Origin: an uncultured Dokdonia sp.
Lineage (GTDB): Bacteria > Bacteroidota > Bacteroidia > Flavobacteriales > Flavobacteriaceae
Length of the DNA: 64,000 bases
Direction: 5' to 3'
Assembly (NCBI RefSeq): GCF_947492535.1
Contig: NZ_CANLNH010000004.1
Coordinates: 62,001 to 126,000 of the forward strand
Position numbers and translations under genes: made by a program. Under the pieces are notes generated by a model that was given only the letters and a program-made list of their open reading frames with translations, searched no databases and was not told the origin of the DNA. Position 1 is the stretch's first letter; every line of letters begins with the position of its first letter. Shown here piece after piece: positions 1-64,000 of this stretch.

Positions 1-137
1 ATTGAGCAGACTATCAAAATGTTAGACGGCTGTTACTAATCCTAGTTTACTAAAAAATATATCTGCGTATTTCTGATAACTTTCAATGATTGTTGCGACC
101 AAGTTTCTAGCTATAAAAGAAACTAAAACTTAAAAAA

Positions 138-779
138 ATGAGCACAATCAGATTAGGAGACATCGCACCAGATTTTACCGCACCTACAACCGAAGGAGAT
201 ATCAATTTTCACGAATGGTTAGGAGATAGTTGGGGGATTTTATTTTCACATCCCGCAGACTATACACCTGTATGTACTACAGAATTAGGAACTGTAGCAC
301 AATATACAGACGAATTCAATAAACGTAATGTAAAAGTTGCTGCACTAAGTGTAGATGGAGTTGCGTCACACCATGGATGGATTAAAGATATTAATGAAAC
401 GCAAAACACCACTGTAAACTTCCCAATAATAGGAGATGAGGATAAAAAAGTAGCTAATCTTTACGGTATGATTCATCCCAATGCAGATAATACCCTTACA
501 GTACGTTCTGTATTCTTAATTGGACCAGATAAAAAAGTAAAACTAACCCTTACGTATCCAGCAGCCACGGGAAGAAATTTTGATGAATTGTTACGTGTCG
601 TAGACTCTTTGCAATTAACAGCCTACTATAAAGTTGCCACACCTGCCAACTGGAAACAAGGCGATGACTGCGTTATTGTACCTTCAGTAACCAATGAGCA
701 AATCCCAGAACTATTTCCTAAAGGACATACAGAAGTAAAACCGTATCTTAGACTCACCCCACAACCTAATATTGAGTAA
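138..779 (+). CDS. Peroxiredoxin, 1-Cys/Prx6-type AhpC/TSA family
   Basis: Cytosolic thiol peroxidase that reduces H2O2 and organic hydroperoxides. The 213-residue length and the N-terminal thioredoxin fold fit the Prx6 group. The peroxidatic cysteine is C46 in the motif PVCTTE, preceded by the conserved HPADYT stretch. The C-terminal extension (about residues 160-213) is the part that makes Prx6 proteins longer than AhpC. The ATG follows an A-rich leader. A weak -7-like element (TAACTTTC) lies near 77-84. It stands alone, with no reductase gene beside it. The family assignment is firm; the natural reductant cannot be told from sequence. Confidence 0.93.
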   Translation: MSTIRLGDIAPDFTAPTTEGDINFHEWLGDSWGILFSHPADYTPVCTTELGTVAQYTDEFNKRNVKVAALSVDGVASHHGWIKDINETQNTTVNFPIIGDEDKKVANLYGMIHPNADNTLTVRSVFLIGPDKKVKLTLTYPAATGRNFDELLRVVDSLQLTAYYKVATPANWKQGDDCVIVPSVTNEQIPELFPKGHTEVKPYLRLTPQPNIE

Positions 780-782
780 AAT

Positions 783-822
783 CATTCCCGCGAACCTGCC
801 GGCAGGCAGGGGCGGGAGTTTG
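783..822. repeat. Intergenic palindromic repeat of the CCCGCGAA/CCTGCCGGCAGG type
   Basis: A GC-rich hairpin directly after the peroxiredoxin stop. It contains ATTCCCGCGAA, then the palindrome CCTGCCGGCAGG, then GGGCGGGAG. Related ATTCCCGCGAAGGCGGGAAT units occur at 17281-17360 and, inside a gene, at 35589-35610. It may also act as a transcription terminator, since a T-rich run follows. Confidence 0.6.
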
Positions 823-846
823 TTTCTTTTTTAGAGATAAATAGTG

Positions 847-1026
847 TTACCCAATGACAAAGCAACTTCTTGTAACTATAGTAGGTCCATGACCAGGAAT
901 GAACTCATACATAGGGACAAATATGATAATGAAGACTATTAGAAAAGCAAAGAATTTTATGTAAGAAGAAGATGCTTTTCTAGCATCAACATAATCAAAA
1001 TCAATAATATTAGTATTTTGTTCCAT
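847..1026 (-). CDS. Small single-pass membrane protein, hypothetical
   Basis: A 59-residue ORF starting at the MEQNTN methionine. The longer reading (start at 1056) would overlap the divergent gene, so the inner start is preferred. It has a polar N-terminus of about 24 residues, then one strongly hydrophobic segment (FFAFLIVFIIIFVP), then a short tail. No family is recognised. It is divergent from the cupin gene at 1049 with only about 22 bp between them, so the two could share a control region. It could be a chance ORF, but the clean transmembrane segment argues for a real small protein. Confidence 0.4.
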   Translation of the reverse strand: MEQNTNIIDFDYVDARKASSSYIKFFAFLIVFIIIFVPMYEFIPGHGPTIVTRSCFVIG

Positions 1027-1048
1027 ACTATAAAAATAAGGAAAAATA

Positions 1049-2152
1049 GTGAGCACATACCATCCAAACCAATCTTACGCACAGGTGCGTTTGCCTTCAG
1101 AAGACCTAACAGCTGATATGGATTTTTTTATCCAACTCGGATTTCGCTTAGATAAAATCTTCCCAGCAGACAATCCTGCGGTAGCGATGCTTTCTGGATT
1201 TGGAATGCATATGGTATTAGATAAAAGAGTCGTGAGCCCGCCTGCGGTTATCAATATAATTACAGATTATCCAGAAACCATTGCACAAGGAAAAACAGAA
1301 CTCACAGCACCCAACGGTGCTGTGATTCATATCTTACCTAGAACCCAAACGCTAGTAACCCCAAGTACAAAACATCATTTTGAAGTACGCAAACTTACGG
1401 AAGGCGAATCTTGGGTGATTGGTCGTGCTGGAATGTTATATCGCGACCTTATCCCCGATCGATTGGGTGGTAGTATTATCGCCTCTCATATTAGAATCCC
1501 TAATGGCGGTCCGGTACCCGATATGGTACATTATCATACCATTGGATTTCAATTAATATTCTGTAAAAGCGGATGGGTGAAATTGGTATATGAAGACCAA
1601 GGTCCTCCATTTATTTTACACGCAGGCGATTGTGTCACCCAACCTCCAGAAATACGGCATCGTGTATTGGAAGCTTCAGATAATCTAGAAGTGATTGAGA
1701 TAGGAGTTCCCGCCGAGCATATGACAACCATTGACCACGAATTAGAACTCCCAACAAAGACCTATAATCCTGATAGGCTTTTTCAGGGGCAACGTTTTTG
1801 TCATCATCAATTAAAAGATGCCGTTTGGGACGATTGGCGTTTATCGGGTTTCCGCTTTCGCGAAAGCGGAATTAAAGAAGCAACCCAAGGAGATGCTTCT
1901 GTACAGGTAATACAGGCCGTTCAGGCATTACGAGAAACACCACCTGTAAGTCATACCACAGATATTCTATTTAGCTTTATCCTATCTGGATCGATGACAT
2001 TAGAAGCAGAAAATCAAGAAACGCAATCACTTACTCAAGGTGACGCTTTTGTCATCCCTCCGGAGATGAAATATTGCTTTAAAAACATCTCTGAAGATTT
2101 AGAACTGCTGGAAGTAGCACTGCCAGGAAATTTCGAGACTACACTATATTAA
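1049..2152 (+). CDS. VOC (glyoxalase-like) plus tandem cupin protein
   Basis: A 367-residue cytosolic protein with a GTG start. Residues about 10-60 resemble half of a vicinal-oxygen-chelate fold (PSEDLTADMDFFIQLGF). A first cupin follows around 155-230 (HYHTIGFQLIFCKSGWVKL ... HAGDCVTQPPEIRHRV), with histidines placed like cupin metal ligands. A second cupin is at about 300-365 (GDAFVIPPEMKY). Such bicupins often bind a metal and act on small carbonyl or phenolic compounds; the substrate is unknown. The 20-bp palindrome TCCGCTTTCGCGAAAGCGGA sits in the coding sequence at 1851-1870 and encodes FRFRESG between the two cupins. Confidence 0.65.
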   Translation: MSTYHPNQSYAQVRLPSEDLTADMDFFIQLGFRLDKIFPADNPAVAMLSGFGMHMVLDKRVVSPPAVINIITDYPETIAQGKTELTAPNGAVIHILPRTQTLVTPSTKHHFEVRKLTEGESWVIGRAGMLYRDLIPDRLGGSIIASHIRIPNGGPVPDMVHYHTIGFQLIFCKSGWVKLVYEDQGPPFILHAGDCVTQPPEIRHRVLEASDNLEVIEIGVPAEHMTTIDHELELPTKTYNPDRLFQGQRFCHHQLKDAVWDDWRLSGFRFRESGIKEATQGDASVQVIQAVQALRETPPVSHTTDILFSFILSGSMTLEAENQETQSLTQGDAFVIPPEMKYCFKNISEDLELLEVALPGNFETTLY

Positions 2153-2240
2153 AATAGTTTTCTTTGAAAATTTAATGATAGTAAAAAAGACTCTTTATCC
2201 TTTAAACGGATTTCTTACCTTTAGGTCTTAAAAATTAATT

Positions 2241-3959
2241 ATGAAATATAGTTTTCTTGTTTGTATGGCTTTGCTATCGTACTCTTTGTATGCGCAAAAC
2301 CTGATGATTAATAATGCTACAATTATAGATGTGCACACTGGAGAATTAGTAGAAAAACAACAGTTGCTTATCGAAAATGGGGTGATTACTAAAATCAGTA
2401 AAAAAGCCTTAAAAAATAAAAATAAGTATCAGGTCATTGATGTAAATGGTAAATACTTAATGCCAGGAATGATAGATACTCATATTCATTTTTTCCAAAC
2501 AGGAAGTTTATACACACGTCCCGATGCAATTGATCTAACCAGTGTCGTTTCGTATGAAGAAGAGCTTGCATTTGCAGAAGAACTCGTTAATGATAGTTTT
2601 AAACGTTACTTGCGCTTAGGAATCACTACCGTAATGGATGTAGGTGGACCTTTTTCTAATTTTAAAGTTCGCGATACTATTGCTGCAGAGAATACATCTC
2701 CTAATGTATATGTTACAGGACCATTATTTTCTCCGTATCAACCAGAAGCGCTTGCAAAAACAGCTGATGTGCCCATCGCAAAAATCACTTCGATAGAAGA
2801 TGCAACAGCACTATTCAATAAAATGTTACCCTATAAACCAGATTTTATTAAAATCTGGTACATTGCTAGCCCAGAAATACCCGCAGAGAAGACCTACCCT
2901 ATTGTAAAACATATTGCTCAACTAGCCCATGATAATAGTCTTAAGCTTGCAGTGCATGCAACTCAGCTCAACACAGCAATATTAGCAGTAAAAGCAGGAG
3001 CAGATATTCTTGTACATAGTGTTGATGATAAAGAAGTCACAGAAGAATTTGCCCAATTACTTAAAGAGAATAATGTTACCTATGTACCTACATTAATTGT
3101 CTCAAAAAATTACTTTACTTCTTTTACAGGAACACCGAGTAATCATGCGCAAGATTTAAATTTTGCCAACCCTAAAACATATCGTTCTCTTACAGACGTA
3201 CAACGTTATACTAAAGAAACAATGCCAGCTGTTTTAAAACGTTTTCAAGGGAATACAGATGGTTTTCTAAAGTATTATGATGCAAATACAGTTCTTATGA
3301 ATAAGAATCTCAAATTCTTACAAGAGCAAGGAGTTAATATTGCTACAGGCACTGATGCAGGGAATATAGGTACGATGCATGCTTCTTCTTATCTACAAGA
3401 AATTGAGGCCATGGAAAAAGGAGGGCTCACTAGTTTACAATTATTAAAAGCAGCTACTATAAATGCGGCGCGTGGTTTCGGTTTAGAAAACATATTAGGT
3501 AGTATTAAAGAAGGGAAAGTAGCAGATATCATTATACTTGATGAAAACCCAATAACAGATATTCAGAACCTTACTACAATAGAATCAGTTATTAAAGATG
3601 GAGCAATTTTAAAAGTTTCTGATATTATAAAAGAAACACCAGAGCAAATTGTACAACGTCAAGTCAATGCATATAACGCAAGAGATATAGACGCTTTCAT
3701 AGCAACCTATGCAGATGATGTTGAGTTCTTTAATTTTCCTAATGAACCTGGATCAAAAGGAAAAGAGGCTTTACGAAATCAATTTAATGCTATGTTTAAG
3801 CGTGTTCCAAACCTTTATTGTGAGATCAAGAAACGTATCGTTATCGGAAATAAGGTGATAGACAGAGAACATGTACGTTTTGGAGATCAATACTCTGATG
3901 TTGTTGCTATCTATGAAATAGAAAATGGTAAAATTTCAAAAGTTACTTTTTTGGAATAA
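2241..3959 (+). CDS. Secreted amidohydrolase with C-terminal SnoaL/NTF2-like domain
   Basis: A signal peptide (MKYSFLVCMALLSYSLYAQ) is followed by an amidohydrolase (imidazolonepropionase/prolidase-like) domain. The metal motif DTHIH gives H81 and H83. Further likely ligands are H239 in HATQ and D372 in GTDAGN. The amidohydrolase C-terminal strand (GKVADIIILDENPI) ends near residue 450. An NTF2/SnoaL-like domain fills about 460-572 (NAYNARDIDAFIATYADDVEFF). The domain pairing suggests a periplasmic hydrolase of cyclic amides or dipeptides. The substrate is not visible. A TACCTTTA element about 20 bp upstream resembles a flavobacterial -7 box. Confidence 0.85.
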   Translation: MKYSFLVCMALLSYSLYAQNLMINNATIIDVHTGELVEKQQLLIENGVITKISKKALKNKNKYQVIDVNGKYLMPGMIDTHIHFFQTGSLYTRPDAIDLTSVVSYEEELAFAEELVNDSFKRYLRLGITTVMDVGGPFSNFKVRDTIAAENTSPNVYVTGPLFSPYQPEALAKTADVPIAKITSIEDATALFNKMLPYKPDFIKIWYIASPEIPAEKTYPIVKHIAQLAHDNSLKLAVHATQLNTAILAVKAGADILVHSVDDKEVTEEFAQLLKENNVTYVPTLIVSKNYFTSFTGTPSNHAQDLNFANPKTYRSLTDVQRYTKETMPAVLKRFQGNTDGFLKYYDANTVLMNKNLKFLQEQGVNIATGTDAGNIGTMHASSYLQEIEAMEKGGLTSLQLLKAATINAARGFGLENILGSIKEGKVADIIILDENPITDIQNLTTIESVIKDGAILKVSDIIKETPEQIVQRQVNAYNARDIDAFIATYADDVEFFNFPNEPGSKGKEALRNQFNAMFKRVPNLYCEIKKRIVIGNKVIDREHVRFGDQYSDVVAIYEIENGKISKVTFLE

Positions 3960-4102
3960 TGATAATACTTTGAATATGATTACAAGTCATATGAAGTAAA
4001 ACACATCAACTAGTAAAGTAAGATGTGATTATTATAAAGGTCTGATCTAATAGGTATCAAATTAATTTACTAATTTACGTAGCCTAACCCACATGTATCT
4101 TT

Positions 4103-4363
4103 ATGACACCATCACCTAACACGCCAAAAACGTACTGGAAAAAAAACCTCAAATACCTTTTTGTATTACTTCTGATATGGTTTGCTGTTTCATATGGAGC
4201 TGGCATTCTCTTTAAAGATACTTTAGACACCATTCGCTTAGGAGGATTCCCGCTAGGATTTTGGTTTGCACAACAAGGATCTATCTATGTATTTGTCATT
4301 CTCATTTTTGTATATGTCTGGTTAATGAATCGATTAGACAAAAAACATGGGTATGATGAATAA
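4103..4363 (+). CDS. DUF4212 small subunit of a sodium/substrate symporter
   Basis: An 86-residue protein with two transmembrane helices and the family pattern YWKKNL, LGFWFAQQGS and YVWLMNRLDKKHGY, as in the small partner of SSS-family acetate/carboxylate symporters (TIGR03647). It normally lies directly before its large subunit. Here the large subunit is at 5001, and the TPM lipoprotein gene at 4389 lies between them. The short 3' end overlaps an in-frame extension of that gene. Function as a symporter subunit is inferred from the family. Confidence 0.88.
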   Translation: MTPSPNTPKTYWKKNLKYLFVLLLIWFAVSYGAGILFKDTLDTIRLGGFPLGFWFAQQGSIYVFVILIFVYVWLMNRLDKKHGYDE

Positions 4364-4388
4364 TGCAATAACGTATAAGGCATTAAAA

Positions 4389-4928
4389 ATGTATCTAAAA
4401 AAAATAATCTTTGGAGTTTTAATTATAAGCTTAACCGCTTGTCAATACAATAACAAAAAAGAAGATTTATATGAAACTGCCATTGTAGAGAATACTTCAA
4501 TCCAACAGGAAAGTTCGCAATTCCCAAATCCGAAGGGATATGTTAATGATTTTGAAGGAATTTTTTCTACTGAGCAACTAAAAACACTTGAAAACAGGCT
4601 AATTAGCTATGAAAAAAAGACAACAAAAGAGCTTGTCGTAATAACTATAGATTCTATGTTGCCTTATGATACTATCGATGATTTTTCAACAGCAATAAGT
4701 AATCATTGGGGGATTGGTAAAAAAGAAAAAAACAATGGACTCTTAATTGTTATCAGTAAAAAGCTTCAGAAAATTAGAATCTCAACTGGATTAGGAACTG
4801 AAAAAATTCTAACAGATGAGATATGTAAAAACATTATTGATCAAATCAGTATTCCAGCATTTAAAAAAGGAGATTTCTATGATGGAACTGAAAAAACAAT
4901 AATGGCATTAATAAATAAGTGGGATTAA
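4389..4928 (+). CDS. TPM-domain lipoprotein
   Basis: A 179-residue protein starting at MYLKKIIFGVLIISLTACQ. LTAC is a clear lipobox, so it is probably an envelope lipoprotein. An upstream ATG at 4347 would bury the lipobox and is rejected. Residues about 45-175 match a TPM domain (YVNDFEGIFSTEQLKTLENRL, ELVVITIDS, NNGLLIVISKK, RISTGLGTEKILTD). TPM proteins are linked to photosystem II repair phosphatase activity in plants and to envelope functions in bacteria; the role here is unknown. Its position inside a symporter gene pair is unusual. Confidence 0.82.
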   Translation: MYLKKIIFGVLIISLTACQYNNKKEDLYETAIVENTSIQQESSQFPNPKGYVNDFEGIFSTEQLKTLENRLISYEKKTTKELVVITIDSMLPYDTIDDFSTAISNHWGIGKKEKNNGLLIVISKKLQKIRISTGLGTEKILTDEICKNIIDQISIPAFKKGDFYDGTEKTIMALINKWD

Positions 4929-5000
4929 ATTAATTAGAAAATTGCTTTCATATATGCCGAGAGTTAAACATATAAAATCATTTCATAAACCATTACACAA

Positions 5001-6725
5001 ATGAACGTACAAACCTGGACATATATACTTGTAGGCGTCACGTTTGCCATTTATATAGGCATTGCGATATGGTCTCGCGCAGGATCTACCAAAGAGTTTT
5101 ATGTTGCTGGAGGCGGTGTATCTCCATGGGCAAATGGAATGGCCACTGCTGCCGATTGGATGAGTGCTGCTTCGTTTATTTCGATGGCAGGGATTATCTC
5201 TTTTGGAGGGTATGACGGTTCTGTATATCTCATGGGATGGACAGGAGGCTATGTACTTCTGGCATTATTATTAGCACCTTATCTCCGGAAGTTTGGAAAG
5301 TTTACCGTCCCTGATTTTATAGGCGATCGTTATTATTCAAAAACAGCTAGAGTCGTAGCTGTACTGTGCGCGTTACTTGTCTCGTTTACCTATGTTGCCG
5401 GGCAAATGCGTGGTGTAGGATTGGTATTTTCTAGATTTCTAGAAGTAGATATTAATACAGGCGTTATTATCGGAATGGCAATTGTACTGTTTTATGCGGT
5501 ACTCGGTGGCATGAAAGGGATTACCTATACGCAGGTAGCACAATACTGCGTATTGATTTTTGCGTTTATGGTACCTGCTATTTTTATCTCTATTCAAATG
5601 ACAGGAAACCCAATTCCACAAGTAGGGATGGGTGGCACAGTAGAAGATGGCACCTATCTTTTAGATAAACTCAACGGACTCTCACAAGACTTAGGATTTG
5701 CACAATATACCAATGGATCTAAATCAAAAGTAGATGTATTTATGATCACTTTGGCATTAATGGTAGGAACTGCTGGATTACCACATGTGATTGTCAGGTT
5801 TTTTACGGTAAAGCGTGTGAAAGATGCCCGTAAATCGGCAGGAATTGCCTTGTTGCTGATTGCTATTTTATATACCACAGCACCAGCTGTTGCGGTATTT
5901 GCAAGGACTAATATGATTACTACTGTAAGTGATCAACCGTATTCAGAAATGCCAGAATGGTTTACCAAATGGGAAGAAACAGGACTCATTACGTTTGAAG
6001 ATAAAAATGGCGATGGAAAAGTGCAGTATACCGCTTTCGCGAAAGCAGAAAATGGACAACCTGCAAATGAACTTACAGTCGATAGAGATATCATGGTATT
6101 AGCAAACCCTGAGATTGCCAACCTTCCTGCATGGGTGATTGCCCTTGTAGCCGCCGGCGGACTCGCAGCTGCATTGTCTACAGCAGCAGGATTATTACTT
6201 GTAATCTCATCTTCAGTATCGCATGACTTGGTAAAGAAAACATTTAAACCAGATTTAACAGATAAGCAAGAACTATGGATTGCACGCGGTGCTGCAACAG
6301 TTGCTGTTGTCATTGCAGGTTATTTTGGAATTGATCCACCAGGATTTGTTGCTGCTGTTGTTGCGCTTGCTTTTGGACTAGCTGCTGCCTCTTTCTTTCC
6401 TGCTATTGTGTTAGGGATTTTCTATAAAAAAATGAATAAAGAAGGCGCTGTTGCTGGAATGATTGTCGGTATTACCCTCATGATTTTTTATATGCTGAAG
6501 TTTAAGTTTGGTGTTTTTGACGGAGGAAAAACTGCAGTAGCGGGACTTCAAAAAGAGTGGTGGTTTGGGATTTCACCAGAAGGATTTGGAAGTATTGCTA
6601 TGATTGTTAATTTTATAGTAGCCCTTATTGTAAATCGTTTTACACCAGATCCACCAGAAGAAGTTCAAGAAATTGTAGAAACCATTAGAATTCCAAGTGG
6701 TGCTGGAGAAGCAAGTAGTCATTAG
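5001..6725 (+). CDS. Sodium:solute symporter (SSS family, VC2705-like), probable acetate/carboxylate uptake
   Basis: A 574-residue inner-membrane protein with about 13 transmembrane segments. The SSS signature is clear: FYVAGGGVSPWANGMATAADWMSAASF early on, then FTVPDFIGDRYYS. This subgroup pairs with DUF4212, encoded just upstream. Acetyl-CoA synthetase lies downstream at 9478, which supports acetate or another short carboxylate as the substrate. A polar insert at about residues 312-370 carries an acidic DKNGDGK stretch. That loop also contains the palindrome core GCTTTCGCGAAAGC (6033-6046), read as AFAKA. Confidence 0.88.
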   Translation: MNVQTWTYILVGVTFAIYIGIAIWSRAGSTKEFYVAGGGVSPWANGMATAADWMSAASFISMAGIISFGGYDGSVYLMGWTGGYVLLALLLAPYLRKFGKFTVPDFIGDRYYSKTARVVAVLCALLVSFTYVAGQMRGVGLVFSRFLEVDINTGVIIGMAIVLFYAVLGGMKGITYTQVAQYCVLIFAFMVPAIFISIQMTGNPIPQVGMGGTVEDGTYLLDKLNGLSQDLGFAQYTNGSKSKVDVFMITLALMVGTAGLPHVIVRFFTVKRVKDARKSAGIALLLIAILYTTAPAVAVFARTNMITTVSDQPYSEMPEWFTKWEETGLITFEDKNGDGKVQYTAFAKAENGQPANELTVDRDIMVLANPEIANLPAWVIALVAAGGLAAALSTAAGLLLVISSSVSHDLVKKTFKPDLTDKQELWIARGAATVAVVIAGYFGIDPPGFVAAVVALAFGLAAASFFPAIVLGIFYKKMNKEGAVAGMIVGITLMIFYMLKFKFGVFDGGKTAVAGLQKEWWFGISPEGFGSIAMIVNFIVALIVNRFTPDPPEEVQEIVETIRIPSGAGEASSH

Positions 6726-6833
6726 TACGCTTTATCGCTTTGCTCTCCCTTTGGTTATGAATGGCGCAAGTTTGGTTTTCGCTCCTGCCTGCTGACAGGC
6801 TGGTCTCGCAAGTTCAATTTCGCGAAAGCGTAT
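6726..6833. repeat. Long-form palindrome-bounded repeat (copy L1)
   Basis: This 108-bp intergenic element starts TACGCTTT and ends CGCGAAAGCGTA, the two halves of the short palindrome found elsewhere. Its interior shares CTCTCC-CT-TGGT and TCGCAAGTTC-ATTTCGCGAAAGCGTATA with the copy at 42869-42955 and, in inverted orientation, with 38500-38615. An inner CCTGCCTGCTGACAGG hairpin is present. It lies between the converging symporter and kinase genes. No ORF is seen in it. Confidence 0.75.
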
Positions 6834-6844
6834 ACGTTAAAATT

Positions 6845-9070
6845 CTAATTAATATACTTAAGAAGTAATTCTAAGAGTTGCTCTGTCTTGTAGGGTTTTA
6901 CAATAGCATCATCAATACCATAAGAACCAAAATCTTTTTCTGGGTTGATCGCATTGATCGCTGTTAAGGCAATAATAGGAGTATTTAATCCAATATTACG
7001 AATCTCTCTACTAGAATCAAGTCCATTCATTACTGGCATGTTTACATCCATAAGAATGGCATCATAGGATTGCTCTTTTACTTTTTCTATAGCATCGAGT
7101 CCATTATCTGCAATACCGTGTAACATACCGTGTTGCTCAAGTACTTTTTGTGTCACCAACTGATTAATCTTATTATCGTCGACGATTAAGATTTTCTTGT
7201 CTTGTAACTTTTTTATGCATACATCTTCTACTGATCTACTCTCCTCTGAGAATACATTCTTCGAAAAAGTCAACACACAAGAAAAAGTAGTTCCTTTACC
7301 ATAAGTACTTTCAAACATGAGTTTACTTCCTAAAATAGTAAGAATTCTATTTACTATTGGAAGTCCAAGACCAGTACCTTCATATTTACTTAGATTGGTG
7401 CCTTGAATAAACTCTTCAAATATTTTTTCCTGTTGCTCCTCTGGAATACCAATACCAGTATCTTTAATCATAAATAGAAGCGATACATTTTGATTATCTA
7501 CACGTTGTTTTTTTACAATAACATCAACACGTCCATCTTGTGTAAACTTACTGGCATTGCTTACCAAGTTCATTAATATCTGCGAGATTTTAACTTGGTC
7601 ACCCACTAATGTTTTAGGAATGGTAGGGTCTATATCAATATAAACAGAGTTGTTATTTTGCTGATTAATAAACTCAAACGACTGTGTAATACTATGAATA
7701 AGTGCTTCTAATTTAAAATTACTATTTTGAATAACTTGTCCCGTTTGAGACTCTAGCTTGTTTAAATTTAATACATCATTTACCAAGGCAAGAAGATAAT
7801 CTGCAGAAAATTTAAGAGAGGTAAGATCTTCTAAATGGCTCTGAAGTTTTGGATCTTTAAGTAAGATAGAAGATAAACCTATGATACCGTATAGAGGTGT
7901 GCGCAGCTCATGACTAATGGTTGAGAAAAGTTGTGTTTTTGCTTGTGTAAGCTTTTCAGATTTTTCTTTGGCTTCTAAATATTGTTGGTTTTTGGCTTTT
8001 AGATCTTTTAATAATTTAAAACGTTTACGTCGCACATATAATAAAAGTCCAATAAAAAGTAATAAAATACTTCCTGCTATTAAGGAGAACGTAGAGAGTA
8101 GTTTACTCTTAGATGCTTTTTGTTGTGCTAGAAGCTTTTCAAGTTCCGAAGCTTTTAATCGCTGTTCATATTGATCTAAATTAAATTTGGAACGTGCAAT
8201 TTGTTGTTGTAAAATCTTATCAGCTTCATATCGTTCGTCTCTTAAAGAATCATATTGTTTCCTAACAACATTTACTTGTTCATACTGTGCTGTTTCGTCA
8301 TACGCCTGTAATAAGTATTTGTAGTTGTTAAATAATGTTTCTTCTTGGTATTTGTCTTTCCCAATCTCCATAGATTTTTGGATATACTCTATGGCTTTAT
8401 CATATTGTTTTTTTTGTAAATAAATAGCTCCTTGTACGTGATATACAGTAGCCATATATTCATCTTTACGATCTTCTAAAATAGGAGAATTAGATGCCAT
8501 AGGCAATGTCTTATCGACATAGTATTGCGCTTTATCTGGCTCTTTAATACCTATATAAAGTTCAGAGAGATTATTTAGAGAAATAAAATTAAAACGATCG
8601 TCTTTTGCTTCTTGCCCTATTTTAAGGGATTTTTCGAAATATGAAATTGCTTTTTTAGGATCTTCTTTAAAATAGGTGTTTCCTAAATTAATATAGGAGA
8701 CTCCAGTAAGAAGCGTATCTTTTTCGCGTTTAGCTCTTGCAAGCGTTTTATTAAAAAGCTCATCTGCTTTATCTATATCGTCTAGTTGTATAAATGTATT
8801 TCCTAATACAGATATAAGACCTCTTTCTCCAGCTTTATATTCAATATCACGTGCGTTATTAATAAGGTCTGGGGCTTTTTCTATAACCTTATCGTAATTA
8901 GCTTTATAAAAGTCATTACGTAAAATAGCAATCATAGAATCTATTTGAACACTGGTATAGGTATACGGAATATCTGTGAGATTTTCAGAATGTTGCAATT
9001 CCTGCGCTGTTATAGGAAGACATAACAGGCAAAAGAAAACAAGTAAGATATTCGGGGTTTTAAACATCAA
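6845..9070 (-). CDS. TPR hybrid sensor histidine kinase with receiver domain
   Basis: A 741-residue inner-membrane sensor. A signal peptide is followed by a periplasmic tetratricopeptide array (about residues 40-290), a short coiled coil, one transmembrane helix near 325-345 (STFSLIAGSILLLFIGLLLYV), a HisKA domain with phospho-acceptor H387 in STISHELRTP, HATPase_c (GTGLGLPIV near 575), and a receiver domain with D675 in LMDVNMPVMNG. There is no DNA-binding output domain, so the phosphate must pass to another protein. It is divergent from acs with a long shared upstream region, so regulation of acetate use is a reasonable guess only. Confidence 0.9.
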   Translation of the reverse strand: MMFKTPNILLVFFCLLCLPITAQELQHSENLTDIPYTYTSVQIDSMIAILRNDFYKANYDKVIEKAPDLINNARDIEYKAGERGLISVLGNTFIQLDDIDKADELFNKTLARAKREKDTLLTGVSYINLGNTYFKEDPKKAISYFEKSLKIGQEAKDDRFNFISLNNLSELYIGIKEPDKAQYYVDKTLPMASNSPILEDRKDEYMATVYHVQGAIYLQKKQYDKAIEYIQKSMEIGKDKYQEETLFNNYKYLLQAYDETAQYEQVNVVRKQYDSLRDERYEADKILQQQIARSKFNLDQYEQRLKASELEKLLAQQKASKSKLLSTFSLIAGSILLLFIGLLLYVRRKRFKLLKDLKAKNQQYLEAKEKSEKLTQAKTQLFSTISHELRTPLYGIIGLSSILLKDPKLQSHLEDLTSLKFSADYLLALVNDVLNLNKLESQTGQVIQNSNFKLEALIHSITQSFEFINQQNNNSVYIDIDPTIPKTLVGDQVKISQILMNLVSNASKFTQDGRVDVIVKKQRVDNQNVSLLFMIKDTGIGIPEEQQEKIFEEFIQGTNLSKYEGTGLGLPIVNRILTILGSKLMFESTYGKGTTFSCVLTFSKNVFSEESRSVEDVCIKKLQDKKILIVDDNKINQLVTQKVLEQHGMLHGIADNGLDAIEKVKEQSYDAILMDVNMPVMNGLDSSREIRNIGLNTPIIALTAINAINPEKDFGSYGIDDAIVKPYKTEQLLELLLKYIN

Positions 9071-9477
9071 ATTAGTTTGGGATCAGAAATATAACTATTT
9101 TATCTTTAAATAGATACGCATATGTATTAATATTTTGTCTAAAATCGTAAGATATGCAGATTTTGAGTATATAAACCTCTTTTTTTAGGAAAACCGTATG
9201 TATAATATGTTTTTAACCCGTTGTGTATTTAGATGTTTATTGTTCTGATTTTCTAGTAAAATTTTCAATCCTTTACCTCAATGCTAAAGGAAGAACTAAA
9301 GATTTCGTCGATATTCCTTTTCGGATTAGGTAAAAATCGATGAAATTACTCAAAATGCACAATAGGTGTTTTTATAAAAATTGTTTAGATCAAATTAACG
9401 TGATTTCTATAGTGTCGAAGATTGTTTGAATACATTTAAAGTGGTAATTTTAATGATTCTAAATGTAGTATTGATAT
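9071..9477. other. Noncoding control region between the hybrid kinase and acs
   Basis: A divergent region of 407 bp without a credible ORF. It must hold both promoters. The spaced inverted repeat ATTTCGTCGAT / ATCGATGAAAT at roughly 9302-9355 could be an operator or an RNA structure. The acs ATG follows directly on TTGATAT. Confidence 0.45.
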
Positions 9478-11385
9478 ATGAATTTATACCATATCCAAAA
9501 TCTCGAACATTATTTTCAAGTATATCGCCATTCTGTAGATCAGCCAGAGCAATTTTGGGAACAAATTGCTAAAAAGAATTTTGTTTGGCAAAAACCATGG
9601 AATACTGTTTTAAACTGGAATTCAGATACCGCAGAAGTTCGCTGGTTTGAAGGAGCACAACTCAATATTACAGAAAACTGTATAGACAGGCATTTAGAAA
9701 CTCGCGGAGATAAAACGGCTATTCTTTTTGAACCGAATAATCCTAAGGATCCTGCAGAACATATTACCTATAAAGAACTCCATACCCGCGTATGTAAATT
9801 TGCCAATGTATTAAAAGATAAAGGCATCAAAAAAGGAGATCGTATCTGTATTTATTTACCGATGATTCCTGAGCTCGCTATTGCAGTTTTAGCCTGCGCA
9901 CGTATTGGTGCGATACATTCGGTGGTATTTGCAGGGTTTTCGGCAACTGCACTCTCAACCCGTATTAATGATGCCAAGTGTAGCATGGTAATTACCAGTG
10001 ATGGCTCTTTTCGCGGAAGCAAAACCATAGACCTTAAAGGCATTGTAGATGAAGCCCTAGAAGAGACTCCTACTATAGAAAACGTGCTTGTTGTCAAAAG
10101 AATTCACTCAGACATCATGATAAAAGAAGGACGAGATCATTGGGTACAACCTTTAGTAGATGCAGCATCTGCTCACTGTCCTATTGAACTCATGGATGCA
10201 GAAGACCCTTTATTTATTTTGTATACATCAGGATCTACTGGAAAACCCAAAGGAATGGTACATACCACTGCAGGATATATGGTTTATAGCGCATATACAT
10301 TTAAGAATGTGTTCCAGTATGAAGAAGAAGATATCTATTGGTGTACGGCTGATATAGGATGGATTACTGGGCATAGTTATATTGTATACGGACCCTTAGC
10401 AAATGGTGCAACAACCGTGATGTATGAAGGCGTACCTTCCTATCCTGATTGGGGACGATTTTGGGAGATTGTTCAAAAGCATAAGATCACCCAATTTTAT
10501 ACGGCACCCACAGCGATACGCGCATTGGCCAAAGAGAATTTAGAATTTGTCGAAATATATAACCTCACTTCTCTGAAAGTTTTAGGTACCGTAGGCGAAC
10601 CAATTAACGAAGAAGCATGGCATTGGTATAATGATAACATCGGGAAGAAGCGAAGTCCCATTGTAGATACATGGTGGCAAACCGAAACGGGCGGTATTAT
10701 GATTAGTCCTATTCCATTTGCAACACCTACTATTCCTACATTTGCAACCTTGCCATTACCCGGTATTCAACCCGCATTGATGGATGAACATGGAAAGGAG
10801 ATAGAAGGCAACCAGGTCGACGGCCGTCTTTGTGTCAAATTTCCATGGCCATCCATGGCGCGAACTATTTGGGGAAATCACCAACGCTATATAGATACGT
10901 ATTTTTCCGCTTTCGCGAAAAAGTACTTCACCGGTGATGGCGCTTTTAGAGATGCCACAGGATATTACCGCATCACAGGTCGTGTAGACGATGTCATTAT
11001 TGTGTCAGGACATAATCTAGGAACTGCACCCATCGAAGATGCGATCAATGAACATCCCGCTGTCGCCGAAAGTGCCATTGTAGGCTTTCCACATGATATT
11101 AAAGGAAATGCACTATACGGATATGTGATTCTAAAAGAAACCGGCGAAACTAGAAATCACGACAATCTTCGTAAAGAAATCAATCAGGTCATTACTGAAA
11201 AAATAGGACCTATCGCTAAGCTTGATAAAATTCAATTTACCATAGGACTCCCTAAAACTCGCTCAGGAAAAATCATGCGTCGTATTCTTCGTAAAATTGC
11301 TCACGGCGAAAGCGATCAGCTAGGGGATATCAGCACATTACTCAACCCTGAAGTGGTGGAAGCGGTGATACAGGAAGCATTGTAA
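9478..11385 (+). CDS. acs: Acetyl-CoA synthetase (AMP-forming)
   Basis: A 635-residue cytosolic enzyme converting acetate, ATP and CoA to acetyl-CoA. Full-length family features: N-terminal ACAS_N region (YRHSVDQPEQFWEQIAKK), P-loop YTSGSTGKPKGMVHT, WWQTETGG, the hinge region YRITGRVDDVIIVSGHNLGTAPIE, and K598 in TRSGKIMRRILR, the lysine acetylated in many ACS enzymes. The palindrome core at 10908-10920 is read as SAFAKK. It replaces the usual FSTFPGK before YFTGDG without changing the length. A hairpin with a T-run after the stop is a likely terminator. Confidence 0.96.
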   Translation: MNLYHIQNLEHYFQVYRHSVDQPEQFWEQIAKKNFVWQKPWNTVLNWNSDTAEVRWFEGAQLNITENCIDRHLETRGDKTAILFEPNNPKDPAEHITYKELHTRVCKFANVLKDKGIKKGDRICIYLPMIPELAIAVLACARIGAIHSVVFAGFSATALSTRINDAKCSMVITSDGSFRGSKTIDLKGIVDEALEETPTIENVLVVKRIHSDIMIKEGRDHWVQPLVDAASAHCPIELMDAEDPLFILYTSGSTGKPKGMVHTTAGYMVYSAYTFKNVFQYEEEDIYWCTADIGWITGHSYIVYGPLANGATTVMYEGVPSYPDWGRFWEIVQKHKITQFYTAPTAIRALAKENLEFVEIYNLTSLKVLGTVGEPINEEAWHWYNDNIGKKRSPIVDTWWQTETGGIMISPIPFATPTIPTFATLPLPGIQPALMDEHGKEIEGNQVDGRLCVKFPWPSMARTIWGNHQRYIDTYFSAFAKKYFTGDGAFRDATGYYRITGRVDDVIIVSGHNLGTAPIEDAINEHPAVAESAIVGFPHDIKGNALYGYVILKETGETRNHDNLRKEINQVITEKIGPIAKLDKIQFTIGLPKTRSGKIMRRILRKIAHGESDQLGDISTLLNPEVVEAVIQEAL

Positions 11386-11422
11386 TCCCTCATTACTGAA
11401 ACAAGTTTAGCACAGGCTCTAG

Positions 11423-11451
11423 CCTTCTCCCTTGAAGAGAAGGGATTTTTT
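11423..11451 (+). terminator. Probable terminator after acs
   Basis: CCTTCTC and GAGAAGG form a 7-bp stem with a 7-nt loop, followed by GATTTTTT. It lies 38 bp after the acs stop. The hairpin itself belongs to the CTCTCCC/GGGAGAG intergenic repeat class seen at several gene ends here. Confidence 0.6.
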
Positions 11452-11639
11452 GGTGATTTCGCTTTCGCGAAATGGTGACGAATGTATCTTATTATTCGTC
11501 TATAAGTACTATTGTCACACATAGCCTATCGAAGTGCTCGATTTTAAAACTAAAATGTATGGATTTCCCCTCTATGAAGAGGGGAGTAAGGGGTGTGTGA
11601 TCTATTCATGTAATAAAATCTCATTCTTATCTCTAAATC

Positions 11640-11683
11640 AAAAATAGAGTAGTACTCTAATTTAGAGTGTTACTCTATTTTTC
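11640..11683. terminator. Strong bidirectional terminator-like hairpin
   Basis: A near-perfect stem of about 20 bp (AAAATAGAGTAGTACTCTAA pairing with TTTAGAGTGTTACTCTATTT) with A and T runs on the two sides. It lies over 250 bp past acs, with no annotated gene ending at it on either strand. Confidence 0.6.
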
Positions 11684-11833
11684 TTCTTTTTAGTTTAATT
11701 AGAAACTGAAATGATTGAATTAATTAATTTATGTAAAATATTTATTATTAGATATTTACATATTTTTGAAGTAGAATATTGATAACAAATAATCTATCGC
11801 CTAAAATTTGACATATCCCTTTTTTTTGATATC

Positions 11834-11841
11834 TATTTTTG
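11834..11841 (+). promoter_or_regulatory. Predicted -7 promoter element (TATTTTTG)
   Basis: Matches the Bacteroidetes TAnnTTTG consensus. It lies about 70 bp before the 34-aa ORF at 11911 and leaves room for a structured leader. Confidence 0.4.
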
Positions 11842-11910
11842 GATTGAATGTTCAAAAGGAGATTCTGAAAATCCTTTAAAGAGTAAGAATAATTCATAAA
11901 TTATAAAATT

Positions 11911-12015
11911 ATGAAAGGCTTTAAAAATGGCTATAAACCTACACAGCAAGATTTAGATAATCGCGCTAATCACCTGAATCCTAATAATAAATTATATAAA
12001 GGGAAGAAAAAATGA
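11911..12015 (+). CDS. 34-aa small protein with DNRANHLNPNN motif
   Basis: A short ORF: MKGFKNGYKPTQQDLDNRAN followed by HLNPNNKLYKGKKK. It is flanked by a TATTTTTG promoter element upstream and a perfect 9-bp hairpin just after the stop, so it looks like an independent transcription unit. The 'NRAN-x-LNPNN' pattern recalls short ORFs I associate with many bacteria, but I cannot name a family or function. The protein is basic at the C-terminus. It could be regulatory or cargo-like; coding status is inferred from its context. Confidence 0.5.
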   Translation: MKGFKNGYKPTQQDLDNRANHLNPNNKLYKGKKK

Positions 12016-12029
12016 TGTTGAATTTATAT

Positions 12030-12057
12030 GAGACGACTGTAATATCATAGTCGTCTC
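12030..12057 (+). terminator. Hairpin after the 34-aa ORF
   Basis: GAGACGACT and AGTCGTCTC form a perfect 9-bp stem with a 10-nt loop. The following ATTAAAT is only weakly T-rich. It separates the small ORF from the gene at 12070. Confidence 0.55.
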
Positions 12058-12069
12058 ATTAAATAGATA

Positions 12070-12897
12070 ATGATGAAATTATTATTTGAAAGTATACATA
12101 ATTATTACGTAAAAAATATCCATTTAATTGAAGAATTTGCTTTAGTTTTTTTGGCTGCTAAACATGGTACACCCGAAGCTGTTCAAGCCGTTCTTCAAAA
12201 TGTAAAGGAACGTTCAGAGACTAATGAGCAGTTTTTTGATATTTTATTGAGAGAAGAGTTTTATCTGTCAGAGATAAAATGTATAGGAGAACCTATTGAA
12301 AATGCTGATAATATGTCAGAGGTGTTTCTTAATTTATACAAAAGCAATATGATGTATAAGACATTGGAATTTGAAGAGTTAGGAGCTATTTTGAGAAAGA
12401 TGACTGCAATTCCAGTATTCGGAATTATAGGAGCAGCTATTATAGGAATAATTGATGTACTCAAAATAACAAAAGTTCCAATATCAAAAGTAAGAGAAGA
12501 AATAGGTATAGAACACCGTGATACATTTGCAAAGTGGTTGACGTATTATTTTCCTAAAGGTCAGTATACTAAAGAAGGAAAAGAAGTTCCTATGTACAAA
12601 GGGAAGAAAACGATGAGTCTATATGACTATATAAAACTATATAATTTTTTTCTTGGAACTGATCAGAAACAAGAGGGTTGTAAGCCTACTAGCTTAGAAA
12701 TTATTAATCGTATTAAAAATAGAATAATTGTTAGTAAAGACGATTTAAAAAAGCAGAAAAAGAAACGAAGTAAAGCTTTAAAAGAGGCAATTAATTTTCT
12801 TAATGAAGAAGAAGAACATGCAGAAAATCCTATTCCCAATGCAAATAAATACCCATACAGTATTGCATTACGTATTGGAGAAGTAATGGATTTGTGA
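12070..12897 (+). CDS. 275-aa protein of unknown function
   Basis: No family recognised. It has no signal peptide. The N-terminal third is predicted helical (HLIEEFALVFLAAKHGTPEAVQAVL). A short glycine/isoleucine-rich hydrophobic stretch lies near residues 117-135 (VFGIIGAAIIGIIDVL). The C-terminal third is charged, with a lysine cluster (KKQKKKRSK) and an acidic run (NEEEEHAE). ATG-ATG at the start leaves two equal start choices. It is followed 71 bp later by a secreted protein gene, and the base composition is AT-rich. Adjacent genes are equally obscure, so no function is proposed. Confidence 0.7.
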   Translation: MMKLLFESIHNYYVKNIHLIEEFALVFLAAKHGTPEAVQAVLQNVKERSETNEQFFDILLREEFYLSEIKCIGEPIENADNMSEVFLNLYKSNMMYKTLEFEELGAILRKMTAIPVFGIIGAAIIGIIDVLKITKVPISKVREEIGIEHRDTFAKWLTYYFPKGQYTKEGKEVPMYKGKKTMSLYDYIKLYNFFLGTDQKQEGCKPTSLEIINRIKNRIIVSKDDLKKQKKKRSKALKEAINFLNEEEEHAENPIPNANKYPYSIALRIGEVMDL

Positions 12898-12968
12898 TGA
12901 ATACCCTTTATTGGGTATATTTTATATGGTTAGATATTCTATTTTTGAGATGAAATAAATTGTTTATT

Positions 12969-14660
12969 ATGAAACATCTTCAAAAATGTATCTATCTATT
13001 TTTAGTACTAATTACAGCTAGTATACATGCGCAGCAAACACCAACGAACAATACAACAACTAAGACACTAAAATTAACATCAGACGGGAGTATTGAAAAT
13101 ATAGATGATGTTTATTTTGATGCAAACAAACTAGTTTCAAACTTTTCTTTTACTGAACTAGTATTTAGAGATTTAAATTACTTGATTGTAGGTGAAAATA
13201 CTCCAAATCAAGGTTTTGACTATTCTCTAAGTAATGATAAATCAACAATTACATTGAGTGGAGCCATCCCTAAAGTATTTAATAAGTTTTTACTCACAGT
13301 AGATGGAGAATTTACTTCTGATGATGGGGTTTATTTTTTTGATAATGATAACGGAAGTACAAGTGCCACCTTAACTACTAATATCTTTATTCCATTTGGA
13401 GGAGGTAGAAAGTATAATTCTATAAAAAATGAACATGTACAATTGGCTATTTTACAAAATGAACTAGAAAAGAGAGCCATTATAGAAAAAGTTATAAAAG
13501 AATATAAAACGGCATTAGCAAAAATGAAATTCTTAAAACTCCCAGTATCCATTGCAGATACTATAGATGAAAAAAGAGTTAAAAAAAGAAATCACCTTTA
13601 TATTTACGAAAAATTTGAAAAAACAATCAAAGAAAAATTTGGATACCATATTGATGATTCTTCACTTGCTATAAACCTTTCTCAGAAATATGGAACCGAT
13701 GTATCAAATACTTCGAATATTACATATTTAAAAAAAGATAGCATTGTTGAAATAGATAGTATTATACCCAGTCGTTCAAAAACAAAGATTACAACGACTC
13801 AAGTTCCAGTCTTTAAAAAAGATGATAAGGATATGGCTGAACAAATCGCGTATGCTGTAACTGAAACGAAAGCGACCTCAAAGCTTAATGCATTAAAAGT
13901 AATCCAAGAGTTTAAAGCTTCTTTAGTACAATTAGATTCTATTGAGACAGCTTTAAAAACTAAAGAAATTGAAGTTGCACAAAAATTATGGAATACAAAA
14001 AAAGCACATTTTATAGGAATATCTCCTTTCTATAAACGAGAAAGTCTTCCTATCTATGAATTTAATGAAACAACATCACTATCAGATAATCTAGAGAGAG
14101 TACGAGGAGATGTATATGGAGCAACAATTTCATATAATTACTTTCGTCAATCTGGAGTTCCAGATTCTTTTTTTAGAAGAGTTTATTTTAGAGTAAGTAA
14201 TACTTTAGAACGCACATCAAACTTTTCAGATTTTACGAGCCAAGATTTTCAAGTTATTCTACCGACAGGAGATATGATAGGAGATAGCCCAATTACAACA
14301 ACACAAAATATAACAGGATATACAAATGCTAATGGAATAGACTATGACTATGGTTTTTCTATAGCAGGTCAAGCTGAAGTTTATTTGTATCCTTATAATG
14401 ATTATGTAGGTGTTTTTGGGGTTGTAGGTTATAGAAAACGTTTTGGAATAGAAGGAGAAATAAGTGACCGTACAGAAAGATATAATTTACGTTTAGGAAC
14501 CTTATTTAATTTAAAAAATAAATCAAAAAAGACAAATTTATTGACATTACAAATCTTTGCAGATCGAAGTGATTTATCAAAATCTCCAGATGGATCTGAC
14601 CAAAATTTGAGATTTGGATTTAATGTAGGTTTACCAGTTAATTTTTCTTCACAATTATAA
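12969..14660 (+). CDS. Secreted, probably outer-membrane, protein of unknown function
   Basis: A 563-residue protein with a signal peptide (MKHLQKCIYLFLVLITASIH then AQQ). The ATG at 12969 is preferred over a TTG at 12960. The middle (about 160-340) is helical, lysine/glutamate-rich and repetitive (KALKVIQEFKASLVQL), possibly a coiled coil. The last 200 residues alternate aromatic and polar residues (YGATISYNYFRQSG, YGFSIAGQAEVYLYPYNDYV) and end in FGFNVGLPVNFSSQL, as expected for a small beta-barrel. No receptor plug or TonB box is seen. Function unknown. Confidence 0.75.
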   Translation: MKHLQKCIYLFLVLITASIHAQQTPTNNTTTKTLKLTSDGSIENIDDVYFDANKLVSNFSFTELVFRDLNYLIVGENTPNQGFDYSLSNDKSTITLSGAIPKVFNKFLLTVDGEFTSDDGVYFFDNDNGSTSATLTTNIFIPFGGGRKYNSIKNEHVQLAILQNELEKRAIIEKVIKEYKTALAKMKFLKLPVSIADTIDEKRVKKRNHLYIYEKFEKTIKEKFGYHIDDSSLAINLSQKYGTDVSNTSNITYLKKDSIVEIDSIIPSRSKTKITTTQVPVFKKDDKDMAEQIAYAVTETKATSKLNALKVIQEFKASLVQLDSIETALKTKEIEVAQKLWNTKKAHFIGISPFYKRESLPIYEFNETTSLSDNLERVRGDVYGATISYNYFRQSGVPDSFFRRVYFRVSNTLERTSNFSDFTSQDFQVILPTGDMIGDSPITTTQNITGYTNANGIDYDYGFSIAGQAEVYLYPYNDYVGVFGVVGYRKRFGIEGEISDRTERYNLRLGTLFNLKNKSKKTNLLTLQIFADRSDLSKSPDGSDQNLRFGFNVGLPVNFSSQL

Positions 14661-15046
14661 ATCTATCATACATTTTTAGAAGCTTCTCTTCACAGTTTTC
14701 TGTAATAGAAGTTTTGTTTTCTAATTCGGGACTTCGATACAATTTACGCTTCTGCGAAAATCACTCAGCCGCCTTACATGTAGATTCATAAAGTGGAGTT
14801 GCTTGTATAGTTAGTATCACAGGACATTGAGTGATTTATAAAGTGCGGAAAGCACTTTATAAATTGTACCGAAATGCCGTCTCCTCATTCCCTAACCTCT
14901 TCTTACGGAAACCCGTAAAATAACTCTTCCTAGAAAAGCGTATCTTCACATTTCAAGATTCACCCCCTAAATTCAAAGTAAAATTGTATTACTAAGCATA
15001 GCTGTGTTAAAGTATTACTTATGTTAATTTGAATTAAAATTATAAA
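14661..15046. other. Noncoding stretch with an inverted hairpin pair
   Basis: 386 bp without a credible ORF. It contains the repeat pair at 14728-14879, and a possible -7 element (TTAATTTG, about 15024-15031) before the membrane-protein gene. Confidence 0.5.
14728..14879. repeat. GGACATTGAGTG-family inverted hairpin pair
   Basis: Two units face each other. The left unit (14728-14773, reverse orientation) reads CGGGACTTCGATACAATTT ... AAAATCACTCAG. The right unit (14821-14879) reads AGGACATTGAGTGATTT, a hairpin, then AAATTGTACCGAAATGCCG. The inner hairpin of the right unit pairs AAAGTGC with GCACTTT, while the flanks are conserved among copies at 16797-16929, 18250-18299 and 21701-21749. The arrangement resembles REP/BIME elements. 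Confidence 0.75.
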
Positions 15047-16348
15047 ATGGTAATAGGTTTAGGTTCAATTTGTGTTGGGGTAGTTCTTTTATTTATAGAT
15101 TTTTATTCTGAAACTCAGATAAAAAATTATGGCTCAATAATCGAACGATTAGTTTATTTAATCAATATTAAGTCATTGTTTAACATATTAAAACTAATAT
15201 TTCTTCTCTATGCATTGTTGCTTCTTTTTGACGCTCCTCCCTTAGATTACATTAACAAGTCGTTGGATGTGCCTCTTATAGGCCTTTATCTTAATGGTAT
15301 ATTAATAGCTGGTTTTATTTCAATATTTATAACTCTTTATAATTCTAAGTCAATATCACGACAATTTGGAAACTATTATTTAAATATAAATTTCTCAAAA
15401 ATAAATACTTTATTTTCTAATCTCCAATATTTAACTTACAGATTGGTTTCATTTTCATTAGTTTTTTTTCTTTTTATTTTTGTGTTTAGATCATTGAAAA
15501 ATTTAGAAATTTCTTTTAAAATCAGGGATTTAGGAATTTTTGATTGGATTGTAGTAAACACAGGAAGTGTAGACAATTATAATAAAGGAGTTTATTTTTC
15601 TCTTATTCTCACAGTATTTATATTCTTTATTTTTAATAATGCTTTTTTGAAAAGGGAAAGCACATTTTTTGAATATAGAATTATAAGATGGAGTTTTTTA
15701 AAATATTTTTTTATATCTGTAGTCTTAGCAATAGGTTTGTTTTTTGGTTTTTTTTCAATATTTAATGGTATATATAATCTTTTAAATATTGGTTTTTCTG
15801 AATGGGTTAATAAGGAAAATGTATTAGGAGTATTACCAATTAGGATATCTTCAATACTTATTTTGTTTTATTTAATGTCTTATATATATAAAGAGGTCTT
15901 AAATAAAAGCTTATTTTCTTTTCTTATAATTGCGATTTTACCTGTAAGAAATGACATTGAAAATAATGTGCAATCGGTTATAAATTTAAATAATAGTGAA
16001 ACACTTTTCTTTTGTCAAATATCATTTTATGTTGTGAATCTTGCATTAGCAGAAATGTTTATTATTTATGGTCACCAAAGTATATACTTAAGTATTCTGA
16101 ATTTTTCTATTCTTTTTATTATTGATGACTTTAAGCTGATAGATGATTACACGAGAAGGTTTGGTAGTATCTTAAAATTTCACTTTTTAAGATTAACTAT
16201 TTTTAATTTGATAATGATCTCTACTTCTATTACGGTTTTAATTACTTATAGTTTCTATTGGCATTTGACTATCTATTTTTTGTTACTTATAATTTTAGGG
16301 TTTTATTATTTTAAAAATTTACATTATTACAGATTGTCATATTACTGA
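15047..16348 (+). CDS. Polytopic inner-membrane protein of unknown function
   Basis: 433 residues, with about 10-12 hydrophobic helices spread over its length and very Phe/Ile/Leu-rich. Short basic cytoplasmic-looking loops such as KRESTFFEYRIIRW and IYKEVLNKS occur. No transporter or enzyme family is recognised. The DNA is markedly more AT-rich than its neighbours, which may reflect hydrophobic codons, transfer, or both. It is bounded by repeat arrays on both sides. The start is the first ATG; nothing convincing extends upstream. Confidence 0.65.
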   Translation: MVIGLGSICVGVVLLFIDFYSETQIKNYGSIIERLVYLINIKSLFNILKLIFLLYALLLLFDAPPLDYINKSLDVPLIGLYLNGILIAGFISIFITLYNSKSISRQFGNYYLNINFSKINTLFSNLQYLTYRLVSFSLVFFLFIFVFRSLKNLEISFKIRDLGIFDWIVVNTGSVDNYNKGVYFSLILTVFIFFIFNNAFLKRESTFFEYRIIRWSFLKYFFISVVLAIGLFFGFFSIFNGIYNLLNIGFSEWVNKENVLGVLPIRISSILILFYLMSYIYKEVLNKSLFSFLIIAILPVRNDIENNVQSVINLNNSETLFFCQISFYVVNLALAEMFIIYGHQSIYLSILNFSILFIIDDFKLIDDYTRRFGSILKFHFLRLTIFNLIMISTSITVLITYSFYWHLTIYFLLLIILGFYYFKNLHYYRLSYY

Positions 16349-16447
16349 TGCTGAATTGTTTGTGAAGAATAAACTCTAAAATTATAAAACAAAACCCTAG
16401 TTAAAGACGATTATATTCAGAAACATAAATAACTAAAAACTTATCTT

Positions 16448-16732
16448 TCAATCCCCATACCCAATCCGCTCTCGTATCCCACCACTCGCGCGATGAATAA
16501 TCACATCGGCTTTTTTTCTTTTAGCGATAACTTTAGCTTTAGTAATAGCCGTACTCTGTTTTCGATGTTTGGAGGTGATCCGTTTATTTCCTTCACGGCG
16601 TACTGCCCAACCCTCCTCATACGGCACGACATGTTGGTGCCAAGTTCTAGCTCGTGAGGTGCCACTTAAACTTTCAGAGATGGCTTTTGCAAGATCTAAA
16701 ATGAGCTGTTTCCAGGACTTTTCTTTGGACAT
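16448..16732 (-). CDS. DUF2188 family protein
   Basis: A 94-residue basic cytosolic protein. The segment HQHVVPYEEGWAVRREGNKR ... TAITKAKVIAKRKKADVIIH is the DUF2188 pattern, in which the VxP..GWAV strand and the paired lysines are conserved. The C-terminal RASGGIRERIGYGD completes the usual end. Function is unknown for the family. It stands alone, facing the repeat pair at 16797. Confidence 0.82.
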   Translation of the reverse strand: MSKEKSWKQLILDLAKAISESLSGTSRARTWHQHVVPYEEGWAVRREGNKRITSKHRKQSTAITKAKVIAKRKKADVIIHRASGGIRERIGYGD

Positions 16733-16796
16733 AGTTCATGTAATTACATGATGTTCAATATACTATATTTTTAGAATGTTGGTCTATTTGATTATC

Positions 16797-16929
16797 CGGT
16801 CATTTCGGTACTATTTCAAAATCCTTTTTCAGGATTTTAAAATCACTCAATGTCCTATGTTTTTATTACAAAACAAAATGCAAGGACATTGAGTGTTTTG
16901 CTGAAAGCAAAATGCACCGAAATGCCGAC
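16797..16929. repeat. GGACATTGAGTG-family inverted hairpin pair
   Basis: The clearest full pair. The left unit (about 16797-16856) reads CATTTCGGTACTATTT, hairpin, AAAATCACTCAATGTCCT. The right unit (about 16881-16929) reads AAGGACATTGAGTGTTTTGC, TGAA, GCAAAATGCACCGAAATGCC. The inner stems differ between units but stay paired. It ends about 40 bp before the thioredoxin ATG, so it may lie in that gene's leader. Confidence 0.78.
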
Positions 16930-16971
16930 TTTGTTATACTATTTTTATATCCTTAATTTTACATCAAAAAA

Positions 16972-17268
16972 ATGAAATCCTCTTTTCAAACCATTATATC
17001 TAGTTCACCAACTGTTTTAGTTGACTTTTATGCCACATGGTGCGGTCCTTGTAAAACCTTAGGGCCTATCCTAGAACAAGTCAAAGATGAGCTAGGTGAT
17101 GCCGTTAAAATCATCAAAATAGACGTAGATAAAAACCAACCTCTAGCGACCAAATACCAAGTGCGCGGTGTCCCAACCATGATCCTATACAAAAACGGTA
17201 AACAAGTCTGGCGACAGTCGGGTGTAGTACAAAAAGAACAGTTAAAGCAAGTGATTACGTCTAGTTAG
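16972..17268 (+). CDS. Thioredoxin
   Basis: A 98-residue cytosolic dithiol oxidoreductase. The active site WCGPCK gives C24 and C27. The cis-proline motif GVPTMILYKNGK and the strand LVDFYATWC are complete. It is a single gene without thioredoxin reductase beside it. The role (ribonucleotide reductase, peroxiredoxin or general disulfide reduction) is from family knowledge. Confidence 0.95.
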   Translation: MKSSFQTIISSSPTVLVDFYATWCGPCKTLGPILEQVKDELGDAVKIIKIDVDKNQPLATKYQVRGVPTMILYKNGKQVWRQSGVVQKEQLKQVITSS

Positions 17269-17280
17269 TAATAACAAATT

Positions 17281-17360
17281 AATTCCCGCGAAGGCGGGAA
17301 TCTGATTCTTTTTTACATTAAGTTTCAGAGCTTAGGATTTCCACCTTCGCGGGAATGAAA
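17281..17360. repeat. Inverted pair of CCCGCGAAGGCGGG hairpins
   Basis: ATTCCCGCGAAGGCGGGAAT lies at 17281-17301 and is itself a hairpin. CCACCTTCGCGGGAATG at about 17340-17357 matches half of it in reverse. They follow the thioredoxin stop and probably end transcription. A related copy is embedded in the VOC-CYTH gene at 35589-35610. Confidence 0.65.
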
Positions 17361-17447
17361 AAAGAATCCATAAGCCTAATAAAACCAATTCAATTCTTCA
17401 TAGATAAATTAAAGCGTATTTTTACATTATGATGAGATTTCCAACGG

Positions 17448-17475
17448 AGTTTATGCTGAGCATAGTCGAAGTGTG
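17448..17475. repeat. Dispersed repeat of the GCTGAGCATAGTCGAAG type
   Basis: TTTATGCTGAGCATAGTCGA then AGTG. Similar intergenic sequence (TTTATACTGAGTTTGCCGAAG) occurs at about 38531-38553. Sequences of this type are common in Bacteroidetes intergenic regions. It lies about 20 bp before the ThiE-like gene. Confidence 0.55.
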
Positions 17476-17495
17476 GGAATGAAGACAAACATACT

Positions 17496-18095
17496 ATGAT
17501 CCTCCTTATATCTCCAGAACAAACCAGCAATACTGAAATCAAAACCCTACATCAACTCTTTGAAGCAGGATTAGAACACTTCCATTTTAGAAAACCAAAT
17601 GCTTCGTTAGATCAGCATCGTGCCTACTTAGATCAAGTCGATCCGCAGTATTATCAATATATGATGACACATAATTTTCATCACGAACTCACTGCTGAAT
17701 TCCCGTTAAAAGGAATTCATCTGGAAGAACGTAAATGGCGTGTACAAGGCGATCAATTAGAAAGCTATGTAACCTCCTTTACAGATAAAGAGTTTGTGGT
17801 GAGTAGTTCCTATCACGAACCTGAAGACCTCGCAGCGCAATCAGTAGCTTTTGCCTACCATCTGCTCAGTCCTGTATTTTCGGCCATTTCTAAGAGTGAT
17901 ATGAAAGGCAGAGGATTTGATGTGAGAGACATCCCTAAATTTATAGCAGGCATGGGCGGTATCAATGCACAAACCACTCCAGAAGCCGTCAAACTCGGTT
18001 TCAAAGGCGTAGGCGCACTAGGTGGCGTTTGGAATGCCCCTGATCCCGTACAAGCGTTTAAAGAAATGCAATCCGCTTTCCTATCTGTCGAATAG
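17496..18095 (+). CDS. Thiamine phosphate synthase-like (ThiE/TenI superfamily) protein
   Basis: A 199-residue TIM-barrel protein. It begins with the strand ILLISPE, has the substrate-binding FHFRKPNAS near residue 30, and ends with a phosphate-binding GMGGINAQTTPEAVKLGFKG typical of TENI proteins. Thiamine phosphate synthase joins HMP-PP and thiazole phosphate. Several family residues are divergent and no other thi gene is nearby, so a TenI-like or sulfur-related role remains possible. Confidence 0.75.
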   Translation: MILLISPEQTSNTEIKTLHQLFEAGLEHFHFRKPNASLDQHRAYLDQVDPQYYQYMMTHNFHHELTAEFPLKGIHLEERKWRVQGDQLESYVTSFTDKEFVVSSSYHEPEDLAAQSVAFAYHLLSPVFSAISKSDMKGRGFDVRDIPKFIAGMGGINAQTTPEAVKLGFKGVGALGGVWNAPDPVQAFKEMQSAFLSVE

Positions 18096-18220
18096 GCAGG
18101 CGCGAAATCGAGCTTGTAAGAATAGTATTTCCTCTCACTCTGCGAGAGTATGAAGGTGAGGGTTTTGAAGGAATACCTTCATCTCAACATTCTCCCCGAG
18201 GCATAATTACCCAATGACCT
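18093..18220. repeat. Mixed repeat remnants
   Basis: CGCGAAATCGAGCTTGTAAG at about 18101-18120 is the reverse complement of the inner arm of the long palindrome-bounded repeat. CCTCTCACTCTGCGAGAG at about 18131-18148 and the following AAGGTGAGGG are another common intergenic repeat class. No gene is seen. Confidence 0.45.
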
Positions 18221-18249
18221 ACGATTCTCTTTCTATTAAAACCAGAAGC

Positions 18250-18299
18250 AAGGACATTGAGTGTTTTGTTGAAAGCAAAATGTATCGAAATGCCGACTC
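18250..18299 (+). repeat. GGACATTGAGTG-family unit, single copy
   Basis: AAGGACATTGAGTGTTTTG, TTGAAAG, then CAAAATGTATCGAAATGCCG. Only the right-hand unit is evident; any left partner is decayed. It ends about 20 bp before the ATG of the 50-aa basic protein, so it may be transcribed in that gene's leader. Confidence 0.7.
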
Positions 18300-18319
18300 A
18301 ATTATTCCTATATTTAACT

Positions 18320-18472
18320 ATGGCAAAAGCAGGAAGTACTAAAAACACAAAAAATAAAGCCAAGCATTCTAAGCTCATGGCTCAAAAGAAAAAGAAAGAA
18401 CGTGAAAAAAAAGAAGCGCATAAAGCACGTTTAAAAGCACTGAATGAAAAAATCAAAGCTCAGAAAGAATAA
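18320..18472 (+). CDS. Small lysine-rich basic protein
   Basis: A 50-residue protein, MAKAGSTKNTKNKAKHSKLM followed by an alternating Lys/Glu helix (KKKKEREKKEAHKARLKAL). An ORF extension back to 18257 reads through the upstream repeat and is rejected. Very basic and probably one long helix, it could bind nucleic acid or ribosomes. No family is named. The start is supported by the AUG context AACTATGGC, and by the repeat boundary. Confidence 0.55.
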   Translation: MAKAGSTKNTKNKAKHSKLMAQKKKKEREKKEAHKARLKALNEKIKAQKE

Positions 18473-18605
18473 CATTTCTTCTCCCTATGGGAGAGGATTA
18501 AGGTGAGGAGAAAGTAACACACCCTCCTTAAAATCGTCATGAAAAAAAAGATCAGGCAACCATTTGTAAAAATCTTGCGTCTTTATAAAAAAACAATCAT
18601 TCATC

Positions 18606-20102
18606 ATGACAACACTTATCAAATACATCATCACAATACTTACAGGATTATGGGTCTCTAGTATGGCTGCACAAACGGTGTCGGCAACTCTTATAGATGG
18701 TAAAACGCAAGAACCTATTCCATTTGCTACTATTGAGCTTTCAGAAAATCAAGGTGTTATTTCTAATGAGGATGGAATCTTTACCATAACCGAAGCGCAA
18801 TTAAAAAAAATAAAAGATTCTGTCTATATCTCTTCGATGGGATATGAGCGTAAAGGAGTTTTACTAGCATCACTTACAGATAGTATTATTCATTTGGCGC
18901 CAAAATCATTTGAGTTAAAAGGAGTGTTTCTTTCAAGTAATCCACTTTCGGCAAAGGAAGTGATTGAAAAAGTAAAAGAAAACCTAGATAAAAACTACTA
19001 TGTACAAGACCTCTCTAAAAAGAAGATTTTCTTTAGACAATCGGATTTTAATACCATGAAAAAAGTGGATTTTGGGTTTAAAAAATCAACCATTGAAGAG
19101 TTAAATAAAGAACTCATAGATAGTATTGCGACACTTGTACCACGTGAATCTTCGTATTATCGTGAAGTGGTGGGTGATTTTTATGGAAATTACAAGAAGC
19201 ATAAGTTTCATATTGATAAAGCTGCCGAACTATATGATAAATCTAAAGACATATCTGTAGATGGTCTTAGTGAACGTCTTGAAACGATTTTTAAAGAAAA
19301 CGTAAAACCAGACTCATACCTTAAAATCAAGTCAGGATTATTTGGAACGAAGGTACAATTAGATTCTATCACAGCGGCTAATGAAGATGCTAATAAAGTA
19401 AAAGTAGAAGTAGAAAATGCAAGTGAAAAAAACTACTTTCAAAAGCAAATGAAGGATCGTATTTCAGAATTGTATACCCAGCTATTTTTTAATGAAGATT
19501 CTAAAATTGATATTCTGGAAAAATCAAATCGCTATGAGTTTGAGATCAGAGATTATACATTTATCGATCAGGAGCCAGTATATATTATTGACTTTTCGCC
19601 GAAAGGCAAAAAAGATTTCAAAGGAACTGCTTTTGTAAATACCAATGATTTTGCCATTGTACGATTAGAATTTGATAATGTGCGTCCACTATTTACCTTT
19701 GGATTATTAGGCATCAGATATGGAGAAAATGTATATAGAGGGAAGATGTTATTTGCAAAAAATAATAACGGTAGTTATAGCCCGCGATATTTAGAACTTG
19801 AAAACGGAAATTACTTTGGTGTAGATCGTCCTTTAAAAGTGATCGAAAAAAACAAGCATGTGAAAGGACGTCGTAAGCAAAATGAGCTTTCACTTGCGTT
19901 AGATGTACAAGGAACTTCCGTATCTAAATATGAGATGGTGGTATTTAACTCTGAAGATATTTCAGACACGGCTTATGAAGCTGCTTCTGAAAATGAAAAT
20001 ATAAAAGCAACGTATTTATCTAAGTACGACCCTAATTTTTGGACAGGATATAGCATTATGGAACCCAATGCAGCCATCCAAGCTTTTGAGGTAGTGGAGT
20101 AA
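18606..20102 (+). CDS. Secreted protein with carboxypeptidase-like regulatory N-terminal domain
   Basis: A 498-residue protein with a signal peptide ending in MAAQT. Residues about 24-110 are a CarboxypepD_reg-like beta-sandwich (ATLIDGKTQEPIPFATIELS ... GIFTI, YISSMGYERK). The rest matches the general pattern of Bacteroidetes outer-membrane or periplasmic proteins that follow this domain with a DUF-type beta-rich region (YTFIDQEPVYIIDFSPKGKK, GTAFVNTNDFAIVRLEFD). No receptor plug is seen. The role is unknown, probably envelope. Confidence 0.78.
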   Translation: MTTLIKYIITILTGLWVSSMAAQTVSATLIDGKTQEPIPFATIELSENQGVISNEDGIFTITEAQLKKIKDSVYISSMGYERKGVLLASLTDSIIHLAPKSFELKGVFLSSNPLSAKEVIEKVKENLDKNYYVQDLSKKKIFFRQSDFNTMKKVDFGFKKSTIEELNKELIDSIATLVPRESSYYREVVGDFYGNYKKHKFHIDKAAELYDKSKDISVDGLSERLETIFKENVKPDSYLKIKSGLFGTKVQLDSITAANEDANKVKVEVENASEKNYFQKQMKDRISELYTQLFFNEDSKIDILEKSNRYEFEIRDYTFIDQEPVYIIDFSPKGKKDFKGTAFVNTNDFAIVRLEFDNVRPLFTFGLLGIRYGENVYRGKMLFAKNNNGSYSPRYLELENGNYFGVDRPLKVIEKNKHVKGRRKQNELSLALDVQGTSVSKYEMVVFNSEDISDTAYEAASENENIKATYLSKYDPNFWTGYSIMEPNAAIQAFEVVE

Positions 20103-20159
20103 TTTTCCTCATCCTAGTCTTATCCTTCAAGGAGAAAGGATTTTATACCCATATAATTT

Positions 20160-20260
20160 CACCTAATTAATATAGTTTATTTCCTCTCCCTCAGGGAGAG
20201 GATGAAGGTGAGGGGTGATTCCTTTTTTGTTTTAAAAGTATACGCTTTCGCGAAAGTATA
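20160..20260. repeat. Hairpin repeat CCTCTCCCTCAGGGAGAGG and a short palindrome
   Basis: CCTCTCCCTCAGGGAGAGG at about 20181-20199 is followed by AAGGTGAGGGG, the same class as at 18131 and 18479. Palindrome TACGCTTTCGCGAAAGTATA follows at 20241-20260, matching the dispersed 20-bp motif at most positions. Both lie between the CarboxypepD_reg protein and the protease. Confidence 0.65.
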
Positions 20261-20405
20261 TATAGATACTTATAAGATGTAAAAGAATATTTATAAAGGA
20301 AAAAATGACAAAAAAATAAGGTTTTTGATTTTTGTTCGACAAATCGGTTGTAAGTTATTATACGCTTACTGACAATCATTTTATAAATCAAAAACCTTTT
20401 ATGTC

Positions 20406-21512
20406 ATGAGAAAGTATATTCTCTTATTGATAAGCCTTTTTAGTGTTTCTACATTCTTGATAGCTCAAACTACAGGTACGCATGCTAGTCCTAAAAAAAG
20501 AACAACGCCTACCTATTTAAGTCAAGAAGAAACTACGGTTTCTAATATCTATAAAAAAGTATTACCTGCGGTTGTCACTATTTTTACAACCTCAAATAAC
20601 TATACAGAAAAAGGGGCTATTAAGAGTCAAGGTCAAGGGTCTGGGGTGCTTATTTCTCATGATTGTTATATCCTTACTGCAGCACATGTGGTAGATGGCG
20701 CTTCTGAAATTTTAGTAAAAACACAAGATGGAAAGATGCGTAAAGCCACTATCCTTTTTAGTGAAAAAACAGCCGATATTGCCTTATTACAATTGAAGGT
20801 GTTAGATCCTACACTCGCTCATGCAAAGCTAGGAGATTCAGATAATCTCGTGGTAGGGCAAAACGTATATGCTATAGGAAGTCCGTATGGTCTTGAAAAT
20901 TCTTTTTCATCAGGAATCATTTCGGCCTTTAGGGGAGACGACCGATTGTATGACGGAACCGTTCGAGTAGAATTCATCCAAACAGATGCAGCAATTAATT
21001 CAGGAAACAGTGGAGGTCCGCTTTTTAATTCGCAAGGTGAAGTTGTGGGAATTGCATCCAGTATTTTGACAGTATCTGGCGGGTTTCAAGGTATTGGTAT
21101 GGTCGTATCTATCAATACAGCAAAAGATTTACTTGCTTTTGAAGACCGTCCTTGGGTAGGGGTAGAAAGTATTTTCCTGACACAAGAAGAATATGCAAGA
21201 TTATTCAATCTCCCAATTCAAAATGGTGGATTATTAATACAACGTGTAGCAGTTAATAGTCCTGCAGAAAAAGCTGGCTTACGAGGAGGCTATATTTCAG
21301 CCAATGTAGCAGGAAGAGAGATTTTATTTGGAGGCGATATTATTCTTCAAATAGGAAAACAAGTAACGTGTCATGTAGACTGTCTAGAGCATTCTAAAAG
21401 TGCACATGCAGACGAAAATAAAATAAACATACGCTACCTCAGAGAAGGTAAAGAATATACCGCTACACTAGATATTACGGATACCCGTCGTAATTTCTTG
21501 GTGAAGAACTAA
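20406..21512 (+). CDS. Secreted trypsin-like serine protease with PDZ domain (HtrA/DegP-like)
   Basis: 368 residues with a signal peptide (MRKYILLLISLFSVSTFLIA). The catalytic triad is visible: H94 in LTAAHVVDG, D124 in TADIALLQL, S202 in NSGNSGGPLF. A PDZ domain follows at about 250-345 (WVGVESIFLTQEEYARL ... VNSPAEKAGLRGGYI). The single PDZ and the size resemble DegS/HtrA-type proteases, but with a cleavable signal and no membrane anchor. Periplasmic protein quality control is the expected role. The substrate is unknown. Confidence 0.9.
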   Translation: MRKYILLLISLFSVSTFLIAQTTGTHASPKKRTTPTYLSQEETTVSNIYKKVLPAVVTIFTTSNNYTEKGAIKSQGQGSGVLISHDCYILTAAHVVDGASEILVKTQDGKMRKATILFSEKTADIALLQLKVLDPTLAHAKLGDSDNLVVGQNVYAIGSPYGLENSFSSGIISAFRGDDRLYDGTVRVEFIQTDAAINSGNSGGPLFNSQGEVVGIASSILTVSGGFQGIGMVVSINTAKDLLAFEDRPWVGVESIFLTQEEYARLFNLPIQNGGLLIQRVAVNSPAEKAGLRGGYISANVAGREILFGGDIILQIGKQVTCHVDCLEHSKSAHADENKINIRYLREGKEYTATLDITDTRRNFLVKN

Positions 21513-21616
21513 CAATTAATTTTCTCTCTCACTGGTAGAAGGTGAAGGGGAGAGATTTATTTTTGACACCTCAATTCCTGTTGTAAAAATAGGTTGAGGT
21601 GGCTGAATAATTTTTT

Positions 21617-21631
21617 GCTTTCGCGAAAACG
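21617..21631. repeat. Short palindrome core (GCTTTCGCGAAAAC)
   Basis: Intergenic copy of the dispersed palindrome, with the right arm ending AACGTA instead of AGCGTA. Confidence 0.7.
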
Positions 21632-21700
21632 TATTATACCTGTATTTCGATATAATCTAATTAGCGTATCATTCAATGTCTTATCATTGTTACTATCAAA

Positions 21701-21749
21701 GGTGACTGAGTGATTTTCGCGGAAGCGAAAATTGTACCGAAGCTCCGGA
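21701..21749 (+). repeat. GGACATTGAGTG-family unit between converging genes
   Basis: GGTGACTGAGTGATTTTCGC, GGAA, then GCGAAAATTGTACCGAAG and CTCCGG. The inner stem ATTTTCGC/GCGAAAAT is perfect. Upstream ATTCAATGTCTTATC (about 21671-21685) looks like a decayed left partner. It abuts the phoD-like stop and could terminate either gene. Confidence 0.7.
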
Positions 21750-21750
21750 T

Positions 21751-23100
21751 TTACTTTTGATACCTTAACTCCTCTTGTGCGATACTATAATCCCATACTT
21801 TTTGCCCTTTCTCATCGTAAATAGTCAGAAGTAAGGTACGTTCTCCATAAGCACCTGAAACATTCACAAGCCCAAAGTTGCGATCATAATAGGTTTTATC
21901 TTTTACTTGAAGTGTATTGCCTTCATCACGTGCTTTATGAGTTCCTGAGGTAAGTGGAGAACAGGTAATATCAATAAGCGGATATGCATCTGGACGTTCT
22001 AAACGAGAAATCTCTGTATGATGGCGGTCACCACTCATAAATACGATTCCTTCTATCTTTTCAGAAGCAATGCGATCTAATAAACGGTTGCGTGCTTCTG
22101 GATACGTAACATAGTTTTCATATACAGCAGCATCACTAATCGTTTGTCCGCCAATGCATACGATTTTAAAGGCAGCTTTGCTTGCGGTAAGTGCATCTAT
22201 CAGCCAAGTAAGTTGGGCTTCTCCTAAATAATCTTTACTCGAATCAAGACTTCTATTAGGCGCTCTGTGATACCGATCATCCATCAAGAAAAACTCAACG
22301 TCATTCCATACAAACTGACCAGTAATACCTCCTTCTCCAGTAGCATTGGTACTTGGATTTCCCCAATACTCATTAAATGCTTTTTCGGCTATCTTTTTAT
22401 GTACATAACTACGATCTGAATCGTTTGGACCATAATCATGATCATCCCAAATAGCGTAGTGATGCACACTTCCTAATAAAGGCTGTAATTCTTTAGTTGA
22501 TCTAGCTTCTCTATTGCGATGACGTATACCTTGTTCGGTTTGGAAATCGGGCGTACGTAAATAGATATTATCTCCTAGCCAAACCATAAAATCAGGGTCT
22601 TTTTGAACAATACTTTCAAAGATTCCATAGGCATCACCATAGGGTCTTCCAGGACGATCATCTTTAGGCTCATTTTTATAAAAACAAGATCCAATGGCAA
22701 AGGTAAATGACGGCGGATCGATACGATATTGCCATAAAGTTTGCGTCTGAAATTCTAAAGGATACGGGCGTGGTATATATTGATTATTAATATATAGTTT
22801 ATACGTATAAGTAACTCCATAAGCTACTTCGCTAGGATATAGTTTTGCAATATGATCTCCTTCGACATTGGTAGTGACGGTTTGTGTGAATCGCTCTTTT
22901 TCGCCTTGAGCGAAATATCCAATTTTCACATCTGCAGGAGCCTTCGTTTGGACCCATATTAATGCTTCGCGAAAATCTGAATACCCTACCATAGGGCCTG
23001 ATTGTAATAGTTCCGCTTGCGCGCCTGCCTGTTCTGTTGACAGGAAAATGGATATTGAAATAAAAACACTGACAAAAAAGGAGAAGATGGAACGATTCAT
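21751..23100 (-). CDS. PhoD-like alkaline phosphatase/phosphodiesterase
   Basis: A 449-residue secreted enzyme with a signal peptide (MNRSIFSFFVSVFISISIFL). An N-terminal Ig-like strand domain precedes the metallophosphatase core: FAIGSC, MVWLGDNIYL, IWDDHDYGPNDSD and MSGDRHHTE are the metal-binding motifs of the PhoD family (Ca/Fe phosphodiesterases). It would release phosphate from organic phosphates in the periplasm. The lysine/alanine end of the signal region (EQAGAQA) is coded by a CCTGCCTG-type repeat. No pho box was recognised. Confidence 0.9.
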   Translation of the reverse strand: MNRSIFSFFVSVFISISIFLSTEQAGAQAELLQSGPMVGYSDFREALIWVQTKAPADVKIGYFAQGEKERFTQTVTTNVEGDHIAKLYPSEVAYGVTYTYKLYINNQYIPRPYPLEFQTQTLWQYRIDPPSFTFAIGSCFYKNEPKDDRPGRPYGDAYGIFESIVQKDPDFMVWLGDNIYLRTPDFQTEQGIRHRNREARSTKELQPLLGSVHHYAIWDDHDYGPNDSDRSYVHKKIAEKAFNEYWGNPSTNATGEGGITGQFVWNDVEFFLMDDRYHRAPNRSLDSSKDYLGEAQLTWLIDALTASKAAFKIVCIGGQTISDAAVYENYVTYPEARNRLLDRIASEKIEGIVFMSGDRHHTEISRLERPDAYPLIDITCSPLTSGTHKARDEGNTLQVKDKTYYDRNFGLVNVSGAYGERTLLLTIYDEKGQKVWDYSIAQEELRYQK

Positions 23101-23233
23101 AGAGGGTTGTTTTATGCAAAGTTTCTAAAAAGAAAGGATACCTACGTTATGCTAGTATTAAAAGTAAGAAATCAAGTTTACTTTATACTTATTCACAAGA
23201 TAAAAGAGTAATTTTGGGTGATAACTATCTGGT

Positions 23234-23575
23234 ATGGCATTAAAGACTTCACTCTTAACCAAACTTCATCAAGAACTCCCTTATTACGCTGTTATTTTTG
23301 CAAGTGAGCAAACAAGTATCACAAGAGGCTATAGTATGGCTGCACAGCATCTAGAAGAACTTGCGCAAGGAATGCCTGGATTTTTAGGAATAGACCATGC
23401 GCGTAATGAAGTAGGAATTACGATTTCTTATTGGAAAACCCTAGAAGATATTGCAAGATGGAAAGCTCAAACAGATCATCAAGCAGCGCAAGTCAAAGGA
23501 AAAAGTACTTGGTATGAAGCGTATACCATACGTATTTGTAAAGTAGAACGGCACTACGATTTTTCTGCACTTTAA
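23234..23575 (+). CDS. Antibiotic biosynthesis monooxygenase (ABM) domain protein
   Basis: A 113-residue single-domain alpha/beta-barrel protein. The pattern MPGFLGIDHARNEVGITISYW followed by ALEDIARWK-like helix (LEDIARWKAQTDHQAAQ) and a final WYEAYTIRICKVERHYDF is typical of the ABM/YgiN-like group found in flavobacteria. Activity is uncertain, since many members lack known substrates. It is a stand-alone gene, divergent from the phosphatase. Confidence 0.78.
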   Translation: MALKTSLLTKLHQELPYYAVIFASEQTSITRGYSMAAQHLEELAQGMPGFLGIDHARNEVGITISYWKTLEDIARWKAQTDHQAAQVKGKSTWYEAYTIRICKVERHYDFSAL

Positions 23576-24117
23576 TAGCTATAGTTAAAAGGTAAATCGT
23601 TTATATGTTTAAGAGAGGTGTTCTTGTTTTATAGAAATAGTTTGGCACATTAAAGTACTTATATAAACGCTTGGTTAAAGGACAGAGGAAGTAAAACTGT
23701 TAAATCCGTCACAAATGTTAAAATTCATATACTAGAAATTTTAACAGTTACGTTAGCCCTATGAAATCATTTTTGTTTTTTTGGTTCCTATGAGAAATAA
23801 CTGATTTCTATTCATTTCAAAATATTTTTTGCATTTCATAGTGTGTATTATGGAATAATAAAAAGATGAGAAAGGGATGGGAAGGAGTATTTCGGAGTGA
23901 ATCAAAAAAAATAGAAATAATTTCAAAAACCACTCGATTTTCTATACCTTTTTTTATAGGTTGAATTGACCAATCTCAATCTATAAAAAGCATCATTTTA
24001 AATTCATATTAATCCGTTTAAAATCTGTTATCTTTAGTAGCATATTTTGAATACCTGTTTATCTAATTTTATTCAATTTAGAATAAAAGATAGAGAGGGC
24101 TACCTAACACCATCATT
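23576..24117. other. Noncoding leader region of the alpha-2-macroglobulin gene
   Basis: 542 bp without a supported gene. AAAACTGTTAAAT at about 23693 and ATTTTAACAGTTA at about 23737-23749 form a spaced inverted repeat. A TATCTTTA -7-like element at 24029-24036 lies 80 bp before the ATG. Confidence 0.45.
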
Positions 24118-27100
24118 ATGCGTAACATCCATGTTTTTCTCACCGCAGTACTAAGTCTTTTTTTGATCACTTGTGATAAAAAAGGTGCTGATCAACCCAC
24201 TGATAACCTATTCAAATACAAAGAGTATATATCGTATGCTACGAGTGGTAGGCAATCTATAGCAAATCCAATTAATGTAAAGGTAGCAAAGGCATTAACG
24301 CAGTTTGAATTGGATCAAGAAATTCCTTCAGATGTTTTTGAGATTATTCCTAAAACATCAGGAAAATTGAGAGTTTCTGGACAACGTACGTTAACTTTTA
24401 TACCCGATGAGCATCTTACTCCTGATACAGAGTATTCGGTAACATTACTTTTAGACAAGCTCTATGATGATCTCCCAAAAGAGATGCGTGCATATACCTT
24501 TAATTTTAAAACCATTACACCAGATTTTAAAGTAGATCTTCGAGCGCTTCAGTCGTATGATAGAAGTTATCAGTATTTAGAAGGTCAGATAGAGGGTGCT
24601 GATGTGATCGCTTTCGCGAAAGCAAAACAACTTATAAACGCAACTCAAAATGGAAAACCATTATCCATAACGTGGTTAAGTGATAAAAAAGCAGCTCGAT
24701 ATCACGTATTTAAAATAGATAGTATTCTCAGAGAAGAAGAAGATGCAAAGATTCAAGTCTCATGGAGTGGAAAATCGATTGGTGCTGATGAGACAGAAGG
24801 TGATAATGAAGTGCTGATTCCTGGACGTAATAATTTTAAAATTGTAAATATTAATCAGACGTTAGGGGCAAATGCTTCGGTAGCGCTTAATTTTTCGGAT
24901 CCTTTACAAGAAAATCAAAACTTTAAAGGATTAGTGGCGATACAACGCGCAGGTGACTTACGCTTTGAAGTAGATGGAAATGTACTTCACGTATATCCTG
25001 AAAACAAGATTGTAGGAAAATCACTCGTCGAAGTTTTTCAAGGAATTAAAAGTACCGATGGCTATAAATTAAAAATACCTTTTTCAGAAACCGTTTCTTT
25101 TGAGCAATTAAAACCTGGCATACGTGCCATCACAAATGGGGTGATCTTACCAAATTCAGGTAGCAATCCGTTCTATTTTGAATCGGTTAATTTAAGCCAT
25201 GTTGATGTGCGTATTATTAAGATATTTGAGAATAACGTACTAGAATATTTACAAGAAAATAATTTGAGTAGCAACAATTCTTACGGATTAAAACAAGTAG
25301 GAAGACGTGTTGCCAAACAAACGATCAACTTGCAAGAAAATAGTTTTCAGTCGGGAGATATCAGTGATAGTCAGTGGCGTGTACATGGAATAGATTTATC
25401 TAACATGTTTCAGGCAGACCCAGGCGCTTTATATCGTGTAGAAATAAGTTATAAGCAAAGCTATGTGGCGTATGAATGTGTAGATGATGATGCACAGGTA
25501 GAGGAAGATACCTATGACGATTATTATTACGAAGATGAATATTATGAAGGTGATTATGTAGAAGCCGAGAGTGCTGATGAAGATGAACGCGAAGAGCAAT
25601 ATTGGGATAATCGAATCTATCGTTGGCGAGATCAAGTATATAATTGGAGACAAGAAGACAATCCTTGTCATCCAGCATACTACCAAGACAGTAAATTTAT
25701 AAGCAGTAATATTTTAGGCTCTGACCTTGGACTGATCGTTAAAAAAGGAAAAGACAATAGCTATCACTTTGCTGCGACAGATATTGTGTCTACCACACCA
25801 GAAGCCAATACAAAAATTACCTTATATAATTATCAAAAACAACCCATAGGAACCGTAACGACAGATGCTTCAGGTCTTGCAACAGTAACTCCCGACGGAT
25901 ATGCGGTATTTGCAGTCGCTCAAAAAGGAGCAAACTACGCCTATCTTAAAATAGAAGATGGGAATGCACTTTCTATGAGTAAGTTTGACATCTCAGGAAA
26001 GCAATTACAAAAAGGATTAAAAGGATTTATTTATGCAGAGCGCGGAGTGCATCGTCCAGGCGATAGTATTCACCTTTCGTTTGTCCTTAATGATGCTAAC
26101 AATCCATTACCTAAAGACCATCCTGTAAAATTAGAAGTCACTGATGCGAGAGGAAAACTCACCTATCGTAAAGTATTAAGTACAAATACAACTTCACAAA
26201 ACGGAACTGGAAAGGCGGTAAATAATGTGTATTATTTTCCTGTTACCACTACGCCCACAGCGCCTACAGGAAATTGGAATGCAACGATTAGTGTGGGAGG
26301 TGCTAGCTTCTCGAAGACATTAAAAGTTGAAACGATAAAACCCAACCGCTTAAAAGTCAATTTAGCCTTTGAAAATGAGATTATAAGTGCTAGTGATAAT
26401 ATAGAAGGGAGTGTAAAAGTAGCATGGTTACATGGAGCTCCTGCACGAAATCTAAAAATAAAAACAGACGCTACGATACGAAGTTCTAATAGCGGATTTA
26501 AAACCTATCCTAACTATAATTTCTTTGATCCTATTCGCAGTTTTGATCAGTTTGATTTGACCATATTGGATGGACAATTAAATGAAGAAGGAGTTACACA
26601 AATTAATAAAGAATTAGATTTAGGAAAACGCGCGCCTGGAATGCTTAAAGCCACGTTTGTGACGAAAGCTTATGAAGGTGGAGGGGATTTTTCATTAGAT
26701 GTGGTGAGTAAAGATATCGCACCCTTTGATCATTTTGTAGGATTACAATCCCCTAAAGGTCGTGCCTATGGAAGTTATTTTACAGATGACAATACAGAGT
26801 TTGATGTTGTGACTACAGATGCACAAGGAAAAGCATCAGGAAACAGAACCTTAGAAGTCAAAGTCTTTAAAATGAGTTGGCGATGGTGGTGGAGCCGTGG
26901 GAGAGATAACTATTCTCGATATGAAACCGGAACTATTCATACACCTGTAAAAGATTTCAAAGTAACTACGGGTGGTAATGGAAAGACGAGTTTTACCGTC
27001 AATATTCCAGAAAGAGAAAGTGGTCGTTACTTAATACGAGTAATCGATCCAGAAAGCGGACATGCAACGGGTCGTATAGCCTATTTCTATCGTAATTGGA

Positions 27101-29724
27101 GTGGATTGCAAAGCGACTCAGAAAGTGCAAAAATGCTCGTGTTTTCTTCAGATAAAGAAAAATATCAAGTAGGTGATGATGCAACTATTACGTTCCCTTC
27201 AGGTGATAGTTCGCGAGCGTTAGTGAGCCTAGAAAATGGAACTCAAGTATTGGACAGTTGGTGGGTAGATACACAAAATGGCGACACACAATTCAAGATT
27301 CCTGTGACTTCAGAAATGGCACCTAATGTCTATGTAAACATCTCTTTACTACAAGCGCATGAGCAAGTCAAAAATGATTTGCCTATCCGTTTGTATGGAG
27401 TGATTCCGTTACTGGTAGAAGATCAGAACACGATCCTTACGCCCAAAATAACGATGCCAGATGTGCTCAAACCAGAAACATCCTATACGGTAAAAGTAAG
27501 TGAGGCAAATGCAAAAGCGATGACCTATACTATTGCTGTGGTCGATGAAGGACTCTTAGATTTGACGCGTTATAAAACCCCTGCCATTCATAAACACTTT
27601 TATAGTAGAGAAGCATTGGGCGTAAAAACGTTCGATATGTTTGATGATGTGATTGGTGCTTATTCTGGAAGTGTAGATAATATTTATGCGATTGGAGGAG
27701 GTGATGCTGCTGCGGCTGCTAAAAATAGAAAAGCAGAACGATTTAAACCAGTGGTTACCTATTTGGGCCCTTTCGCTTTAAGCGAAAATGAAACCAAAAC
27801 ACATACATTACAAATGCCTAATTATGTAGGTTCGGTACGAGCAATGGTCGTTGCAGGCGATCATAAAGCATCAGCCTATGGAGCTTCAGAAAAAACAGTA
27901 CCTGTACGTAAACCTTTAATGGTATTAGGTTCGCTTCCGCGAAAACTGTCTCCGGGAGAACACGTAACATTACCAGTAACGGTATTTGCGATGGAGCCTA
28001 AAGTGAAGCAAGCAAAAATCACTGTAAAAACGTCGGAAGCATTTAAAGCAACAGAAGGCACAACCAAGACTATTAGGTTTGCTTCTATAGGAGAACAAAT
28101 TGTTCCTTTTGAGTTTGATGTCACGGCTGTAACTGATATCCAAACCATAGAGATTATTGCCGAAGGAAATGGAGAACGAGCGACCTATCAAGTCGAAATA
28201 GATGTAGAGAATCCGAATCCGATCACCCAAAAAATGACTGATTATGAGTTACCTGCTTCAGGAAACATAGCGATCGATTATACAACATTTGGCGTTGCAG
28301 GATCTAACGAGTCGGCGATAGAATTTTCGACCTTACCTCCTATGGATTTCACAAAACGTATGCAATACTTGATACGTTATCCACATGGGTGTGTTGAGCA
28401 AACCACCTCGGGTGCATTTCCACAATTATTTATGGATGATATTTTTGATTTGACCTATGAGCAAAAGCGAGAAGCACAAGAAAATATCAAAAAAGGAATA
28501 GAGCGACTAGGCCGTTTTCAGAATGCAGATGGAGGTTTAGGATATTGGCAAGGCGAAACCAATGCTGATGTATGGGGAACCAATTATGCTGGTCATTTTA
28601 TGATTGAAGCGCAGAAAAAAGGATATGCCTTACCACTTACATTTATGAGTAATTGGTTACGTTTTCAGAAAAAAGCCGCTCGTGAGTGGCGATCTGGTCA
28701 AACGGCTTATAATACAACCTTGATACAAGCCTATCGCTTATATACACTGGCATTGGCTGGGCAACCTGACTTAGCTGCAATGAACCGCTTACGCGAAAAC
28801 AGAAACCTAAGTAATGATGCTAAATGGCGCCTTGCAGGTGCCTATGCATTGGCAGGTCAGGCAAAAGCAGCAGAAGAATTAGCGTCTATTTCAAATATTG
28901 ACTTTCAGCCTAATAGATATAATTACCATACCTATGGTTCTGTATTCCGTAATCGTGCTATGGCATTAGAGACCATGGTGGCTATGGGAGATAGTAAACA
29001 AAAAGACTTAGCTATTTCTATAGCTAAAACCTTATCATCAGATCGTTGGTTAAGTACACAAGAAACGAGTTATGCGTTATTAGCCATGGCAAAAATGGTC
29101 ATTAAAAATGGAGGGAAGTCTATTAAATTGCAATATACCAAAGATGGAAAAGCAATGACGATTGAAACCCAACAAGCTATTGCTTTACGAGAACTGTCTA
29201 CACAAGACGGGAATAATACAGTAACGCTTCAAAACACAAAAGATAATGTAGTATTTGTACGACTTGTACAAAGTGGCAAATTACCTTTAGGAGAAGAGTT
29301 AGCAAGTAGTAGTAAACTCAAAGTAACAACAGTTTTTGCAGGAACAAATGGAGACCGTATTGATATCTCTAACCTTAAGCAAGGAGAAGAATTTGTTGCT
29401 AAAATCAGTGTTAGTAATGATAGTCGTGATTTTGTGGATAATATAGCACTTACACAAATCTTCCCTAGTGGATGGGAAATTGTAAATACACGATTTACAG
29501 ATGCTAATGGTGGTACAGAAGGCGCTGCTAGATATACTGATATACGTGATGACCGTGTTAACTTCTATTTTGATATGAATAAGGCAAGTACTAAAACCTT
29601 TACTGTGCGATTAAATGCGTCCTATTTAGGAAGGTATTACTTGCCAGGCACACAAGTGGAAGCGATGTATGATAACACGTATTATGCACGTAATAAAGGG
29701 GCTTGGGTTACTATTCAAAAGTAA
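24118..29724 (+). CDS. Bacterial alpha-2-macroglobulin lipoprotein (YfhM-like)
   Basis: 1868 residues. A lipobox (FLITCDKK, C19) anchors it to the envelope. Successive macroglobulin domains follow: an N-terminal Ig-like region, MG2 (GDSIHLSFVLNDANNPLPKD near 660), the bait-region zone, the A2M domain (YLGPFALSENETKTHTL near 1215), and a thioester domain. The thioester motif GCVEQ has C1425 and Q1428, so covalent trapping of proteases is expected. An acidic Tyr/Asp/Glu-rich insert lies near 460-525. The usual partner PBP1C is encoded downstream, but separated by a DUF559 gene and repeats. A palindrome core is in frame at 24610-24623 (AFAKA). Confidence 0.93.
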   Translation: MRNIHVFLTAVLSLFLITCDKKGADQPTDNLFKYKEYISYATSGRQSIANPINVKVAKALTQFELDQEIPSDVFEIIPKTSGKLRVSGQRTLTFIPDEHLTPDTEYSVTLLLDKLYDDLPKEMRAYTFNFKTITPDFKVDLRALQSYDRSYQYLEGQIEGADVIAFAKAKQLINATQNGKPLSITWLSDKKAARYHVFKIDSILREEEDAKIQVSWSGKSIGADETEGDNEVLIPGRNNFKIVNINQTLGANASVALNFSDPLQENQNFKGLVAIQRAGDLRFEVDGNVLHVYPENKIVGKSLVEVFQGIKSTDGYKLKIPFSETVSFEQLKPGIRAITNGVILPNSGSNPFYFESVNLSHVDVRIIKIFENNVLEYLQENNLSSNNSYGLKQVGRRVAKQTINLQENSFQSGDISDSQWRVHGIDLSNMFQADPGALYRVEISYKQSYVAYECVDDDAQVEEDTYDDYYYEDEYYEGDYVEAESADEDEREEQYWDNRIYRWRDQVYNWRQEDNPCHPAYYQDSKFISSNILGSDLGLIVKKGKDNSYHFAATDIVSTTPEANTKITLYNYQKQPIGTVTTDASGLATVTPDGYAVFAVAQKGANYAYLKIEDGNALSMSKFDISGKQLQKGLKGFIYAERGVHRPGDSIHLSFVLNDANNPLPKDHPVKLEVTDARGKLTYRKVLSTNTTSQNGTGKAVNNVYYFPVTTTPTAPTGNWNATISVGGASFSKTLKVETIKPNRLKVNLAFENEIISASDNIEGSVKVAWLHGAPARNLKIKTDATIRSSNSGFKTYPNYNFFDPIRSFDQFDLTILDGQLNEEGVTQINKELDLGKRAPGMLKATFVTKAYEGGGDFSLDVVSKDIAPFDHFVGLQSPKGRAYGSYFTDDNTEFDVVTTDAQGKASGNRTLEVKVFKMSWRWWWSRGRDNYSRYETGTIHTPVKDFKVTTGGNGKTSFTVNIPERESGRYLIRVIDPESGHATGRIAYFYRNWSGLQSDSESAKMLVFSSDKEKYQVGDDATITFPSGDSSRALVSLENGTQVLDSWWVDTQNGDTQFKIPVTSEMAPNVYVNISLLQAHEQVKNDLPIRLYGVIPLLVEDQNTILTPKITMPDVLKPETSYTVKVSEANAKAMTYTIAVVDEGLLDLTRYKTPAIHKHFYSREALGVKTFDMFDDVIGAYSGSVDNIYAIGGGDAAAAAKNRKAERFKPVVTYLGPFALSENETKTHTLQMPNYVGSVRAMVVAGDHKASAYGASEKTVPVRKPLMVLGSLPRKLSPGEHVTLPVTVFAMEPKVKQAKITVKTSEAFKATEGTTKTIRFASIGEQIVPFEFDVTAVTDIQTIEIIAEGNGERATYQVEIDVENPNPITQKMTDYELPASGNIAIDYTTFGVAGSNESAIEFSTLPPMDFTKRMQYLIRYPHGCVEQTTSGAFPQLFMDDIFDLTYEQKREAQENIKKGIERLGRFQNADGGLGYWQGETNADVWGTNYAGHFMIEAQKKGYALPLTFMSNWLRFQKKAAREWRSGQTAYNTTLIQAYRLYTLALAGQPDLAAMNRLRENRNLSNDAKWRLAGAYALAGQAKAAEELASISNIDFQPNRYNYHTYGSVFRNRAMALETMVAMGDSKQKDLAISIAKTLSSDRWLSTQETSYALLAMAKMVIKNGGKSIKLQYTKDGKAMTIETQQAIALRELSTQDGNNTVTLQNTKDNVVFVRLVQSGKLPLGEELASSSKLKVTTVFAGTNGDRIDISNLKQGEEFVAKISVSNDSRDFVDNIALTQIFPSGWEIVNTRFTDANGGTEGAARYTDIRDDRVNFYFDMNKASTKTFTVRLNASYLGRYYLPGTQVEAMYDNTYYARNKGAWVTIQK

Positions 29725-29730
29725 AATAGT

Positions 29731-29798
29731 TATGAAGGGACCCACCCCGTCATTCGCCTGGGCGAATGCCAGCCCTCCCTTTCAAGGAGGGGAGCTCT
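29731..29798. repeat. Direct repeat A, upstream copy
   Basis: 68 bp starting TATGAAGGGACCCACCCCGT and ending AAGGAGGGGAGCTCT. It matches 30383-30450 at about 64 of 68 positions by eye. Its end CCCTCCCTTTCAAGGAGGGG is complementary to the start of repeat B, so A and B can pair. Confidence 0.85.
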
Positions 29799-29860
29799 AA
29801 AAAAGAATGCTTAGTCAGAAGTAAATAACTTCTGTTTGAGAACAAAATAACATTTGTAAG

Positions 29861-29926
29861 CAGCTCCTTCCCCAGAAAGGGAGGGGTGGCAATAGTGAAG
29901 CGATAGCGTAACAATTGACGGAAGGG
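29861..29926. repeat. Direct repeat B, upstream copy
   Basis: Starts CAGCTCCTTCCCCAGAAAGG, ends GACGGAAGGG. The block GAAGCGATAGCGTAACAATT is identical in the copy at 30508-30574. It lies 63 bp before the DUF559 start. Confidence 0.85.
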
Positions 29927-29989
29927 ATAGAACAGTAAATTGACAGGAAGAGTGAGATAAGTGAGATTTAAAAAGAATAAAGAACAATT

Positions 29990-30379
29990 TTGAAAAGTAA
30001 AAAATCAAAGCTTCATGATCCAGTGTATACAAAAGATTTTAGGAAATCATTACGTAATAGTCTGACATCAGCAGAGGCGTTTTTGTGGAATCATTTGAAA
30101 GAGCGAAAATTGTCTGGTAGAAAATTTAGAAGACAACACGGAGTTGGTCATTATGTTGTTGATTTTTATTGTGCTTCTGAGAAATTGGTTATAGAATTAG
30201 ATGGAGAACCACATATAAATCCGACTGCAGAAGAAAGAGATGAGAAACGAACACAGTTTCTAGAATCAAAAGGGTTGACAGTGATTCGATTTGAAAATAA
30301 AATGGTGTTTGATTTGTTGCAAAGTGTATTAAAAGATATAGAAGATCATTTTATAGAGAATAGAAAGGTTGAAAAATAA
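29990..30379 (+). CDS. DUF559 (Vsr-like) endonuclease domain protein
   Basis: 129 residues, best start TTG at 29990. The core reads SLTSAEAFLWNHLKERKLSG, then FRRQHGVGHYVVDFYCASEK, then LVIELDGEPH. The D-x(n)-E-x-D spacing and the later VIRFEN are the PD-(D/E)XK-like fold of the Vsr/DUF559 group. Members are often found beside or between repeats, but a natural substrate is not established to my knowledge. Here both A and B repeats flank it on each side. It separates the A2M and PBP1C genes, which are normally adjacent. Domain call firm, role unknown. Confidence 0.85.
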   Translation: MKSKKSKLHDPVYTKDFRKSLRNSLTSAEAFLWNHLKERKLSGRKFRRQHGVGHYVVDFYCASEKLVIELDGEPHINPTAEERDEKRTQFLESKGLTVIRFENKMVFDLLQSVLKDIEDHFIENRKVEK

Positions 30380-30382
30380 GAT

Positions 30383-30450
30383 TATGAAGGGACCCACCCC
30401 GTCATTCGCTTAGGCGAACGCCACCCCTCCCTTTCAAGGAGGGGAGCTCT
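30383..30450. repeat. Direct repeat A, downstream copy
   Basis: Second copy of the 68-bp unit of 29731-29798, starting one base after the tail of the DUF559 gene region. Differences are few and clustered in the middle (GCTTAGGCGAACGCC against GCCTGGGCGAATGCC). Confidence 0.85.
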
Positions 30451-30507
30451 TTAGAATTCAAATGCAAATAGCATTTGACAACTGATCTAAAAAAAACACT
30501 TAGAAAG

Positions 30508-30574
30508 TGGCTCCTTCCCCTGTGAGGGGAAGGTGGCGATTGAGAAGCGATAGCGTAACAATTGACGGAAGGGG
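30508..30574. repeat. Direct repeat B, downstream copy, plus a partial third
   Basis: TGGCTCCTTCCCCTGTGAGG ... GAAGCGATAGCGTAACAATT then GACGGAAGGGG. A partial copy GATAGCGTAACTATTATCGG follows at about 30598-30617. These lie in the leader of the PBP1C gene. Confidence 0.8.
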
Positions 30575-30658
30575 TAGCACAAGGAGTAGAGAATAGTGAT
30601 AGCGTAACTATTATCGGAAGGGGCTAAAATACAATATGAAAAATAGTTTATATAAAAA

Positions 30659-33025
30659 GTGAAAATCACAAAACAACATATCATCACAAAACTTAAAAAG
30701 CATAAAATCAAGCTTTCGATTTTTTTGTTGGTGTTTGTGTATTGGTTGTTTTGCTTGCCTACAACACTATTTAAAGAAACGACATCTACAGTAGTTGAAA
30801 GCCATACAGGAGAATTATTGGGAGCCCGTATCGCTGATGATGGGCAATGGCGATTTCCAGCATTAGATAGTGTACCGTATCGTTTTGAGCAATGTGTGCT
30901 GCTTTTTGAAGATGAGTACTTCTACAAACATCCTGGATTTAATCCAGTAGCCATGGGAAAAGCATTGTATGGTAATATCATGACTGATAAGCGACGTGGA
31001 GGGAGTACGATTACACAGCAAGTGATTCGGCTTTCTAGGAAAAACACAAAACGTACCTATGCAGAAAAATTGATAGAACTTCTAAAGGCAACACGTTTAG
31101 AAACACGATATTCTAAAGATGAGATTCTTAATTTATATGCTACGTATGCTCCTTTTGGCGGAAATGTCGTAGGGCTAGAAACAGCATCTTGGCGTTATTA
31201 CGGACTTCCTGCTCATCAATTAAGTTGGGGGCAAAGTGCAGCATTAGCGGTCTTACCTAATCATCCAGCGATGGTTAGGCCTGGGAAAAATGAGGGTACG
31301 CTTTCGCGAAAGCGGAATCAACTTTTAAAGAAGTTATGGGAGAATGAGATTATTGATGAAGCTACGTATCAACTTTCTATTTTAGAAGAACTCCCTGGAA
31401 AACCCTATCCATTACCTCAAATAGCATCACATCTTACAGAGCGTATACGAAAAGAATATAAAGGAAAACGTATTAAAAGCACAGTTCATAGTGATGTGCA
31501 ATTGCAATTGAATCGTTTGGCGAAGGAACATCATTTGCAATTACAGCAAAATGAGATTTATAACCTTGCGATTGTTGTGATGGATGTGCAAACAAAAGAA
31601 GTGATTGGGTATGTGGGCAATGCGCCTACTTCAGCGTTGCATCATAAAGATGTTGATATTGTTACACGTCCTAGAAGTACAGGGAGTGTATTAAAACCTT
31701 TGTTATATGCAGGAATGTTGGATGCAGGTACCATTTTACCAGAAAGTTTAGTGGTTGATATTCCAACCTATATTAATGGCTATCAACCACAAAATTTTGA
31801 TAAAGAGTTTCAGGGTATAGTTCCGGCGAGTAGCGCTTTGGCAAGATCTCTTAATGTACCAGCTGTTCGAATGTTGCAGAAATATGGGTTGGATAAATTT
31901 TATGGCGATTTACAAGATATGGAAGTGGCACATATTGATAAATCAGCAAATTATTATGGATTGTCACTTATTTTAGGAGGCGCTGAAAGTAGTTTATGGG
32001 AAGTGACCAAAACCTATGCTGGATTAGCGCATACCTTAAACACATACACGAATTCTTCTAGTGAGTATAGTCATACTGCTTTTCAGGAGTATTCATATAC
32101 CTCTAAGAATCCTGAGATAGCGACTCAACTTCTTTCGGATCCGCCTGTTTATGATGCTGGAGCAATTTATAATACTTTAGAAACCTTACGAAATGTAAAT
32201 AGACCTACTGGGGAAGAAAACTGGCAATTTTATGAAGATGCACAGCCTATTGCATGGAAAACAGGAACGAGTTATGGCTTTAAAGATGCTTGGGCAGTAG
32301 GAGTGACTCCTCAATATGCAATTGGTGTTTGGGTAGGAAATGCTGATGGAGAAGGAAGACCTGGTATTACAGGAATGCAAGCAGCGGCTCCTTTGTTTTT
32401 TGATGTATTACGTGAACTACCTAATGATGGAAGTTGGTTTGCTACACCTTATGATGCCCTTACAGAAATTAAAGTTTGTTCAGATACTGGTGATGCAGCA
32501 AGTATTTATTGTCAAAACACAAAAATGATCTTAGCTCCAGAAGCGGGAATTCATAGTGAAGCCTGCTCATATCACAAACAAATCTATGTAACTACTTCTG
32601 GGAATTACCGTGTCAATTCAGCGTGTTATGAATTGGATCAAATGAAATCTGAAATACGATTTGTGGTGTCCCCAGCTGTAGCATACTATTATGCAAATAA
32701 ACATCCTGACTATAAAGAATTACCGCCACTGCATCCTGATTGTACTATTTTAGGAGAGCAACCCATGTCTTTTATATATCCAAAGAAAAATGAAGATGTT
32801 ATACTGCCTAAGGACTTTGATGGTAAACGTAATGATCTTATTCTTAAACTGGCACATCGTAATCCAGATACGAAAGTATTTTGGTACCTTAACGATACAT
32901 TTATAGGAGATACAGAAACATTTCATGAACTTGCTGTTTTGCCTGTAGAAGGAGACTATATGATCACTGTGGTGGATGCAGATGGGAATCAATTAAAACA
33001 ACAAATAAAAATATCAAAATTTTAA
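30659..33025 (+). CDS. pbpC: Penicillin-binding protein 1C (glycosyltransferase/transpeptidase)
   Basis: 788 residues with a GTG start. One N-terminal membrane anchor (LSIFLLVFVYWLFCL) precedes a GT51 glycosyltransferase with the catalytic E84 in LLFEDEYFYKHPG. The transpeptidase domain has S343 and K346 in GSVLKP, and K534-T535-G536 (KTGTSYGFKDAW). The C-terminal BiPBP_C-like domain (about 700-788, LAVLPVEGDYMITVVDADG) is typical of PBP1C. It would build peptidoglycan strands at sites guarded by the A2M lipoprotein upstream. A palindrome core at 31299-31314 is read as LSRKR. Confidence 0.94.
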   Translation: MKITKQHIITKLKKHKIKLSIFLLVFVYWLFCLPTTLFKETTSTVVESHTGELLGARIADDGQWRFPALDSVPYRFEQCVLLFEDEYFYKHPGFNPVAMGKALYGNIMTDKRRGGSTITQQVIRLSRKNTKRTYAEKLIELLKATRLETRYSKDEILNLYATYAPFGGNVVGLETASWRYYGLPAHQLSWGQSAALAVLPNHPAMVRPGKNEGTLSRKRNQLLKKLWENEIIDEATYQLSILEELPGKPYPLPQIASHLTERIRKEYKGKRIKSTVHSDVQLQLNRLAKEHHLQLQQNEIYNLAIVVMDVQTKEVIGYVGNAPTSALHHKDVDIVTRPRSTGSVLKPLLYAGMLDAGTILPESLVVDIPTYINGYQPQNFDKEFQGIVPASSALARSLNVPAVRMLQKYGLDKFYGDLQDMEVAHIDKSANYYGLSLILGGAESSLWEVTKTYAGLAHTLNTYTNSSSEYSHTAFQEYSYTSKNPEIATQLLSDPPVYDAGAIYNTLETLRNVNRPTGEENWQFYEDAQPIAWKTGTSYGFKDAWAVGVTPQYAIGVWVGNADGEGRPGITGMQAAAPLFFDVLRELPNDGSWFATPYDALTEIKVCSDTGDAASIYCQNTKMILAPEAGIHSEACSYHKQIYVTTSGNYRVNSACYELDQMKSEIRFVVSPAVAYYYANKHPDYKELPPLHPDCTILGEQPMSFIYPKKNEDVILPKDFDGKRNDLILKLAHRNPDTKVFWYLNDTFIGDTETFHELAVLPVEGDYMITVVDADGNQLKQQIKISKF

Positions 33026-33036
33026 ATATGTAAAAA

Positions 33037-33070
33037 TGTCGTTTTATTTACGACAAAATTCATATATTTG
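33037..33070 (+). promoter_or_regulatory. Probable operator and promoter of the RES-Xre operon
   Basis: TGTCGT (33037-33042) and ACGACA (33050-33055) form an inverted repeat with a 7-nt spacer. A -7 element TATATTTG lies at 33063-33070, a match to TAnnTTTG, 19 bp before the ATG at 33089. The placement suits autoregulation by the antitoxin; this is inferred. Confidence 0.6.
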
Positions 33071-33088
33071 TATAAAATTGAAAATGTC

Positions 33089-33589
33089 ATGAGTGATGAT
33101 ATGGTTTATAACACACCTAGAAACCTTGTTCAAAATTTGGTTTCAGGTAGTGATATTGAAGTTTCTGGAGTTTCAGAACCTGCAGTAGTGATGCGTGATG
33201 ATCCATTGAGTGATCGTTCTACATTACGATTAGTTCATATTTCTAGAGAAGGATTATCGTATCCAAAATTTTTACTTGCCGTAGAAGCATTTGATTTTTC
33301 AAAACAAGAGTTGGCGCAGTTACTTCATATTTCTGAACGTACGTTAGAACGTATACATAAAGATAAAAAACGATTATCTACGCCTCACACAGAACGCATT
33401 CTTGAAGTTTCTATCTTATTTGAAAAAGGTTGGGACTTTTTTGAGAGCAAAGAAAATTTTAGAAAGTGGCTTAACATTCCTAACTACGCTTTTGAGAATC
33501 AAACGCCATTGTCTATGCTTGATACAAAATACGGGATAGCATCTGTAGAAACGCTATTGGATAGAATGGCTCATGGTATTGTAGTGTAG
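33089..33589 (+). CDS. Xre/MbcA/ParS-type antitoxin of a RES-Xre system
   Basis: A 166-residue protein, starting at MSDDMVYN. The upstream TTG at 33068 lies inside the -7 box, so that start is unlikely. The centre is an Xre-type helix-turn-helix (FSKQELAQLLHISERTLERIH), and the C-terminal DUF2384-like domain (FEKGWDFFESKENFRKWL ... TPLSMLDTKYGIASVETLL) is the toxin-binding region. It lies one base upstream of the RES toxin gene. It neutralises the toxin and probably represses the operon. Confidence 0.9.
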   Translation: MSDDMVYNTPRNLVQNLVSGSDIEVSGVSEPAVVMRDDPLSDRSTLRLVHISREGLSYPKFLLAVEAFDFSKQELAQLLHISERTLERIHKDKKRLSTPHTERILEVSILFEKGWDFFESKENFRKWLNIPNYAFENQTPLSMLDTKYGIASVETLLDRMAHGIVV

Positions 33590-33590
33590 C

Positions 33591-34055
33591 ATGCGTGTAT
33601 ATAGAATTGCAAAAGGGAAGTATGCTCAGGATTTGTCTGGAGAAGGCGCTCGCCTTTATGGAGGGAGATGGAATCGTAGAGGGACTTCAGTGCTGTATAC
33701 GGCTGGAAATAGTTCACTCGCGATGCTGGAAAAATTGGTGCATATTCCGCCGTATGTATTTCCAAAAGATTTAAAAATTACAGTGCTAGAATTTCCTGAT
33801 ACAATGAGTATTGGACAAATTACATTAGATGATTTACCAATAGATTGGGTACATAGATCAGAGCATCCTACAGTTTTAGATATTGGAGATCAATTTGTAG
33901 TACAATCAGAATTTTTATGTCTTAAGGTGCCATCTGCAATTAATCCTATCGATGAGAATGTGTTGCTGAATCCAAGACATCCAGATTTTTCTAAAGTCAA
34001 AATCATAGATGAGCTTCCTATTATATTTGATAAGCGTTTGCTTAAAGAGGTGTGA
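33591..34055 (+). CDS. RES-domain toxin (NAD+-degrading family)
   Basis: A 154-residue protein. The RES fold is visible: MRVYRIAKGKYAQDLSGEGA, GGRWNRRG, then SSLAMLEKLVH and QSEFLCLKVPSA, carrying the conserved Arg, Glu and Ser that name the family. Studied members deplete NAD+ and stop growth. The gene starts one base after the antitoxin stop, which is usual for this type II pair. No sign of truncation. Confidence 0.9.
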   Translation: MRVYRIAKGKYAQDLSGEGARLYGGRWNRRGTSVLYTAGNSSLAMLEKLVHIPPYVFPKDLKITVLEFPDTMSIGQITLDDLPIDWVHRSEHPTVLDIGDQFVVQSEFLCLKVPSAINPIDENVLLNPRHPDFSKVKIIDELPIIFDKRLLKEV

Positions 34056-34081
34056 TGAGGGTATTGTAAACCATATTGTAC

Positions 34082-34558
34082 CTAGTTATTTGCTACGTCC
34101 AATTGATGTTTTTCTGAAAGACATGGTTCTGCATATTCTAAAATTCCGTCTTTTTCATATTCAGTTAGTATCTCTTTAATTCTAAAATAATCTACTTTTT
34201 CCAAAACCTCCATAGAAAAGTAGGAGTCATTTAGCCCTTCAGATGTACAATTCAAATCTTTAAATTGGTCTCGAATGATTTCTTTATCAAATCCGTCTTG
34301 AGTGATAACAACTAATACAATCGAATTTCCAGAAAATTTAGTTGTTTTTTGATAAGTTAGCATTTGTTCAGATTCGTCAAATTCCGCATAAAATTCGTCA
34401 TCTGTTGCAATCATTGGTCCATAAAATGGAATACTGTCTAGTTTATAAATACCACTCTTTTTATCTATTACTTCTGCCCACATCGTTTCTACGGTCAATT
34501 CATCTAATACATTGCTATGGTATTTGAATAAAATCTTTTCGTATTTGTTTTTTGTCAT
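34082..34558 (-). CDS. DUF4265-like protein
   Basis: 158 residues, cytosolic. The pattern KILFKYHSNVLDELTVETMW AEVIDKKSG, then IPFYGPMIATDDEFYAEFDE, then SGNSIVLVVI recalls DUF4265 proteins. I make this assignment from memory of the family pattern, with moderate certainty. The function is unknown. It is convergent with the RES toxin and first of a row of reverse-strand genes, though with its own 24-bp gap to the next. Confidence 0.6.
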   Translation of the reverse strand: MTKNKYEKILFKYHSNVLDELTVETMWAEVIDKKSGIYKLDSIPFYGPMIATDDEFYAEFDESEQMLTYQKTTKFSGNSIVLVVITQDGFDKEIIRDQFKDLNCTSEGLNDSYFSMEVLEKVDYFRIKEILTEYEKDGILEYAEPCLSEKHQLDVANN

Positions 34559-34582
34559 TCTTTAATTAGGTTTAACATATAA

Positions 34583-35083
34583 CTACCGCAATGGATACCC
34601 TTTTCCAGCCCACCAAGGTTTGATTTCAACCATCAGTCTTCCAGCTTTCATCATAGGATCTAGATTTGCTAGACTATCTGCCATTTTAAGAGTAGGAACA
34701 TTATAGACAGTAATACCACGTAAATCTCCATCATCTCCAAAAGGACCTGAAATATCTGCATATCCTAACTCATACATGCGTCCTAAATGCGCTTGATGTG
34801 CTTCTTGTAATTTAGCTGCTTCTTCTTCCGATTGATTACGATTGGGACCGCTTTTTAAAAACGCCATAAAATACTGTTGCATAATCACCGTATCTCCTGT
34901 TGCTTGGTCCACATAATCAAAAATCTGAAAACCATCTGCTTTTAATGTCGCTATTTGAGAAGCGACAGAACCCTTTTTCTCAACCATCTCTTCTTCAAGA
35001 ATTACATCTTCTTTCTCTGGTGTATTTTGAACACAAGAAATACACATAAATAATAGACAACAAATTAGGATAAGCGATTTCAT
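34583..35083 (-). CDS. YCII-like lipoprotein
   Basis: 166 residues. Signal peptide with a lipobox (LLFMCISCVQ). A YCII-type ferredoxin-like domain covers about 55-160: MQQYFMAFLKSGPNRNQSEE, EAHQAHLGRMYELGYADISGPFGDDGDLRGI, then ADSLANLDPMMKAGRLMVEIKPWW. YCII domains are often decarboxylase- or isomerase-like folds of uncertain chemistry. The lipid anchor would put it in the envelope. Function unknown. Confidence 0.75.
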   Translation of the reverse strand: MKSLILICCLLFMCISCVQNTPEKEDVILEEEMVEKKGSVASQIATLKADGFQIFDYVDQATGDTVIMQQYFMAFLKSGPNRNQSEEEAAKLQEAHQAHLGRMYELGYADISGPFGDDGDLRGITVYNVPTLKMADSLANLDPMMKAGRLMVEIKPWWAGKGYPLR

Positions 35084-35103
35084 AATGAAGGATGTTATGT
35101 TAG

Positions 35104-36024
35104 TTATTTTTCATTCCAAGTATTAAAAGGGTGCATACTAATATAAGAATTGTAATATTTTTTATCAGCCGTCACTTCTTTTCCAATCCATGCGGGTTTT
35201 GTAAACGATTCATTTTCATTAGAGAGTTCTATTTCGGCAAGTAGTAATCCAGCATTATCCCCATAAAATTCGTCTATTTCCCAAGTATGTTGATTTATGG
35301 AGACTTCATATCGAGTTTTGTCTATGATTCCGGGAAGGCAAAGTTTGAGTAATGTTTCCGCTTTCGCGAAAGCGATCTCTTCCTCAACCTCAATACGTGT
35401 CGTACCTGTTTCGTTTGACTTTCCTTTTATGGTGAGATATCCTTTCTCTCCCTTAATACGAACACGTACGGTACGCTCAGGATCAGTGCTGAGGTATCCT
35501 TGTTTGATACGGGTTTGGGTATGTGCTTCTTTTTTGAAAGCGTCTAAAGTCACTAAAAATTTACGTTCGATTTCTAAAGAGTTGCTTTCATTCCTGCGAA
35601 GGCGGGAATCTTCCATAGTTTCAACCTTATCTTCCTCTATTCTCCATGGTGGATTTTTTCGATTGTCACCTGCATAAAATAAGATGAGTTGATTCCCATC
35701 TGGGTCTTTCAATCTAGCCTCTCTCCATAACCACGGTTGATCAGTAGGAAGAAGATCAAAAGTTGTTGTGTTTCCATGTAGCTGGAGTCCTTCTAATTCT
35801 TTTACTTTTTTATCCACATTTTCTACTTCAAAGTAGACGATTACCCCTTCGCCTAAAGCTACTTTTTCTACTTTATGAATAGAAAAAGTACTCTCTCCAT
35901 TAGGGCATTCAAAACGTGCATATTGTTCTGGCACATGTACGATAAGGTGAAGCCCTATTTTTTTATAAAAAGCTACAGACGTTTCTACAGCTACCGAAGG
36001 GATAGTGACTTGATTAAGGTTCAT
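35104..36024 (-). CDS. Fusion of a VOC (glyoxalase-like) domain and a CYTH domain
   Basis: 306 residues. Residues 1-about 130 are a full VOC protein ending in the usual YAGDNRKNPPWRI. Residues about 150-306 are a full CYTH domain starting LEIERKFLV and continuing with RIKQGYL, VRVRIKGEKGYLTIKG, WEIDEFYG and AEIELS. CYTH proteins bind triphosphates or act as inorganic triphosphatases. The junction (about 139-146, DSRLRRNE) is coded by an ATTCCTGCGAAGGCGGGAAT repeat at 35589-35610, so the fusion appears repeat-made. It overlaps the next gene by 11 bp. A palindrome core (35359-35374) reads as AFAKA in the CYTH part. Confidence 0.82.
   Translation of the reverse strand: MNLNQVTIPSVAVETSVAFYKKIGLHLIVHVPEQYARFECPNGESTFSIHKVEKVALGEGVIVYFEVENVDKKVKELEGLQLHGNTTTFDLLPTDQPWLWREARLKDPDGNQLILFYAGDNRKNPPWRIEEDKVETMEDSRLRRNESNSLEIERKFLVTLDAFKKEAHTQTRIKQGYLSTDPERTVRVRIKGEKGYLTIKGKSNETGTTRIEVEEEIAFAKAETLLKLCLPGIIDKTRYEVSINQHTWEIDEFYGDNAGLLLAEIELSNENESFTKPAWIGKEVTADKKYYNSYISMHPFNTWNEK
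35589..35610. repeat. CCCGCGAAGGCGGGAAT-type hairpin inside a gene
   Basis: CATTCCTGCGAAGGCGGGAA then TC. Same class as the intergenic hairpins at 17281-17301 and 783-822. It occupies the domain boundary of the VOC-CYTH gene. Confidence 0.75.
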
Positions 36025-36682
36025 ACTGTTGACTTAAGGTTTTGATTTGATCATTACTAATGTTGGCATTTTTATGTGGATGTATTCCTAGATACGCCAT
36101 GGCTCTTGCAATTTGTAATGCGTGGGTAGATCTGTACTTTTTAAGCGGACCCATCATAAAAAAGTCGGTAATCTTCATTAGAAGTTTTAATCCTTTTTCA
36201 CCTTTTCGATCTTCATCTGGACGACCATTAATAAAAGCAGGTTTCATAATGTATGTGTGAGGAATTCCAATTTTTAAAAGGTCACGTTCCATTTCTCCTT
36301 TGGTACGTACATAGAAAAAAGTACTTTTGTCTGATGTGCCTACAGAAGAAATGACTAAAAAAGTATCTATGCTGTTTTCTATTGCAAGTTGGGCAGCTTC
36401 CATTGGGATGCCATAATCAATCTTATGGTATAAGTGTCTATCTGGTGTTTTGGCTTTAGTAGTACCAATACAACAAAAAATCACATCGCCAGTAAAATTG
36501 TCTTTTGAAGCTTCAAGATCGAGTACATCACATTGGATTTCTTCGATTTTAGGATCAGAAAACCCCGTAGGTCTTCGTGTAAAGAGTTTGATTTTAGAAT
36601 AGTTAGCATCTTTCATAAGAAGCCCTGTTAAGAGGCCTCCTGTAAGACCTGTTGCTCCTAATATGATAGCTGTTTTTGGCAT
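36014..36682 (-). CDS. NAD(P)-binding protein of the HTATIP2/YwnB-like atypical SDR group
   Basis: 222 residues. Rossmann start MPKTAIILGATGLTGGLLT holds the G-x-x-G-x-x-G nucleotide motif. The conserved stretch VIFCCIGTTKAKTPDRHLYHKIDYGIP and the later FFYVRTKGEMERDL (YxxxK-like) fit the atypical short-chain dehydrogenase group. Substrate unknown. It overlaps the VOC-CYTH start by 11 bp and the upstream gene stop by 1 bp, so the three are probably co-transcribed. Confidence 0.82.
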   Translation of the reverse strand: MPKTAIILGATGLTGGLLTGLLMKDANYSKIKLFTRRPTGFSDPKIEEIQCDVLDLEASKDNFTGDVIFCCIGTTKAKTPDRHLYHKIDYGIPMEAAQLAIENSIDTFLVISSVGTSDKSTFFYVRTKGEMERDLLKIGIPHTYIMKPAFINGRPDEDRKGEKGLKLLMKITDFFMMGPLKKYRSTHALQIARAMAYLGIHPHKNANISNDQIKTLSQQYEP

Positions 36683-37314
36683 TAATTACAAATTTTATAA
36701 GGTGGATGTTTTATTAAACATCCATTAGTATCATAATATTCTGTGTATTCGGTTTTTGTTGTTGTATGTGTATTCTCTCTTATGTTATATTTCCAACATC
36801 CTATTGGCTGTTTATTAATATTAAGTTTGCCAAAAGCTATAGTATCTCCTTTTTTATTGGTTTCTACGATCATATTTGAGTTTTTCAAAGTAGAAAGATT
36901 CTCAAGAAGGTTTTTGTGTATTTCATCGTATGTTTTTTCAATACTTGTAAAATTAGTTTTTTCCTTTAGTTTTGTGATGTTTATATTTAAAGCACAAGCC
37001 GATGTATATCCGTTTGTTGCATAAATGATCCAAGAAGATTCATCGTCAATATATTGACCACAAGCTGCAGCACTACTTTCTGTTTGTATGACAAAAATCT
37101 CACTTTCGATGACTCCTTTATAAGCTACTTCTACTTTGAGATAATAATTGACTAAGTGAGAAGAAGTGTTGAATTCTTTTTTAATAAGTCGACCTTGAAA
37201 TATTTCAGTAAATGCATTAAATTTTTTAAATATTGGTTTTCTATTAACAGGATTACAAGTACAGGCAAAACCCATATAACTATATAGTAATAGTAATAAT
37301 AATAACTTTTTCAT
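36682..37314 (-). CDS. Secreted NTR/TIMP-like cysteine-rich protein
   Basis: 210 residues from the ATG at 37314 (MKKLLLLLLLYSYMGFACTC); a longer ORF from 37353 would lack a clean signal peptide. After cleavage the N-terminus begins near CTC, and the sequence FTEIFQGRLIKK ... VAYKGVIESEIFVIQT ... AAACGQYID resembles the netrin/TIMP-like fold, with its CxC start and C-x(n)-G end. Identification is weak. It starts the leftward cluster, divergent from dinB. Confidence 0.6.
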   Translation of the reverse strand: MKKLLLLLLLYSYMGFACTCNPVNRKPIFKKFNAFTEIFQGRLIKKEFNTSSHLVNYYLKVEVAYKGVIESEIFVIQTESSAAACGQYIDDESSWIIYATNGYTSACALNINITKLKEKTNFTSIEKTYDEIHKNLLENLSTLKNSNMIVETNKKGDTIAFGKLNINKQPIGCWKYNIRENTHTTTKTEYTEYYDTNGCLIKHPPYKICN

Positions 37315-37373
37315 ATCTGAAAATTGGTATTTACAAGGTATAACAATTTTCAAAAATTATTACCTTGCAAGTA
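37315..37373. promoter_or_regulatory. Short divergent promoter region before dinB and 37314
   Basis: 59 bp. Imperfect palindrome CAAGGTATAACAATTTT / AAAAATTATTACCTTG spans about 37335-37367. The TTACCTTG at its right end and its mirror at its left end could be two -7-like boxes (TAnnTTTG class) facing outward. The palindrome may equally bind a repressor of the SOS type, though no LexA box is recognised. Confidence 0.45.
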
Positions 37374-38483
37374 ATGGAAACCTCCTTACCCGTACGCAAG
37401 ATTATTCATGTAGATATGGATGCATTTTATGCTTCTGTAGCGCAGCTAGATGACCCTAGTTTACGAGGGAAGGCGATTGCTGTAGGTGGTGGTGGAGATC
37501 GCGGTGTGGTAAGTGCCGCGAGTTATGAAGCACGTAAATTTGGTGTGCGAAGTGCGATGAGTGGTGTCTTGGCTCGTAAATTATGTCCTGAGCTTATTTT
37601 TGTGCGTTCTGATTTTGCTAGATATAATGAAGTCTCTAAACAAATACGAGAAATCTTTCATGAATATACGGATCTTGTAGAACCACTATCATTAGACGAA
37701 GCCTATCTAGATGTAACCGAAAATAAAGTCGGAATGCCTAGCGCTACGGTAATTGCTACATGGATACGACAAAAAATCAAAGAAAAAACAGGCTTGAATG
37801 CTTCGGCGGGTATAAGTATCAATAAATTTATCGCTAAGGTGGCTAGTGATATTAATAAACCCAATGGTCAAAAAACAATTCCTCCAGAAGAGGTGATTCC
37901 TTTTTTAGAAGAATTGGATGTTCGGAAATTTTATGGAGTTGGGAAAGTAACAGCTGAAAAGATGTATCAAAAAGGCATTTTTACAGGACTCGATATGAAA
38001 AAGAAGTCCAGAGAATATCTGGAACAACATTTTGGTAAAAGTGGTGCCTATTATTATGATATTGTAAGAGGGATTCAATACAGTCAGGTAAAACCGAATC
38101 GAATTCGAAAATCACTTGCCGCCGAACGTACCTTTTCTGAAAATATTACATCAGAAATTTTTATGATGGAACGATTAGATCATATTGCAGAAGAAGTTGA
38201 AAAGCGCTTATCAAAAAGTAAAGTGGCTGGAAAAACGGTAACACTTAAGATTAAATATTCTGATTTCACACTTCAGACACGTAGTAAAACGCTTGATTAT
38301 TACATACGGTCTAAGGATATTATTCTAGAAACTGCTAAGGGACTCTTATATCAGGAAAAGATGAAAAATAGTGTTCGCTTGTTGGGAATTTCACTTTCTA
38401 ATCTAAATACAGAAGATAAGAAAAAAACAAAAACCGAACCTGAAGAAAAGGAAATTGATGTACAATTACGGTTTGAGTTTTAG
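37374..38483 (+). CDS. dinB: DNA polymerase IV (Y-family)
   Basis: 369 residues. METSLPVRKIIHVDMDAFYASV has the catalytic D14 and the second acidic D16. The second acidic pair is in LSLDEAYLDVT. The fingers and little finger domains follow (HhH near KFYGVGKVTAEKM). The C-terminus QLRFEF is a beta-clamp-binding motif. It carries out translesion synthesis past damage. Start at the ATG; a TTG three codons upstream is unlikely. Confidence 0.95.
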   Translation: METSLPVRKIIHVDMDAFYASVAQLDDPSLRGKAIAVGGGGDRGVVSAASYEARKFGVRSAMSGVLARKLCPELIFVRSDFARYNEVSKQIREIFHEYTDLVEPLSLDEAYLDVTENKVGMPSATVIATWIRQKIKEKTGLNASAGISINKFIAKVASDINKPNGQKTIPPEEVIPFLEELDVRKFYGVGKVTAEKMYQKGIFTGLDMKKKSREYLEQHFGKSGAYYYDIVRGIQYSQVKPNRIRKSLAAERTFSENITSEIFMMERLDHIAEEVEKRLSKSKVAGKTVTLKIKYSDFTLQTRSKTLDYYIRSKDIILETAKGLLYQEKMKNSVRLLGISLSNLNTEDKKKTKTEPEEKEIDVQLRFEF

Positions 38484-38499
38484 AAAAATAATCATGCTT

Positions 38500-38615
38500 T
38501 ATACGCTTTCAAGGAATTTATGACGTAGAAGTTTATACTGAGTTTGCCGAAGTGCGAAATCGAAGTTTACGAGATTCACGACTGAAAAGGAGAGCGTAGC
38601 GGTAAAGCGTATATA
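38500..38615 (-). repeat. Long-form palindrome-bounded repeat (copy L3, interrupted)
   Basis: Reverse orientation. Read on the minus strand it starts TATACGCTTTACCGCTACGC and has GTCGTGAATCTCGTAAACTTC, then CGATTTCGC, then an inserted CTTCGGCAAACTCAGTATAA-type unit, and ends GAAAGCGTATA. That is the arm sequence of copies at 6726 and 42869, with a different dispersed repeat inserted in its right arm. Confidence 0.65.
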
Positions 38616-38657
38616 ACACCTATTGAAAACGTATAAAAAACCCGTATCTTTACCTCG

Positions 38658-38726
38658 ATGTCAAATAAAAGTTGGACATACTTACCTTTATTACTGAAAT
38701 TTCTCATTAAGAGAAATCCAGAATAG
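38658..38726 (+). CDS. Candidate 22-aa leader ORF upstream of hmgA
   Basis: ATG TCA AAT AAA ... TAG encodes MSNKSWTYLPLLLKFLIKRN then PE. TATCTTTA ends 5 bp before its ATG, as a -7 box for a nearly leaderless transcript would. Encoding Trp and Tyr residues in front of a tyrosine-degradation operon makes an attenuation leader thinkable, but nothing else supports it. Could equally be chance. Confidence 0.25.
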   Translation: MSNKSWTYLPLLLKFLIKRNPE

Positions 38727-38728
38727 TC

Positions 38729-38755
38729 TTTGATTGCCTGATTTTAAGTACCTTT
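38729..38755 (+). promoter_or_regulatory. Predicted hmgA promoter
   Basis: TTTG at 38729-38732 and TACCTTTA at 38748-38755 (one mismatch to TAnnTTTG), 27 bp before the hmgA ATG. The spacing between the boxes (15 bp) is slightly short. Confidence 0.45.
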
Positions 38756-38782
38756 AAAAGCAATCTAAATTTTTACTATACC

Positions 38783-39943
38783 ATGCCTTTTTATCATAGA
38801 CTAGGAGAAATCCCTCCTAAACGTCATACTCAATTCCGTAAACCCAACAGAGAGCTGTACTCAGAACAATTATTTGGAACCATTGGTTTTGATGGAATGA
38901 GTACCAATAGTTATCATATGCAACGACCTACACAGGTCAAAGAAATACGCAAACAGTATTCTGTAGCCCCTAAGGTTGCGCTAGAAAACAGTATAAAATC
39001 CTATCGTTTTAGAGGGTTTCAAATCGCCCCCGAACAAGATTATTTGGAGAGCCGCAAGCCTGTTTTAACCAACAGTGATTGTACAATCATTTTAGCAGCA
39101 CCCAAGCAAAGAACACAAAACTATTTCTACAAAAACACCGATGCTGATGAGTTAATTTTTATACACAAAGGCTCTGGAAAATTACGAACACACCTAGGAA
39201 ATTTGGATTTTAAGTATGGAGACTATTTATTAATTCCGCGAGGTGTGATTTATAAAATAGACTTCGATACAGAAGATAACCGACTGTTTATTGTAGAATC
39301 TCGTAGGCCAATTTATACGCCTAAACGCTATCGCAATTGGTTTGGGCAATTGTTAGAGCATTCTCCATTTTGTGAGCGTGATTTGCGTCAGCCATATGAA
39401 TTAGAAACCAATGATGAAAAAGGAGACTTTTTAATCAAAGTAAAAAAGCAAGACGATATTTTTGAAATGGTCTATGCGTCTCACCCTTTTGATGTAGTTG
39501 GGTATGATGGATATAACTATCCATATGCATTTAGCATTCATGATTTTGAACCTATTACGGGGCGTATCCATCAACCACCACCAGTACATCAAACTTTTGA
39601 AACCGATGCCTTTGTTGTGTGTAGTTTTGTACCTCGTAAATACGATTATCATCCACAGAGTATTCCAGCACCCTACAATCATAGTAATATAGATAGTGAT
39701 GAGGTGTTGTATTATGTAGACGGTGATTTTATGAGCCGTTCGGATGTGGAAGCTGGGCATATATCATTGCATCCAGCAGGAATTCCTCATGGTCCACACC
39801 CAGGAACAGTAGAGAAAAGTATAGGCAAAGAAGGTACTGAGGAACTAGCAGTTATGGTCGATACGTTTAAGCCTTTAAAAGTATGTGAGGCAGCGATGGG
39901 AATTGCTGATGAGGGGTATCACAAATCATGGTTAGATCATTAA
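38783..39943 (+). CDS. hmgA: Homogentisate 1,2-dioxygenase
   Basis: 386 residues. Ring-cleaving non-haem Fe(II) enzyme of tyrosine catabolism, making maleylacetoacetate. Cupin-like fold with the family landmarks LGEIPPKRHTQFRK at the N-terminus, DVDGDFMSR-type segment (EVLYYVDGDFMSRSD), HPAGIPHGPHPG (metal region), and EELAVMVDTFKPL. Length is that of bacterial members. With hppD it forms the two-step 4-hydroxyphenylpyruvate to maleylacetoacetate route. The third enzyme, fumarylacetoacetase, is not in the window. Confidence 0.94.
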   Translation: MPFYHRLGEIPPKRHTQFRKPNRELYSEQLFGTIGFDGMSTNSYHMQRPTQVKEIRKQYSVAPKVALENSIKSYRFRGFQIAPEQDYLESRKPVLTNSDCTIILAAPKQRTQNYFYKNTDADELIFIHKGSGKLRTHLGNLDFKYGDYLLIPRGVIYKIDFDTEDNRLFIVESRRPIYTPKRYRNWFGQLLEHSPFCERDLRQPYELETNDEKGDFLIKVKKQDDIFEMVYASHPFDVVGYDGYNYPYAFSIHDFEPITGRIHQPPPVHQTFETDAFVVCSFVPRKYDYHPQSIPAPYNHSNIDSDEVLYYVDGDFMSRSDVEAGHISLHPAGIPHGPHPGTVEKSIGKEGTEELAVMVDTFKPLKVCEAAMGIADEGYHKSWLDH

Positions 39944-39962
39944 TTAATTATAAAAAATAAAG

Positions 39963-39986
39963 TATACGCTTTCGCGAAAGCGTATA
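39963..39986. repeat. Perfect 24-bp copy of the dispersed palindrome
   Basis: TATA, CGCTTTCGCGAAAGCG, TATA: all 24 bp symmetric. It is the longest perfect copy seen and lies between hmgA and the next gene of the operon, so it would be transcribed as a strong stem. Confidence 0.9.
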
Positions 39987-39999
39987 AAAACAAACATAC

Positions 40000-40530
40000 A
40001 TGTCAGAAAATAAATTACCAGCAGATCCATTAGCCTTAATATTAGGAATTATGGGGATTATAGTAGGTGTAGGCGGATGTTGCTTTGCCTCTGGAATTAC
40101 AGCCATTGTTCCTTTAGTAGTTTCTATTGTAGGAATTGTAACGGCAAATAAGAGTTTAAGAATATACGGTCAAAACCCAGAAGGATATTCAGAAAGTAGT
40201 AGAAGTAATGTTTCTATGGGGAAGGTACTTAATATCATCTCTGTAGTATTTAATGGAATTGTGGTTTTGATTCTCTTAGTATTCTTATTGTTCTTTGGAA
40301 CTCTTTTTTATAATATTTATGATGCTATAGATGAGGGAGGTGGATTTGATATTGATGAAACTACGTATGATTATGAAGAATCAGATAGTTTGAATTATGA
40401 TTATGAAGATAGTTATAAGATTGAACAAATAGAAGTAGAAGAAGTAGAAGAAGTAGAAAAAGATACGTTGATGATAGATACCACAACGATTAAGGAAATA
40501 AAAGAAGTAGAAATTATAGAAAACCAATAG
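40000..40530 (+). CDS. DUF4190-like membrane protein with acidic tail
   Basis: 176 residues. Two or three hydrophobic segments: LALILGIMGIIVGVGGCCFA (with a double-cysteine), IVPLVVSIVGIVTANKSL, and LNIISVVFNGIVVLILLVFL. Such CC-containing small proteins are common in Bacteroidetes; the last 50 residues are Asp/Glu-rich (YDYEESDSLNYDYEDS ... EVEEVEEVEK). It sits inside the hmgA-hppD operon, 1 bp from hppD, but no enzymatic role is visible. It might be a membrane adaptor or a passenger gene. Confidence 0.65.
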   Translation: MSENKLPADPLALILGIMGIIVGVGGCCFASGITAIVPLVVSIVGIVTANKSLRIYGQNPEGYSESSRSNVSMGKVLNIISVVFNGIVVLILLVFLLFFGTLFYNIYDAIDEGGGFDIDETTYDYEESDSLNYDYEDSYKIEQIEVEEVEEVEKDTLMIDTTTIKEIKEVEIIENQ

Positions 40531-40531
40531 T

Positions 40532-41692
40532 ATGAGTAAGGATATACAACCCGTAAATTACGGACTGGAAAAAATATTTGAAGGCGCACAAGATTTCTTA
40601 CCCTTATTAGGGACAGACTATGTTGAGTTTTATGTGGGGAATGCTAAGCAAGCTGCTCATTTTTATAAAACAGCTTTTGGATTTCAATCTTATGCCTATA
40701 AAGGGCTAGAGACAGGATCTAGAGAAGAAGTGAGTTATGTATTAAAGCAAGACAAAATCAGAATTGTCTTGACTACACCACTCAATAGTAAATCATCCAT
40801 TAATGACCATATTGTAAAACATGGAGATGGTGTAAAGGTAGTAGCATTGTGGGTAGAAGATGCCCGTAGTGCTTTTGAAGAAACTACAAAACGAGGAGCA
40901 AAGGTATATTGCGAGCCCTTTGTAGAAACAGATGAAGATGGAGAAACGGTACGCGCAGGAATCTATACATATGGCGAGACCGTACATATGTTTGTGGAGC
41001 GTAAGAATTATAAGGGTACCTTCTTACCAGGCTTTCGAGAATGGAAATCAGATTATAATCCAGAACCTACAGGATTAAAATACATAGACCACATGGTGGG
41101 GAATGTAGGATGGAATCAGATGAATACGTGGGTAAAGTTTTATGAGGAAGTGATGGGATTTGTAAACTTCTTGTCTTTTGATGACAAGCAAATCCATACA
41201 GAATATTCTGCATTAATGAGTAAGGTGATGAGTAATGGAAATGGACGTATTAAATTTCCAATCAATGAACCTGCAGAAGCTGCTAAGAAATCACAAATTG
41301 AAGAATATCTAGATTTTTATGAAGGTGCAGGGGTACAACATCTTGCTTTAGCTACCGATGATATTATTAAAACAGTAGCACAATTGAAAGCGAGAGGTAT
41401 CGAATTTTTACCGCCACCACCACAAACCTATTATGATGATATCCCACAACGATTGGGAGAGCATATGAAGGTGATGAAAGAAGATATAGAAAAACTACAG
41501 GAACTTTCTATCCTTGTAGATGCTGATGAAGATGGGTATTTACTTCAGATTTTCACAAAGCCATTAGAAGATAGACCTACCCTGTTTTTTGAAATTATTC
41601 AACGCATGGGTGCTAAAGGTTTTGGAGCTGGAAACTTTAAAGCGCTTTTTGAATCTATTGAGCGTGAGCAAGAACAAAGGGGTACCTTGTAG
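40532..41692 (+). CDS. hppD: 4-Hydroxyphenylpyruvate dioxygenase
   Basis: 386 residues with two VOC domains. It converts 4-hydroxyphenylpyruvate to homogentisate with Fe(II). The metal triad is H187 in YIDHMVGNV, H270 in VQHLALATDD and E354 in LFFEIIQR. The N-terminal domain (residues about 20-160) is the structural half. It follows the acidic membrane protein by 1 bp and ends before a strong terminator. Confidence 0.96.
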   Translation: MSKDIQPVNYGLEKIFEGAQDFLPLLGTDYVEFYVGNAKQAAHFYKTAFGFQSYAYKGLETGSREEVSYVLKQDKIRIVLTTPLNSKSSINDHIVKHGDGVKVVALWVEDARSAFEETTKRGAKVYCEPFVETDEDGETVRAGIYTYGETVHMFVERKNYKGTFLPGFREWKSDYNPEPTGLKYIDHMVGNVGWNQMNTWVKFYEEVMGFVNFLSFDDKQIHTEYSALMSKVMSNGNGRIKFPINEPAEAAKKSQIEEYLDFYEGAGVQHLALATDDIIKTVAQLKARGIEFLPPPPQTYYDDIPQRLGEHMKVMKEDIEKLQELSILVDADEDGYLLQIFTKPLEDRPTLFFEIIQRMGAKGFGAGNFKALFESIEREQEQRGTL

Positions 41693-41727
41693 TTTTACTT
41701 TCGTGAAATCGTATATTTTTAAAAAGT

Positions 41728-41759
41728 AAAAGCGGCTACTTGAAAAAGTAGCCGCTTTT
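41728..41759 (+). terminator. Terminator of the hmgA-hppD operon
   Basis: AAAAGCGGCTACTT and AAGTAGCCGCTTTT form a 14-bp perfect stem with a GAAA loop, followed by GTTTTA. A decayed palindrome (CTTTCGTGAAAT) precedes it. Confidence 0.9.
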
Positions 41760-41897
41760 GTTTTAGTGAGATAAAATGCTTCTATTTATAGATGTCTGAA
41801 GCGATGACATAATTATTGCTATTTCTAAATGAAATAGTTTTTTAAAGCATCAAGGTGTTTCCCTCAAAACAATCGATATTTTCTTATGTAATTACTA

Positions 41898-42743
41898 TTA
41901 ATTATGTGCACTATTATCACAAACAGCAAGTCTACATGTGCGTAAGTGCTCTGCTTCCATTTTGTCTATAGTTGCTCTGTTTTTTAGGATGGCTTGTCCT
42001 TCTTCACTTGCCCAGTATTCATCATTTTTCTTTTTAGCATACGCATCGTCTGCTTTTGCACCGTTATATAGTATTTTAAGATTTTTTTCATCTTGAGAAG
42101 TCATTACATATGTATCCTGTTTTGCTTTCATTTTCTTTAGATACTCTCTTACTAATTTTTCAGGATCTTTTGCCATTAATTCTTTATACTCAGGACTGCT
42201 ACCTTCACCATTGGGTCTTTCGTTAAGTGCAGCTTCTTTAAGTTGCTTCCAGAATTTTCCTTTCTTTTTCTTCTTTCCTGTTTTTGATGCGCTTCCATCT
42301 AAAATCATGATAGATCGTATTTCACTAAAACTGGTTTGATCTTTAGAGATGCCATGAAGGAAGAAGACATAATTATCAAAGGCAACGTATCCTCTATTGT
42401 ATCCTGTATGGTGAAGGATTGAAGTGTTTGGAAATCCTACATACTTGATGGCGCTTATACTAATGCCATTGTAGTTACTTGACAATGCAGTTTTACCATT
42501 GTCTAAAACTTTGTTAATAGTGAATCCAGAAGGAAGCCCTTGGTGTTGATGTTTTTCGATTGTATTTTTATAAGTCGTCACTTCTTGTGCTGCTGGTTCT
42601 CCTTTGTCATTTTTATACAAATCACCATATACTTGATATCTAGCATTTGGTCCATGAGCATCTATAGTTTCAAAAAAAGATTGTTGTGCAGTTACTGTTA
42701 TACTAAACGATAAGAGTATGGTTAAAAAATTAATTGTTTTCAT
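41898..42743 (-). CDS. Secreted protein of unknown function
   Basis: 281 residues, signal peptide MKTINFLTILLSFSITVTAQ. The first half is beta-rich with repeated tyrosine (YQVYGDLYKN, TGYNRGYVAFDNYVFFLHG). The second half is helical and lysine-rich (KTGKKKKKGKFWKQLKEAAL, EYWASEEGQ). The end carries two cysteines (TCRLAVCDN) that may pair. No family is recognised. Transcribed alone, opposite to hppD. Confidence 0.7.
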   Translation of the reverse strand: MKTINFLTILLSFSITVTAQQSFFETIDAHGPNARYQVYGDLYKNDKGEPAAQEVTTYKNTIEKHQHQGLPSGFTINKVLDNGKTALSSNYNGISISAIKYVGFPNTSILHHTGYNRGYVAFDNYVFFLHGISKDQTSFSEIRSIMILDGSASKTGKKKKKGKFWKQLKEAALNERPNGEGSSPEYKELMAKDPEKLVREYLKKMKAKQDTYVMTSQDEKNLKILYNGAKADDAYAKKKNDEYWASEEGQAILKNRATIDKMEAEHLRTCRLAVCDNSAHN

Positions 42744-42868
42744 TGTATTATGGTTTTGTTTTCTTGAGGCTAAAGTATTTTCTAATGGACAACAATTAGA
42801 TGGAGACTTTCTGAGTAACCGTATTTACTTCTAAAGAGTATCTTTTGATGATATAGTATTTGTTTTTT

Positions 42869-42955
42869 TACGCTTTACCGTTTTACTCTCCCTCTGGTCG
42901 TGAACCTGCCTGTCTGCCCGCAGGTTTCGCAAGTTCGATTTCGCGAAAGCGTATA
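42869..42955. repeat. Long-form palindrome-bounded repeat (copy L2)
   Basis: About 87 bp starting TACGCTTTACCG and ending TTTCGCGAAAGCGTATA. Shared interior: CTCTCCCTCTGGTCGTGAAC, then CCTGCCTGTCTGCCCGCAGG (itself a hairpin), then TCGCAAGTTCGATTTCGCG. Compare 6726-6833 and 38500-38615. Confidence 0.75.
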
Positions 42956-42989
42956 ATCAAAAAAGTATCTGAACGTATTTGATTAAATA

Positions 42990-43025
42990 AAAAAGACTTA
43001 CCTCATTATAGGTAAGCCTTCTTTT
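42990..43025 (-). terminator. Terminator of the lipoprotein gene at 43069
   Basis: On the minus strand, AAGGCTTACCT and AGGTAAGTCTT pair with a 6-nt loop, followed by TTTTTATT. It lies 44 bp past the stop. Confidence 0.8.
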
Positions 43026-43068
43026 AAAAAAAACGTGTCCCCCAACACGTTTCTAATGTATACGTTGG

Positions 43069-45243
43069 TTATTCTTCTCCTGTTAAATTGTATATTAGTA
43101 ATAAAGGAAGATATGGTCCATTATTGCCTTCAATGCTTACAGTAATTTCTGCTTCATAGAGCATATCTATAACACTTTCTGGGTCTGCAAAGGTTACAAA
43201 ATTGTTGATATATAGCCTTCCATCAAAAGTGTTGTCTATGTATTCCAAGATGAAATCCTCAGGGTCGGCATCACTTCCACCGTCTTGTGGCGTTAGAAAG
43301 ATAGCTACTTGTTCTATTAGTTCAATACTGTTTCCAGATACCTCCATGGAGAGCGTGAATGTCTCTCCATCATCGTTTTGAGTTAGAGATGCTTGTGTGA
43401 TTCCTATGATTTCTCCTTCTTCAACATCAAAAACTACATTTGTGGTGCCCAGTACTTCATCTGATTCACTCAGGAGTGTCGCCTCGGTTTCATATTGCGT
43501 ACTCAATACATCTGTATTGACATCTCCATAGATTCCATCAAAATTATAAAGATCTGGATTGTTTGCATCAGGTTGCAATACTAAGGTCATTTCTAAAGCA
43601 GTACCATCTAGATTTCCTTCTGGTATGATAATACGGCTATTTATTGGACCAGAACTATTAGTTGGTGCTCCAGCAGTAGGCTTTGCTTCGACTTGACCTT
43701 TAATACGAATAACACCTGTACTATTTTTAGTAATCACTGTTTGAGTAAATTCATATGGCGTTTGTCTATCTTCTATTGTAAAAGTCACATCTTCTACTCC
43801 TATAGGCTCATTTGCCGAGTTATATGTAGTTACCTGAGTTGTATAGTCTGTACCGTCGGGATTGTTACTTACATAAGTGTATACAAAATCACCATCTATA
43901 CGAAAAATTTTGTCTTCGATACCTATTTCTCCATTATCTTGACTTTCTAAAACAATTTCTTCTGTGTCTCCAGAGATAATTCCTGACGGAATCTGCATTG
44001 TAGCATAGGCAACGTCTTGCGAAATAGGATTCTTTAGCCTCATACGGATACGAGTCGTTCCATTAGGTCTTATAATGTGTTTAGGATTACGAGTAATTCC
44101 TTCAAGTAGTGTAACGGCACTTTGTACGGCCTCTTCTATAATGTTTCCATCAGTATCTATAATGGTCATTTGATGTATTACATTTTGTGCGGCTTCTACA
44201 GCACCTACAAACGTTGGATTTTCATGCCCAATAGATCTAAACTTAATAGTATTTTCATTTTCTGAAACAGGAAATAATTCAAGTTCAAAAGGCTCAAAAC
44301 CTTGTCCTTCTAATGGCATGACAACAGTCGTTAATTTGTCTATATTAGAACCGGTTTCAGCAGTTACTCGTGTTTCTACATACATGGTTTGTCCAAAAAC
44401 AAATGACGCTGAGTTTCTTATGGTATTTGAATTGGGTGAAAGGGTTACAGGAGTTATAAAATAATCTTCATCAATGGTTTGACCATTTACATCTTTTGTA
44501 GTAATAGAAATTTGCAACTCGTCACCAGGTAAGATATCACTACCTCCTGTAAGCTCGGCGAGTTGTGCTATGACAGTTCCTGTAAGCCCTATATTTCCAT
44601 CTGTTTCATCATAGGCAGTCATCTCCATTTCTAAAGGTTCTCCTTTAATGAGAATTCTACCATACAACTCTACACGGGCAAATACGGTAATGCCTTCTGG
44701 TTGATCTGTACGTAAACGTAGTGGAATTGATACACTGCTTGGTGATAGGTAAAGACTTTCAATACGATTTATATCGGTCCCATCATTATCTTGTGCCGTT
44801 ACCCATGTTTCACTTTGATCTCCAACGGGCTCTCCAAGTTCATTATATAAAGTAGCTGTTTGTTGAAAAGGTTTTCCAACTGGAAACAAATGATTGTCGT
44901 TAAGCATGGATTGTGTTTTTTGCATTTTACGGATGCTTTTACGTATGCTAGATACTTCCATTTCAAAAGGCTCTGGAAATGGATTTTCTCCGTCTATAGG
45001 TGTGTATTGTACCACCGCATTTGTAACAGAGTTTGTTGGATCGTCTACTACAATGACACTTTTGTAATTACGTCTTGGTCTTTGTTTAAGTCTATTACGA
45101 TTTCCAATTATGACAGCATTGGTTGTTGTGGTGCTATTTGCTGTAATAAGAGCTTCTTCGTGTTCTATAAGATCGTCTTGCTCACAGCTAAGCATTATTA
45201 TAAAAGCAAAGCAAAGGATAGAAAGGAATTTAATGGTCTTCAT
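43069..45243 (-). CDS. Large beta-rich lipoprotein, unknown function
   Basis: 724 residues from the ATG at 45243 (MKTIKFLSILCFAFIIMLSC): a signal peptide with lipobox MLSC; a longer ORF start would precede it. No catalytic motif. The body is regular beta-sandwich-like sequence with similar phrases recurring about every 90-100 residues (for example TLYNELGEPVGDQSETWVT and TTYNSANEPIGVEDVTFT; YFITPVTLSPNSNTI, IEEAVQSAVTLLEG), suggesting 6-7 tandem Ig-like domains. Acidic and poor in cysteine. It may be an adhesin or surface layer component; this is inferred from architecture only. Confidence 0.7.
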   Translation of the reverse strand: MKTIKFLSILCFAFIIMLSCEQDDLIEHEEALITANSTTTTNAVIIGNRNRLKQRPRRNYKSVIVVDDPTNSVTNAVVQYTPIDGENPFPEPFEMEVSSIRKSIRKMQKTQSMLNDNHLFPVGKPFQQTATLYNELGEPVGDQSETWVTAQDNDGTDINRIESLYLSPSSVSIPLRLRTDQPEGITVFARVELYGRILIKGEPLEMEMTAYDETDGNIGLTGTVIAQLAELTGGSDILPGDELQISITTKDVNGQTIDEDYFITPVTLSPNSNTIRNSASFVFGQTMYVETRVTAETGSNIDKLTTVVMPLEGQGFEPFELELFPVSENENTIKFRSIGHENPTFVGAVEAAQNVIHQMTIIDTDGNIIEEAVQSAVTLLEGITRNPKHIIRPNGTTRIRMRLKNPISQDVAYATMQIPSGIISGDTEEIVLESQDNGEIGIEDKIFRIDGDFVYTYVSNNPDGTDYTTQVTTYNSANEPIGVEDVTFTIEDRQTPYEFTQTVITKNSTGVIRIKGQVEAKPTAGAPTNSSGPINSRIIIPEGNLDGTALEMTLVLQPDANNPDLYNFDGIYGDVNTDVLSTQYETEATLLSESDEVLGTTNVVFDVEEGEIIGITQASLTQNDDGETFTLSMEVSGNSIELIEQVAIFLTPQDGGSDADPEDFILEYIDNTFDGRLYINNFVTFADPESVIDMLYEAEITVSIEGNNGPYLPLLLIYNLTGEE

Positions 45244-45387
45244 GATTAAAAGAATGGTTTTAGTTTTTCTGACCACGAAAATACTTGGAGAGCCTGTCTA
45301 GATATTGAAGAAGTTTCTGAATCACTTAATTTACTTCTAAACAACGTTTTTTAGTACATAATACTACTTTAATGGTTGGATTGTAGT

Positions 45388-45409
45388 ATACGCTTTCGCG
45401 AAAGCGTAT
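45388..45409. repeat. Perfect 22-bp copy of the dispersed palindrome
   Basis: AT, ACGCTTTCGCGAAAGCGT, AT: 22 bp symmetric, between the converging ends of the lipoprotein promoter side and the LytTR gene end. Intergenic. Confidence 0.9.
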
Positions 45410-45462
45410 TTATAAACAGTCCCGTATATATCAAAAAAGTATGATAGTGTATAATATCTTTA

Positions 45463-46212
45463 TTAGAGATTGGTCACTAGCGTAAGGAACTCTTCTTTTT
45501 TATCTCTAGAAATGGGGATATTTTCTTCATTATCCATTATAATATAACCACCATCACTTTTGACGTATTCTTTAATACACGATAAATTAATTAGAAATGA
45601 GCGATGCGGTTTATAAAAGAGATGATTGTTTTTGAATAGATCTACATAGTGTTTTAAAGGTTTTGTGATCAATATGGTGCCTTCATCTCGTGTATATACT
45701 TTTGTATACATACCATCTGCTTGTAACATGATAATAGCGTCAAAAGGCATAAATTTGATGCTATTTGCTACAGGGAGTGCAATTTTTTCAAATGACTTTT
45801 TAGTAAAACTTTCTTTGAGGGCCTCTAATTTTAGATGAATTTCTGACTTACCAATTACTTTAATTGCTTTATTTACAGCTTCTTTAACTTGATTGGGGCG
45901 TATAGGTTTTAATAAGTAATCTATAGCTGCTAGTTGAAAAGCTTTTATAGCATATTCACTGTATGCAGTGGTAAATATGATTTCAAAGTTTAAGATGTCT
46001 TTATCTATAAAATTGAGAATCTCTAACCCGGAATGTTTTGGCATTTCGATATCTAAAAAAACAATATTAGGTTCTTCTTTTTTAATAATATCAATACCGT
46101 CCAATAGATTAGAAGCTTCATATATTTCCTTTATTTTAGGGCAGTTTTCTGTAATAAGTATGTGTAGAAGGTTACGAGCTCGTTTCTCATCATCTATAAC
46201 TATTGCTTTCAT
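45463..46212 (-). CDS. LytTR-family response regulator
   Basis: 249 residues. Receiver domain with phospho-acceptor D54 in VFLDIEMPKHSG, with the usual TTAYSEYAIKAFQLAAIDYLLKP ending near 110. The C-terminal LytTR DNA-binding domain covers about 145-249 (DAIIMLQADGMYTKVYTRDE, KPHRSFLINLSCIKEYVK). It is encoded 4 bp downstream of the sensor kinase and is its expected partner. Target genes are unknown; the divergent large lipoprotein is not necessarily one. Confidence 0.93.
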   Translation of the reverse strand: MKAIVIDDEKRARNLLHILITENCPKIKEIYEASNLLDGIDIIKKEEPNIVFLDIEMPKHSGLEILNFIDKDILNFEIIFTTAYSEYAIKAFQLAAIDYLLKPIRPNQVKEAVNKAIKVIGKSEIHLKLEALKESFTKKSFEKIALPVANSIKFMPFDAIIMLQADGMYTKVYTRDEGTILITKPLKHYVDLFKNNHLFYKPHRSFLINLSCIKEYVKSDGGYIIMDNEENIPISRDKKEEFLTLVTNL

Positions 46213-46215
46213 GTA

Positions 46216-48189
46216 TTACGATTTTAAAAGAGGTATGTCTAGTGTTACTTTTGTGCCTTGCGCATTACCTAATTGATCATATAGATCTATAATTTCCACA
46301 CCTATTTTTTTATTCTCTTTATAATTTAAGAGTTGCAATCTGTTTTCATTTGCTTGTGTAGCAAATGATTGATGCATGACTCCTTGTTGTTCTTTCATAA
46401 TCGCCGAAGCTTTCCTGCCTATCCCATTATCTTGTATGGCGCAGGATATAATTTCCTTTTTAGACTGTGTGAAAGAAATGTGTAGTATACGTTCTCCATC
46501 TTTGTGAAGCAATCCGTGTTTTAATGCATTTTCTACATAAGGCTGTATAAGCATGGTAGGGAGTTTTACAATATCTGTTTGTATGTTTTTACCTATATTT
46601 ATTTTATAGGTTAGTGTGTCTTCAAATCGCAATGTTTCTAAATCAAGATACATTTGTAGACTTTCTATTTCTTCTTGTACTGTAATAAAACCAGCATCGC
46701 TATGATCAAGGTATTTACGTATAAGATCTGCAAATTTGCCTAAATAATCACTCGCTAGGTTTTTTTCGTTGAGAATGATATATTCTTGTATAGAATTGAG
46801 TGCATTAAAAATAAAATGTGGATTCATTTGTGCTTTTAGTGCTTTGAGTTCGCTATTGCGATATTGTTTTTCTAAAGCAAGACGTTTCTGTGTTTCTTTT
46901 AATTTTACGGTAATTAGCTCTGCTTTTTTCTGAGCCTTTATTCTTCCAAAAAAGAATAAAGAAGAAATTAGTACAAGTGCGGCGATAATAGATGAACCTA
47001 TAAATAGATTTCGATTTTTAGAGCTTTCTAATTGTGCAATGGCAGCTTGATTTTGTGCTGTGATTTTTTCTTGTTTGGTTTTCTCTGTTTCGTACTTAAT
47101 TTCAATATCTGAAATAGCATTTTGTTTTTCAATTCCTAAAATGCTATCTTTTAATATGTTTAATATTTGAGTAGTTTCTAGTGCTTTTTTATATTCCTTT
47201 TTTGCTATGAAATATTCAATCTGTGATTCGTAAAAATAATTTTTGTAAGAAATGTCTTTTGAGTTTTTGATAAGGTAATATGACTTGTCAAGATATTCTT
47301 TTGCCTCTGCTAAATTGTTCTGGATGATTGCTATTTGTGCGAGATTATTATAACTCTTGATAATTCCTGTATTACTATTAAGTTCTTTGTAATAATCTAA
47401 TGCCGTTCTATAAGATTCACTAGCAAAAGAATACTTCTTTTGTCTTTTGTAGATGATTCCTTTATTAGTGTTTAGATTTGCTAAACTTCGTTTTGATGTA
47501 ATAAGTTTTTCAGCTTTTATCGCGTAAAATAAAGCAGAATCTGTTTTTTTGAGATCAAGATATACGACAACTAAGTTGTTGTATATTTTTGGATTTGCAA
47601 TGTTAGAAACTTCACTTTTTATGTTAAGACCTTTCAGAAGTATAGATTTTGCTTTTGAAGACTCTTTCATTGTTATATATAACGCCGCCAAGTTAACATG
47701 TGCAATTAATAATTGTTTATTGTCACTATTCTTTTGAGCATAGGAAATTATTTCAGAAAAGTTTTGAATGGCCTCTTTGTAATTTCCTTGTGCTTTGTGC
47801 ACATTTGCGATACTTCCTTTGAGTCCGTAAATATTAAATGAATCTTTTGCAACGATTGCTATATTTTTTGCACGGTTATAATAGTATAACGCAGAGTCTA
47901 AGTTGTTTTTTCTTCTGTAGTAAATACCTAGCTCTTTATTAAAAAATGTTTTGTAGGTGTTAGATTTTTTACGCTTACTTTCAGCTATGCCATATTCTGC
48001 AAAGTATTTGTTTATTTCTGGGTATTGATCTCTGTAAAATGTTGTGGCATCAAAAAGTGCTTTTAATTTTTCTTCTGAAGTAGGTAGCGGATTTATTATT
48101 TCGAGAACACTATCTAGTTTTTTCTGTTGTGAAACCACAGTAGTATGAACAAAGACAATAAAAAAGAAGATTAAATATCGTGTAGGCAT
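46216..48189 (-). CDS. TPR sensor histidine kinase, LytS/His_kinase (PF06580) type
   Basis: 657 residues. Signal peptide, then a periplasmic tetratricopeptide array (about 30-360), a membrane helix near 395-415 (LFIGSSIIAALVLISSLFFFG), a coiled coil, then the His_kinase domain with H458 in ALKAQMNPHFIFNALNSIQEYI, and HATPase (QDNGIGRKASAI). It lacks a HisKA dimer helix, as is typical for the LytS group. It signals to the LytTR regulator encoded just downstream. Confidence 0.92.
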   Translation of the reverse strand: MPTRYLIFFFIVFVHTTVVSQQKKLDSVLEIINPLPTSEEKLKALFDATTFYRDQYPEINKYFAEYGIAESKRKKSNTYKTFFNKELGIYYRRKNNLDSALYYYNRAKNIAIVAKDSFNIYGLKGSIANVHKAQGNYKEAIQNFSEIISYAQKNSDNKQLLIAHVNLAALYITMKESSKAKSILLKGLNIKSEVSNIANPKIYNNLVVVYLDLKKTDSALFYAIKAEKLITSKRSLANLNTNKGIIYKRQKKYSFASESYRTALDYYKELNSNTGIIKSYNNLAQIAIIQNNLAEAKEYLDKSYYLIKNSKDISYKNYFYESQIEYFIAKKEYKKALETTQILNILKDSILGIEKQNAISDIEIKYETEKTKQEKITAQNQAAIAQLESSKNRNLFIGSSIIAALVLISSLFFFGRIKAQKKAELITVKLKETQKRLALEKQYRNSELKALKAQMNPHFIFNALNSIQEYIILNEKNLASDYLGKFADLIRKYLDHSDAGFITVQEEIESLQMYLDLETLRFEDTLTYKINIGKNIQTDIVKLPTMLIQPYVENALKHGLLHKDGERILHISFTQSKKEIISCAIQDNGIGRKASAIMKEQQGVMHQSFATQANENRLQLLNYKENKKIGVEIIDLYDQLGNAQGTKVTLDIPLLKS

Positions 48190-48622
48190 TTTGCGTTCAT
48201 AAGTTTCTCAAATATCTTAAATAAAATAGAATTAGATATAAATGTTTTCTAGAATGCATATTTAGTTTTCTAAAATACTAACTTTATTTATTTAAGGAGA
48301 GTTTAATACCTTGAGCTTTGCTCCGCTAGTAAAGCGTGAATGATTTAAAATGAGAAGCCGTTGAATGCCTCATAAGCTTGATTCGAAGATTATTTACTCT
48401 AAAAAATTAGACTGTTGAAAAAATGATTCTATAGTGTAAGTGTTATTCTGATTTAGAATTATTTTAATAGGTAATCACAGATAGCTCAATAATAACTTTA
48501 TAAAGTACTTAACACAATATTTGCACAAAAACTTCGTCCTTTATAGGGCGAAGTTTTTTATTATAGTATTTTTGGAATAACTATTGTAAATACTCCTACT
48601 AAATAACCAAATCTTACCACGA
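48190..48622. other. Divergent noncoding region with an isolated hairpin
   Basis: 433 bp between divergent genes. A fragment of the long-form repeat (GCTTTGCTCCGCTAGTAAAGCGTGAAT reverse-complement class) lies near 48312-48341. A hairpin with T-run is at 48527-48559 (AAAAACTTCG / CGAAGTTTTT), preceded by AATATTTG, similar to a -7 box. No gene ends at it. Confidence 0.45.
48527..48559 (+). terminator. Isolated terminator-like hairpin upstream of the DUF3108 gene
   Basis: A 10-bp perfect stem, extended by three pairs including one G-T, and a T6 tail. It could be an attenuator, a 5' protective hairpin or the end of an unseen short transcript. Confidence 0.5.
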
Positions 48623-49426
48623 ATGAGAACATCGGTAAAACATATAAGACAATTGCTCTCAATAGGAGTCCTGACCTTAGTAACTACGTTTGTAAATGCA
48701 CAAGAGATTGAATCAGCCTATAAAGAAGGAGAGTGGTTTAAGTTTAGAGTACATTATGGATTGATTACAGCTGGATATGCAACACTTACAGTAGAAGATT
48801 CAAAGTATAATGATATTCCAGTATATCACGTAAAAGGATATGGAGAAACAAGTGGTGTATCTAGATGGTTTTTTAAGGTGGAAGATTATTACGAAAGCTA
48901 TATAGATAAGAATACAGACCTACCCTATCAATTTATTCGTAAAATAGATGAAGGTGGGCATACCAAAGATAAAGTCATTGATTTTGATCAGCAAAACCAT
49001 AAAGCACATATATTTAATAGAAAGCATAATACCCGTGATACTGTAGATACAGCTATTAATGTGCAAGATATGGTTTCGGCATTTTATTACTTACGTAATC
49101 ATATAGATGCGACAAATCTTAAGGAAGGAGATGAGACTACCTTAACGATGTTTTTTGATAAAGAAAACTACCCTTTTAAACTTCGTTTTTTAGGACGTGA
49201 AGTGATGAATACAGAATTTGGTAAAATAAGATGTCTTAAATTTAGACCTTTGGTACAGTCGGGTCGAGTATTTAAAGAAAAAGAAAGTCTTACTGTTTGG
49301 GTGAGCGATGATGAAAATAAAGTGCCTATTCGTATTAAAGCCAGCTTGGCTGTAGGATCTCTTAAAGCAGATTTAGAAGCATTTAAAGGACTCAAACATT
49401 CTTTTAGAATTGTAGTAGATAATTAA
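48623..49426 (+). CDS. DUF3108 periplasmic protein
   Basis: 267 residues, signal peptide (MRTSVKHIRQLLSIGVLTLV ... FVNAQ). Beta-rich body with the DUF3108 pattern: GEWFKFRVHYGLITAGYATL, HVKGYGETSGVSRWFFKVEDYYESYID, and NVQDMVSAFYYLRN. Function of the family is unknown; it is common in Bacteroidetes. It opens a likely operon with TDO, M23 and pgi. Confidence 0.82.
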   Translation: MRTSVKHIRQLLSIGVLTLVTTFVNAQEIESAYKEGEWFKFRVHYGLITAGYATLTVEDSKYNDIPVYHVKGYGETSGVSRWFFKVEDYYESYIDKNTDLPYQFIRKIDEGGHTKDKVIDFDQQNHKAHIFNRKHNTRDTVDTAINVQDMVSAFYYLRNHIDATNLKEGDETTLTMFFDKENYPFKLRFLGREVMNTEFGKIRCLKFRPLVQSGRVFKEKESLTVWVSDDENKVPIRIKASLAVGSLKADLEAFKGLKHSFRIVVDN

Positions 49427-49436
49427 CCAAACACTA

Positions 49437-50375
49437 ATGAAGAAAAAAATCGAACCAGATATTGAGCGTATTATAGACGCTCTTGATGATAAATATGAAA
49501 AAATAGATCAAGATCTTGACGATCATCTGGAAGGATTATTACAAAGTAAACCCATTACTTATTGGGATTACATACATACAGACGCCTTATTAAATCTCCA
49601 ATTACCACGTACAAATTTTCCTGATGAGAATGTATTTATCATGTATCATCAACTCACAGAGATTTTATTTAAGATGGTATTATGGGAAATCGAACAGATA
49701 GCACATCATAAAAACCTAACAGCAACATTTTTTGCATCGCGTTTAGATCGCATAAGCCGCTATTTTGATATGCTTACCTCGTCTTTTAGCATTATGAAAG
49801 ACGGTATGGATCTAGATCAATATATGAAATTCAGGAAAACATTAACGCCAGCTAGTGGATTTCAAAGCGCTCAATATAGAAAGATAGAATTTGCGAGTAC
49901 AGATTTAATTAATTTAATAGATGCGCGCTTTCGCGAAACCATAGATAGAAACACTCCCTATGAACATGCGTTAGAACACTTGTATTGGCAGGCAGCTGGA
50001 AAGAATTACCAAACAGGAAAAAAGAGTTATTTACTATATGCTTTTGAAGAAAAATATAAAAATGAGTTTATCGCATTCACAAAAGAATATAATACTATAA
50101 ATTTGTACGCTAAATTCAAGTCCCTACCAGAAGCAGATCAAAATGATCCAGCCTTGCGAAAAGCAATGCGACATTATGATTATACAGTGAACGTTACTTG
50201 GGTGATGTCACACTACCATACAGCAAACCATTATTTAAATAATGGGAAGGAAGTAGTAGAAGCAACAGGAGGGAGTGAATGGACAAAATATATGCACCCT
50301 AAATATCAGCGTAGAATATTCTTTCCAGATGTTTGGACAACCGAAGAATTAGCAAACTGGGGGCAAGATGTATAA
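49437..50375 (+). CDS. kynA: Tryptophan 2,3-dioxygenase
   Basis: 312 residues. Haem enzyme that opens the indole ring to N-formylkynurenine. Family landmarks: FPDENVFIMYHQLTEILFKMVLWEIEQI, LTPASGFQSAQYRKIE, EHLYWQAAG, and the terminal SHYHTANHYL ... TGGSEWTKYMHPKYQRR. It starts 10 bp after DUF3108, and 19 bp before the M23 gene. A palindrome core is read here as ARFRET at 49927-49939. Later kynurenine-pathway genes are not in the window. Confidence 0.93.
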   Translation: MKKKIEPDIERIIDALDDKYEKIDQDLDDHLEGLLQSKPITYWDYIHTDALLNLQLPRTNFPDENVFIMYHQLTEILFKMVLWEIEQIAHHKNLTATFFASRLDRISRYFDMLTSSFSIMKDGMDLDQYMKFRKTLTPASGFQSAQYRKIEFASTDLINLIDARFRETIDRNTPYEHALEHLYWQAAGKNYQTGKKSYLLYAFEEKYKNEFIAFTKEYNTINLYAKFKSLPEADQNDPALRKAMRHYDYTVNVTWVMSHYHTANHYLNNGKEVVEATGGSEWTKYMHPKYQRRIFFPDVWTTEELANWGQDV

Positions 50376-50394
50376 AGCATAGACACTAAAACCT

Positions 50395-51684
50395 GTGAGA
50401 GTAAGAATCATATTAGCCATATCATTACTCGCTATAAGCATTGTTGCTTGTGGTGACAAAGAAGAAAAAGAAGCACCCGTTCAAAAAGTGGAGCCCGTTG
50501 AGGTGTTACCACCAAGTAAAGTCTATGGGTATGTGCTTGACGACTATATTGTAGAGCGTGACACTGTAAAATCAGGAGATAGTTTTGGGAAAATACTTTT
50601 TGAATCCCATGTAGACTATGGAACTATTCAGCAAATTTCAGATACTATAAAAGAAGTTTTTGATACGCGTAAGATACAAGTAGGCAAACCTTATGTTTTA
50701 CTAAAATCAAAAGACACAACAGAAACAGCAAAGGTTTTTATTTATGAAAAAAATAAAGAAGATTATGTTGTTGTAGACTTTCAAGATGAAGTTATTGCCG
50801 AAGAAAAATCACATCCAGTTACCATTGTAGAAAGAGAAGTATCTGGCGTTATAAATAGTAATTTGTCTTCTACATTTGATGAATTAGACACAAATGTTCT
50901 TGTAGCCTATAAAATGGCCGATATTTATGCATGGACGATAGATTTCTTTAAATTACAAAAGGGAGACCGGTTTAAAGTAATTTATGAAGAGCGTTATGTT
51001 AACGATAGTATTGCTGCAGGAATAGGAAGAATAAAAGCAAGTATTTTTGAACATAAAGGAAGACCTGTATACGCATATCTTTTTGAGAATGATTCATTGC
51101 CTGGAGGATCTGATTATTTTGATGAAAAAGGAGACAATCTAAGACGTGCATTTTTAAAAGGACCTCTTAAATTTAATAGAGTCTCATCCCGATATAATTT
51201 AAAGAGACGTATAAAATATTACGGTTATAAAGTACGTCCACACAAAGGAACAGACTTCGCTGGTGCTATTGGCACACCAATTCTTGCTACAGCAGATGGC
51301 ACAGTTACTAAATCAGAGCGTCGCGGAGGTAATGGTAACTATGTAAAAATACGTCATAACGGAACCTATGAAACGCAATACCTACATATGCAAAAACGTA
51401 TAGCGAGAGTAGGTGATTTTGTAAGACAAGGTGAGGTTATAGGTACTATAGGTATGACAGGAAATACGGGAGGACCTCATGTGTGCTACCGTTTTTGGAA
51501 AAATGGACGCCAAGTAGATCCGTTTAAAGAAGATCTTCCCGCTTCAGAACCACTGGCAGAAGATCTGAAACCTATATATGATAGCATAATGAAACCTTTG
51601 CAAAGACAACTTGAAGGAATTCCTTTCGCTTCAGAAAGTGAAGATATAGATGCTTCTACTACATTACAAGAACAAGATTTATAA
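50395..51684 (+). CDS. M23 peptidase lipoprotein
   Basis: 429 residues, GTG start, lipobox SIVACGDK. N-terminal half is an OapA/LysM-like helix region (VEVLPPSKVYGYVLDDYIVE). The catalytic domain has HKGTDFAG (HxxxD), then YLHMQKRIARVGDFVRQGEVIG, then TGNTGGPHVCYRFWKNGRQVDP. The final HxH is H-V-C, with cysteine where zinc-binding histidine is usual. That may still bind zinc, and I have seen this form in flavobacterial members. Likely envelope peptidoglycan hydrolase or regulator. Confidence 0.85.
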   Translation: MRVRIILAISLLAISIVACGDKEEKEAPVQKVEPVEVLPPSKVYGYVLDDYIVERDTVKSGDSFGKILFESHVDYGTIQQISDTIKEVFDTRKIQVGKPYVLLKSKDTTETAKVFIYEKNKEDYVVVDFQDEVIAEEKSHPVTIVEREVSGVINSNLSSTFDELDTNVLVAYKMADIYAWTIDFFKLQKGDRFKVIYEERYVNDSIAAGIGRIKASIFEHKGRPVYAYLFENDSLPGGSDYFDEKGDNLRRAFLKGPLKFNRVSSRYNLKRRIKYYGYKVRPHKGTDFAGAIGTPILATADGTVTKSERRGGNGNYVKIRHNGTYETQYLHMQKRIARVGDFVRQGEVIGTIGMTGNTGGPHVCYRFWKNGRQVDPFKEDLPASEPLAEDLKPIYDSIMKPLQRQLEGIPFASESEDIDASTTLQEQDL

Positions 51685-51705
51685 TCTACGGTAAATAACT
51701 ACCCC

Positions 51706-53319
51706 ATGAAAAATAGCAACCCAACTCAAACAAATGCGTGGAAGAAATTACAAGCGCATTTTGAAACCATAAAGGATACACATCTTACGTCGCTTTTTAA
51801 AGATACTAATAGAGCAGCTACATTTACAATACAATGGCAGGATTTTCTTGTAGATTATAGTAAAAATAGAATCACAGAAGAGACAAAAGAGCTTTTAGTA
51901 GAACTTGCAGAAGAAGTAGGGCTTGCTGAGGCTATTACAAGCTATTTTGGAGGAGAAGCCATTAATGCGACAGAAGATCGTGCTGTAATGCATACAGCGT
52001 TGAGAGATTTTTCAGGTACTGCTTTTCAAAAAGAAGAAGTTGCACAAGTACGTTCTTCTATAGAAACATTTACTAAAAGCATTATAGAAGGCACTCACAA
52101 AGGCGCTACTGGAAAAACAATTACCGATGTTGTAAATATAGGAATTGGAGGATCAGACTTAGGTCCAGTGATGATTGTAGAGGCTTTACAATATTATAAA
52201 AATCACCTCACTACGCATTTTATCTCAAATGTAGATGGAGATCATGTGATGGAAACCATTAAAGACCTTGATCCAGAAACAACACTTTTTGTTATTGTGT
52301 CTAAAACATTTACAACCCAAGAGACATTAAGTAATGCTACGACAGTACGTACGTGGTTTGTAGATAGATTAGGAGAAGAAGCTGTAGAACGTCACTTTGT
52401 AGCGGTGTCTACAAACTTAGAAGCTGTTCAGAATTTTGGAATTGCTTCACAGAATATTTTTCCCATGTGGAATTGGGTGGGAGGCCGTTTCTCTTTATGG
52501 AGTTCGGTAGGACTTTCTATTGCTCTTGCAGTGGGATATGATCATTTTGAAGCACTGCTTAAAGGAGCTCATGAGATGGATGTTCATTTTAAAGAACAGC
52601 CTTTCGGCGAAAATATTCCAGTGATTACAGCATTGTTAAGCGTTTGGTATAACAACTTCTTTGGAGCCGAAAGCGAAGCTGTCATTCCCTACACACAATA
52701 CTTACACAGATTGCCAGCGTATTTACAACAAGCTATTATGGAAAGTAATGGTAAAAGTGTAGATCGTAATGGAACTCCTGTTTCTTATGAAACTGGAAAT
52801 ATTATTTGGGGCGAACCAGGTACCAATTCTCAACATGCATTCTTTCAATTAATTCATCAAGGAACCAAATTAATTCCAGCAGATTTTATTGGATTTAAGA
52901 AAAGCTTACACGGAAATACAGATCACCATGATAAATTAATGGCCAATTTCTTTGCGCAAACAGAGGCATTAATGAATGGTAAAACTGAAGCACAAGTACT
53001 ATCGGAATTTGAGGGAAGTACGCTTTCGCGAAAGCGTATAGAGCAACTAACCCCTTTCAAAATTTTTGAAGGTAATAAACCTACCACTACGTATCTTATA
53101 GATGCGCTTTCTCCAAAGACTTTAGGAGCATTAATCGCTATGTATGAACATAAAATTTTTGTGCAAGGAGTTATTTGGAACATCTATAGTTATGACCAAT
53201 GGGGTGTAGAGCTTGGTAAACAGCTTGCTAAACAAGTGCTTAGCGATTTTGAAGATGTAAAAACATCAAATCATGATGCTTCAACAAAGCAATTAATGAT
53301 TTCTTATAAAAATGCATAA
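51706..53319 (+). CDS. pgi: Glucose-6-phosphate isomerase
   Basis: 537 residues. Converts glucose-6-phosphate to fructose-6-phosphate in glycolysis. Landmarks: [78 protein letters not shown], and the C-terminal [14 protein letters not shown]. Length normal. Gap from M23 is 21 bp, so co-transcription is likely. A perfect palindrome copy at 53019-53038 lies in frame, encoding TLSRKR between conserved blocks. Confidence 0.97.
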
Positions 53320-53461
53320 AAAATTATTTTTTTTCTAGTAAAATAGACTTTTAATAAATAAATCTTATGATATATTCATAATTGATGCATTGTGTTTATA
53401 AAAAACTCTATAATGTTAATTAATTAACGTTGTGATAATCTTAACAGATACAAGAATTGGT

Positions 53462-53469
53462 TAATTTTG
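53462..53469 (+). promoter_or_regulatory. Predicted -7 element (TAATTTTG)
   Basis: Exact TAnnTTTG match, 26 bp before the Oar-like receptor ATG. Confidence 0.6.
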
Positions 53470-53494
53470 CCATGCTTAATTCAATCAATTCATT

Positions 53495-56400
53495 ATGAAG
53501 AAAATTACACTTTTATCTGTAATTGCTTTTTTACTTATGACGGCTATGTCATTTGCACAAGGGGTAACTACAAGTTCAATTAACGGTCGAGTATTAGACA
53601 ATAATGGTGGCCCTTTACCAGGAGCTAACATTGTTGTAACTCACGTTCCAACAGGTTCTGTTTATGGAGCTGTTACAGACTTTGACGGTTTTTACCGTAT
53701 TTCAAATATGAGGTCGGGAGGCCCTTATAATTTAACAATATCGTATGTAGGTTTTGAAGATTTCAAGAAAGAAGGATTTGTTCTTTCTCTAGGTGAGACT
53801 AGTAATATTAGTACATCAATGCAGGAATCTGCCAATGCACTCGATGAAATTGTGATTACTGCCATATCAAATGGTGTCTTTGATGCCAATAAAACTGGCT
53901 CAGAAACAACAATTAACCAAAAGAAAATTGAAGCGTTGCCTAATGTGTCAAGATCCATTGCAGATTTTGCACGTCTTACGCCAGAAGCGCAATTACGAGG
54001 AGATAATCAACTATCTATAGGAGGTCAGAATAATCGTTACAATGCGCTTTATGTTGACGGAGCTGTAAATAATGATGCTTTTGGTCTTTCTGGATCAGGA
54101 ACCAATGGAGGTCAAACTGGAGTGAATCCAATTTCAATTGATGCTATCGAGTCATTTCAAGTAAATGTAGCTCCTTATGATGTGACTATTGGGGGTTTTG
54201 CAGGAGGTGCAATTAGTGCTGTTACGAAATCAGGAACTAATAAATTTAATGGGTCTGCTTATTACCTCTTAAGAAATGAGTCTCTTGCAGGTAAAACACC
54301 TGGAGACTTGGAAGATGACGAAAGAGAAAAACTAGCAGAATTTTCTGCTAAGACTTTTGGGGTAACAGCTGGAGGGCCAATTATTAAGGATAAATTATTC
54401 TTTTTTATAAATTATGAAGGTCAAAATGATGAAACACCACAACCATTTATTCCTGGAGATTATATTGGAGAATCAGGTATAGAGGGCGTTAATCAGTTTA
54501 GTCAGTTCTTATTGGACCAATATGGTTATAATGCTGGGACTTTTGATAATAATACAAGAACCTTGGAAAGTAATAAATTTCTTTTGAAATTAGATTGGAA
54601 TATTAATGAAAATCACAAGTTGTCTTTTCGTAATAATTTAGTGCAGGCAGACTTTTTTGGGATAGGTCGTTCAAGCGCTAGAACTATTAACTTTACAGGT
54701 TCTGCTCAAAACTTTGAATCCAATACAAACACTGCTTCTCTAGAACTTAATTCTACATTCGGGAATAAGTATTCAAATAGATTTATTGTTGGCTACACAA
54801 GAGTAAGAGATGATAGAGGAATCAATGGAGATCCATTTCCATTTATAGAAATTAATGATGGTGATGCGAGAATTTTTGCAGGTTCTGAGCGTTTCTCTAC
54901 GGCAAATTTATTAGAGCAAGATATTTTTACTCTTACAAACAACTTTCAGATATTTTCTGGACGTCATACAGTAACATTAGGAACACACAATGAGTATAGT
55001 TCTGTAAAGAATGTGTTTTTTGGTCGTAATTTTGGAGAGTATACATATAATTCATTAGAGGATTTCTTTAATGACGAGGCAAATGAGTTCCGTAGTAGTT
55101 ATTCTCTATTAGGAGGTACTGGTGATGAATCTATAGGTGCTGCAGAATTTGATTTATTCCAGTTAGGATTTTATGCTCAAGACGAAGTGCAAATTTCTAA
55201 TAATTTTAGACTTACTGGAGGTTTAAGAGTTGATTTGCCAGTATGGGATGATGGAAGAGGAAACGAAGATTTTAATAATAGAACTGTTGGTATATTAGAA
55301 GCAGCTGGAAAAGATCTTCAAGGAGCACGTGTAGGACAAGGGCCTAACACCAGGGCTCATATTTCTCCTAGATTAGGTTTCAACTGGGATGTAAAAGGTG
55401 ATAAAACAACTCAAATTCGAGGAGGGATAGGAATGTTTACATCTAGAATACCTTTAGTATGGCCAGGAGGTGCATACAATAATACAGGTACAGTGGTAGC
55501 AAATACAAGAGTTTTTAGACCAAGTCCAGATTCAGGAAATACAAATTTAGTTCCTAACTTTAATCCAGATGTGAATTCTCAGTTTAGACAAGAAGGGGAA
55601 TTTCAAGGTAATATAGATTTACTTGCAGATGATTTGATGTTGCCACAAGTATTTAAAAAGAGTTTTGCAATAGATCAAAAACTTGGAAAAGGATTTATTT
55701 TTTCTGGAGAAATTTCTCATAGTAGTGTAATTACAGGTCTTAACATAGAAAACTTAAATATCCAGGAGCGTTTTACAACCACAGGAGCTGGACCAAGACC
55801 TAATTTTGGAAACATTGGTTCTAGAAGTCCTGAGTTGATAGATGATACGTATGAAGGAATCTTTTTAATTTCAAACACAAATGACGGAGAAGCATATAAT
55901 GTATCTGGAACCATTACTAAAAACTTTTATTCATCCAAAGTTGATGTAAGATCAAGTGCTACCTATTCTTATGGTAGGTCTACAACTGTTTTTGAAGGAA
56001 CATCTTCTCAAAATATTTCTAATTGGGCTTTTAATGAAAGTGTTAATGGGTCTAATAATCTTGGAACGTCTATCTCTGATTTTAGTCAAGGTCATAGAAC
56101 GCTAGCTAATGTTGTTGTAGATATTAAATGGACAGATAATGTAAAAACTACGATTGGTTTATTTTACCAAGGAGCTGAAGGAACACCTTATAGTTACGTT
56201 GTAGGTGGAGGTAGAAGTAATCGTTTAATTAATGATACTGGAGAAGGGTTTACGCCTTTACCATTTATCCCATCTAACTTCCAAGAGGCACAGTTAATTG
56301 ATGATGGTGATGTAACTGCAGAAGAGCAATGGATAGCTTTAAATGCTTTTATAGAAGGTGATGATTATTTAAGAACTCGTAGAGGTCAATTTGCAGAGCG

Positions 56401-56734
56401 TAATAGAAGTAGAGCAGATTGGAGTCATGTTGTGGATTTGAAATTTGCACAAGAATTTTCATTGAAGATAGGTGAGCAAAAACATACATTTCAAGTATCA
56501 GCAGATATGTTTAACTTTACTAACTTTATCAATAAAGATTGGGGAAGAAGATTCTTTACAAGTGGATTTGATACGGCAACTCTTGTAAACTTTGAAGGTT
56601 TTGCAGATGATGGAACAACTCCTCAATACACATTTAATGATAGAGTAGAAGGGGGACTTAATCAAATAGATGATGCAGGTCTTAATTCATCTAGATGGCA
56701 AGCACAAATAGGGTTACGTTATATTTTTAACTAA
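53495..56734 (+). CDS. TonB-dependent receptor, Oar-like
   Basis: 1079 residues. Signal peptide (ITLLSVIAFLLMTAMSFAQ), then a CarboxypepD_reg-like beta-sandwich (SINGRVLDNNGGPLPGANIV ... FYRISNM), then a plug domain (SIADFARLTPEAQLRGDNQL ... YVDGAVNNDAFGLSGS) and a long beta-barrel ending in RYIFN with terminal aromatic. It imports an unknown ligand through the outer membrane with TonB energy. The barrel region includes RTRRGQFAERNRSRADW and no visible truncation. A strong terminator follows. Confidence 0.92.
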   Translation: MKKITLLSVIAFLLMTAMSFAQGVTTSSINGRVLDNNGGPLPGANIVVTHVPTGSVYGAVTDFDGFYRISNMRSGGPYNLTISYVGFEDFKKEGFVLSLGETSNISTSMQESANALDEIVITAISNGVFDANKTGSETTINQKKIEALPNVSRSIADFARLTPEAQLRGDNQLSIGGQNNRYNALYVDGAVNNDAFGLSGSGTNGGQTGVNPISIDAIESFQVNVAPYDVTIGGFAGGAISAVTKSGTNKFNGSAYYLLRNESLAGKTPGDLEDDEREKLAEFSAKTFGVTAGGPIIKDKLFFFINYEGQNDETPQPFIPGDYIGESGIEGVNQFSQFLLDQYGYNAGTFDNNTRTLESNKFLLKLDWNINENHKLSFRNNLVQADFFGIGRSSARTINFTGSAQNFESNTNTASLELNSTFGNKYSNRFIVGYTRVRDDRGINGDPFPFIEINDGDARIFAGSERFSTANLLEQDIFTLTNNFQIFSGRHTVTLGTHNEYSSVKNVFFGRNFGEYTYNSLEDFFNDEANEFRSSYSLLGGTGDESIGAAEFDLFQLGFYAQDEVQISNNFRLTGGLRVDLPVWDDGRGNEDFNNRTVGILEAAGKDLQGARVGQGPNTRAHISPRLGFNWDVKGDKTTQIRGGIGMFTSRIPLVWPGGAYNNTGTVVANTRVFRPSPDSGNTNLVPNFNPDVNSQFRQEGEFQGNIDLLADDLMLPQVFKKSFAIDQKLGKGFIFSGEISHSSVITGLNIENLNIQERFTTTGAGPRPNFGNIGSRSPELIDDTYEGIFLISNTNDGEAYNVSGTITKNFYSSKVDVRSSATYSYGRSTTVFEGTSSQNISNWAFNESVNGSNNLGTSISDFSQGHRTLANVVVDIKWTDNVKTTIGLFYQGAEGTPYSYVVGGGRSNRLINDTGEGFTPLPFIPSNFQEAQLIDDGDVTAEEQWIALNAFIEGDDYLRTRRGQFAERNRSRADWSHVVDLKFAQEFSLKIGEQKHTFQVSADMFNFTNFINKDWGRRFFTSGFDTATLVNFEGFADDGTTPQYTFNDRVEGGLNQIDDAGLNSSRWQAQIGLRYIFN

Positions 56735-56798
56735 TACTTTTATAATAAGTGTTACGAATCTCAAAATAGCTATTATATATTTTAGATTGGTGATAATC

Positions 56799-56836
56799 AA
56801 AAAGCTCGATGAGGATTTCCTCATCGAGCTTTTTTG
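56799..56836 (+). terminator. Terminator after the Oar-like receptor
   Basis: AAAAAGCTCGATGAGGA and TCCTCATCGAGCTTTTT form a 17-bp stem with a TT loop and a T6 run. Confidence 0.95.
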
Positions 56837-57008
56837 TTTATAACGCTTTTTAGGATTATAATTTATTGGTTTTAAGTATTTGTATAGTATTGTTTTATAT
56901 GATAATAGTAAAGAGTAGAATAATTTGTGAAAATTATAAGTAAAATGAATGGGTAAGATTCTTTAAGTATTAGAACATCTTTATAAATAACCATAAAATT
57001 ATAAATTC

Positions 57009-58268
57009 ATGAAAAAAATAACTAAAAAGTTAAACTTTAAGAAGTTCAAAATTTTACAACTCATTTTACTTGTAGGATTCTTCTTGTCATGTTCAACTGA
57101 AGAATCATTTGAAACGGAAGAAGAGCAGTATAATACAGAAGATTTTATTATTACTACGGAGGCAAACGGAGATATAACCGTAACAATAGGATCGTATTCT
57201 CAAAAATATCCAGTAATTAATGGATTTGCCTCACAAAGACAATATCAGATTGATGATATGATACTTACTTATGATCAATTTAGGTCGTTTTTCCGATTTC
57301 GTCGTGATAATAATAGAGGTGTTTCGACAGATAATGAAGATCGTAGATGGGATAGTTTAGATATTTTCTATTATATAGAACCAGATATTCCTAATAGTGC
57401 AATAATAGAAAATGCATTAGCAATAGTCGAGGCTCAATTGCCATGCTTTTCTTTTATAGAAGTAGATTGTATTACGAATAATTGTAATTCTTTAGGGGGT
57501 TATATGAGATTTCGATCAATTGATGGTAACGTTAGTAGCTCTCCTGTTGGTAAAAATTCTACAGTTAATATAATAAGAATTGGTACGATTACGAATGTGG
57601 GAGTTGTCGTACATGAAATTGGACATTCTCTTGGCTTATTTCATGAACATACAAGAGCAGATAGAAATGATTTTGTTATTTACAATCCGAATTGTGTAGA
57701 GAGTGGTCGTGAAAATAATTTTAACATTAGTAATAATCAGATTGCAGTTGGACCTTTTGATTTTGCTTCTATAATGATTTATAGTTCTAGTACTTTTCAA
57801 GATGGTTGTTTTCCTTTGACAGATTTAAATGGCGATCCTTTTTTTAACACTAGAAATAATTTTTCAAATGGTGATATAGAGACGATACAGTTTATACACG
57901 ATTTACAAACGAACTGCACAGGGCCCTTTGCAGAAGAATCTAGAATACTAGTAGATGCAGAAGCGACTCCAGAAGATCAAGTCTTTACTTATGATTATTT
58001 TGTAACTCTTTTTGAAAATGGAGTAGCAGTTTCTGCTACAGAAAATTTAACTATCAATTATAAAGTCGTAGAGGAAGTTACTTATGAAGATGGTAATTTT
58101 TCAGTAAGTGAAGTTTTTAGAACAACGTCAATAAATACAGGTCAACAGTCTAGTTTTCTTGAAACTGTGGTAGCAGAAGAAGCGCACTATGATTTTGGAG
58201 ATCAAGATGGTCCTGCATATGAAAGATATATTGTTATCTTACCTGGCAATGGTTATCAAGTTAATTGA
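57009..58268 (+). CDS. Astacin-type (M12A) metalloprotease lipoprotein, copy 1
   Basis: 419 residues. Lipobox VGFFLSCSTEE. Catalytic domain with HExxHxxGxxHE: H202, H206 and H212 in HEIGHSLGLFHEH, Met-turn SIMIYSS. C-terminal beta domain (about 310-415) ends in YDFGDQDGPAYERYI. Probably a surface-anchored zinc endopeptidase. The paralogue follows directly downstream. AT-rich compared with the receptor upstream. Confidence 0.9.
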   Translation: MKKITKKLNFKKFKILQLILLVGFFLSCSTEESFETEEEQYNTEDFIITTEANGDITVTIGSYSQKYPVINGFASQRQYQIDDMILTYDQFRSFFRFRRDNNRGVSTDNEDRRWDSLDIFYYIEPDIPNSAIIENALAIVEAQLPCFSFIEVDCITNNCNSLGGYMRFRSIDGNVSSSPVGKNSTVNIIRIGTITNVGVVVHEIGHSLGLFHEHTRADRNDFVIYNPNCVESGRENNFNISNNQIAVGPFDFASIMIYSSSTFQDGCFPLTDLNGDPFFNTRNNFSNGDIETIQFIHDLQTNCTGPFAEESRILVDAEATPEDQVFTYDYFVTLFENGVAVSATENLTINYKVVEEVTYEDGNFSVSEVFRTTSINTGQQSSFLETVVAEEAHYDFGDQDGPAYERYIVILPGNGYQVN

Positions 58269-58386
58269 GAATGGTAATCGTTTTAAGTTATAGCTTATAT
58301 ATTTTCGGAAAAGTGTAAATTCTAAAACCTAACCGACATTAACTATGTTTTCGGTTTTTTATTTAGTAAAATTAACATTAATCACT

Positions 58387-58394
58387 TAATTTTG
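58387..58394 (+). promoter_or_regulatory. Predicted -7 element (TAATTTTG) of the second astacin gene
   Basis: Exact TAnnTTTG match, 20 bp before the ATG at 58415. Supports 58415 as the intended start of the frameshifted gene. Confidence 0.6.
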
Positions 58395-58414
58395 AGGAAT
58401 TAAAAAATAATATC

Positions 58415-59643
58415 ATGAAAAAATAAATATTTTTTTATTAATCTTTATTGCCTTTTTATCTTGTGAAAATGAAATTGAAGAAGATCTTCTTCAAGAAGAA
58501 AACAATTCATTTCTTACTGTAAAAGAAGAAATAGTCAACTTTACTCAAGACACTATATACATACCTGCAAAAGATGGAGGAAAAATAGCTTTGTTAAAGT
58601 ATGATGATACTTTTTATTCTTGGGGGGATATGCTTTTGAACAAAGAACAAATAGAAGTATTGTCTAGATCGAGTGGTAATAGATCAGTAGCAATTAGTAA
58701 TCTTTCTAAAAGATGGAATAATTTGTATATTCCATATAGATTTCATCCCAGTTTTTCTAGTGTTGAAAATGTACGTATTGCAATGAATAGAATAAGAGGT
58801 CGATTATCATGTATAAACTTTGTTGAATTGTCTTCTAATCAAACTGCAGATAGTTATATAGAGTTTAGAGATATTAATGATCCAATGATAGGAGGGGATT
58901 CTGCTTTGGGAAGACAAGGAGGACTGCAAGTAATTAGAATAAATCCCAATGCTTCTGATATTGGTACTGCTGTGCATGAGATTGGACATGCCTTAGGTTT
59001 ATGGCACGAACATCAGCGATTTGATAGGGATAATTTTATTATCGTAAATGAAAATAATATAAATCCATTACAACTTGATCAGTTTGAAATCCCTTCTAAT
59101 CAAGTTACAATAGGAACTTTTGATTTTAATTCTATCATGCTTTATCGCAATGACGCTTTCTTGTGTGATACTTGTACTGGTCTTACACTTACTAGGCTCG
59201 ATGGATCAGAATGGATTAGTAATAGAACTAATTTTTCTATTGCTGATGCAGCTACTATTGCCCAAATACACGGATATCAGACTGATGAAATTCGTTTAAA
59301 TAATAAATCTTTTGACAGAGTGCTTATAGATTTTGAAGCTTCCCCAGATACTCAATACAGAGAAGAAGAATTTTACTTGAACTTTAGTTCAAATCTTACA
59401 TCGCCGTTGACAGTACGTTATGAAATTGTAGAAACTGTATCTAATATACAAACTCACCCCAGTGGACAGCAAACAACAATAACCAATCATACTGTGACAC
59501 TACCAGCTGGTCAAAGTTCATACCTGATTACAACATTAGTGACATTAGATCAATATTATGATTTTGGAGAACCAGACGGTCCTCAATACACAAGATCTGC
59601 TAATTTAGCTGATTATTGTGGCTCGTTATTTAGAAGTAGATAG
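58415..59643 (+). pseudogene. Astacin-type metalloprotease, copy 2, frameshifted in a start-proximal poly-A tract
   Basis: The ATG at 58415 is followed by six A (58418-58423) and then TAA, giving a stop at codon 4. One extra A would give MKKINIFLLIFIAFLSC, a lipoprotein signal peptide (SC at about codon 16), continuous with the open frame that runs to 59643. That frame encodes HEIGHALGLWHEHQRFDR (HExxHxxGxxHE), Met-turn SIMLYRN, and a C-terminal domain like copy 1 (YDFGEPDGPQY). The first downstream in-frame start is only TTG at 58591, after the signal. So it is a pseudogene, phase-variable gene, slippage-decoded gene or sequencing error. Confidence 0.85.
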
Positions 59644-59672
59644 TAAATAAGAAATAATTACTTGCTATTTTG

Positions 59673-59706
59673 AAATGCTGTTTGAGTAAATCTTACAGCA
59701 TTTTTT
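59673..59706 (+). terminator. Terminator after the second astacin gene
   Basis: AAATGCTGT and ACAGCATTT pair across about 15 nt, followed by TTT and TGCTTT. It lies 30 bp past the stop. Confidence 0.75.
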
Positions 59707-59720
59707 GCTTTAAAATGCCC

Positions 59721-59728
59721 TATCTTTG
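59721..59728 (+). promoter_or_regulatory. Predicted -7 element (TATCTTTG)
   Basis: Exact TAnnTTTG match, 29 bp before the ATG at 59757. Confidence 0.65.
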
Positions 59729-59756
59729 AGTAGTAATTATTTAAACACCCACCATT

Positions 59757-60191
59757 ATGTATTCTACAATTCAATTTGTACACTCTATATGGGCTTATTT
59801 AGTCCTTGCTATATTAGTGATCACTACGATTAACTCACTTGCTAAGTTCTTTGGAAAAAAAGAATATGGTGCAAAAGATATGCGTTTGGCACTTTTTACA
59901 TTAATCACGATGCACCTTCAGCTATTGATAGGATTGGTATTGTTCTTTGTGTCTCCTAATGGCTTAAATGCTATTACAACAAATGGTATGGGAGGATTAT
60001 CTAGTGCAGCACGTAAACTAGCAGTAGAGCATCCTACATTGATGATTATTGCAATTGTGCTAGTAACTATTGGATATTCTAAACATAAGAAACAACGTTT
60101 GTCTACGCCTAAGTTCAAAAAACTAGCTATTTTCTATACACTGGCACTTATTGCGGTATTAGCAATGATCCCATGGAATCAATGGTTCTAA
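59757..60191 (+). CDS. Four-helix membrane protein, conserved-type, unknown function
   Basis: 144 residues with four hydrophobic segments: FVHSIWAYLVLAILVITTIN, LALFTLITMHLQLLIGLVLFFV, PTLMIIAIVLVTIGYSK, and LAIFYTLALIAVLAMIPW. Histidines in the first and second helices (VHS and MHLQ) recall haem-binding membrane proteins, but no identification is made. It stands alone between two terminators. Confidence 0.72.
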   Translation: MYSTIQFVHSIWAYLVLAILVITTINSLAKFFGKKEYGAKDMRLALFTLITMHLQLLIGLVLFFVSPNGLNAITTNGMGGLSSAARKLAVEHPTLMIIAIVLVTIGYSKHKKQRLSTPKFKKLAIFYTLALIAVLAMIPWNQWF

Positions 60192-60214
60192 AAGATAGAA
60201 AACACGATATATAG

Positions 60215-60246
60215 AAAAAGGGAAGATGTAATATCTCCCCTTTTTT
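60215..60246 (+). terminator. Terminator after 59757 gene
   Basis: AAAAAGGGAAGAT and ATCTCCCCTTTTTT pair with a short loop and one mismatch, ending in a T-run. Confidence 0.65.
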
Positions 60247-60251
60247 AGTTT

Positions 60252-60303
60252 TTGGTATATGCTTTTGCGATCCTGCCTATAGGTAGGCAAGAGCTTGTAA
60301 AAT
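60252..60303. repeat. Degenerate long-form repeat fragment
   Basis: TATATGCTTTTGCGATCCTG, then CCTATAGGTAGG hairpin, then GCAAGAGCTTGTAAAA. Resembles the arms of 6726-6833 and 42869-42955 with many changes. Confidence 0.4.
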
Positions 60304-60310
60304 GCCCTGC

Positions 60311-61369
60311 TTATTTTGTAGCGACTTCTTTAATTAAGATAATATACACTGGGAAATGATCACTATATCCTCCTGTGTATCCACCATTAGCAAAACTACG
60401 ATACGGATAGCCTTTGTAACGTCCTTTAGGGTTGCTTAAGTAGTTTTTGTTATAAATACCTGCTTTAAAATACCTATAAGAACTATAGTCTTTACGAAGC
60501 AGTGGCTCTGTAACTAAAATTTGATCAAAAAGATTCCATCCATCTCGATACGCTAAGGTGCCTATTCCTTTTTTGAACATAGGTTCCATAGGATTGTAAA
60601 TCATCTTATCTTTTACCTTCTCTTTATTTCCTTGCGCTTTCAATACTTTCTTTACACTAGGACTTGTAGGGTCATCATTAAGATCTCCCATCGTAATGAT
60701 CTTTGCGTATGGGTCATTACTCTGTAAGCTATCGATAAGTTTTTTATTAAGTGCGGCAGCAGCCATACGTTTTTTGCGACTACGTGCTTCTCCTCCAGAA
60801 CGTGACGGCCAGTGATTTACAATAATATGAATCATATCACCGTCTAATAATCCAGATACTAATAATTGATCACGTGTAAATCTTCGTTTTGTAGGATCTT
60901 CATTATCGTAAATAATAAGTTCGTGTTTACTAATGTTTTTAGGTGTAAACAGTGCTTTTTGATACATAAGCGCTACGTCAATCCCTCTTCGGTCTGGAGA
61001 ATCAAAATGAGCAATCCCATAATCTTTCTCTAGCAATTGTGGGTCATTAGCGAGGTCTTCTATGGTTTTTCTATTTTCTATTTCAGCAAGCCCAATAATG
61101 GCAGGTGAATTCTTAGTGATATCCATTCCAATTTCTGAAATAACGCGTGCCATTTTCTGGACTTTATCTGCATAAATAGCTTCGGTCCAATGGTCTTTTC
61201 CGTTGGGAGTTCGGTCGTCATCAAAGGTGATCGGGTCGTTTTCTGTATCAAACAGGTTTTCAACGTTGTAGAATGCAATGGTGTGTGGTTTGTATGTTTT
61301 TTGATCTTGCGCTTTCGCGAAAGCGAACGATACTATAAAAACAATAAATAGATACTTTTTTAAGTACAT
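60311..61369 (-). CDS. Secreted endonuclease/exonuclease/phosphatase-family protein
   Basis: 352 residues from ATG at 61369 (MYLKKYLFIVFIVSFAFAKA, signal peptide). An upstream ATG at 61420 would give an unlikely leader. EEP fold: IAFYNVENLFDTENDP, IIGLAEIENRKTIEDL, IIVNHWPSRSGGEARS, ITMGDLNDDPTSP, and the final YSDHFPVYI. Such proteins hydrolyse nucleic acids or phosphoesters outside the cell. The end of the signal peptide (AFAKA) is coded by a palindrome core at 61310-61325. Confidence 0.88.
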   Translation of the reverse strand: MYLKKYLFIVFIVSFAFAKAQDQKTYKPHTIAFYNVENLFDTENDPITFDDDRTPNGKDHWTEAIYADKVQKMARVISEIGMDITKNSPAIIGLAEIENRKTIEDLANDPQLLEKDYGIAHFDSPDRRGIDVALMYQKALFTPKNISKHELIIYDNEDPTKRRFTRDQLLVSGLLDGDMIHIIVNHWPSRSGGEARSRKKRMAAAALNKKLIDSLQSNDPYAKIITMGDLNDDPTSPSVKKVLKAQGNKEKVKDKMIYNPMEPMFKKGIGTLAYRDGWNLFDQILVTEPLLRKDYSSYRYFKAGIYNKNYLSNPKGRYKGYPYRSFANGGYTGGYSDHFPVYIILIKEVATK

Positions 61370-61511
61370 TGTAGTGCGTGTATTAATTTTCTGTAAAGAG
61401 ATAAACATATCTCGTGCCAAAGGTAATCATTCCCTCGAAAATGAGTACTTTTGCGCGGCAAATGTAAAGGTTTTCTTAATGAAGGAAGCCCGATGTTAAC
61501 TAAACTAATTT

Positions 61512-64000
61512 ATGAAGTACATTTTTTTTAAACTTTTACTTGTTTTTGCAATGTTACCAGTCATTGCTCAAACGTCTGTAAAAGGAACAGTAATTGACAG
61601 AATTACCACAGAAAACTTAGCCGAGGCTACTGTTTTTATAGAAGGTACGAGTCAAACGATGCAGACAGGTGCAGATGGAGCATTTGTTTTAACACAAGTT
61701 CCGGTAGGAGATCAAATTCTTTCGATCTCAAAAAATGGATACGTGACTAGACGTTTTCCAGTGGTTATTAATGAAGGACAAACACTAGATTTAGGAGAAG
61801 TAACTCTTGATGTAGATGTAGCAAAAGAACAAGAACTAAACGGGCTTATTTCATTATCTGACAATGATCTTAATGGAGAAGATGATGATATAGGCGGTTT
61901 GAATGTTTCAGGATTACTTTCGGCGGGACGCGATACATATTTAAGTGCTGCAGCTTTTGATTGGAGTGCTACTTTTTTCAGACCTAGAGGGCTTGATAAT
62001 GCCAACGGTAAATTACTTATCAATGGTATCGAAATGAACAAGCAGTTTAGTGGTCGTCCTCAATGGGGAAACTGGGGAGGTCTTAATGATGTACAACGTA
62101 ATCGTGAATTTACACAAGGGCTTTCTGCAAATGAATATTCTTTTGGAGGACTGGCTGGAACTACAAATATAGATATGAGAGCTTCTCAATATCGTAAAGG
62201 AGGTCGTGTCTCTTATGCTTCTGCAAATCGTTCATATCAAGGAAGAATAATGGCAAGCTATAGTTCTGGAGTAAGAGCAGATGGTTGGGCATATACAATC
62301 CTTGCTTCGAGACGTTTTGGAAACGAAGGATATATAGATGGAACATTATATGATGCAAATTCGTTTTTTGCTTCTGTAGAGAAAAAGTTTAATGATCAAC
62401 ACAGTCTTAACTTTACATCTATTTATACTCCAAACAGAAGAGGACGTAGTACGGCTCTCACACAAGAGATTTTTAATCTTAAAGGAAGACAGTACAATCC
62501 TTTTTGGGGATATCAGAATGGTCAAATACGTAATACACGTATTAGAGAAATAGAAGAGCCTATCTTAATGTTAAATCATACATGGAATGTTTCTGATAAA
62601 ACAACCATAAATACAAACTTAGGATACCAAACAGGAACTATTAAGAATAGCCGAATTGATAATAATGGTACGACACTTATCCAGTCAAATGGACAAGATT
62701 TTTTTGCAGGAGGTGCTCGTAACCCTTCTCCAGACTATTATCAATTACTACCAAGTTTCTTTTTACAAGATGAAAACCCTACTGCAAATGATTTTCAAAA
62801 TGCATTCTTAGCACAACAAGATTTTGTAAATGATGGGCAGTTTGATTGGAACTTATTATACGAAAGTAATGCTACCTTAAGAGAGCAAGGTAGAAATGCA
62901 TTATATGTTGTTCAGAATGACGTTATAGAAGATAACCAGTTAAGTGCAAACATTATTATAAATAGTGCACTTACAGATAATATTACTTTAAATGGAAATG
63001 TAAGTTACCGTAACTTGAGTAGTGAAAATTATGCAGAGGTAGAAGATTTACTTGGTGCTACGGGGTATTTAGACATCGATAACTTTACAGAAGCAGAATC
63101 TGGAGACTCATCAGGGATTATCTCTACAGCTAGTGCGCAAAGTGATGTACGTAATCCTAACCGAATTGTAGGAGAAGGAGATCGTTATAAGTATAATTAT
63201 GAAATTGATGCCGATGTTGTATCTGGTTTCGCGCAAGCGCAATTTAAATACAACAAAGTAGACTTTTATGTAGGAGGTACGGTTACACAAACTACGTATC
63301 AACGTAATGGTTTATTTGAAAATGGAAACTTTCAAAACGTAGAAGGTTCTGTAGGTTCTTTTGGTAATAGTGAAAAATTAGACTTTACTACAGGAGGGAT
63401 AAAAGGAGGGCTTACATATAAGATTACAGGACGTCATGTTATAGATGTAAATGGAGGATATTATACGAATGCACCGACGATACGTAACTCTTTTGTAAAT
63501 GCACGTCAAAATAACGAAGTGGTAGAAGGATTAGAAAGTGAGCAAATACAATCTGTAGATGTAAGTTATATTTTTAGATCACCACTTGTAAAAGGAAGAC
63601 TTACGGGATATTATACTGGATTTGAAAATGGAACAGATTTAGGATTTTATTTTACAGAAGATCTCGGAGGTTTAGGAGCAGATGGAGATGCGTTTGTACA
63701 AGAAATACTTACCAATGTAGGGAGACGTAATATGGGAATAGAGCTTGGACTTGAAGCACAAGTATTACCAACGCTTAAATTAAAAGCGGCAGCAAGTGTA
63801 GGACAGTATACATTTACAAATAATCCTAACTTATACTTACGAAGTGATGACTTTGATGGCGCGTTACGTTTTGGAGATGGTACAACAAACTTAAAAGATG
63901 TACACGTAGCAGGTGGTCCAGAAAGAGCATTCCAGTTAGGGTTTGAATATAGAGATCCAGATTTCTGGAATATTGGTGTAACAACCAATTATTTTTCTAA
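61512..64000 (+). CDS. TonB-dependent receptor, 3' truncated by the window end
   Basis: 829 codons are visible. MKYIFFKLLLVFAMLPVIAQ is a signal peptide, then a CarboxypepD_reg-like domain (SVKGTVIDRITTENLAEATV), a linker (VAKEQELNGLISLSDNDLNG), a plug (RPRGLDNANGKLLINGIEMN, NWGGLNDVQRNREFTQGLSA) and the first barrel part, ending at FWNIGVTTNYFS. The frame is open to the last base, so the gene continues. It lacks a STN domain. The reverse-strand ORFs here are shadows. Ligand unknown. Confidence 0.9.
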   Translation, partial: MKYIFFKLLLVFAMLPVIAQTSVKGTVIDRITTENLAEATVFIEGTSQTMQTGADGAFVLTQVPVGDQILSISKNGYVTRRFPVVINEGQTLDLGEVTLDVDVAKEQELNGLISLSDNDLNGEDDDIGGLNVSGLLSAGRDTYLSAAAFDWSATFFRPRGLDNANGKLLINGIEMNKQFSGRPQWGNWGGLNDVQRNREFTQGLSANEYSFGGLAGTTNIDMRASQYRKGGRVSYASANRSYQGRIMASYSSGVRADGWAYTILASRRFGNEGYIDGTLYDANSFFASVEKKFNDQHSLNFTSIYTPNRRGRSTALTQEIFNLKGRQYNPFWGYQNGQIRNTRIREIEEPILMLNHTWNVSDKTTINTNLGYQTGTIKNSRIDNNGTTLIQSNGQDFFAGGARNPSPDYYQLLPSFFLQDENPTANDFQNAFLAQQDFVNDGQFDWNLLYESNATLREQGRNALYVVQNDVIEDNQLSANIIINSALTDNITLNGNVSYRNLSSENYAEVEDLLGATGYLDIDNFTEAESGDSSGIISTASAQSDVRNPNRIVGEGDRYKYNYEIDADVVSGFAQAQFKYNKVDFYVGGTVTQTTYQRNGLFENGNFQNVEGSVGSFGNSEKLDFTTGGIKGGLTYKITGRHVIDVNGGYYTNAPTIRNSFVNARQNNEVVEGLESEQIQSVDVSYIFRSPLVKGRLTGYYTGFENGTDLGFYFTEDLGGLGADGDAFVQEILTNVGRRNMGIELGLEAQVLPTLKLKAAASVGQYTFTNNPNLYLRSDDFDGALRFGDGTTNLKDVHVAGGPERAFQLGFEYRDPDFWNIGVTTNYFS

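Follow-up and report, generated by a model that had tools for sequence, protein, structure and literature searches.

Introduction

The word described here has its closest counterpart in HIP1 (GCGATCGC), a cyanobacterial palindrome found in thousands of copies, both genic and intergenic, which is described as propagating by substitution (a paper cited in PMC6604393) and as held by selection, with a suggested role in chromosome structure or maintenance (PMC6604393). The DUS and USS of Neisseriaceae and Pasteurellaceae reach about 1000-2000 copies, with even spacing, an intergenic excess and copies within genes (PMC1939737), and Chi, the site of RecBCD/AddAB, occurs about once per few kilobases (1008 in E. 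coli; PMC1939737). For the Neisseria DUS the receptor is known. The parS and Noc sites are perfect palindromes with TTTC and GAAA ends, and they number few to tens per genome.

Here we analyse a palindromic word, core TTTCGCGAAA, in a 64-kb stretch of Dokdonia DNA (the window) and in related genomes and phages. The word resembles HIP1 in being a palindrome of high copy number with genic and intergenic copies and in spreading by substitution, but it differs in sequence (GCGATCGC vs TTTCGCGAAA), has a longer footprint, belongs to another phylum and is without a link to a C5 methylase; the Dokdonia sites also exclude one another at short range, and phages carry the word. It shares with parS and Noc sites the perfect palindrome and its ends, but not their low copy number, and no dedicated ParB paralog tracks it.

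Results

Sixteen copies in the window

An earlier note on this DNA had listed 16 copies of the core, and all 16 were recovered, its core positions being off by 0-7 bases (Table 1). It had assumed about 35% GC and expected fewer than one such 10-mer by chance, and our measurements agree: the window has 34.8% GC, and dinucleotide-preserving shuffles held a mean of 0.12 copies (maximum 3), with none of 100 reaching 16. The full 20-bp form that it proposed, TACGCTTTCGCGAAAGCGTA, is exact at three of the 16 copies (contexts read by eye). By the ORF calls of this analysis nine copies are genic and seven intergenic, which bears out the mixed placement noted before. The spacing, however, had been called irregular, and the sites are in fact more regular than random (gap CV 0.60 vs 0.91 under random placement, P = 0.03), the more strongly so genome-wide.

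Table 1. Copies of the palindrome in the window (window positions; ORFs on the reverse strand are marked (-))
Copy	Extent	Core	Context
1	1851..1870	1856-1865	within cupin-domain ORF 1049-2152
2	6030..6049	6035-6044	within sodium:solute symporter ORF 5001-6725
3	6813..6832	6818-6827	intergenic, flanking ORFs converge
4	10906..10925	10911-10920	within acetyl-CoA synthetase-type ORF 9478-11385
5	11458..11477	11463-11472	intergenic, ~75 bp past stop codon
6	20241..20260	20246-20255	intergenic
7	21614..21633	21619-21628	intergenic, flanking ORFs converge
8	24607..24626	24612-24621	within 1868-aa ORF 24118-29724
9	31297..31316	31302-31311	within transglycosylase/transpeptidase ORF 30659-33025
10	35357..35376	35362-35371	within CYTH-domain ORF 35104-36024 (-)
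11	39965..39984	39970-39979	full 20-mer, intergenic
12	42934..42953	42939-42948	intergenic
13	45389..45408	45394-45403	full 20-mer, intergenic
14	49924..49943	49929-49938	within tryptophan-dioxygenase-type ORF 49437-50375
15	53019..53038	53024-53033	full 20-mer, within phosphoglucose isomerase (PGI) ORF 51706-53319, codon 439
16	61308..61327	61313-61322	within Exo_endo_phos ORF 60311-61420 (-)

Abundance and placement across genomes

The word is neither confined to the window nor near its expected count, since the source genome as a whole has 1094 copies of TTTCGCGAAA, whereas the reversed word, used as control, occurs 21 times. All 18 genomes of the genus hold 481-1195 copies, and a family survey of 199 genomes, one per genus, found the word rich in three. 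Dokdonia sites are in excess in intergenic DNA, even though 91 of the 159 sites in 520 kb of Dokdonia 4H-3-7-5 (G202) are coding; in G190 the intergenic preference is absent, and 27 of 32 sites are coding. Along the G202 chromosome there is no trend, the density staying at 3-10 sites per 20 kb across 26 sampled stretches. Intergenic copies lie close to the ends of genes: 47% of 138 flanking stops are within 30 bp of a copy, vs 8% of 118 flanking starts. No T-run follows the site (mean 2.6 T in 10).

Spacing

Sites recur at intervals of about 3-5 kb. In Dokdonia 4H-3-7-5, the gaps across 480 kb have a CV of 0.60, vs 1.05 under a null that preserves coding and intergenic placement, a value reached in 0 of 3000 null runs, and gaps below 1 kb number 13 where about 50 are expected. 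Gap CVs of 0.68 (G000) and 0.83 (G199) compare with 0.99, and gaps are over-regular also in two other genera (CV 0.67 in G190 and 0.46 in G010) and in phages.

Evidence for recognition of the exact duplex

Among 448 perfect cores, 342 have GC arms, and 15 symmetric core variants with GC arms occurred not once each, nor were the spacer variants N0, N1, N3 and N4 found. Half-sites outside cores stand at 0.9-1.8 times expectation (CGCGAAAGC, 13 observed and 9.6 expected; GCGAAAGCG, 21 and 12.0), and the half-site TTCGCGAA was seen 8 times vs 3.2 expected. With the variants absent and the half-sites near background, the whole duplex appears to be what is read. Over-representation falls from 372-fold for the exact core to 2.3-fold at one mismatch; the tally by mismatch gave 435 exact cores, 92 with one mismatch (vs 40 expected) and, at two mismatches, fewer than expected (454 vs 598). 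G190 is less exact, with 21 exact and 7 one-mismatch cores carrying good arms.

Conservation and turnover of sites

Two species that are 79% identical could be aligned at 95 sites, and 83 of these (87%) are letter-perfect, vs 11.2 expected from flank identity; a second count of alignable sites gave 87 of 98, vs 11.8. The excess holds for coding sites (63 of 69; 8.1 expected) and for intergenic ones (20 of 26; 3.1 expected), and control palindromic 10-mers were perfect at 53 of 343 positions (45.7 expected). These alignments indicate that purifying selection holds the word letter-perfect, and such selection for exactness suggests that some protein must find the word every few thousand letters. 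Redundant sites are lost more often: 12 of 23 non-conserved sites, vs 35 of 170 conserved ones, have their own neighbour within 1.5 kb (Fisher P = 0.003).

Non-conserved sites align without gaps in 16 of 23 cases and involve gaps in seven, and the comparison points to substitution as the main source of new sites. The site in PGI (copy 15) lies at the same position in 9 of 14 Dokdonia genomes with protein length unchanged, and the remaining five have a site at codon 106. At two intergenic copies a stretch of 34-43 bp between the arms differs between close species; for copy 11, the aligned locus of genome G200 has CTTTC and GAAAG arms separated by 36 bp.

Phages and candidate gene families

Of the 30 phage records behind a 16-mer scan, 22 carry at least two copies, and related phages, whose hosts we infer, partly keep their sites over large divergence. 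Because the phages checked look temperate, their copies do not tell whether the word serves the chromosome's upkeep or protects incoming DNA.

None of four gene families (C5 methylase, ParB, RecC and PDDEXK_1 nuclease) tracks the motif. No extra ParB paralog accompanies it: across 29 genomes, those rich in the motif have 1-2 ParB_N genes and those poor in it 1-3. Neither a C5 methylase nor an extra ParB nor RecBCD explains the motif.

Discussion

Our leading, though tentative, reading is that the word is a HIP1-like iterated palindrome and the predicted site of a dimeric DNA-binding protein that would be stationed on resident DNA at intervals of 3-5 kb, probably to maintain the chromosome. The putative protein would bind the exact duplex site, core TTTCGCGAAA, with a footprint of about 16 bp, CGCTTTCGCGAAAGCG, and selection would keep any stretch of a few kilobases of long-term resident DNA, whether chromosome or prophage, close to a site. 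Point substitutions would be the main source of sites, where they are tolerated, in loose protein segments, at the ends of signal peptides or just past stop codons, and sites would be lost more easily when another stands no more than about 1.5 kb away. The upkeep served by the bound protein would most likely be compaction, loop or domain organisation, or repair. Of the four roles put forward in the earlier note, chromosome organisation is the best fit, albeit unproven. Against the leading reading weigh the four gene families that do not track the motif, the even spacing also published for uptake sequences, a fall-off with mismatches close to that of the H. influenzae uptake sequence, and the less exact sites of G190 with their missing intergenic preference. 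One-mismatch forms are scarcer here than for HIP1, with an excess per exact copy of 0.12 vs 0.30 for the HIP1 10-mer in the table of PMC1939737, two values that come from different null models. The role of HIP1 has been open since 1995, and the Dokdonia word offers an independent case with strong signals, namely exactness, exclusion at the kilobase scale, conservation and phage copies. Naming the binding protein would make the whole class of palindromes testable, and would show one DNA-binding protein rewriting a genome, proteins included.

A serious if unlikely rival is a DNA uptake sequence, in which the palindrome is the target of a receptor for natural transformation, and biased uptake followed by recombination spreads the site. 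High copy number, even spacing (published for uptake sequences in PMC1939737), the intergenic excess in Dokdonia and placement at tolerant codons all resemble uptake sequences, a role also offered in the earlier note; the mismatch fall-off of the Dokdonia word is also close to that of H. influenzae (RepSeq 183 and 2.0, i.e. 3.0-fold), and Riemerella, of the same family according to PMC7965970, is naturally competent, R. columbina preferring its own DNA. However, the known uptake sequences described in PMC1939737 are non-palindromic, whereas the Dokdonia word is a perfect palindrome, and most tabulated cases are richer in words with one mismatch (RepSeq is 4.8 for N. gonorrhoeae, and A. pleuropneumoniae has 947 such words beside 438 exact ones). 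Richness in only 3 of 199 sampled genera is a further difference from DUS and USS, the top repeats that PMC7965970 gives for three flavobacteria are A/T-rich words only, and the partial retention of sites in phages over large divergence is poorly explained by uptake drive alone.

It is also conceivable, though we think it improbable, that the word licenses resident DNA: unless a dimeric protein particular to the lineage sat on it every 3-5 kb, any DNA in the cell would be lost (degraded, mis-segregated or unrepaired), and selection would have written the 16-bp word over the genome and its temperate phages, without a methylation mark.

Rather doubtful is a Chi-like self-mark, whereby the site or its bound protein halts a DNA-degrading helicase-nuclease such as AddAB, and without sites at intervals of a few kilobases resident DNA and prophages would not survive breaks. 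The 3-5 kb spacing and the redundancy effects suit a limit on degradation, the need for coverage and the adoption by phages would be explained, and phages carrying the site would gain from such a mark. A PDDEXK_1 domain is present in 23 of 23 genomes, with two matches in 20, and in 19 of these 20 the two matches are separated by about 5 kb and fall in frames of about 900 and 1050 codons, taken here as AddB and AddA; but PDDEXK_1 genes occur in motif-free genomes as well, and motif-rich G010 has one match only. Chi is asymmetric and read from one strand, whereas in Dokdonia strong enrichment is confined to the whole palindrome, half-sites being scarcely enriched, which argues against a one-strand reading. 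RecC is absent from 28 of 28 genomes, and the temperate look of the phages checked also weighs against a Chi-like mark.

The reading proposed for HIP1, a site methylated by an orphan methyltransferase, is very unlikely here. HIP1 itself contains sequences recognised by two orphan methylases (PMC4390886, PMC6604393). In favour of the reading, near-miss sites of G202, G215 and G201 most often differ from the core by C to T at the CpG, though those of G190 do not. Against it, 7 of 12 Dokdonia genomes and G190, all of them rich in the motif, lack PF00145 (C5 methylase), so the C5 form of the methylation reading, raised in the earlier note, is out. Methylase targets are usually shorter than a 16-bp exact footprint.

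A transcription terminator or operator is highly improbable, because the hugging of stop codons by intergenic copies, which would suit it, is set against the lack of a T-run, the even spacing and the location of more than half of Dokdonia copies within genes. The earlier note had also judged a simple operator unlikely, but its premise, an irregular spacing, is wrong. Remains of a mobile palindrome, such as a REP with its RAYT transposase or another small insertion element, are scarcely credible despite the dispersed, palindromic, many-copy pattern, the differing between-arm stretches and the gapped minority of non-conserved sites, since the PGI site swaps codons at equal length, most non-conserved sites align gap-free, and the coding majority in G202 contrasts with the extragenic location of REPs.

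The candidate protein of our preferred reading could be sought in Dokdonia strains 4H-3-7-5, PRO95 and Dokd-P16, which have published genomes and are culturable.

Range of the palindrome

The palindrome TTTCGCGAAA is best read, tentatively, as a site like HIP1, the iterated palindrome of cyanobacteria and one of the closest known systems: a putative lineage-specific dimeric DNA-binding protein would bind it and serve genome-wide upkeep of the chromosome, and both chromosome and prophage would need a site at intervals of a few kb, with redundancy within about 1.5 kb. The excerpt of PMC6604393 gives genome-wide upkeep as one function suggested for HIP1, of which the Dokdonia palindrome would be a new, sharper example. 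We base this reading on the exact duplex form of the site, its redundancy, the apparent need for regular copies and the small number of rich genera.

The earlier note had read 16 copies in the window, far above chance, and this holds: 16 exact copies are present, against a mean of 0.12 in 100 dinucleotide shuffles, and the coordinates that it gave are correct to within 7 bases. Its full 20-mer form is exact in the sequence contexts of 3 of these copies, and not at the other 13. The excess extends to the whole genome, with 1094 copies in 4.86 Mb against 21 of the control word (the reversed core), and to all 18 genomes of the genus, the window's own included (481-1195 copies; controls 9-23). Among 199 genomes of the family, one per genus and sampled from a larger group, three are rich, namely the window's own (1094), G010 (595) and G190 (559), the latter two outside Dokdonia; the next counts are 34, 27, 26 and 23. 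When 395 genomes of the phylum were searched with the 12-mer GCTTTCGCGAAA, only the window's own was rich (944 forward, 965 reverse; runner-up 17 and 14). Of ten papers in the open PMC literature in which the exact 10-mer occurs, none, judged by title, deals with this palindrome, and further searches of that literature brought up no paper about it among the matches listed.

The phosphoglucose isomerase (PGI) gene was followed across named Bacteroidota: among the best 80 matching loci (1.50 Mb together) of a longer set of contigs, near relatives of the window left out, 79 have no site and one has three. The 5.0-Mb genome to which this last locus belongs, the MAG Cytophagaceae bacterium SAT51, holds 187 copies and 15 of the control word; it is a fourth genome, of moderate enrichment and perhaps in an early or fading state. 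The rich genera are not monophyletic in a PGI tree; G190 stands with G144 (34 copies) at weak support (88/58), and G010, on a long branch, pairs with G007 (6 copies). Two records, CALPIE020000102.1 (L261, titled Bifidobacterium breve MAG) and VHBC01000004.1 (L271, titled Sphingomonadales MAG), encode PGI 64-65% identical to that of Dokdonia and look mislabelled or contaminated.

Several candidate causes were rejected. A C5 methylase (PF00145) occurs in 11 of 28 genomes, yet 7 of the 12 Dokdonia examined and G190, all of them motif-rich, lack it; no extra ParB/Noc paralog (PF02195) accompanies the motif; RecC (PF04257) was found in 0 of 28 genomes; and the PDDEXK_1 nuclease domain, found in 23 of 23, does not discriminate.

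Form and exactness of the site

Across 320 kb of eight Dokdonia genomes the consensus is T(A)CGC-TTTCGCGAAA-GCG(T)A, and the arm positions flanking a perfect core carry C in 96%, G in 95% and C in 86% of cases; by our own arithmetic, the numbers of sites with both, one or no full arm are consistent with independence. A stretch of 1.42 Mb contains 448 perfect cores, and GC arms flank 342 of them. In the same DNA none of the 15 symmetric palindromic variants is seen with GC arms, arms spaced by 0, 1, 3 or 4 bases are likewise missing, and half-sites outside full cores stay at 0.9-1.8 times expectation (TTCGCGAA, 8 against 3.2). The missing variants and spacings, together with half-sites near expectation, indicate that the whole duplex sequence is recognized, rather than just a hairpin or a single strand.

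The mismatch spectrum in 1.38 Mb is 435 exact cores (1.2 expected), 92 with one mismatch (40) and 454 with two (598), where expectations come from a third-order model; those in PMC1939737 come from base composition. The excerpt of that paper gives 438 exact and 947 one-mismatch copies for an uptake sequence of A. pleuropneumoniae and 5648 and 1830 for a HIP1 10-mer. For H. influenzae it lists relative excesses of 183 (exact) and 2.0 (one mismatch), for N. gonorrhoeae 392 and 4.8. Compared with these words, TTTCGCGAAA falls off most steeply, under these differing null models, which counts against a DNA uptake sequence; the H. influenzae figures are close to those of the Dokdonia palindrome, which weakens this argument and slightly raises the odds of uptake against those of the upkeep reading. 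We consider uptake a serious but less likely alternative to upkeep, and a Chi-like mark slightly less likely again.

Exactness is weaker in G190, in which one-mismatch cores are more frequent. Among near-miss sites, C to T at CpG is the commonest core change in Dokdonia 4H-3-7-5 (G202), in genomes G215 and G201 and in some phages, and not in G190; CGCTTTTGCG outside cores in 4H-3-7-5 was observed 8 times against 2.0 expected. This C to T excess would fit deamination. Sites are sparser in G215 (148 per Mb, from 480 kb), and several of its single orthologous sites are degenerate without gaps; a general loss of the system there was rejected, near-misses being about as rare as elsewhere (59 exact and 7 one-mismatch sites with good arms).

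Looped arms are rare. One intergenic palindrome, complete in the window, has its arms set apart in the close species G200 (L046/L047/L054/L055), and a second intergenic palindrome presents the reverse case; the stretch of 34-43 bp by which the species differ contains GAAGTT...GTCGAAGT-like words and may be a small intergenic element making use of the palindrome.

Spacing and placement

Sites are more evenly spaced than expected. In 480 contiguous kb of 4H-3-7-5 (160 sites), the coefficient of variation (CV) of the gaps is 0.60 against 1.05 under a null that keeps the numbers of coding and intergenic sites; 13 gaps fall below 1 kb where about 50 would be expected, and 80 measure 2-4 kb where 37 would be; 5,000 N bases in this stretch make one false gap of 8.3 kb. 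Against uniform random placement, the window has a CV of 0.60 versus 0.91 (P = 0.03), genome G000 a CV of 0.68 with 3 gaps below 700 bp where 14.6 were expected, and the first 333 kb of genome G199 are mildly over-regular (CV 0.83, P = 0.03; 4 such gaps against 18.6). For G190 (100 sites, CV 0.67) and G010 (25 sites, CV 0.46), 0 of 10,000 random placements were as even. A giant tandem-repeat gene, with a step of about 330-350 bp in the BLAST ladder, accounts for the widest gaps between sites, which measure 12.2 kb in 4H-3-7-5 and 19.0 kb in G199.

Positions of features discussed in the text
Feature	Genome	Position	Remark
Collinear blocks	G202 (4H-3-7-5)	1.40-1.88 Mb	79% identity to G199
Collinear blocks	G199	0.82-1.22 Mb	79% identity to G202
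Giant tandem-repeat gene	G202	C1, ~1.573-1.585 Mb	open frame of 3015 codons in site-free stretch
Giant tandem-repeat gene	G199	C1, ~0.970-0.989 Mb	open frame of 4344 codons in site-free stretch
Site whose arms are separated in G200	window	39970	intergenic
PGI site	9 of 14 Dokdonia	codon 439	
PGI site	7 of 14 Dokdonia	codon 106	
PGI site	G190	codon 308	third place

In 520 kb of 4H-3-7-5, 91 of 159 sites are coding, and the density per kb is 0.2 in coding DNA; in intergenic DNA it reaches about 1.3 between tandem or convergent genes and 0.6 between divergent ones. Of 138 stops flanking intergenic copies, 47% have the copy within 30 bp downstream; the share for 118 starts is 8%. The peptides encoded by genic sites of Dokdonia are mainly AFAKA, LSRKR or RFRES. 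These sites are enriched in the opening tenth of the gene (20 of 91 in 4H-3-7-5, 14 of 66 in stretches of other Dokdonia); there, by our reading, AFAKAQ looks like a signal-peptidase site. G190 has 27 of 32 sites in coding DNA, 2 of these 27 in the first tenth, and shows no clear preference for intergenic DNA. Along the chromosome of 4H-3-7-5 (26 stretches), neither an ori-ter gradient nor a trend was found.

Conservation and gain of sites

In the large collinear blocks of 4H-3-7-5 and G199, 83 of 95 well-aligned sites are perfect in the other genome, and 87 of 98 in the other direction, where flank identity predicts 11.2 and 11.8; sites without well-aligned flanks (65 of 160 and 32 of 130) were left out. 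By class, 63 of 69 coding and 20 of 26 intergenic sites are perfect. Other palindromic 10-mers gave 53 of 343 (45.7 expected). Identity rises at the sites from about 0.75 to 0.97 across some 14-16 bp and then falls again, and a separate tally, in which single sites recur repeatedly, found 294 perfect among 396 directed comparisons. Sites that are not conserved more often have a neighbour within 1.5 kb in their own genome (12 of 23, against 35 of 170 conserved; Fisher P = 0.003, the two directions sharing sites and the cases not being independent); the alignment is gap-free at 16 of these 23, and one is a misalignment, with the other genome's site at distance 0.

The PGI gene has at least one site in all 14 Dokdonia genomes examined (of 18), two of them carrying both Dokdonia positions. 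At codon 439 the within-genus alignment has no gap, and an 11-residue stretch takes the place of, for example, GGLSPEAIEEL in members without the site. The gene thus keeps a site although its position varies by about 1 kb.

Phages

Searching IMG/VR for the 16-mer turned up 41 stretches from 30 records, several of which are pieces of the same phage; at least two copies of the 10-mer occur in 22 and one in 8, numbers biased upward since the records were found by the motif. With the 14-mer, most viral records beyond this set, among the matches listed, have one copy per stretch. Some proteins of G597, G598, G603 and G608 were scanned, and each record yielded portal, head, terminase, tape-measure or baseplate proteins; G598 and G603 also encode integrases and G608 a Mu-type transposase. 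Grouped by shared DNA above 6 kb, 11 records form five sets. Phage gaps are over-regular (32 gaps in eight records that partly share DNA; CV 0.57 against 0.86 for uniform placement, P = 0.001).

Between G598 and G606 (76-91% identity) 5 of 5 aligned sites are kept in each direction, from G597 to G618 (about 67%) 3 of 4, with 4 not alignable, and from G608 to G618, of different GC, 2 of 3, with 2 not alignable. Conservation is lower from G597 to G608 (1 of 3), G598 to G619 (1 of 2) and G601 to G619 (1 of 2, at 95.5%). Site conservation between related phages suggests that phages carrying the word, whose hosts are presumed from motif and GC alone, experience the same pressure as the chromosome.

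The site is absent from Cellulophaga phage phi39:1 (35% portal identity with G598) and from Winogradskyella phage Peternella_1, a transposable phage by annotation (54.5% terminase identity with G597). G597, G608 and G618 form a group related to Peternella_1, sharing 17-20 kb at a GC of 0.38-0.45, and this group is useful for tracing the gain of sites by phages on host change.
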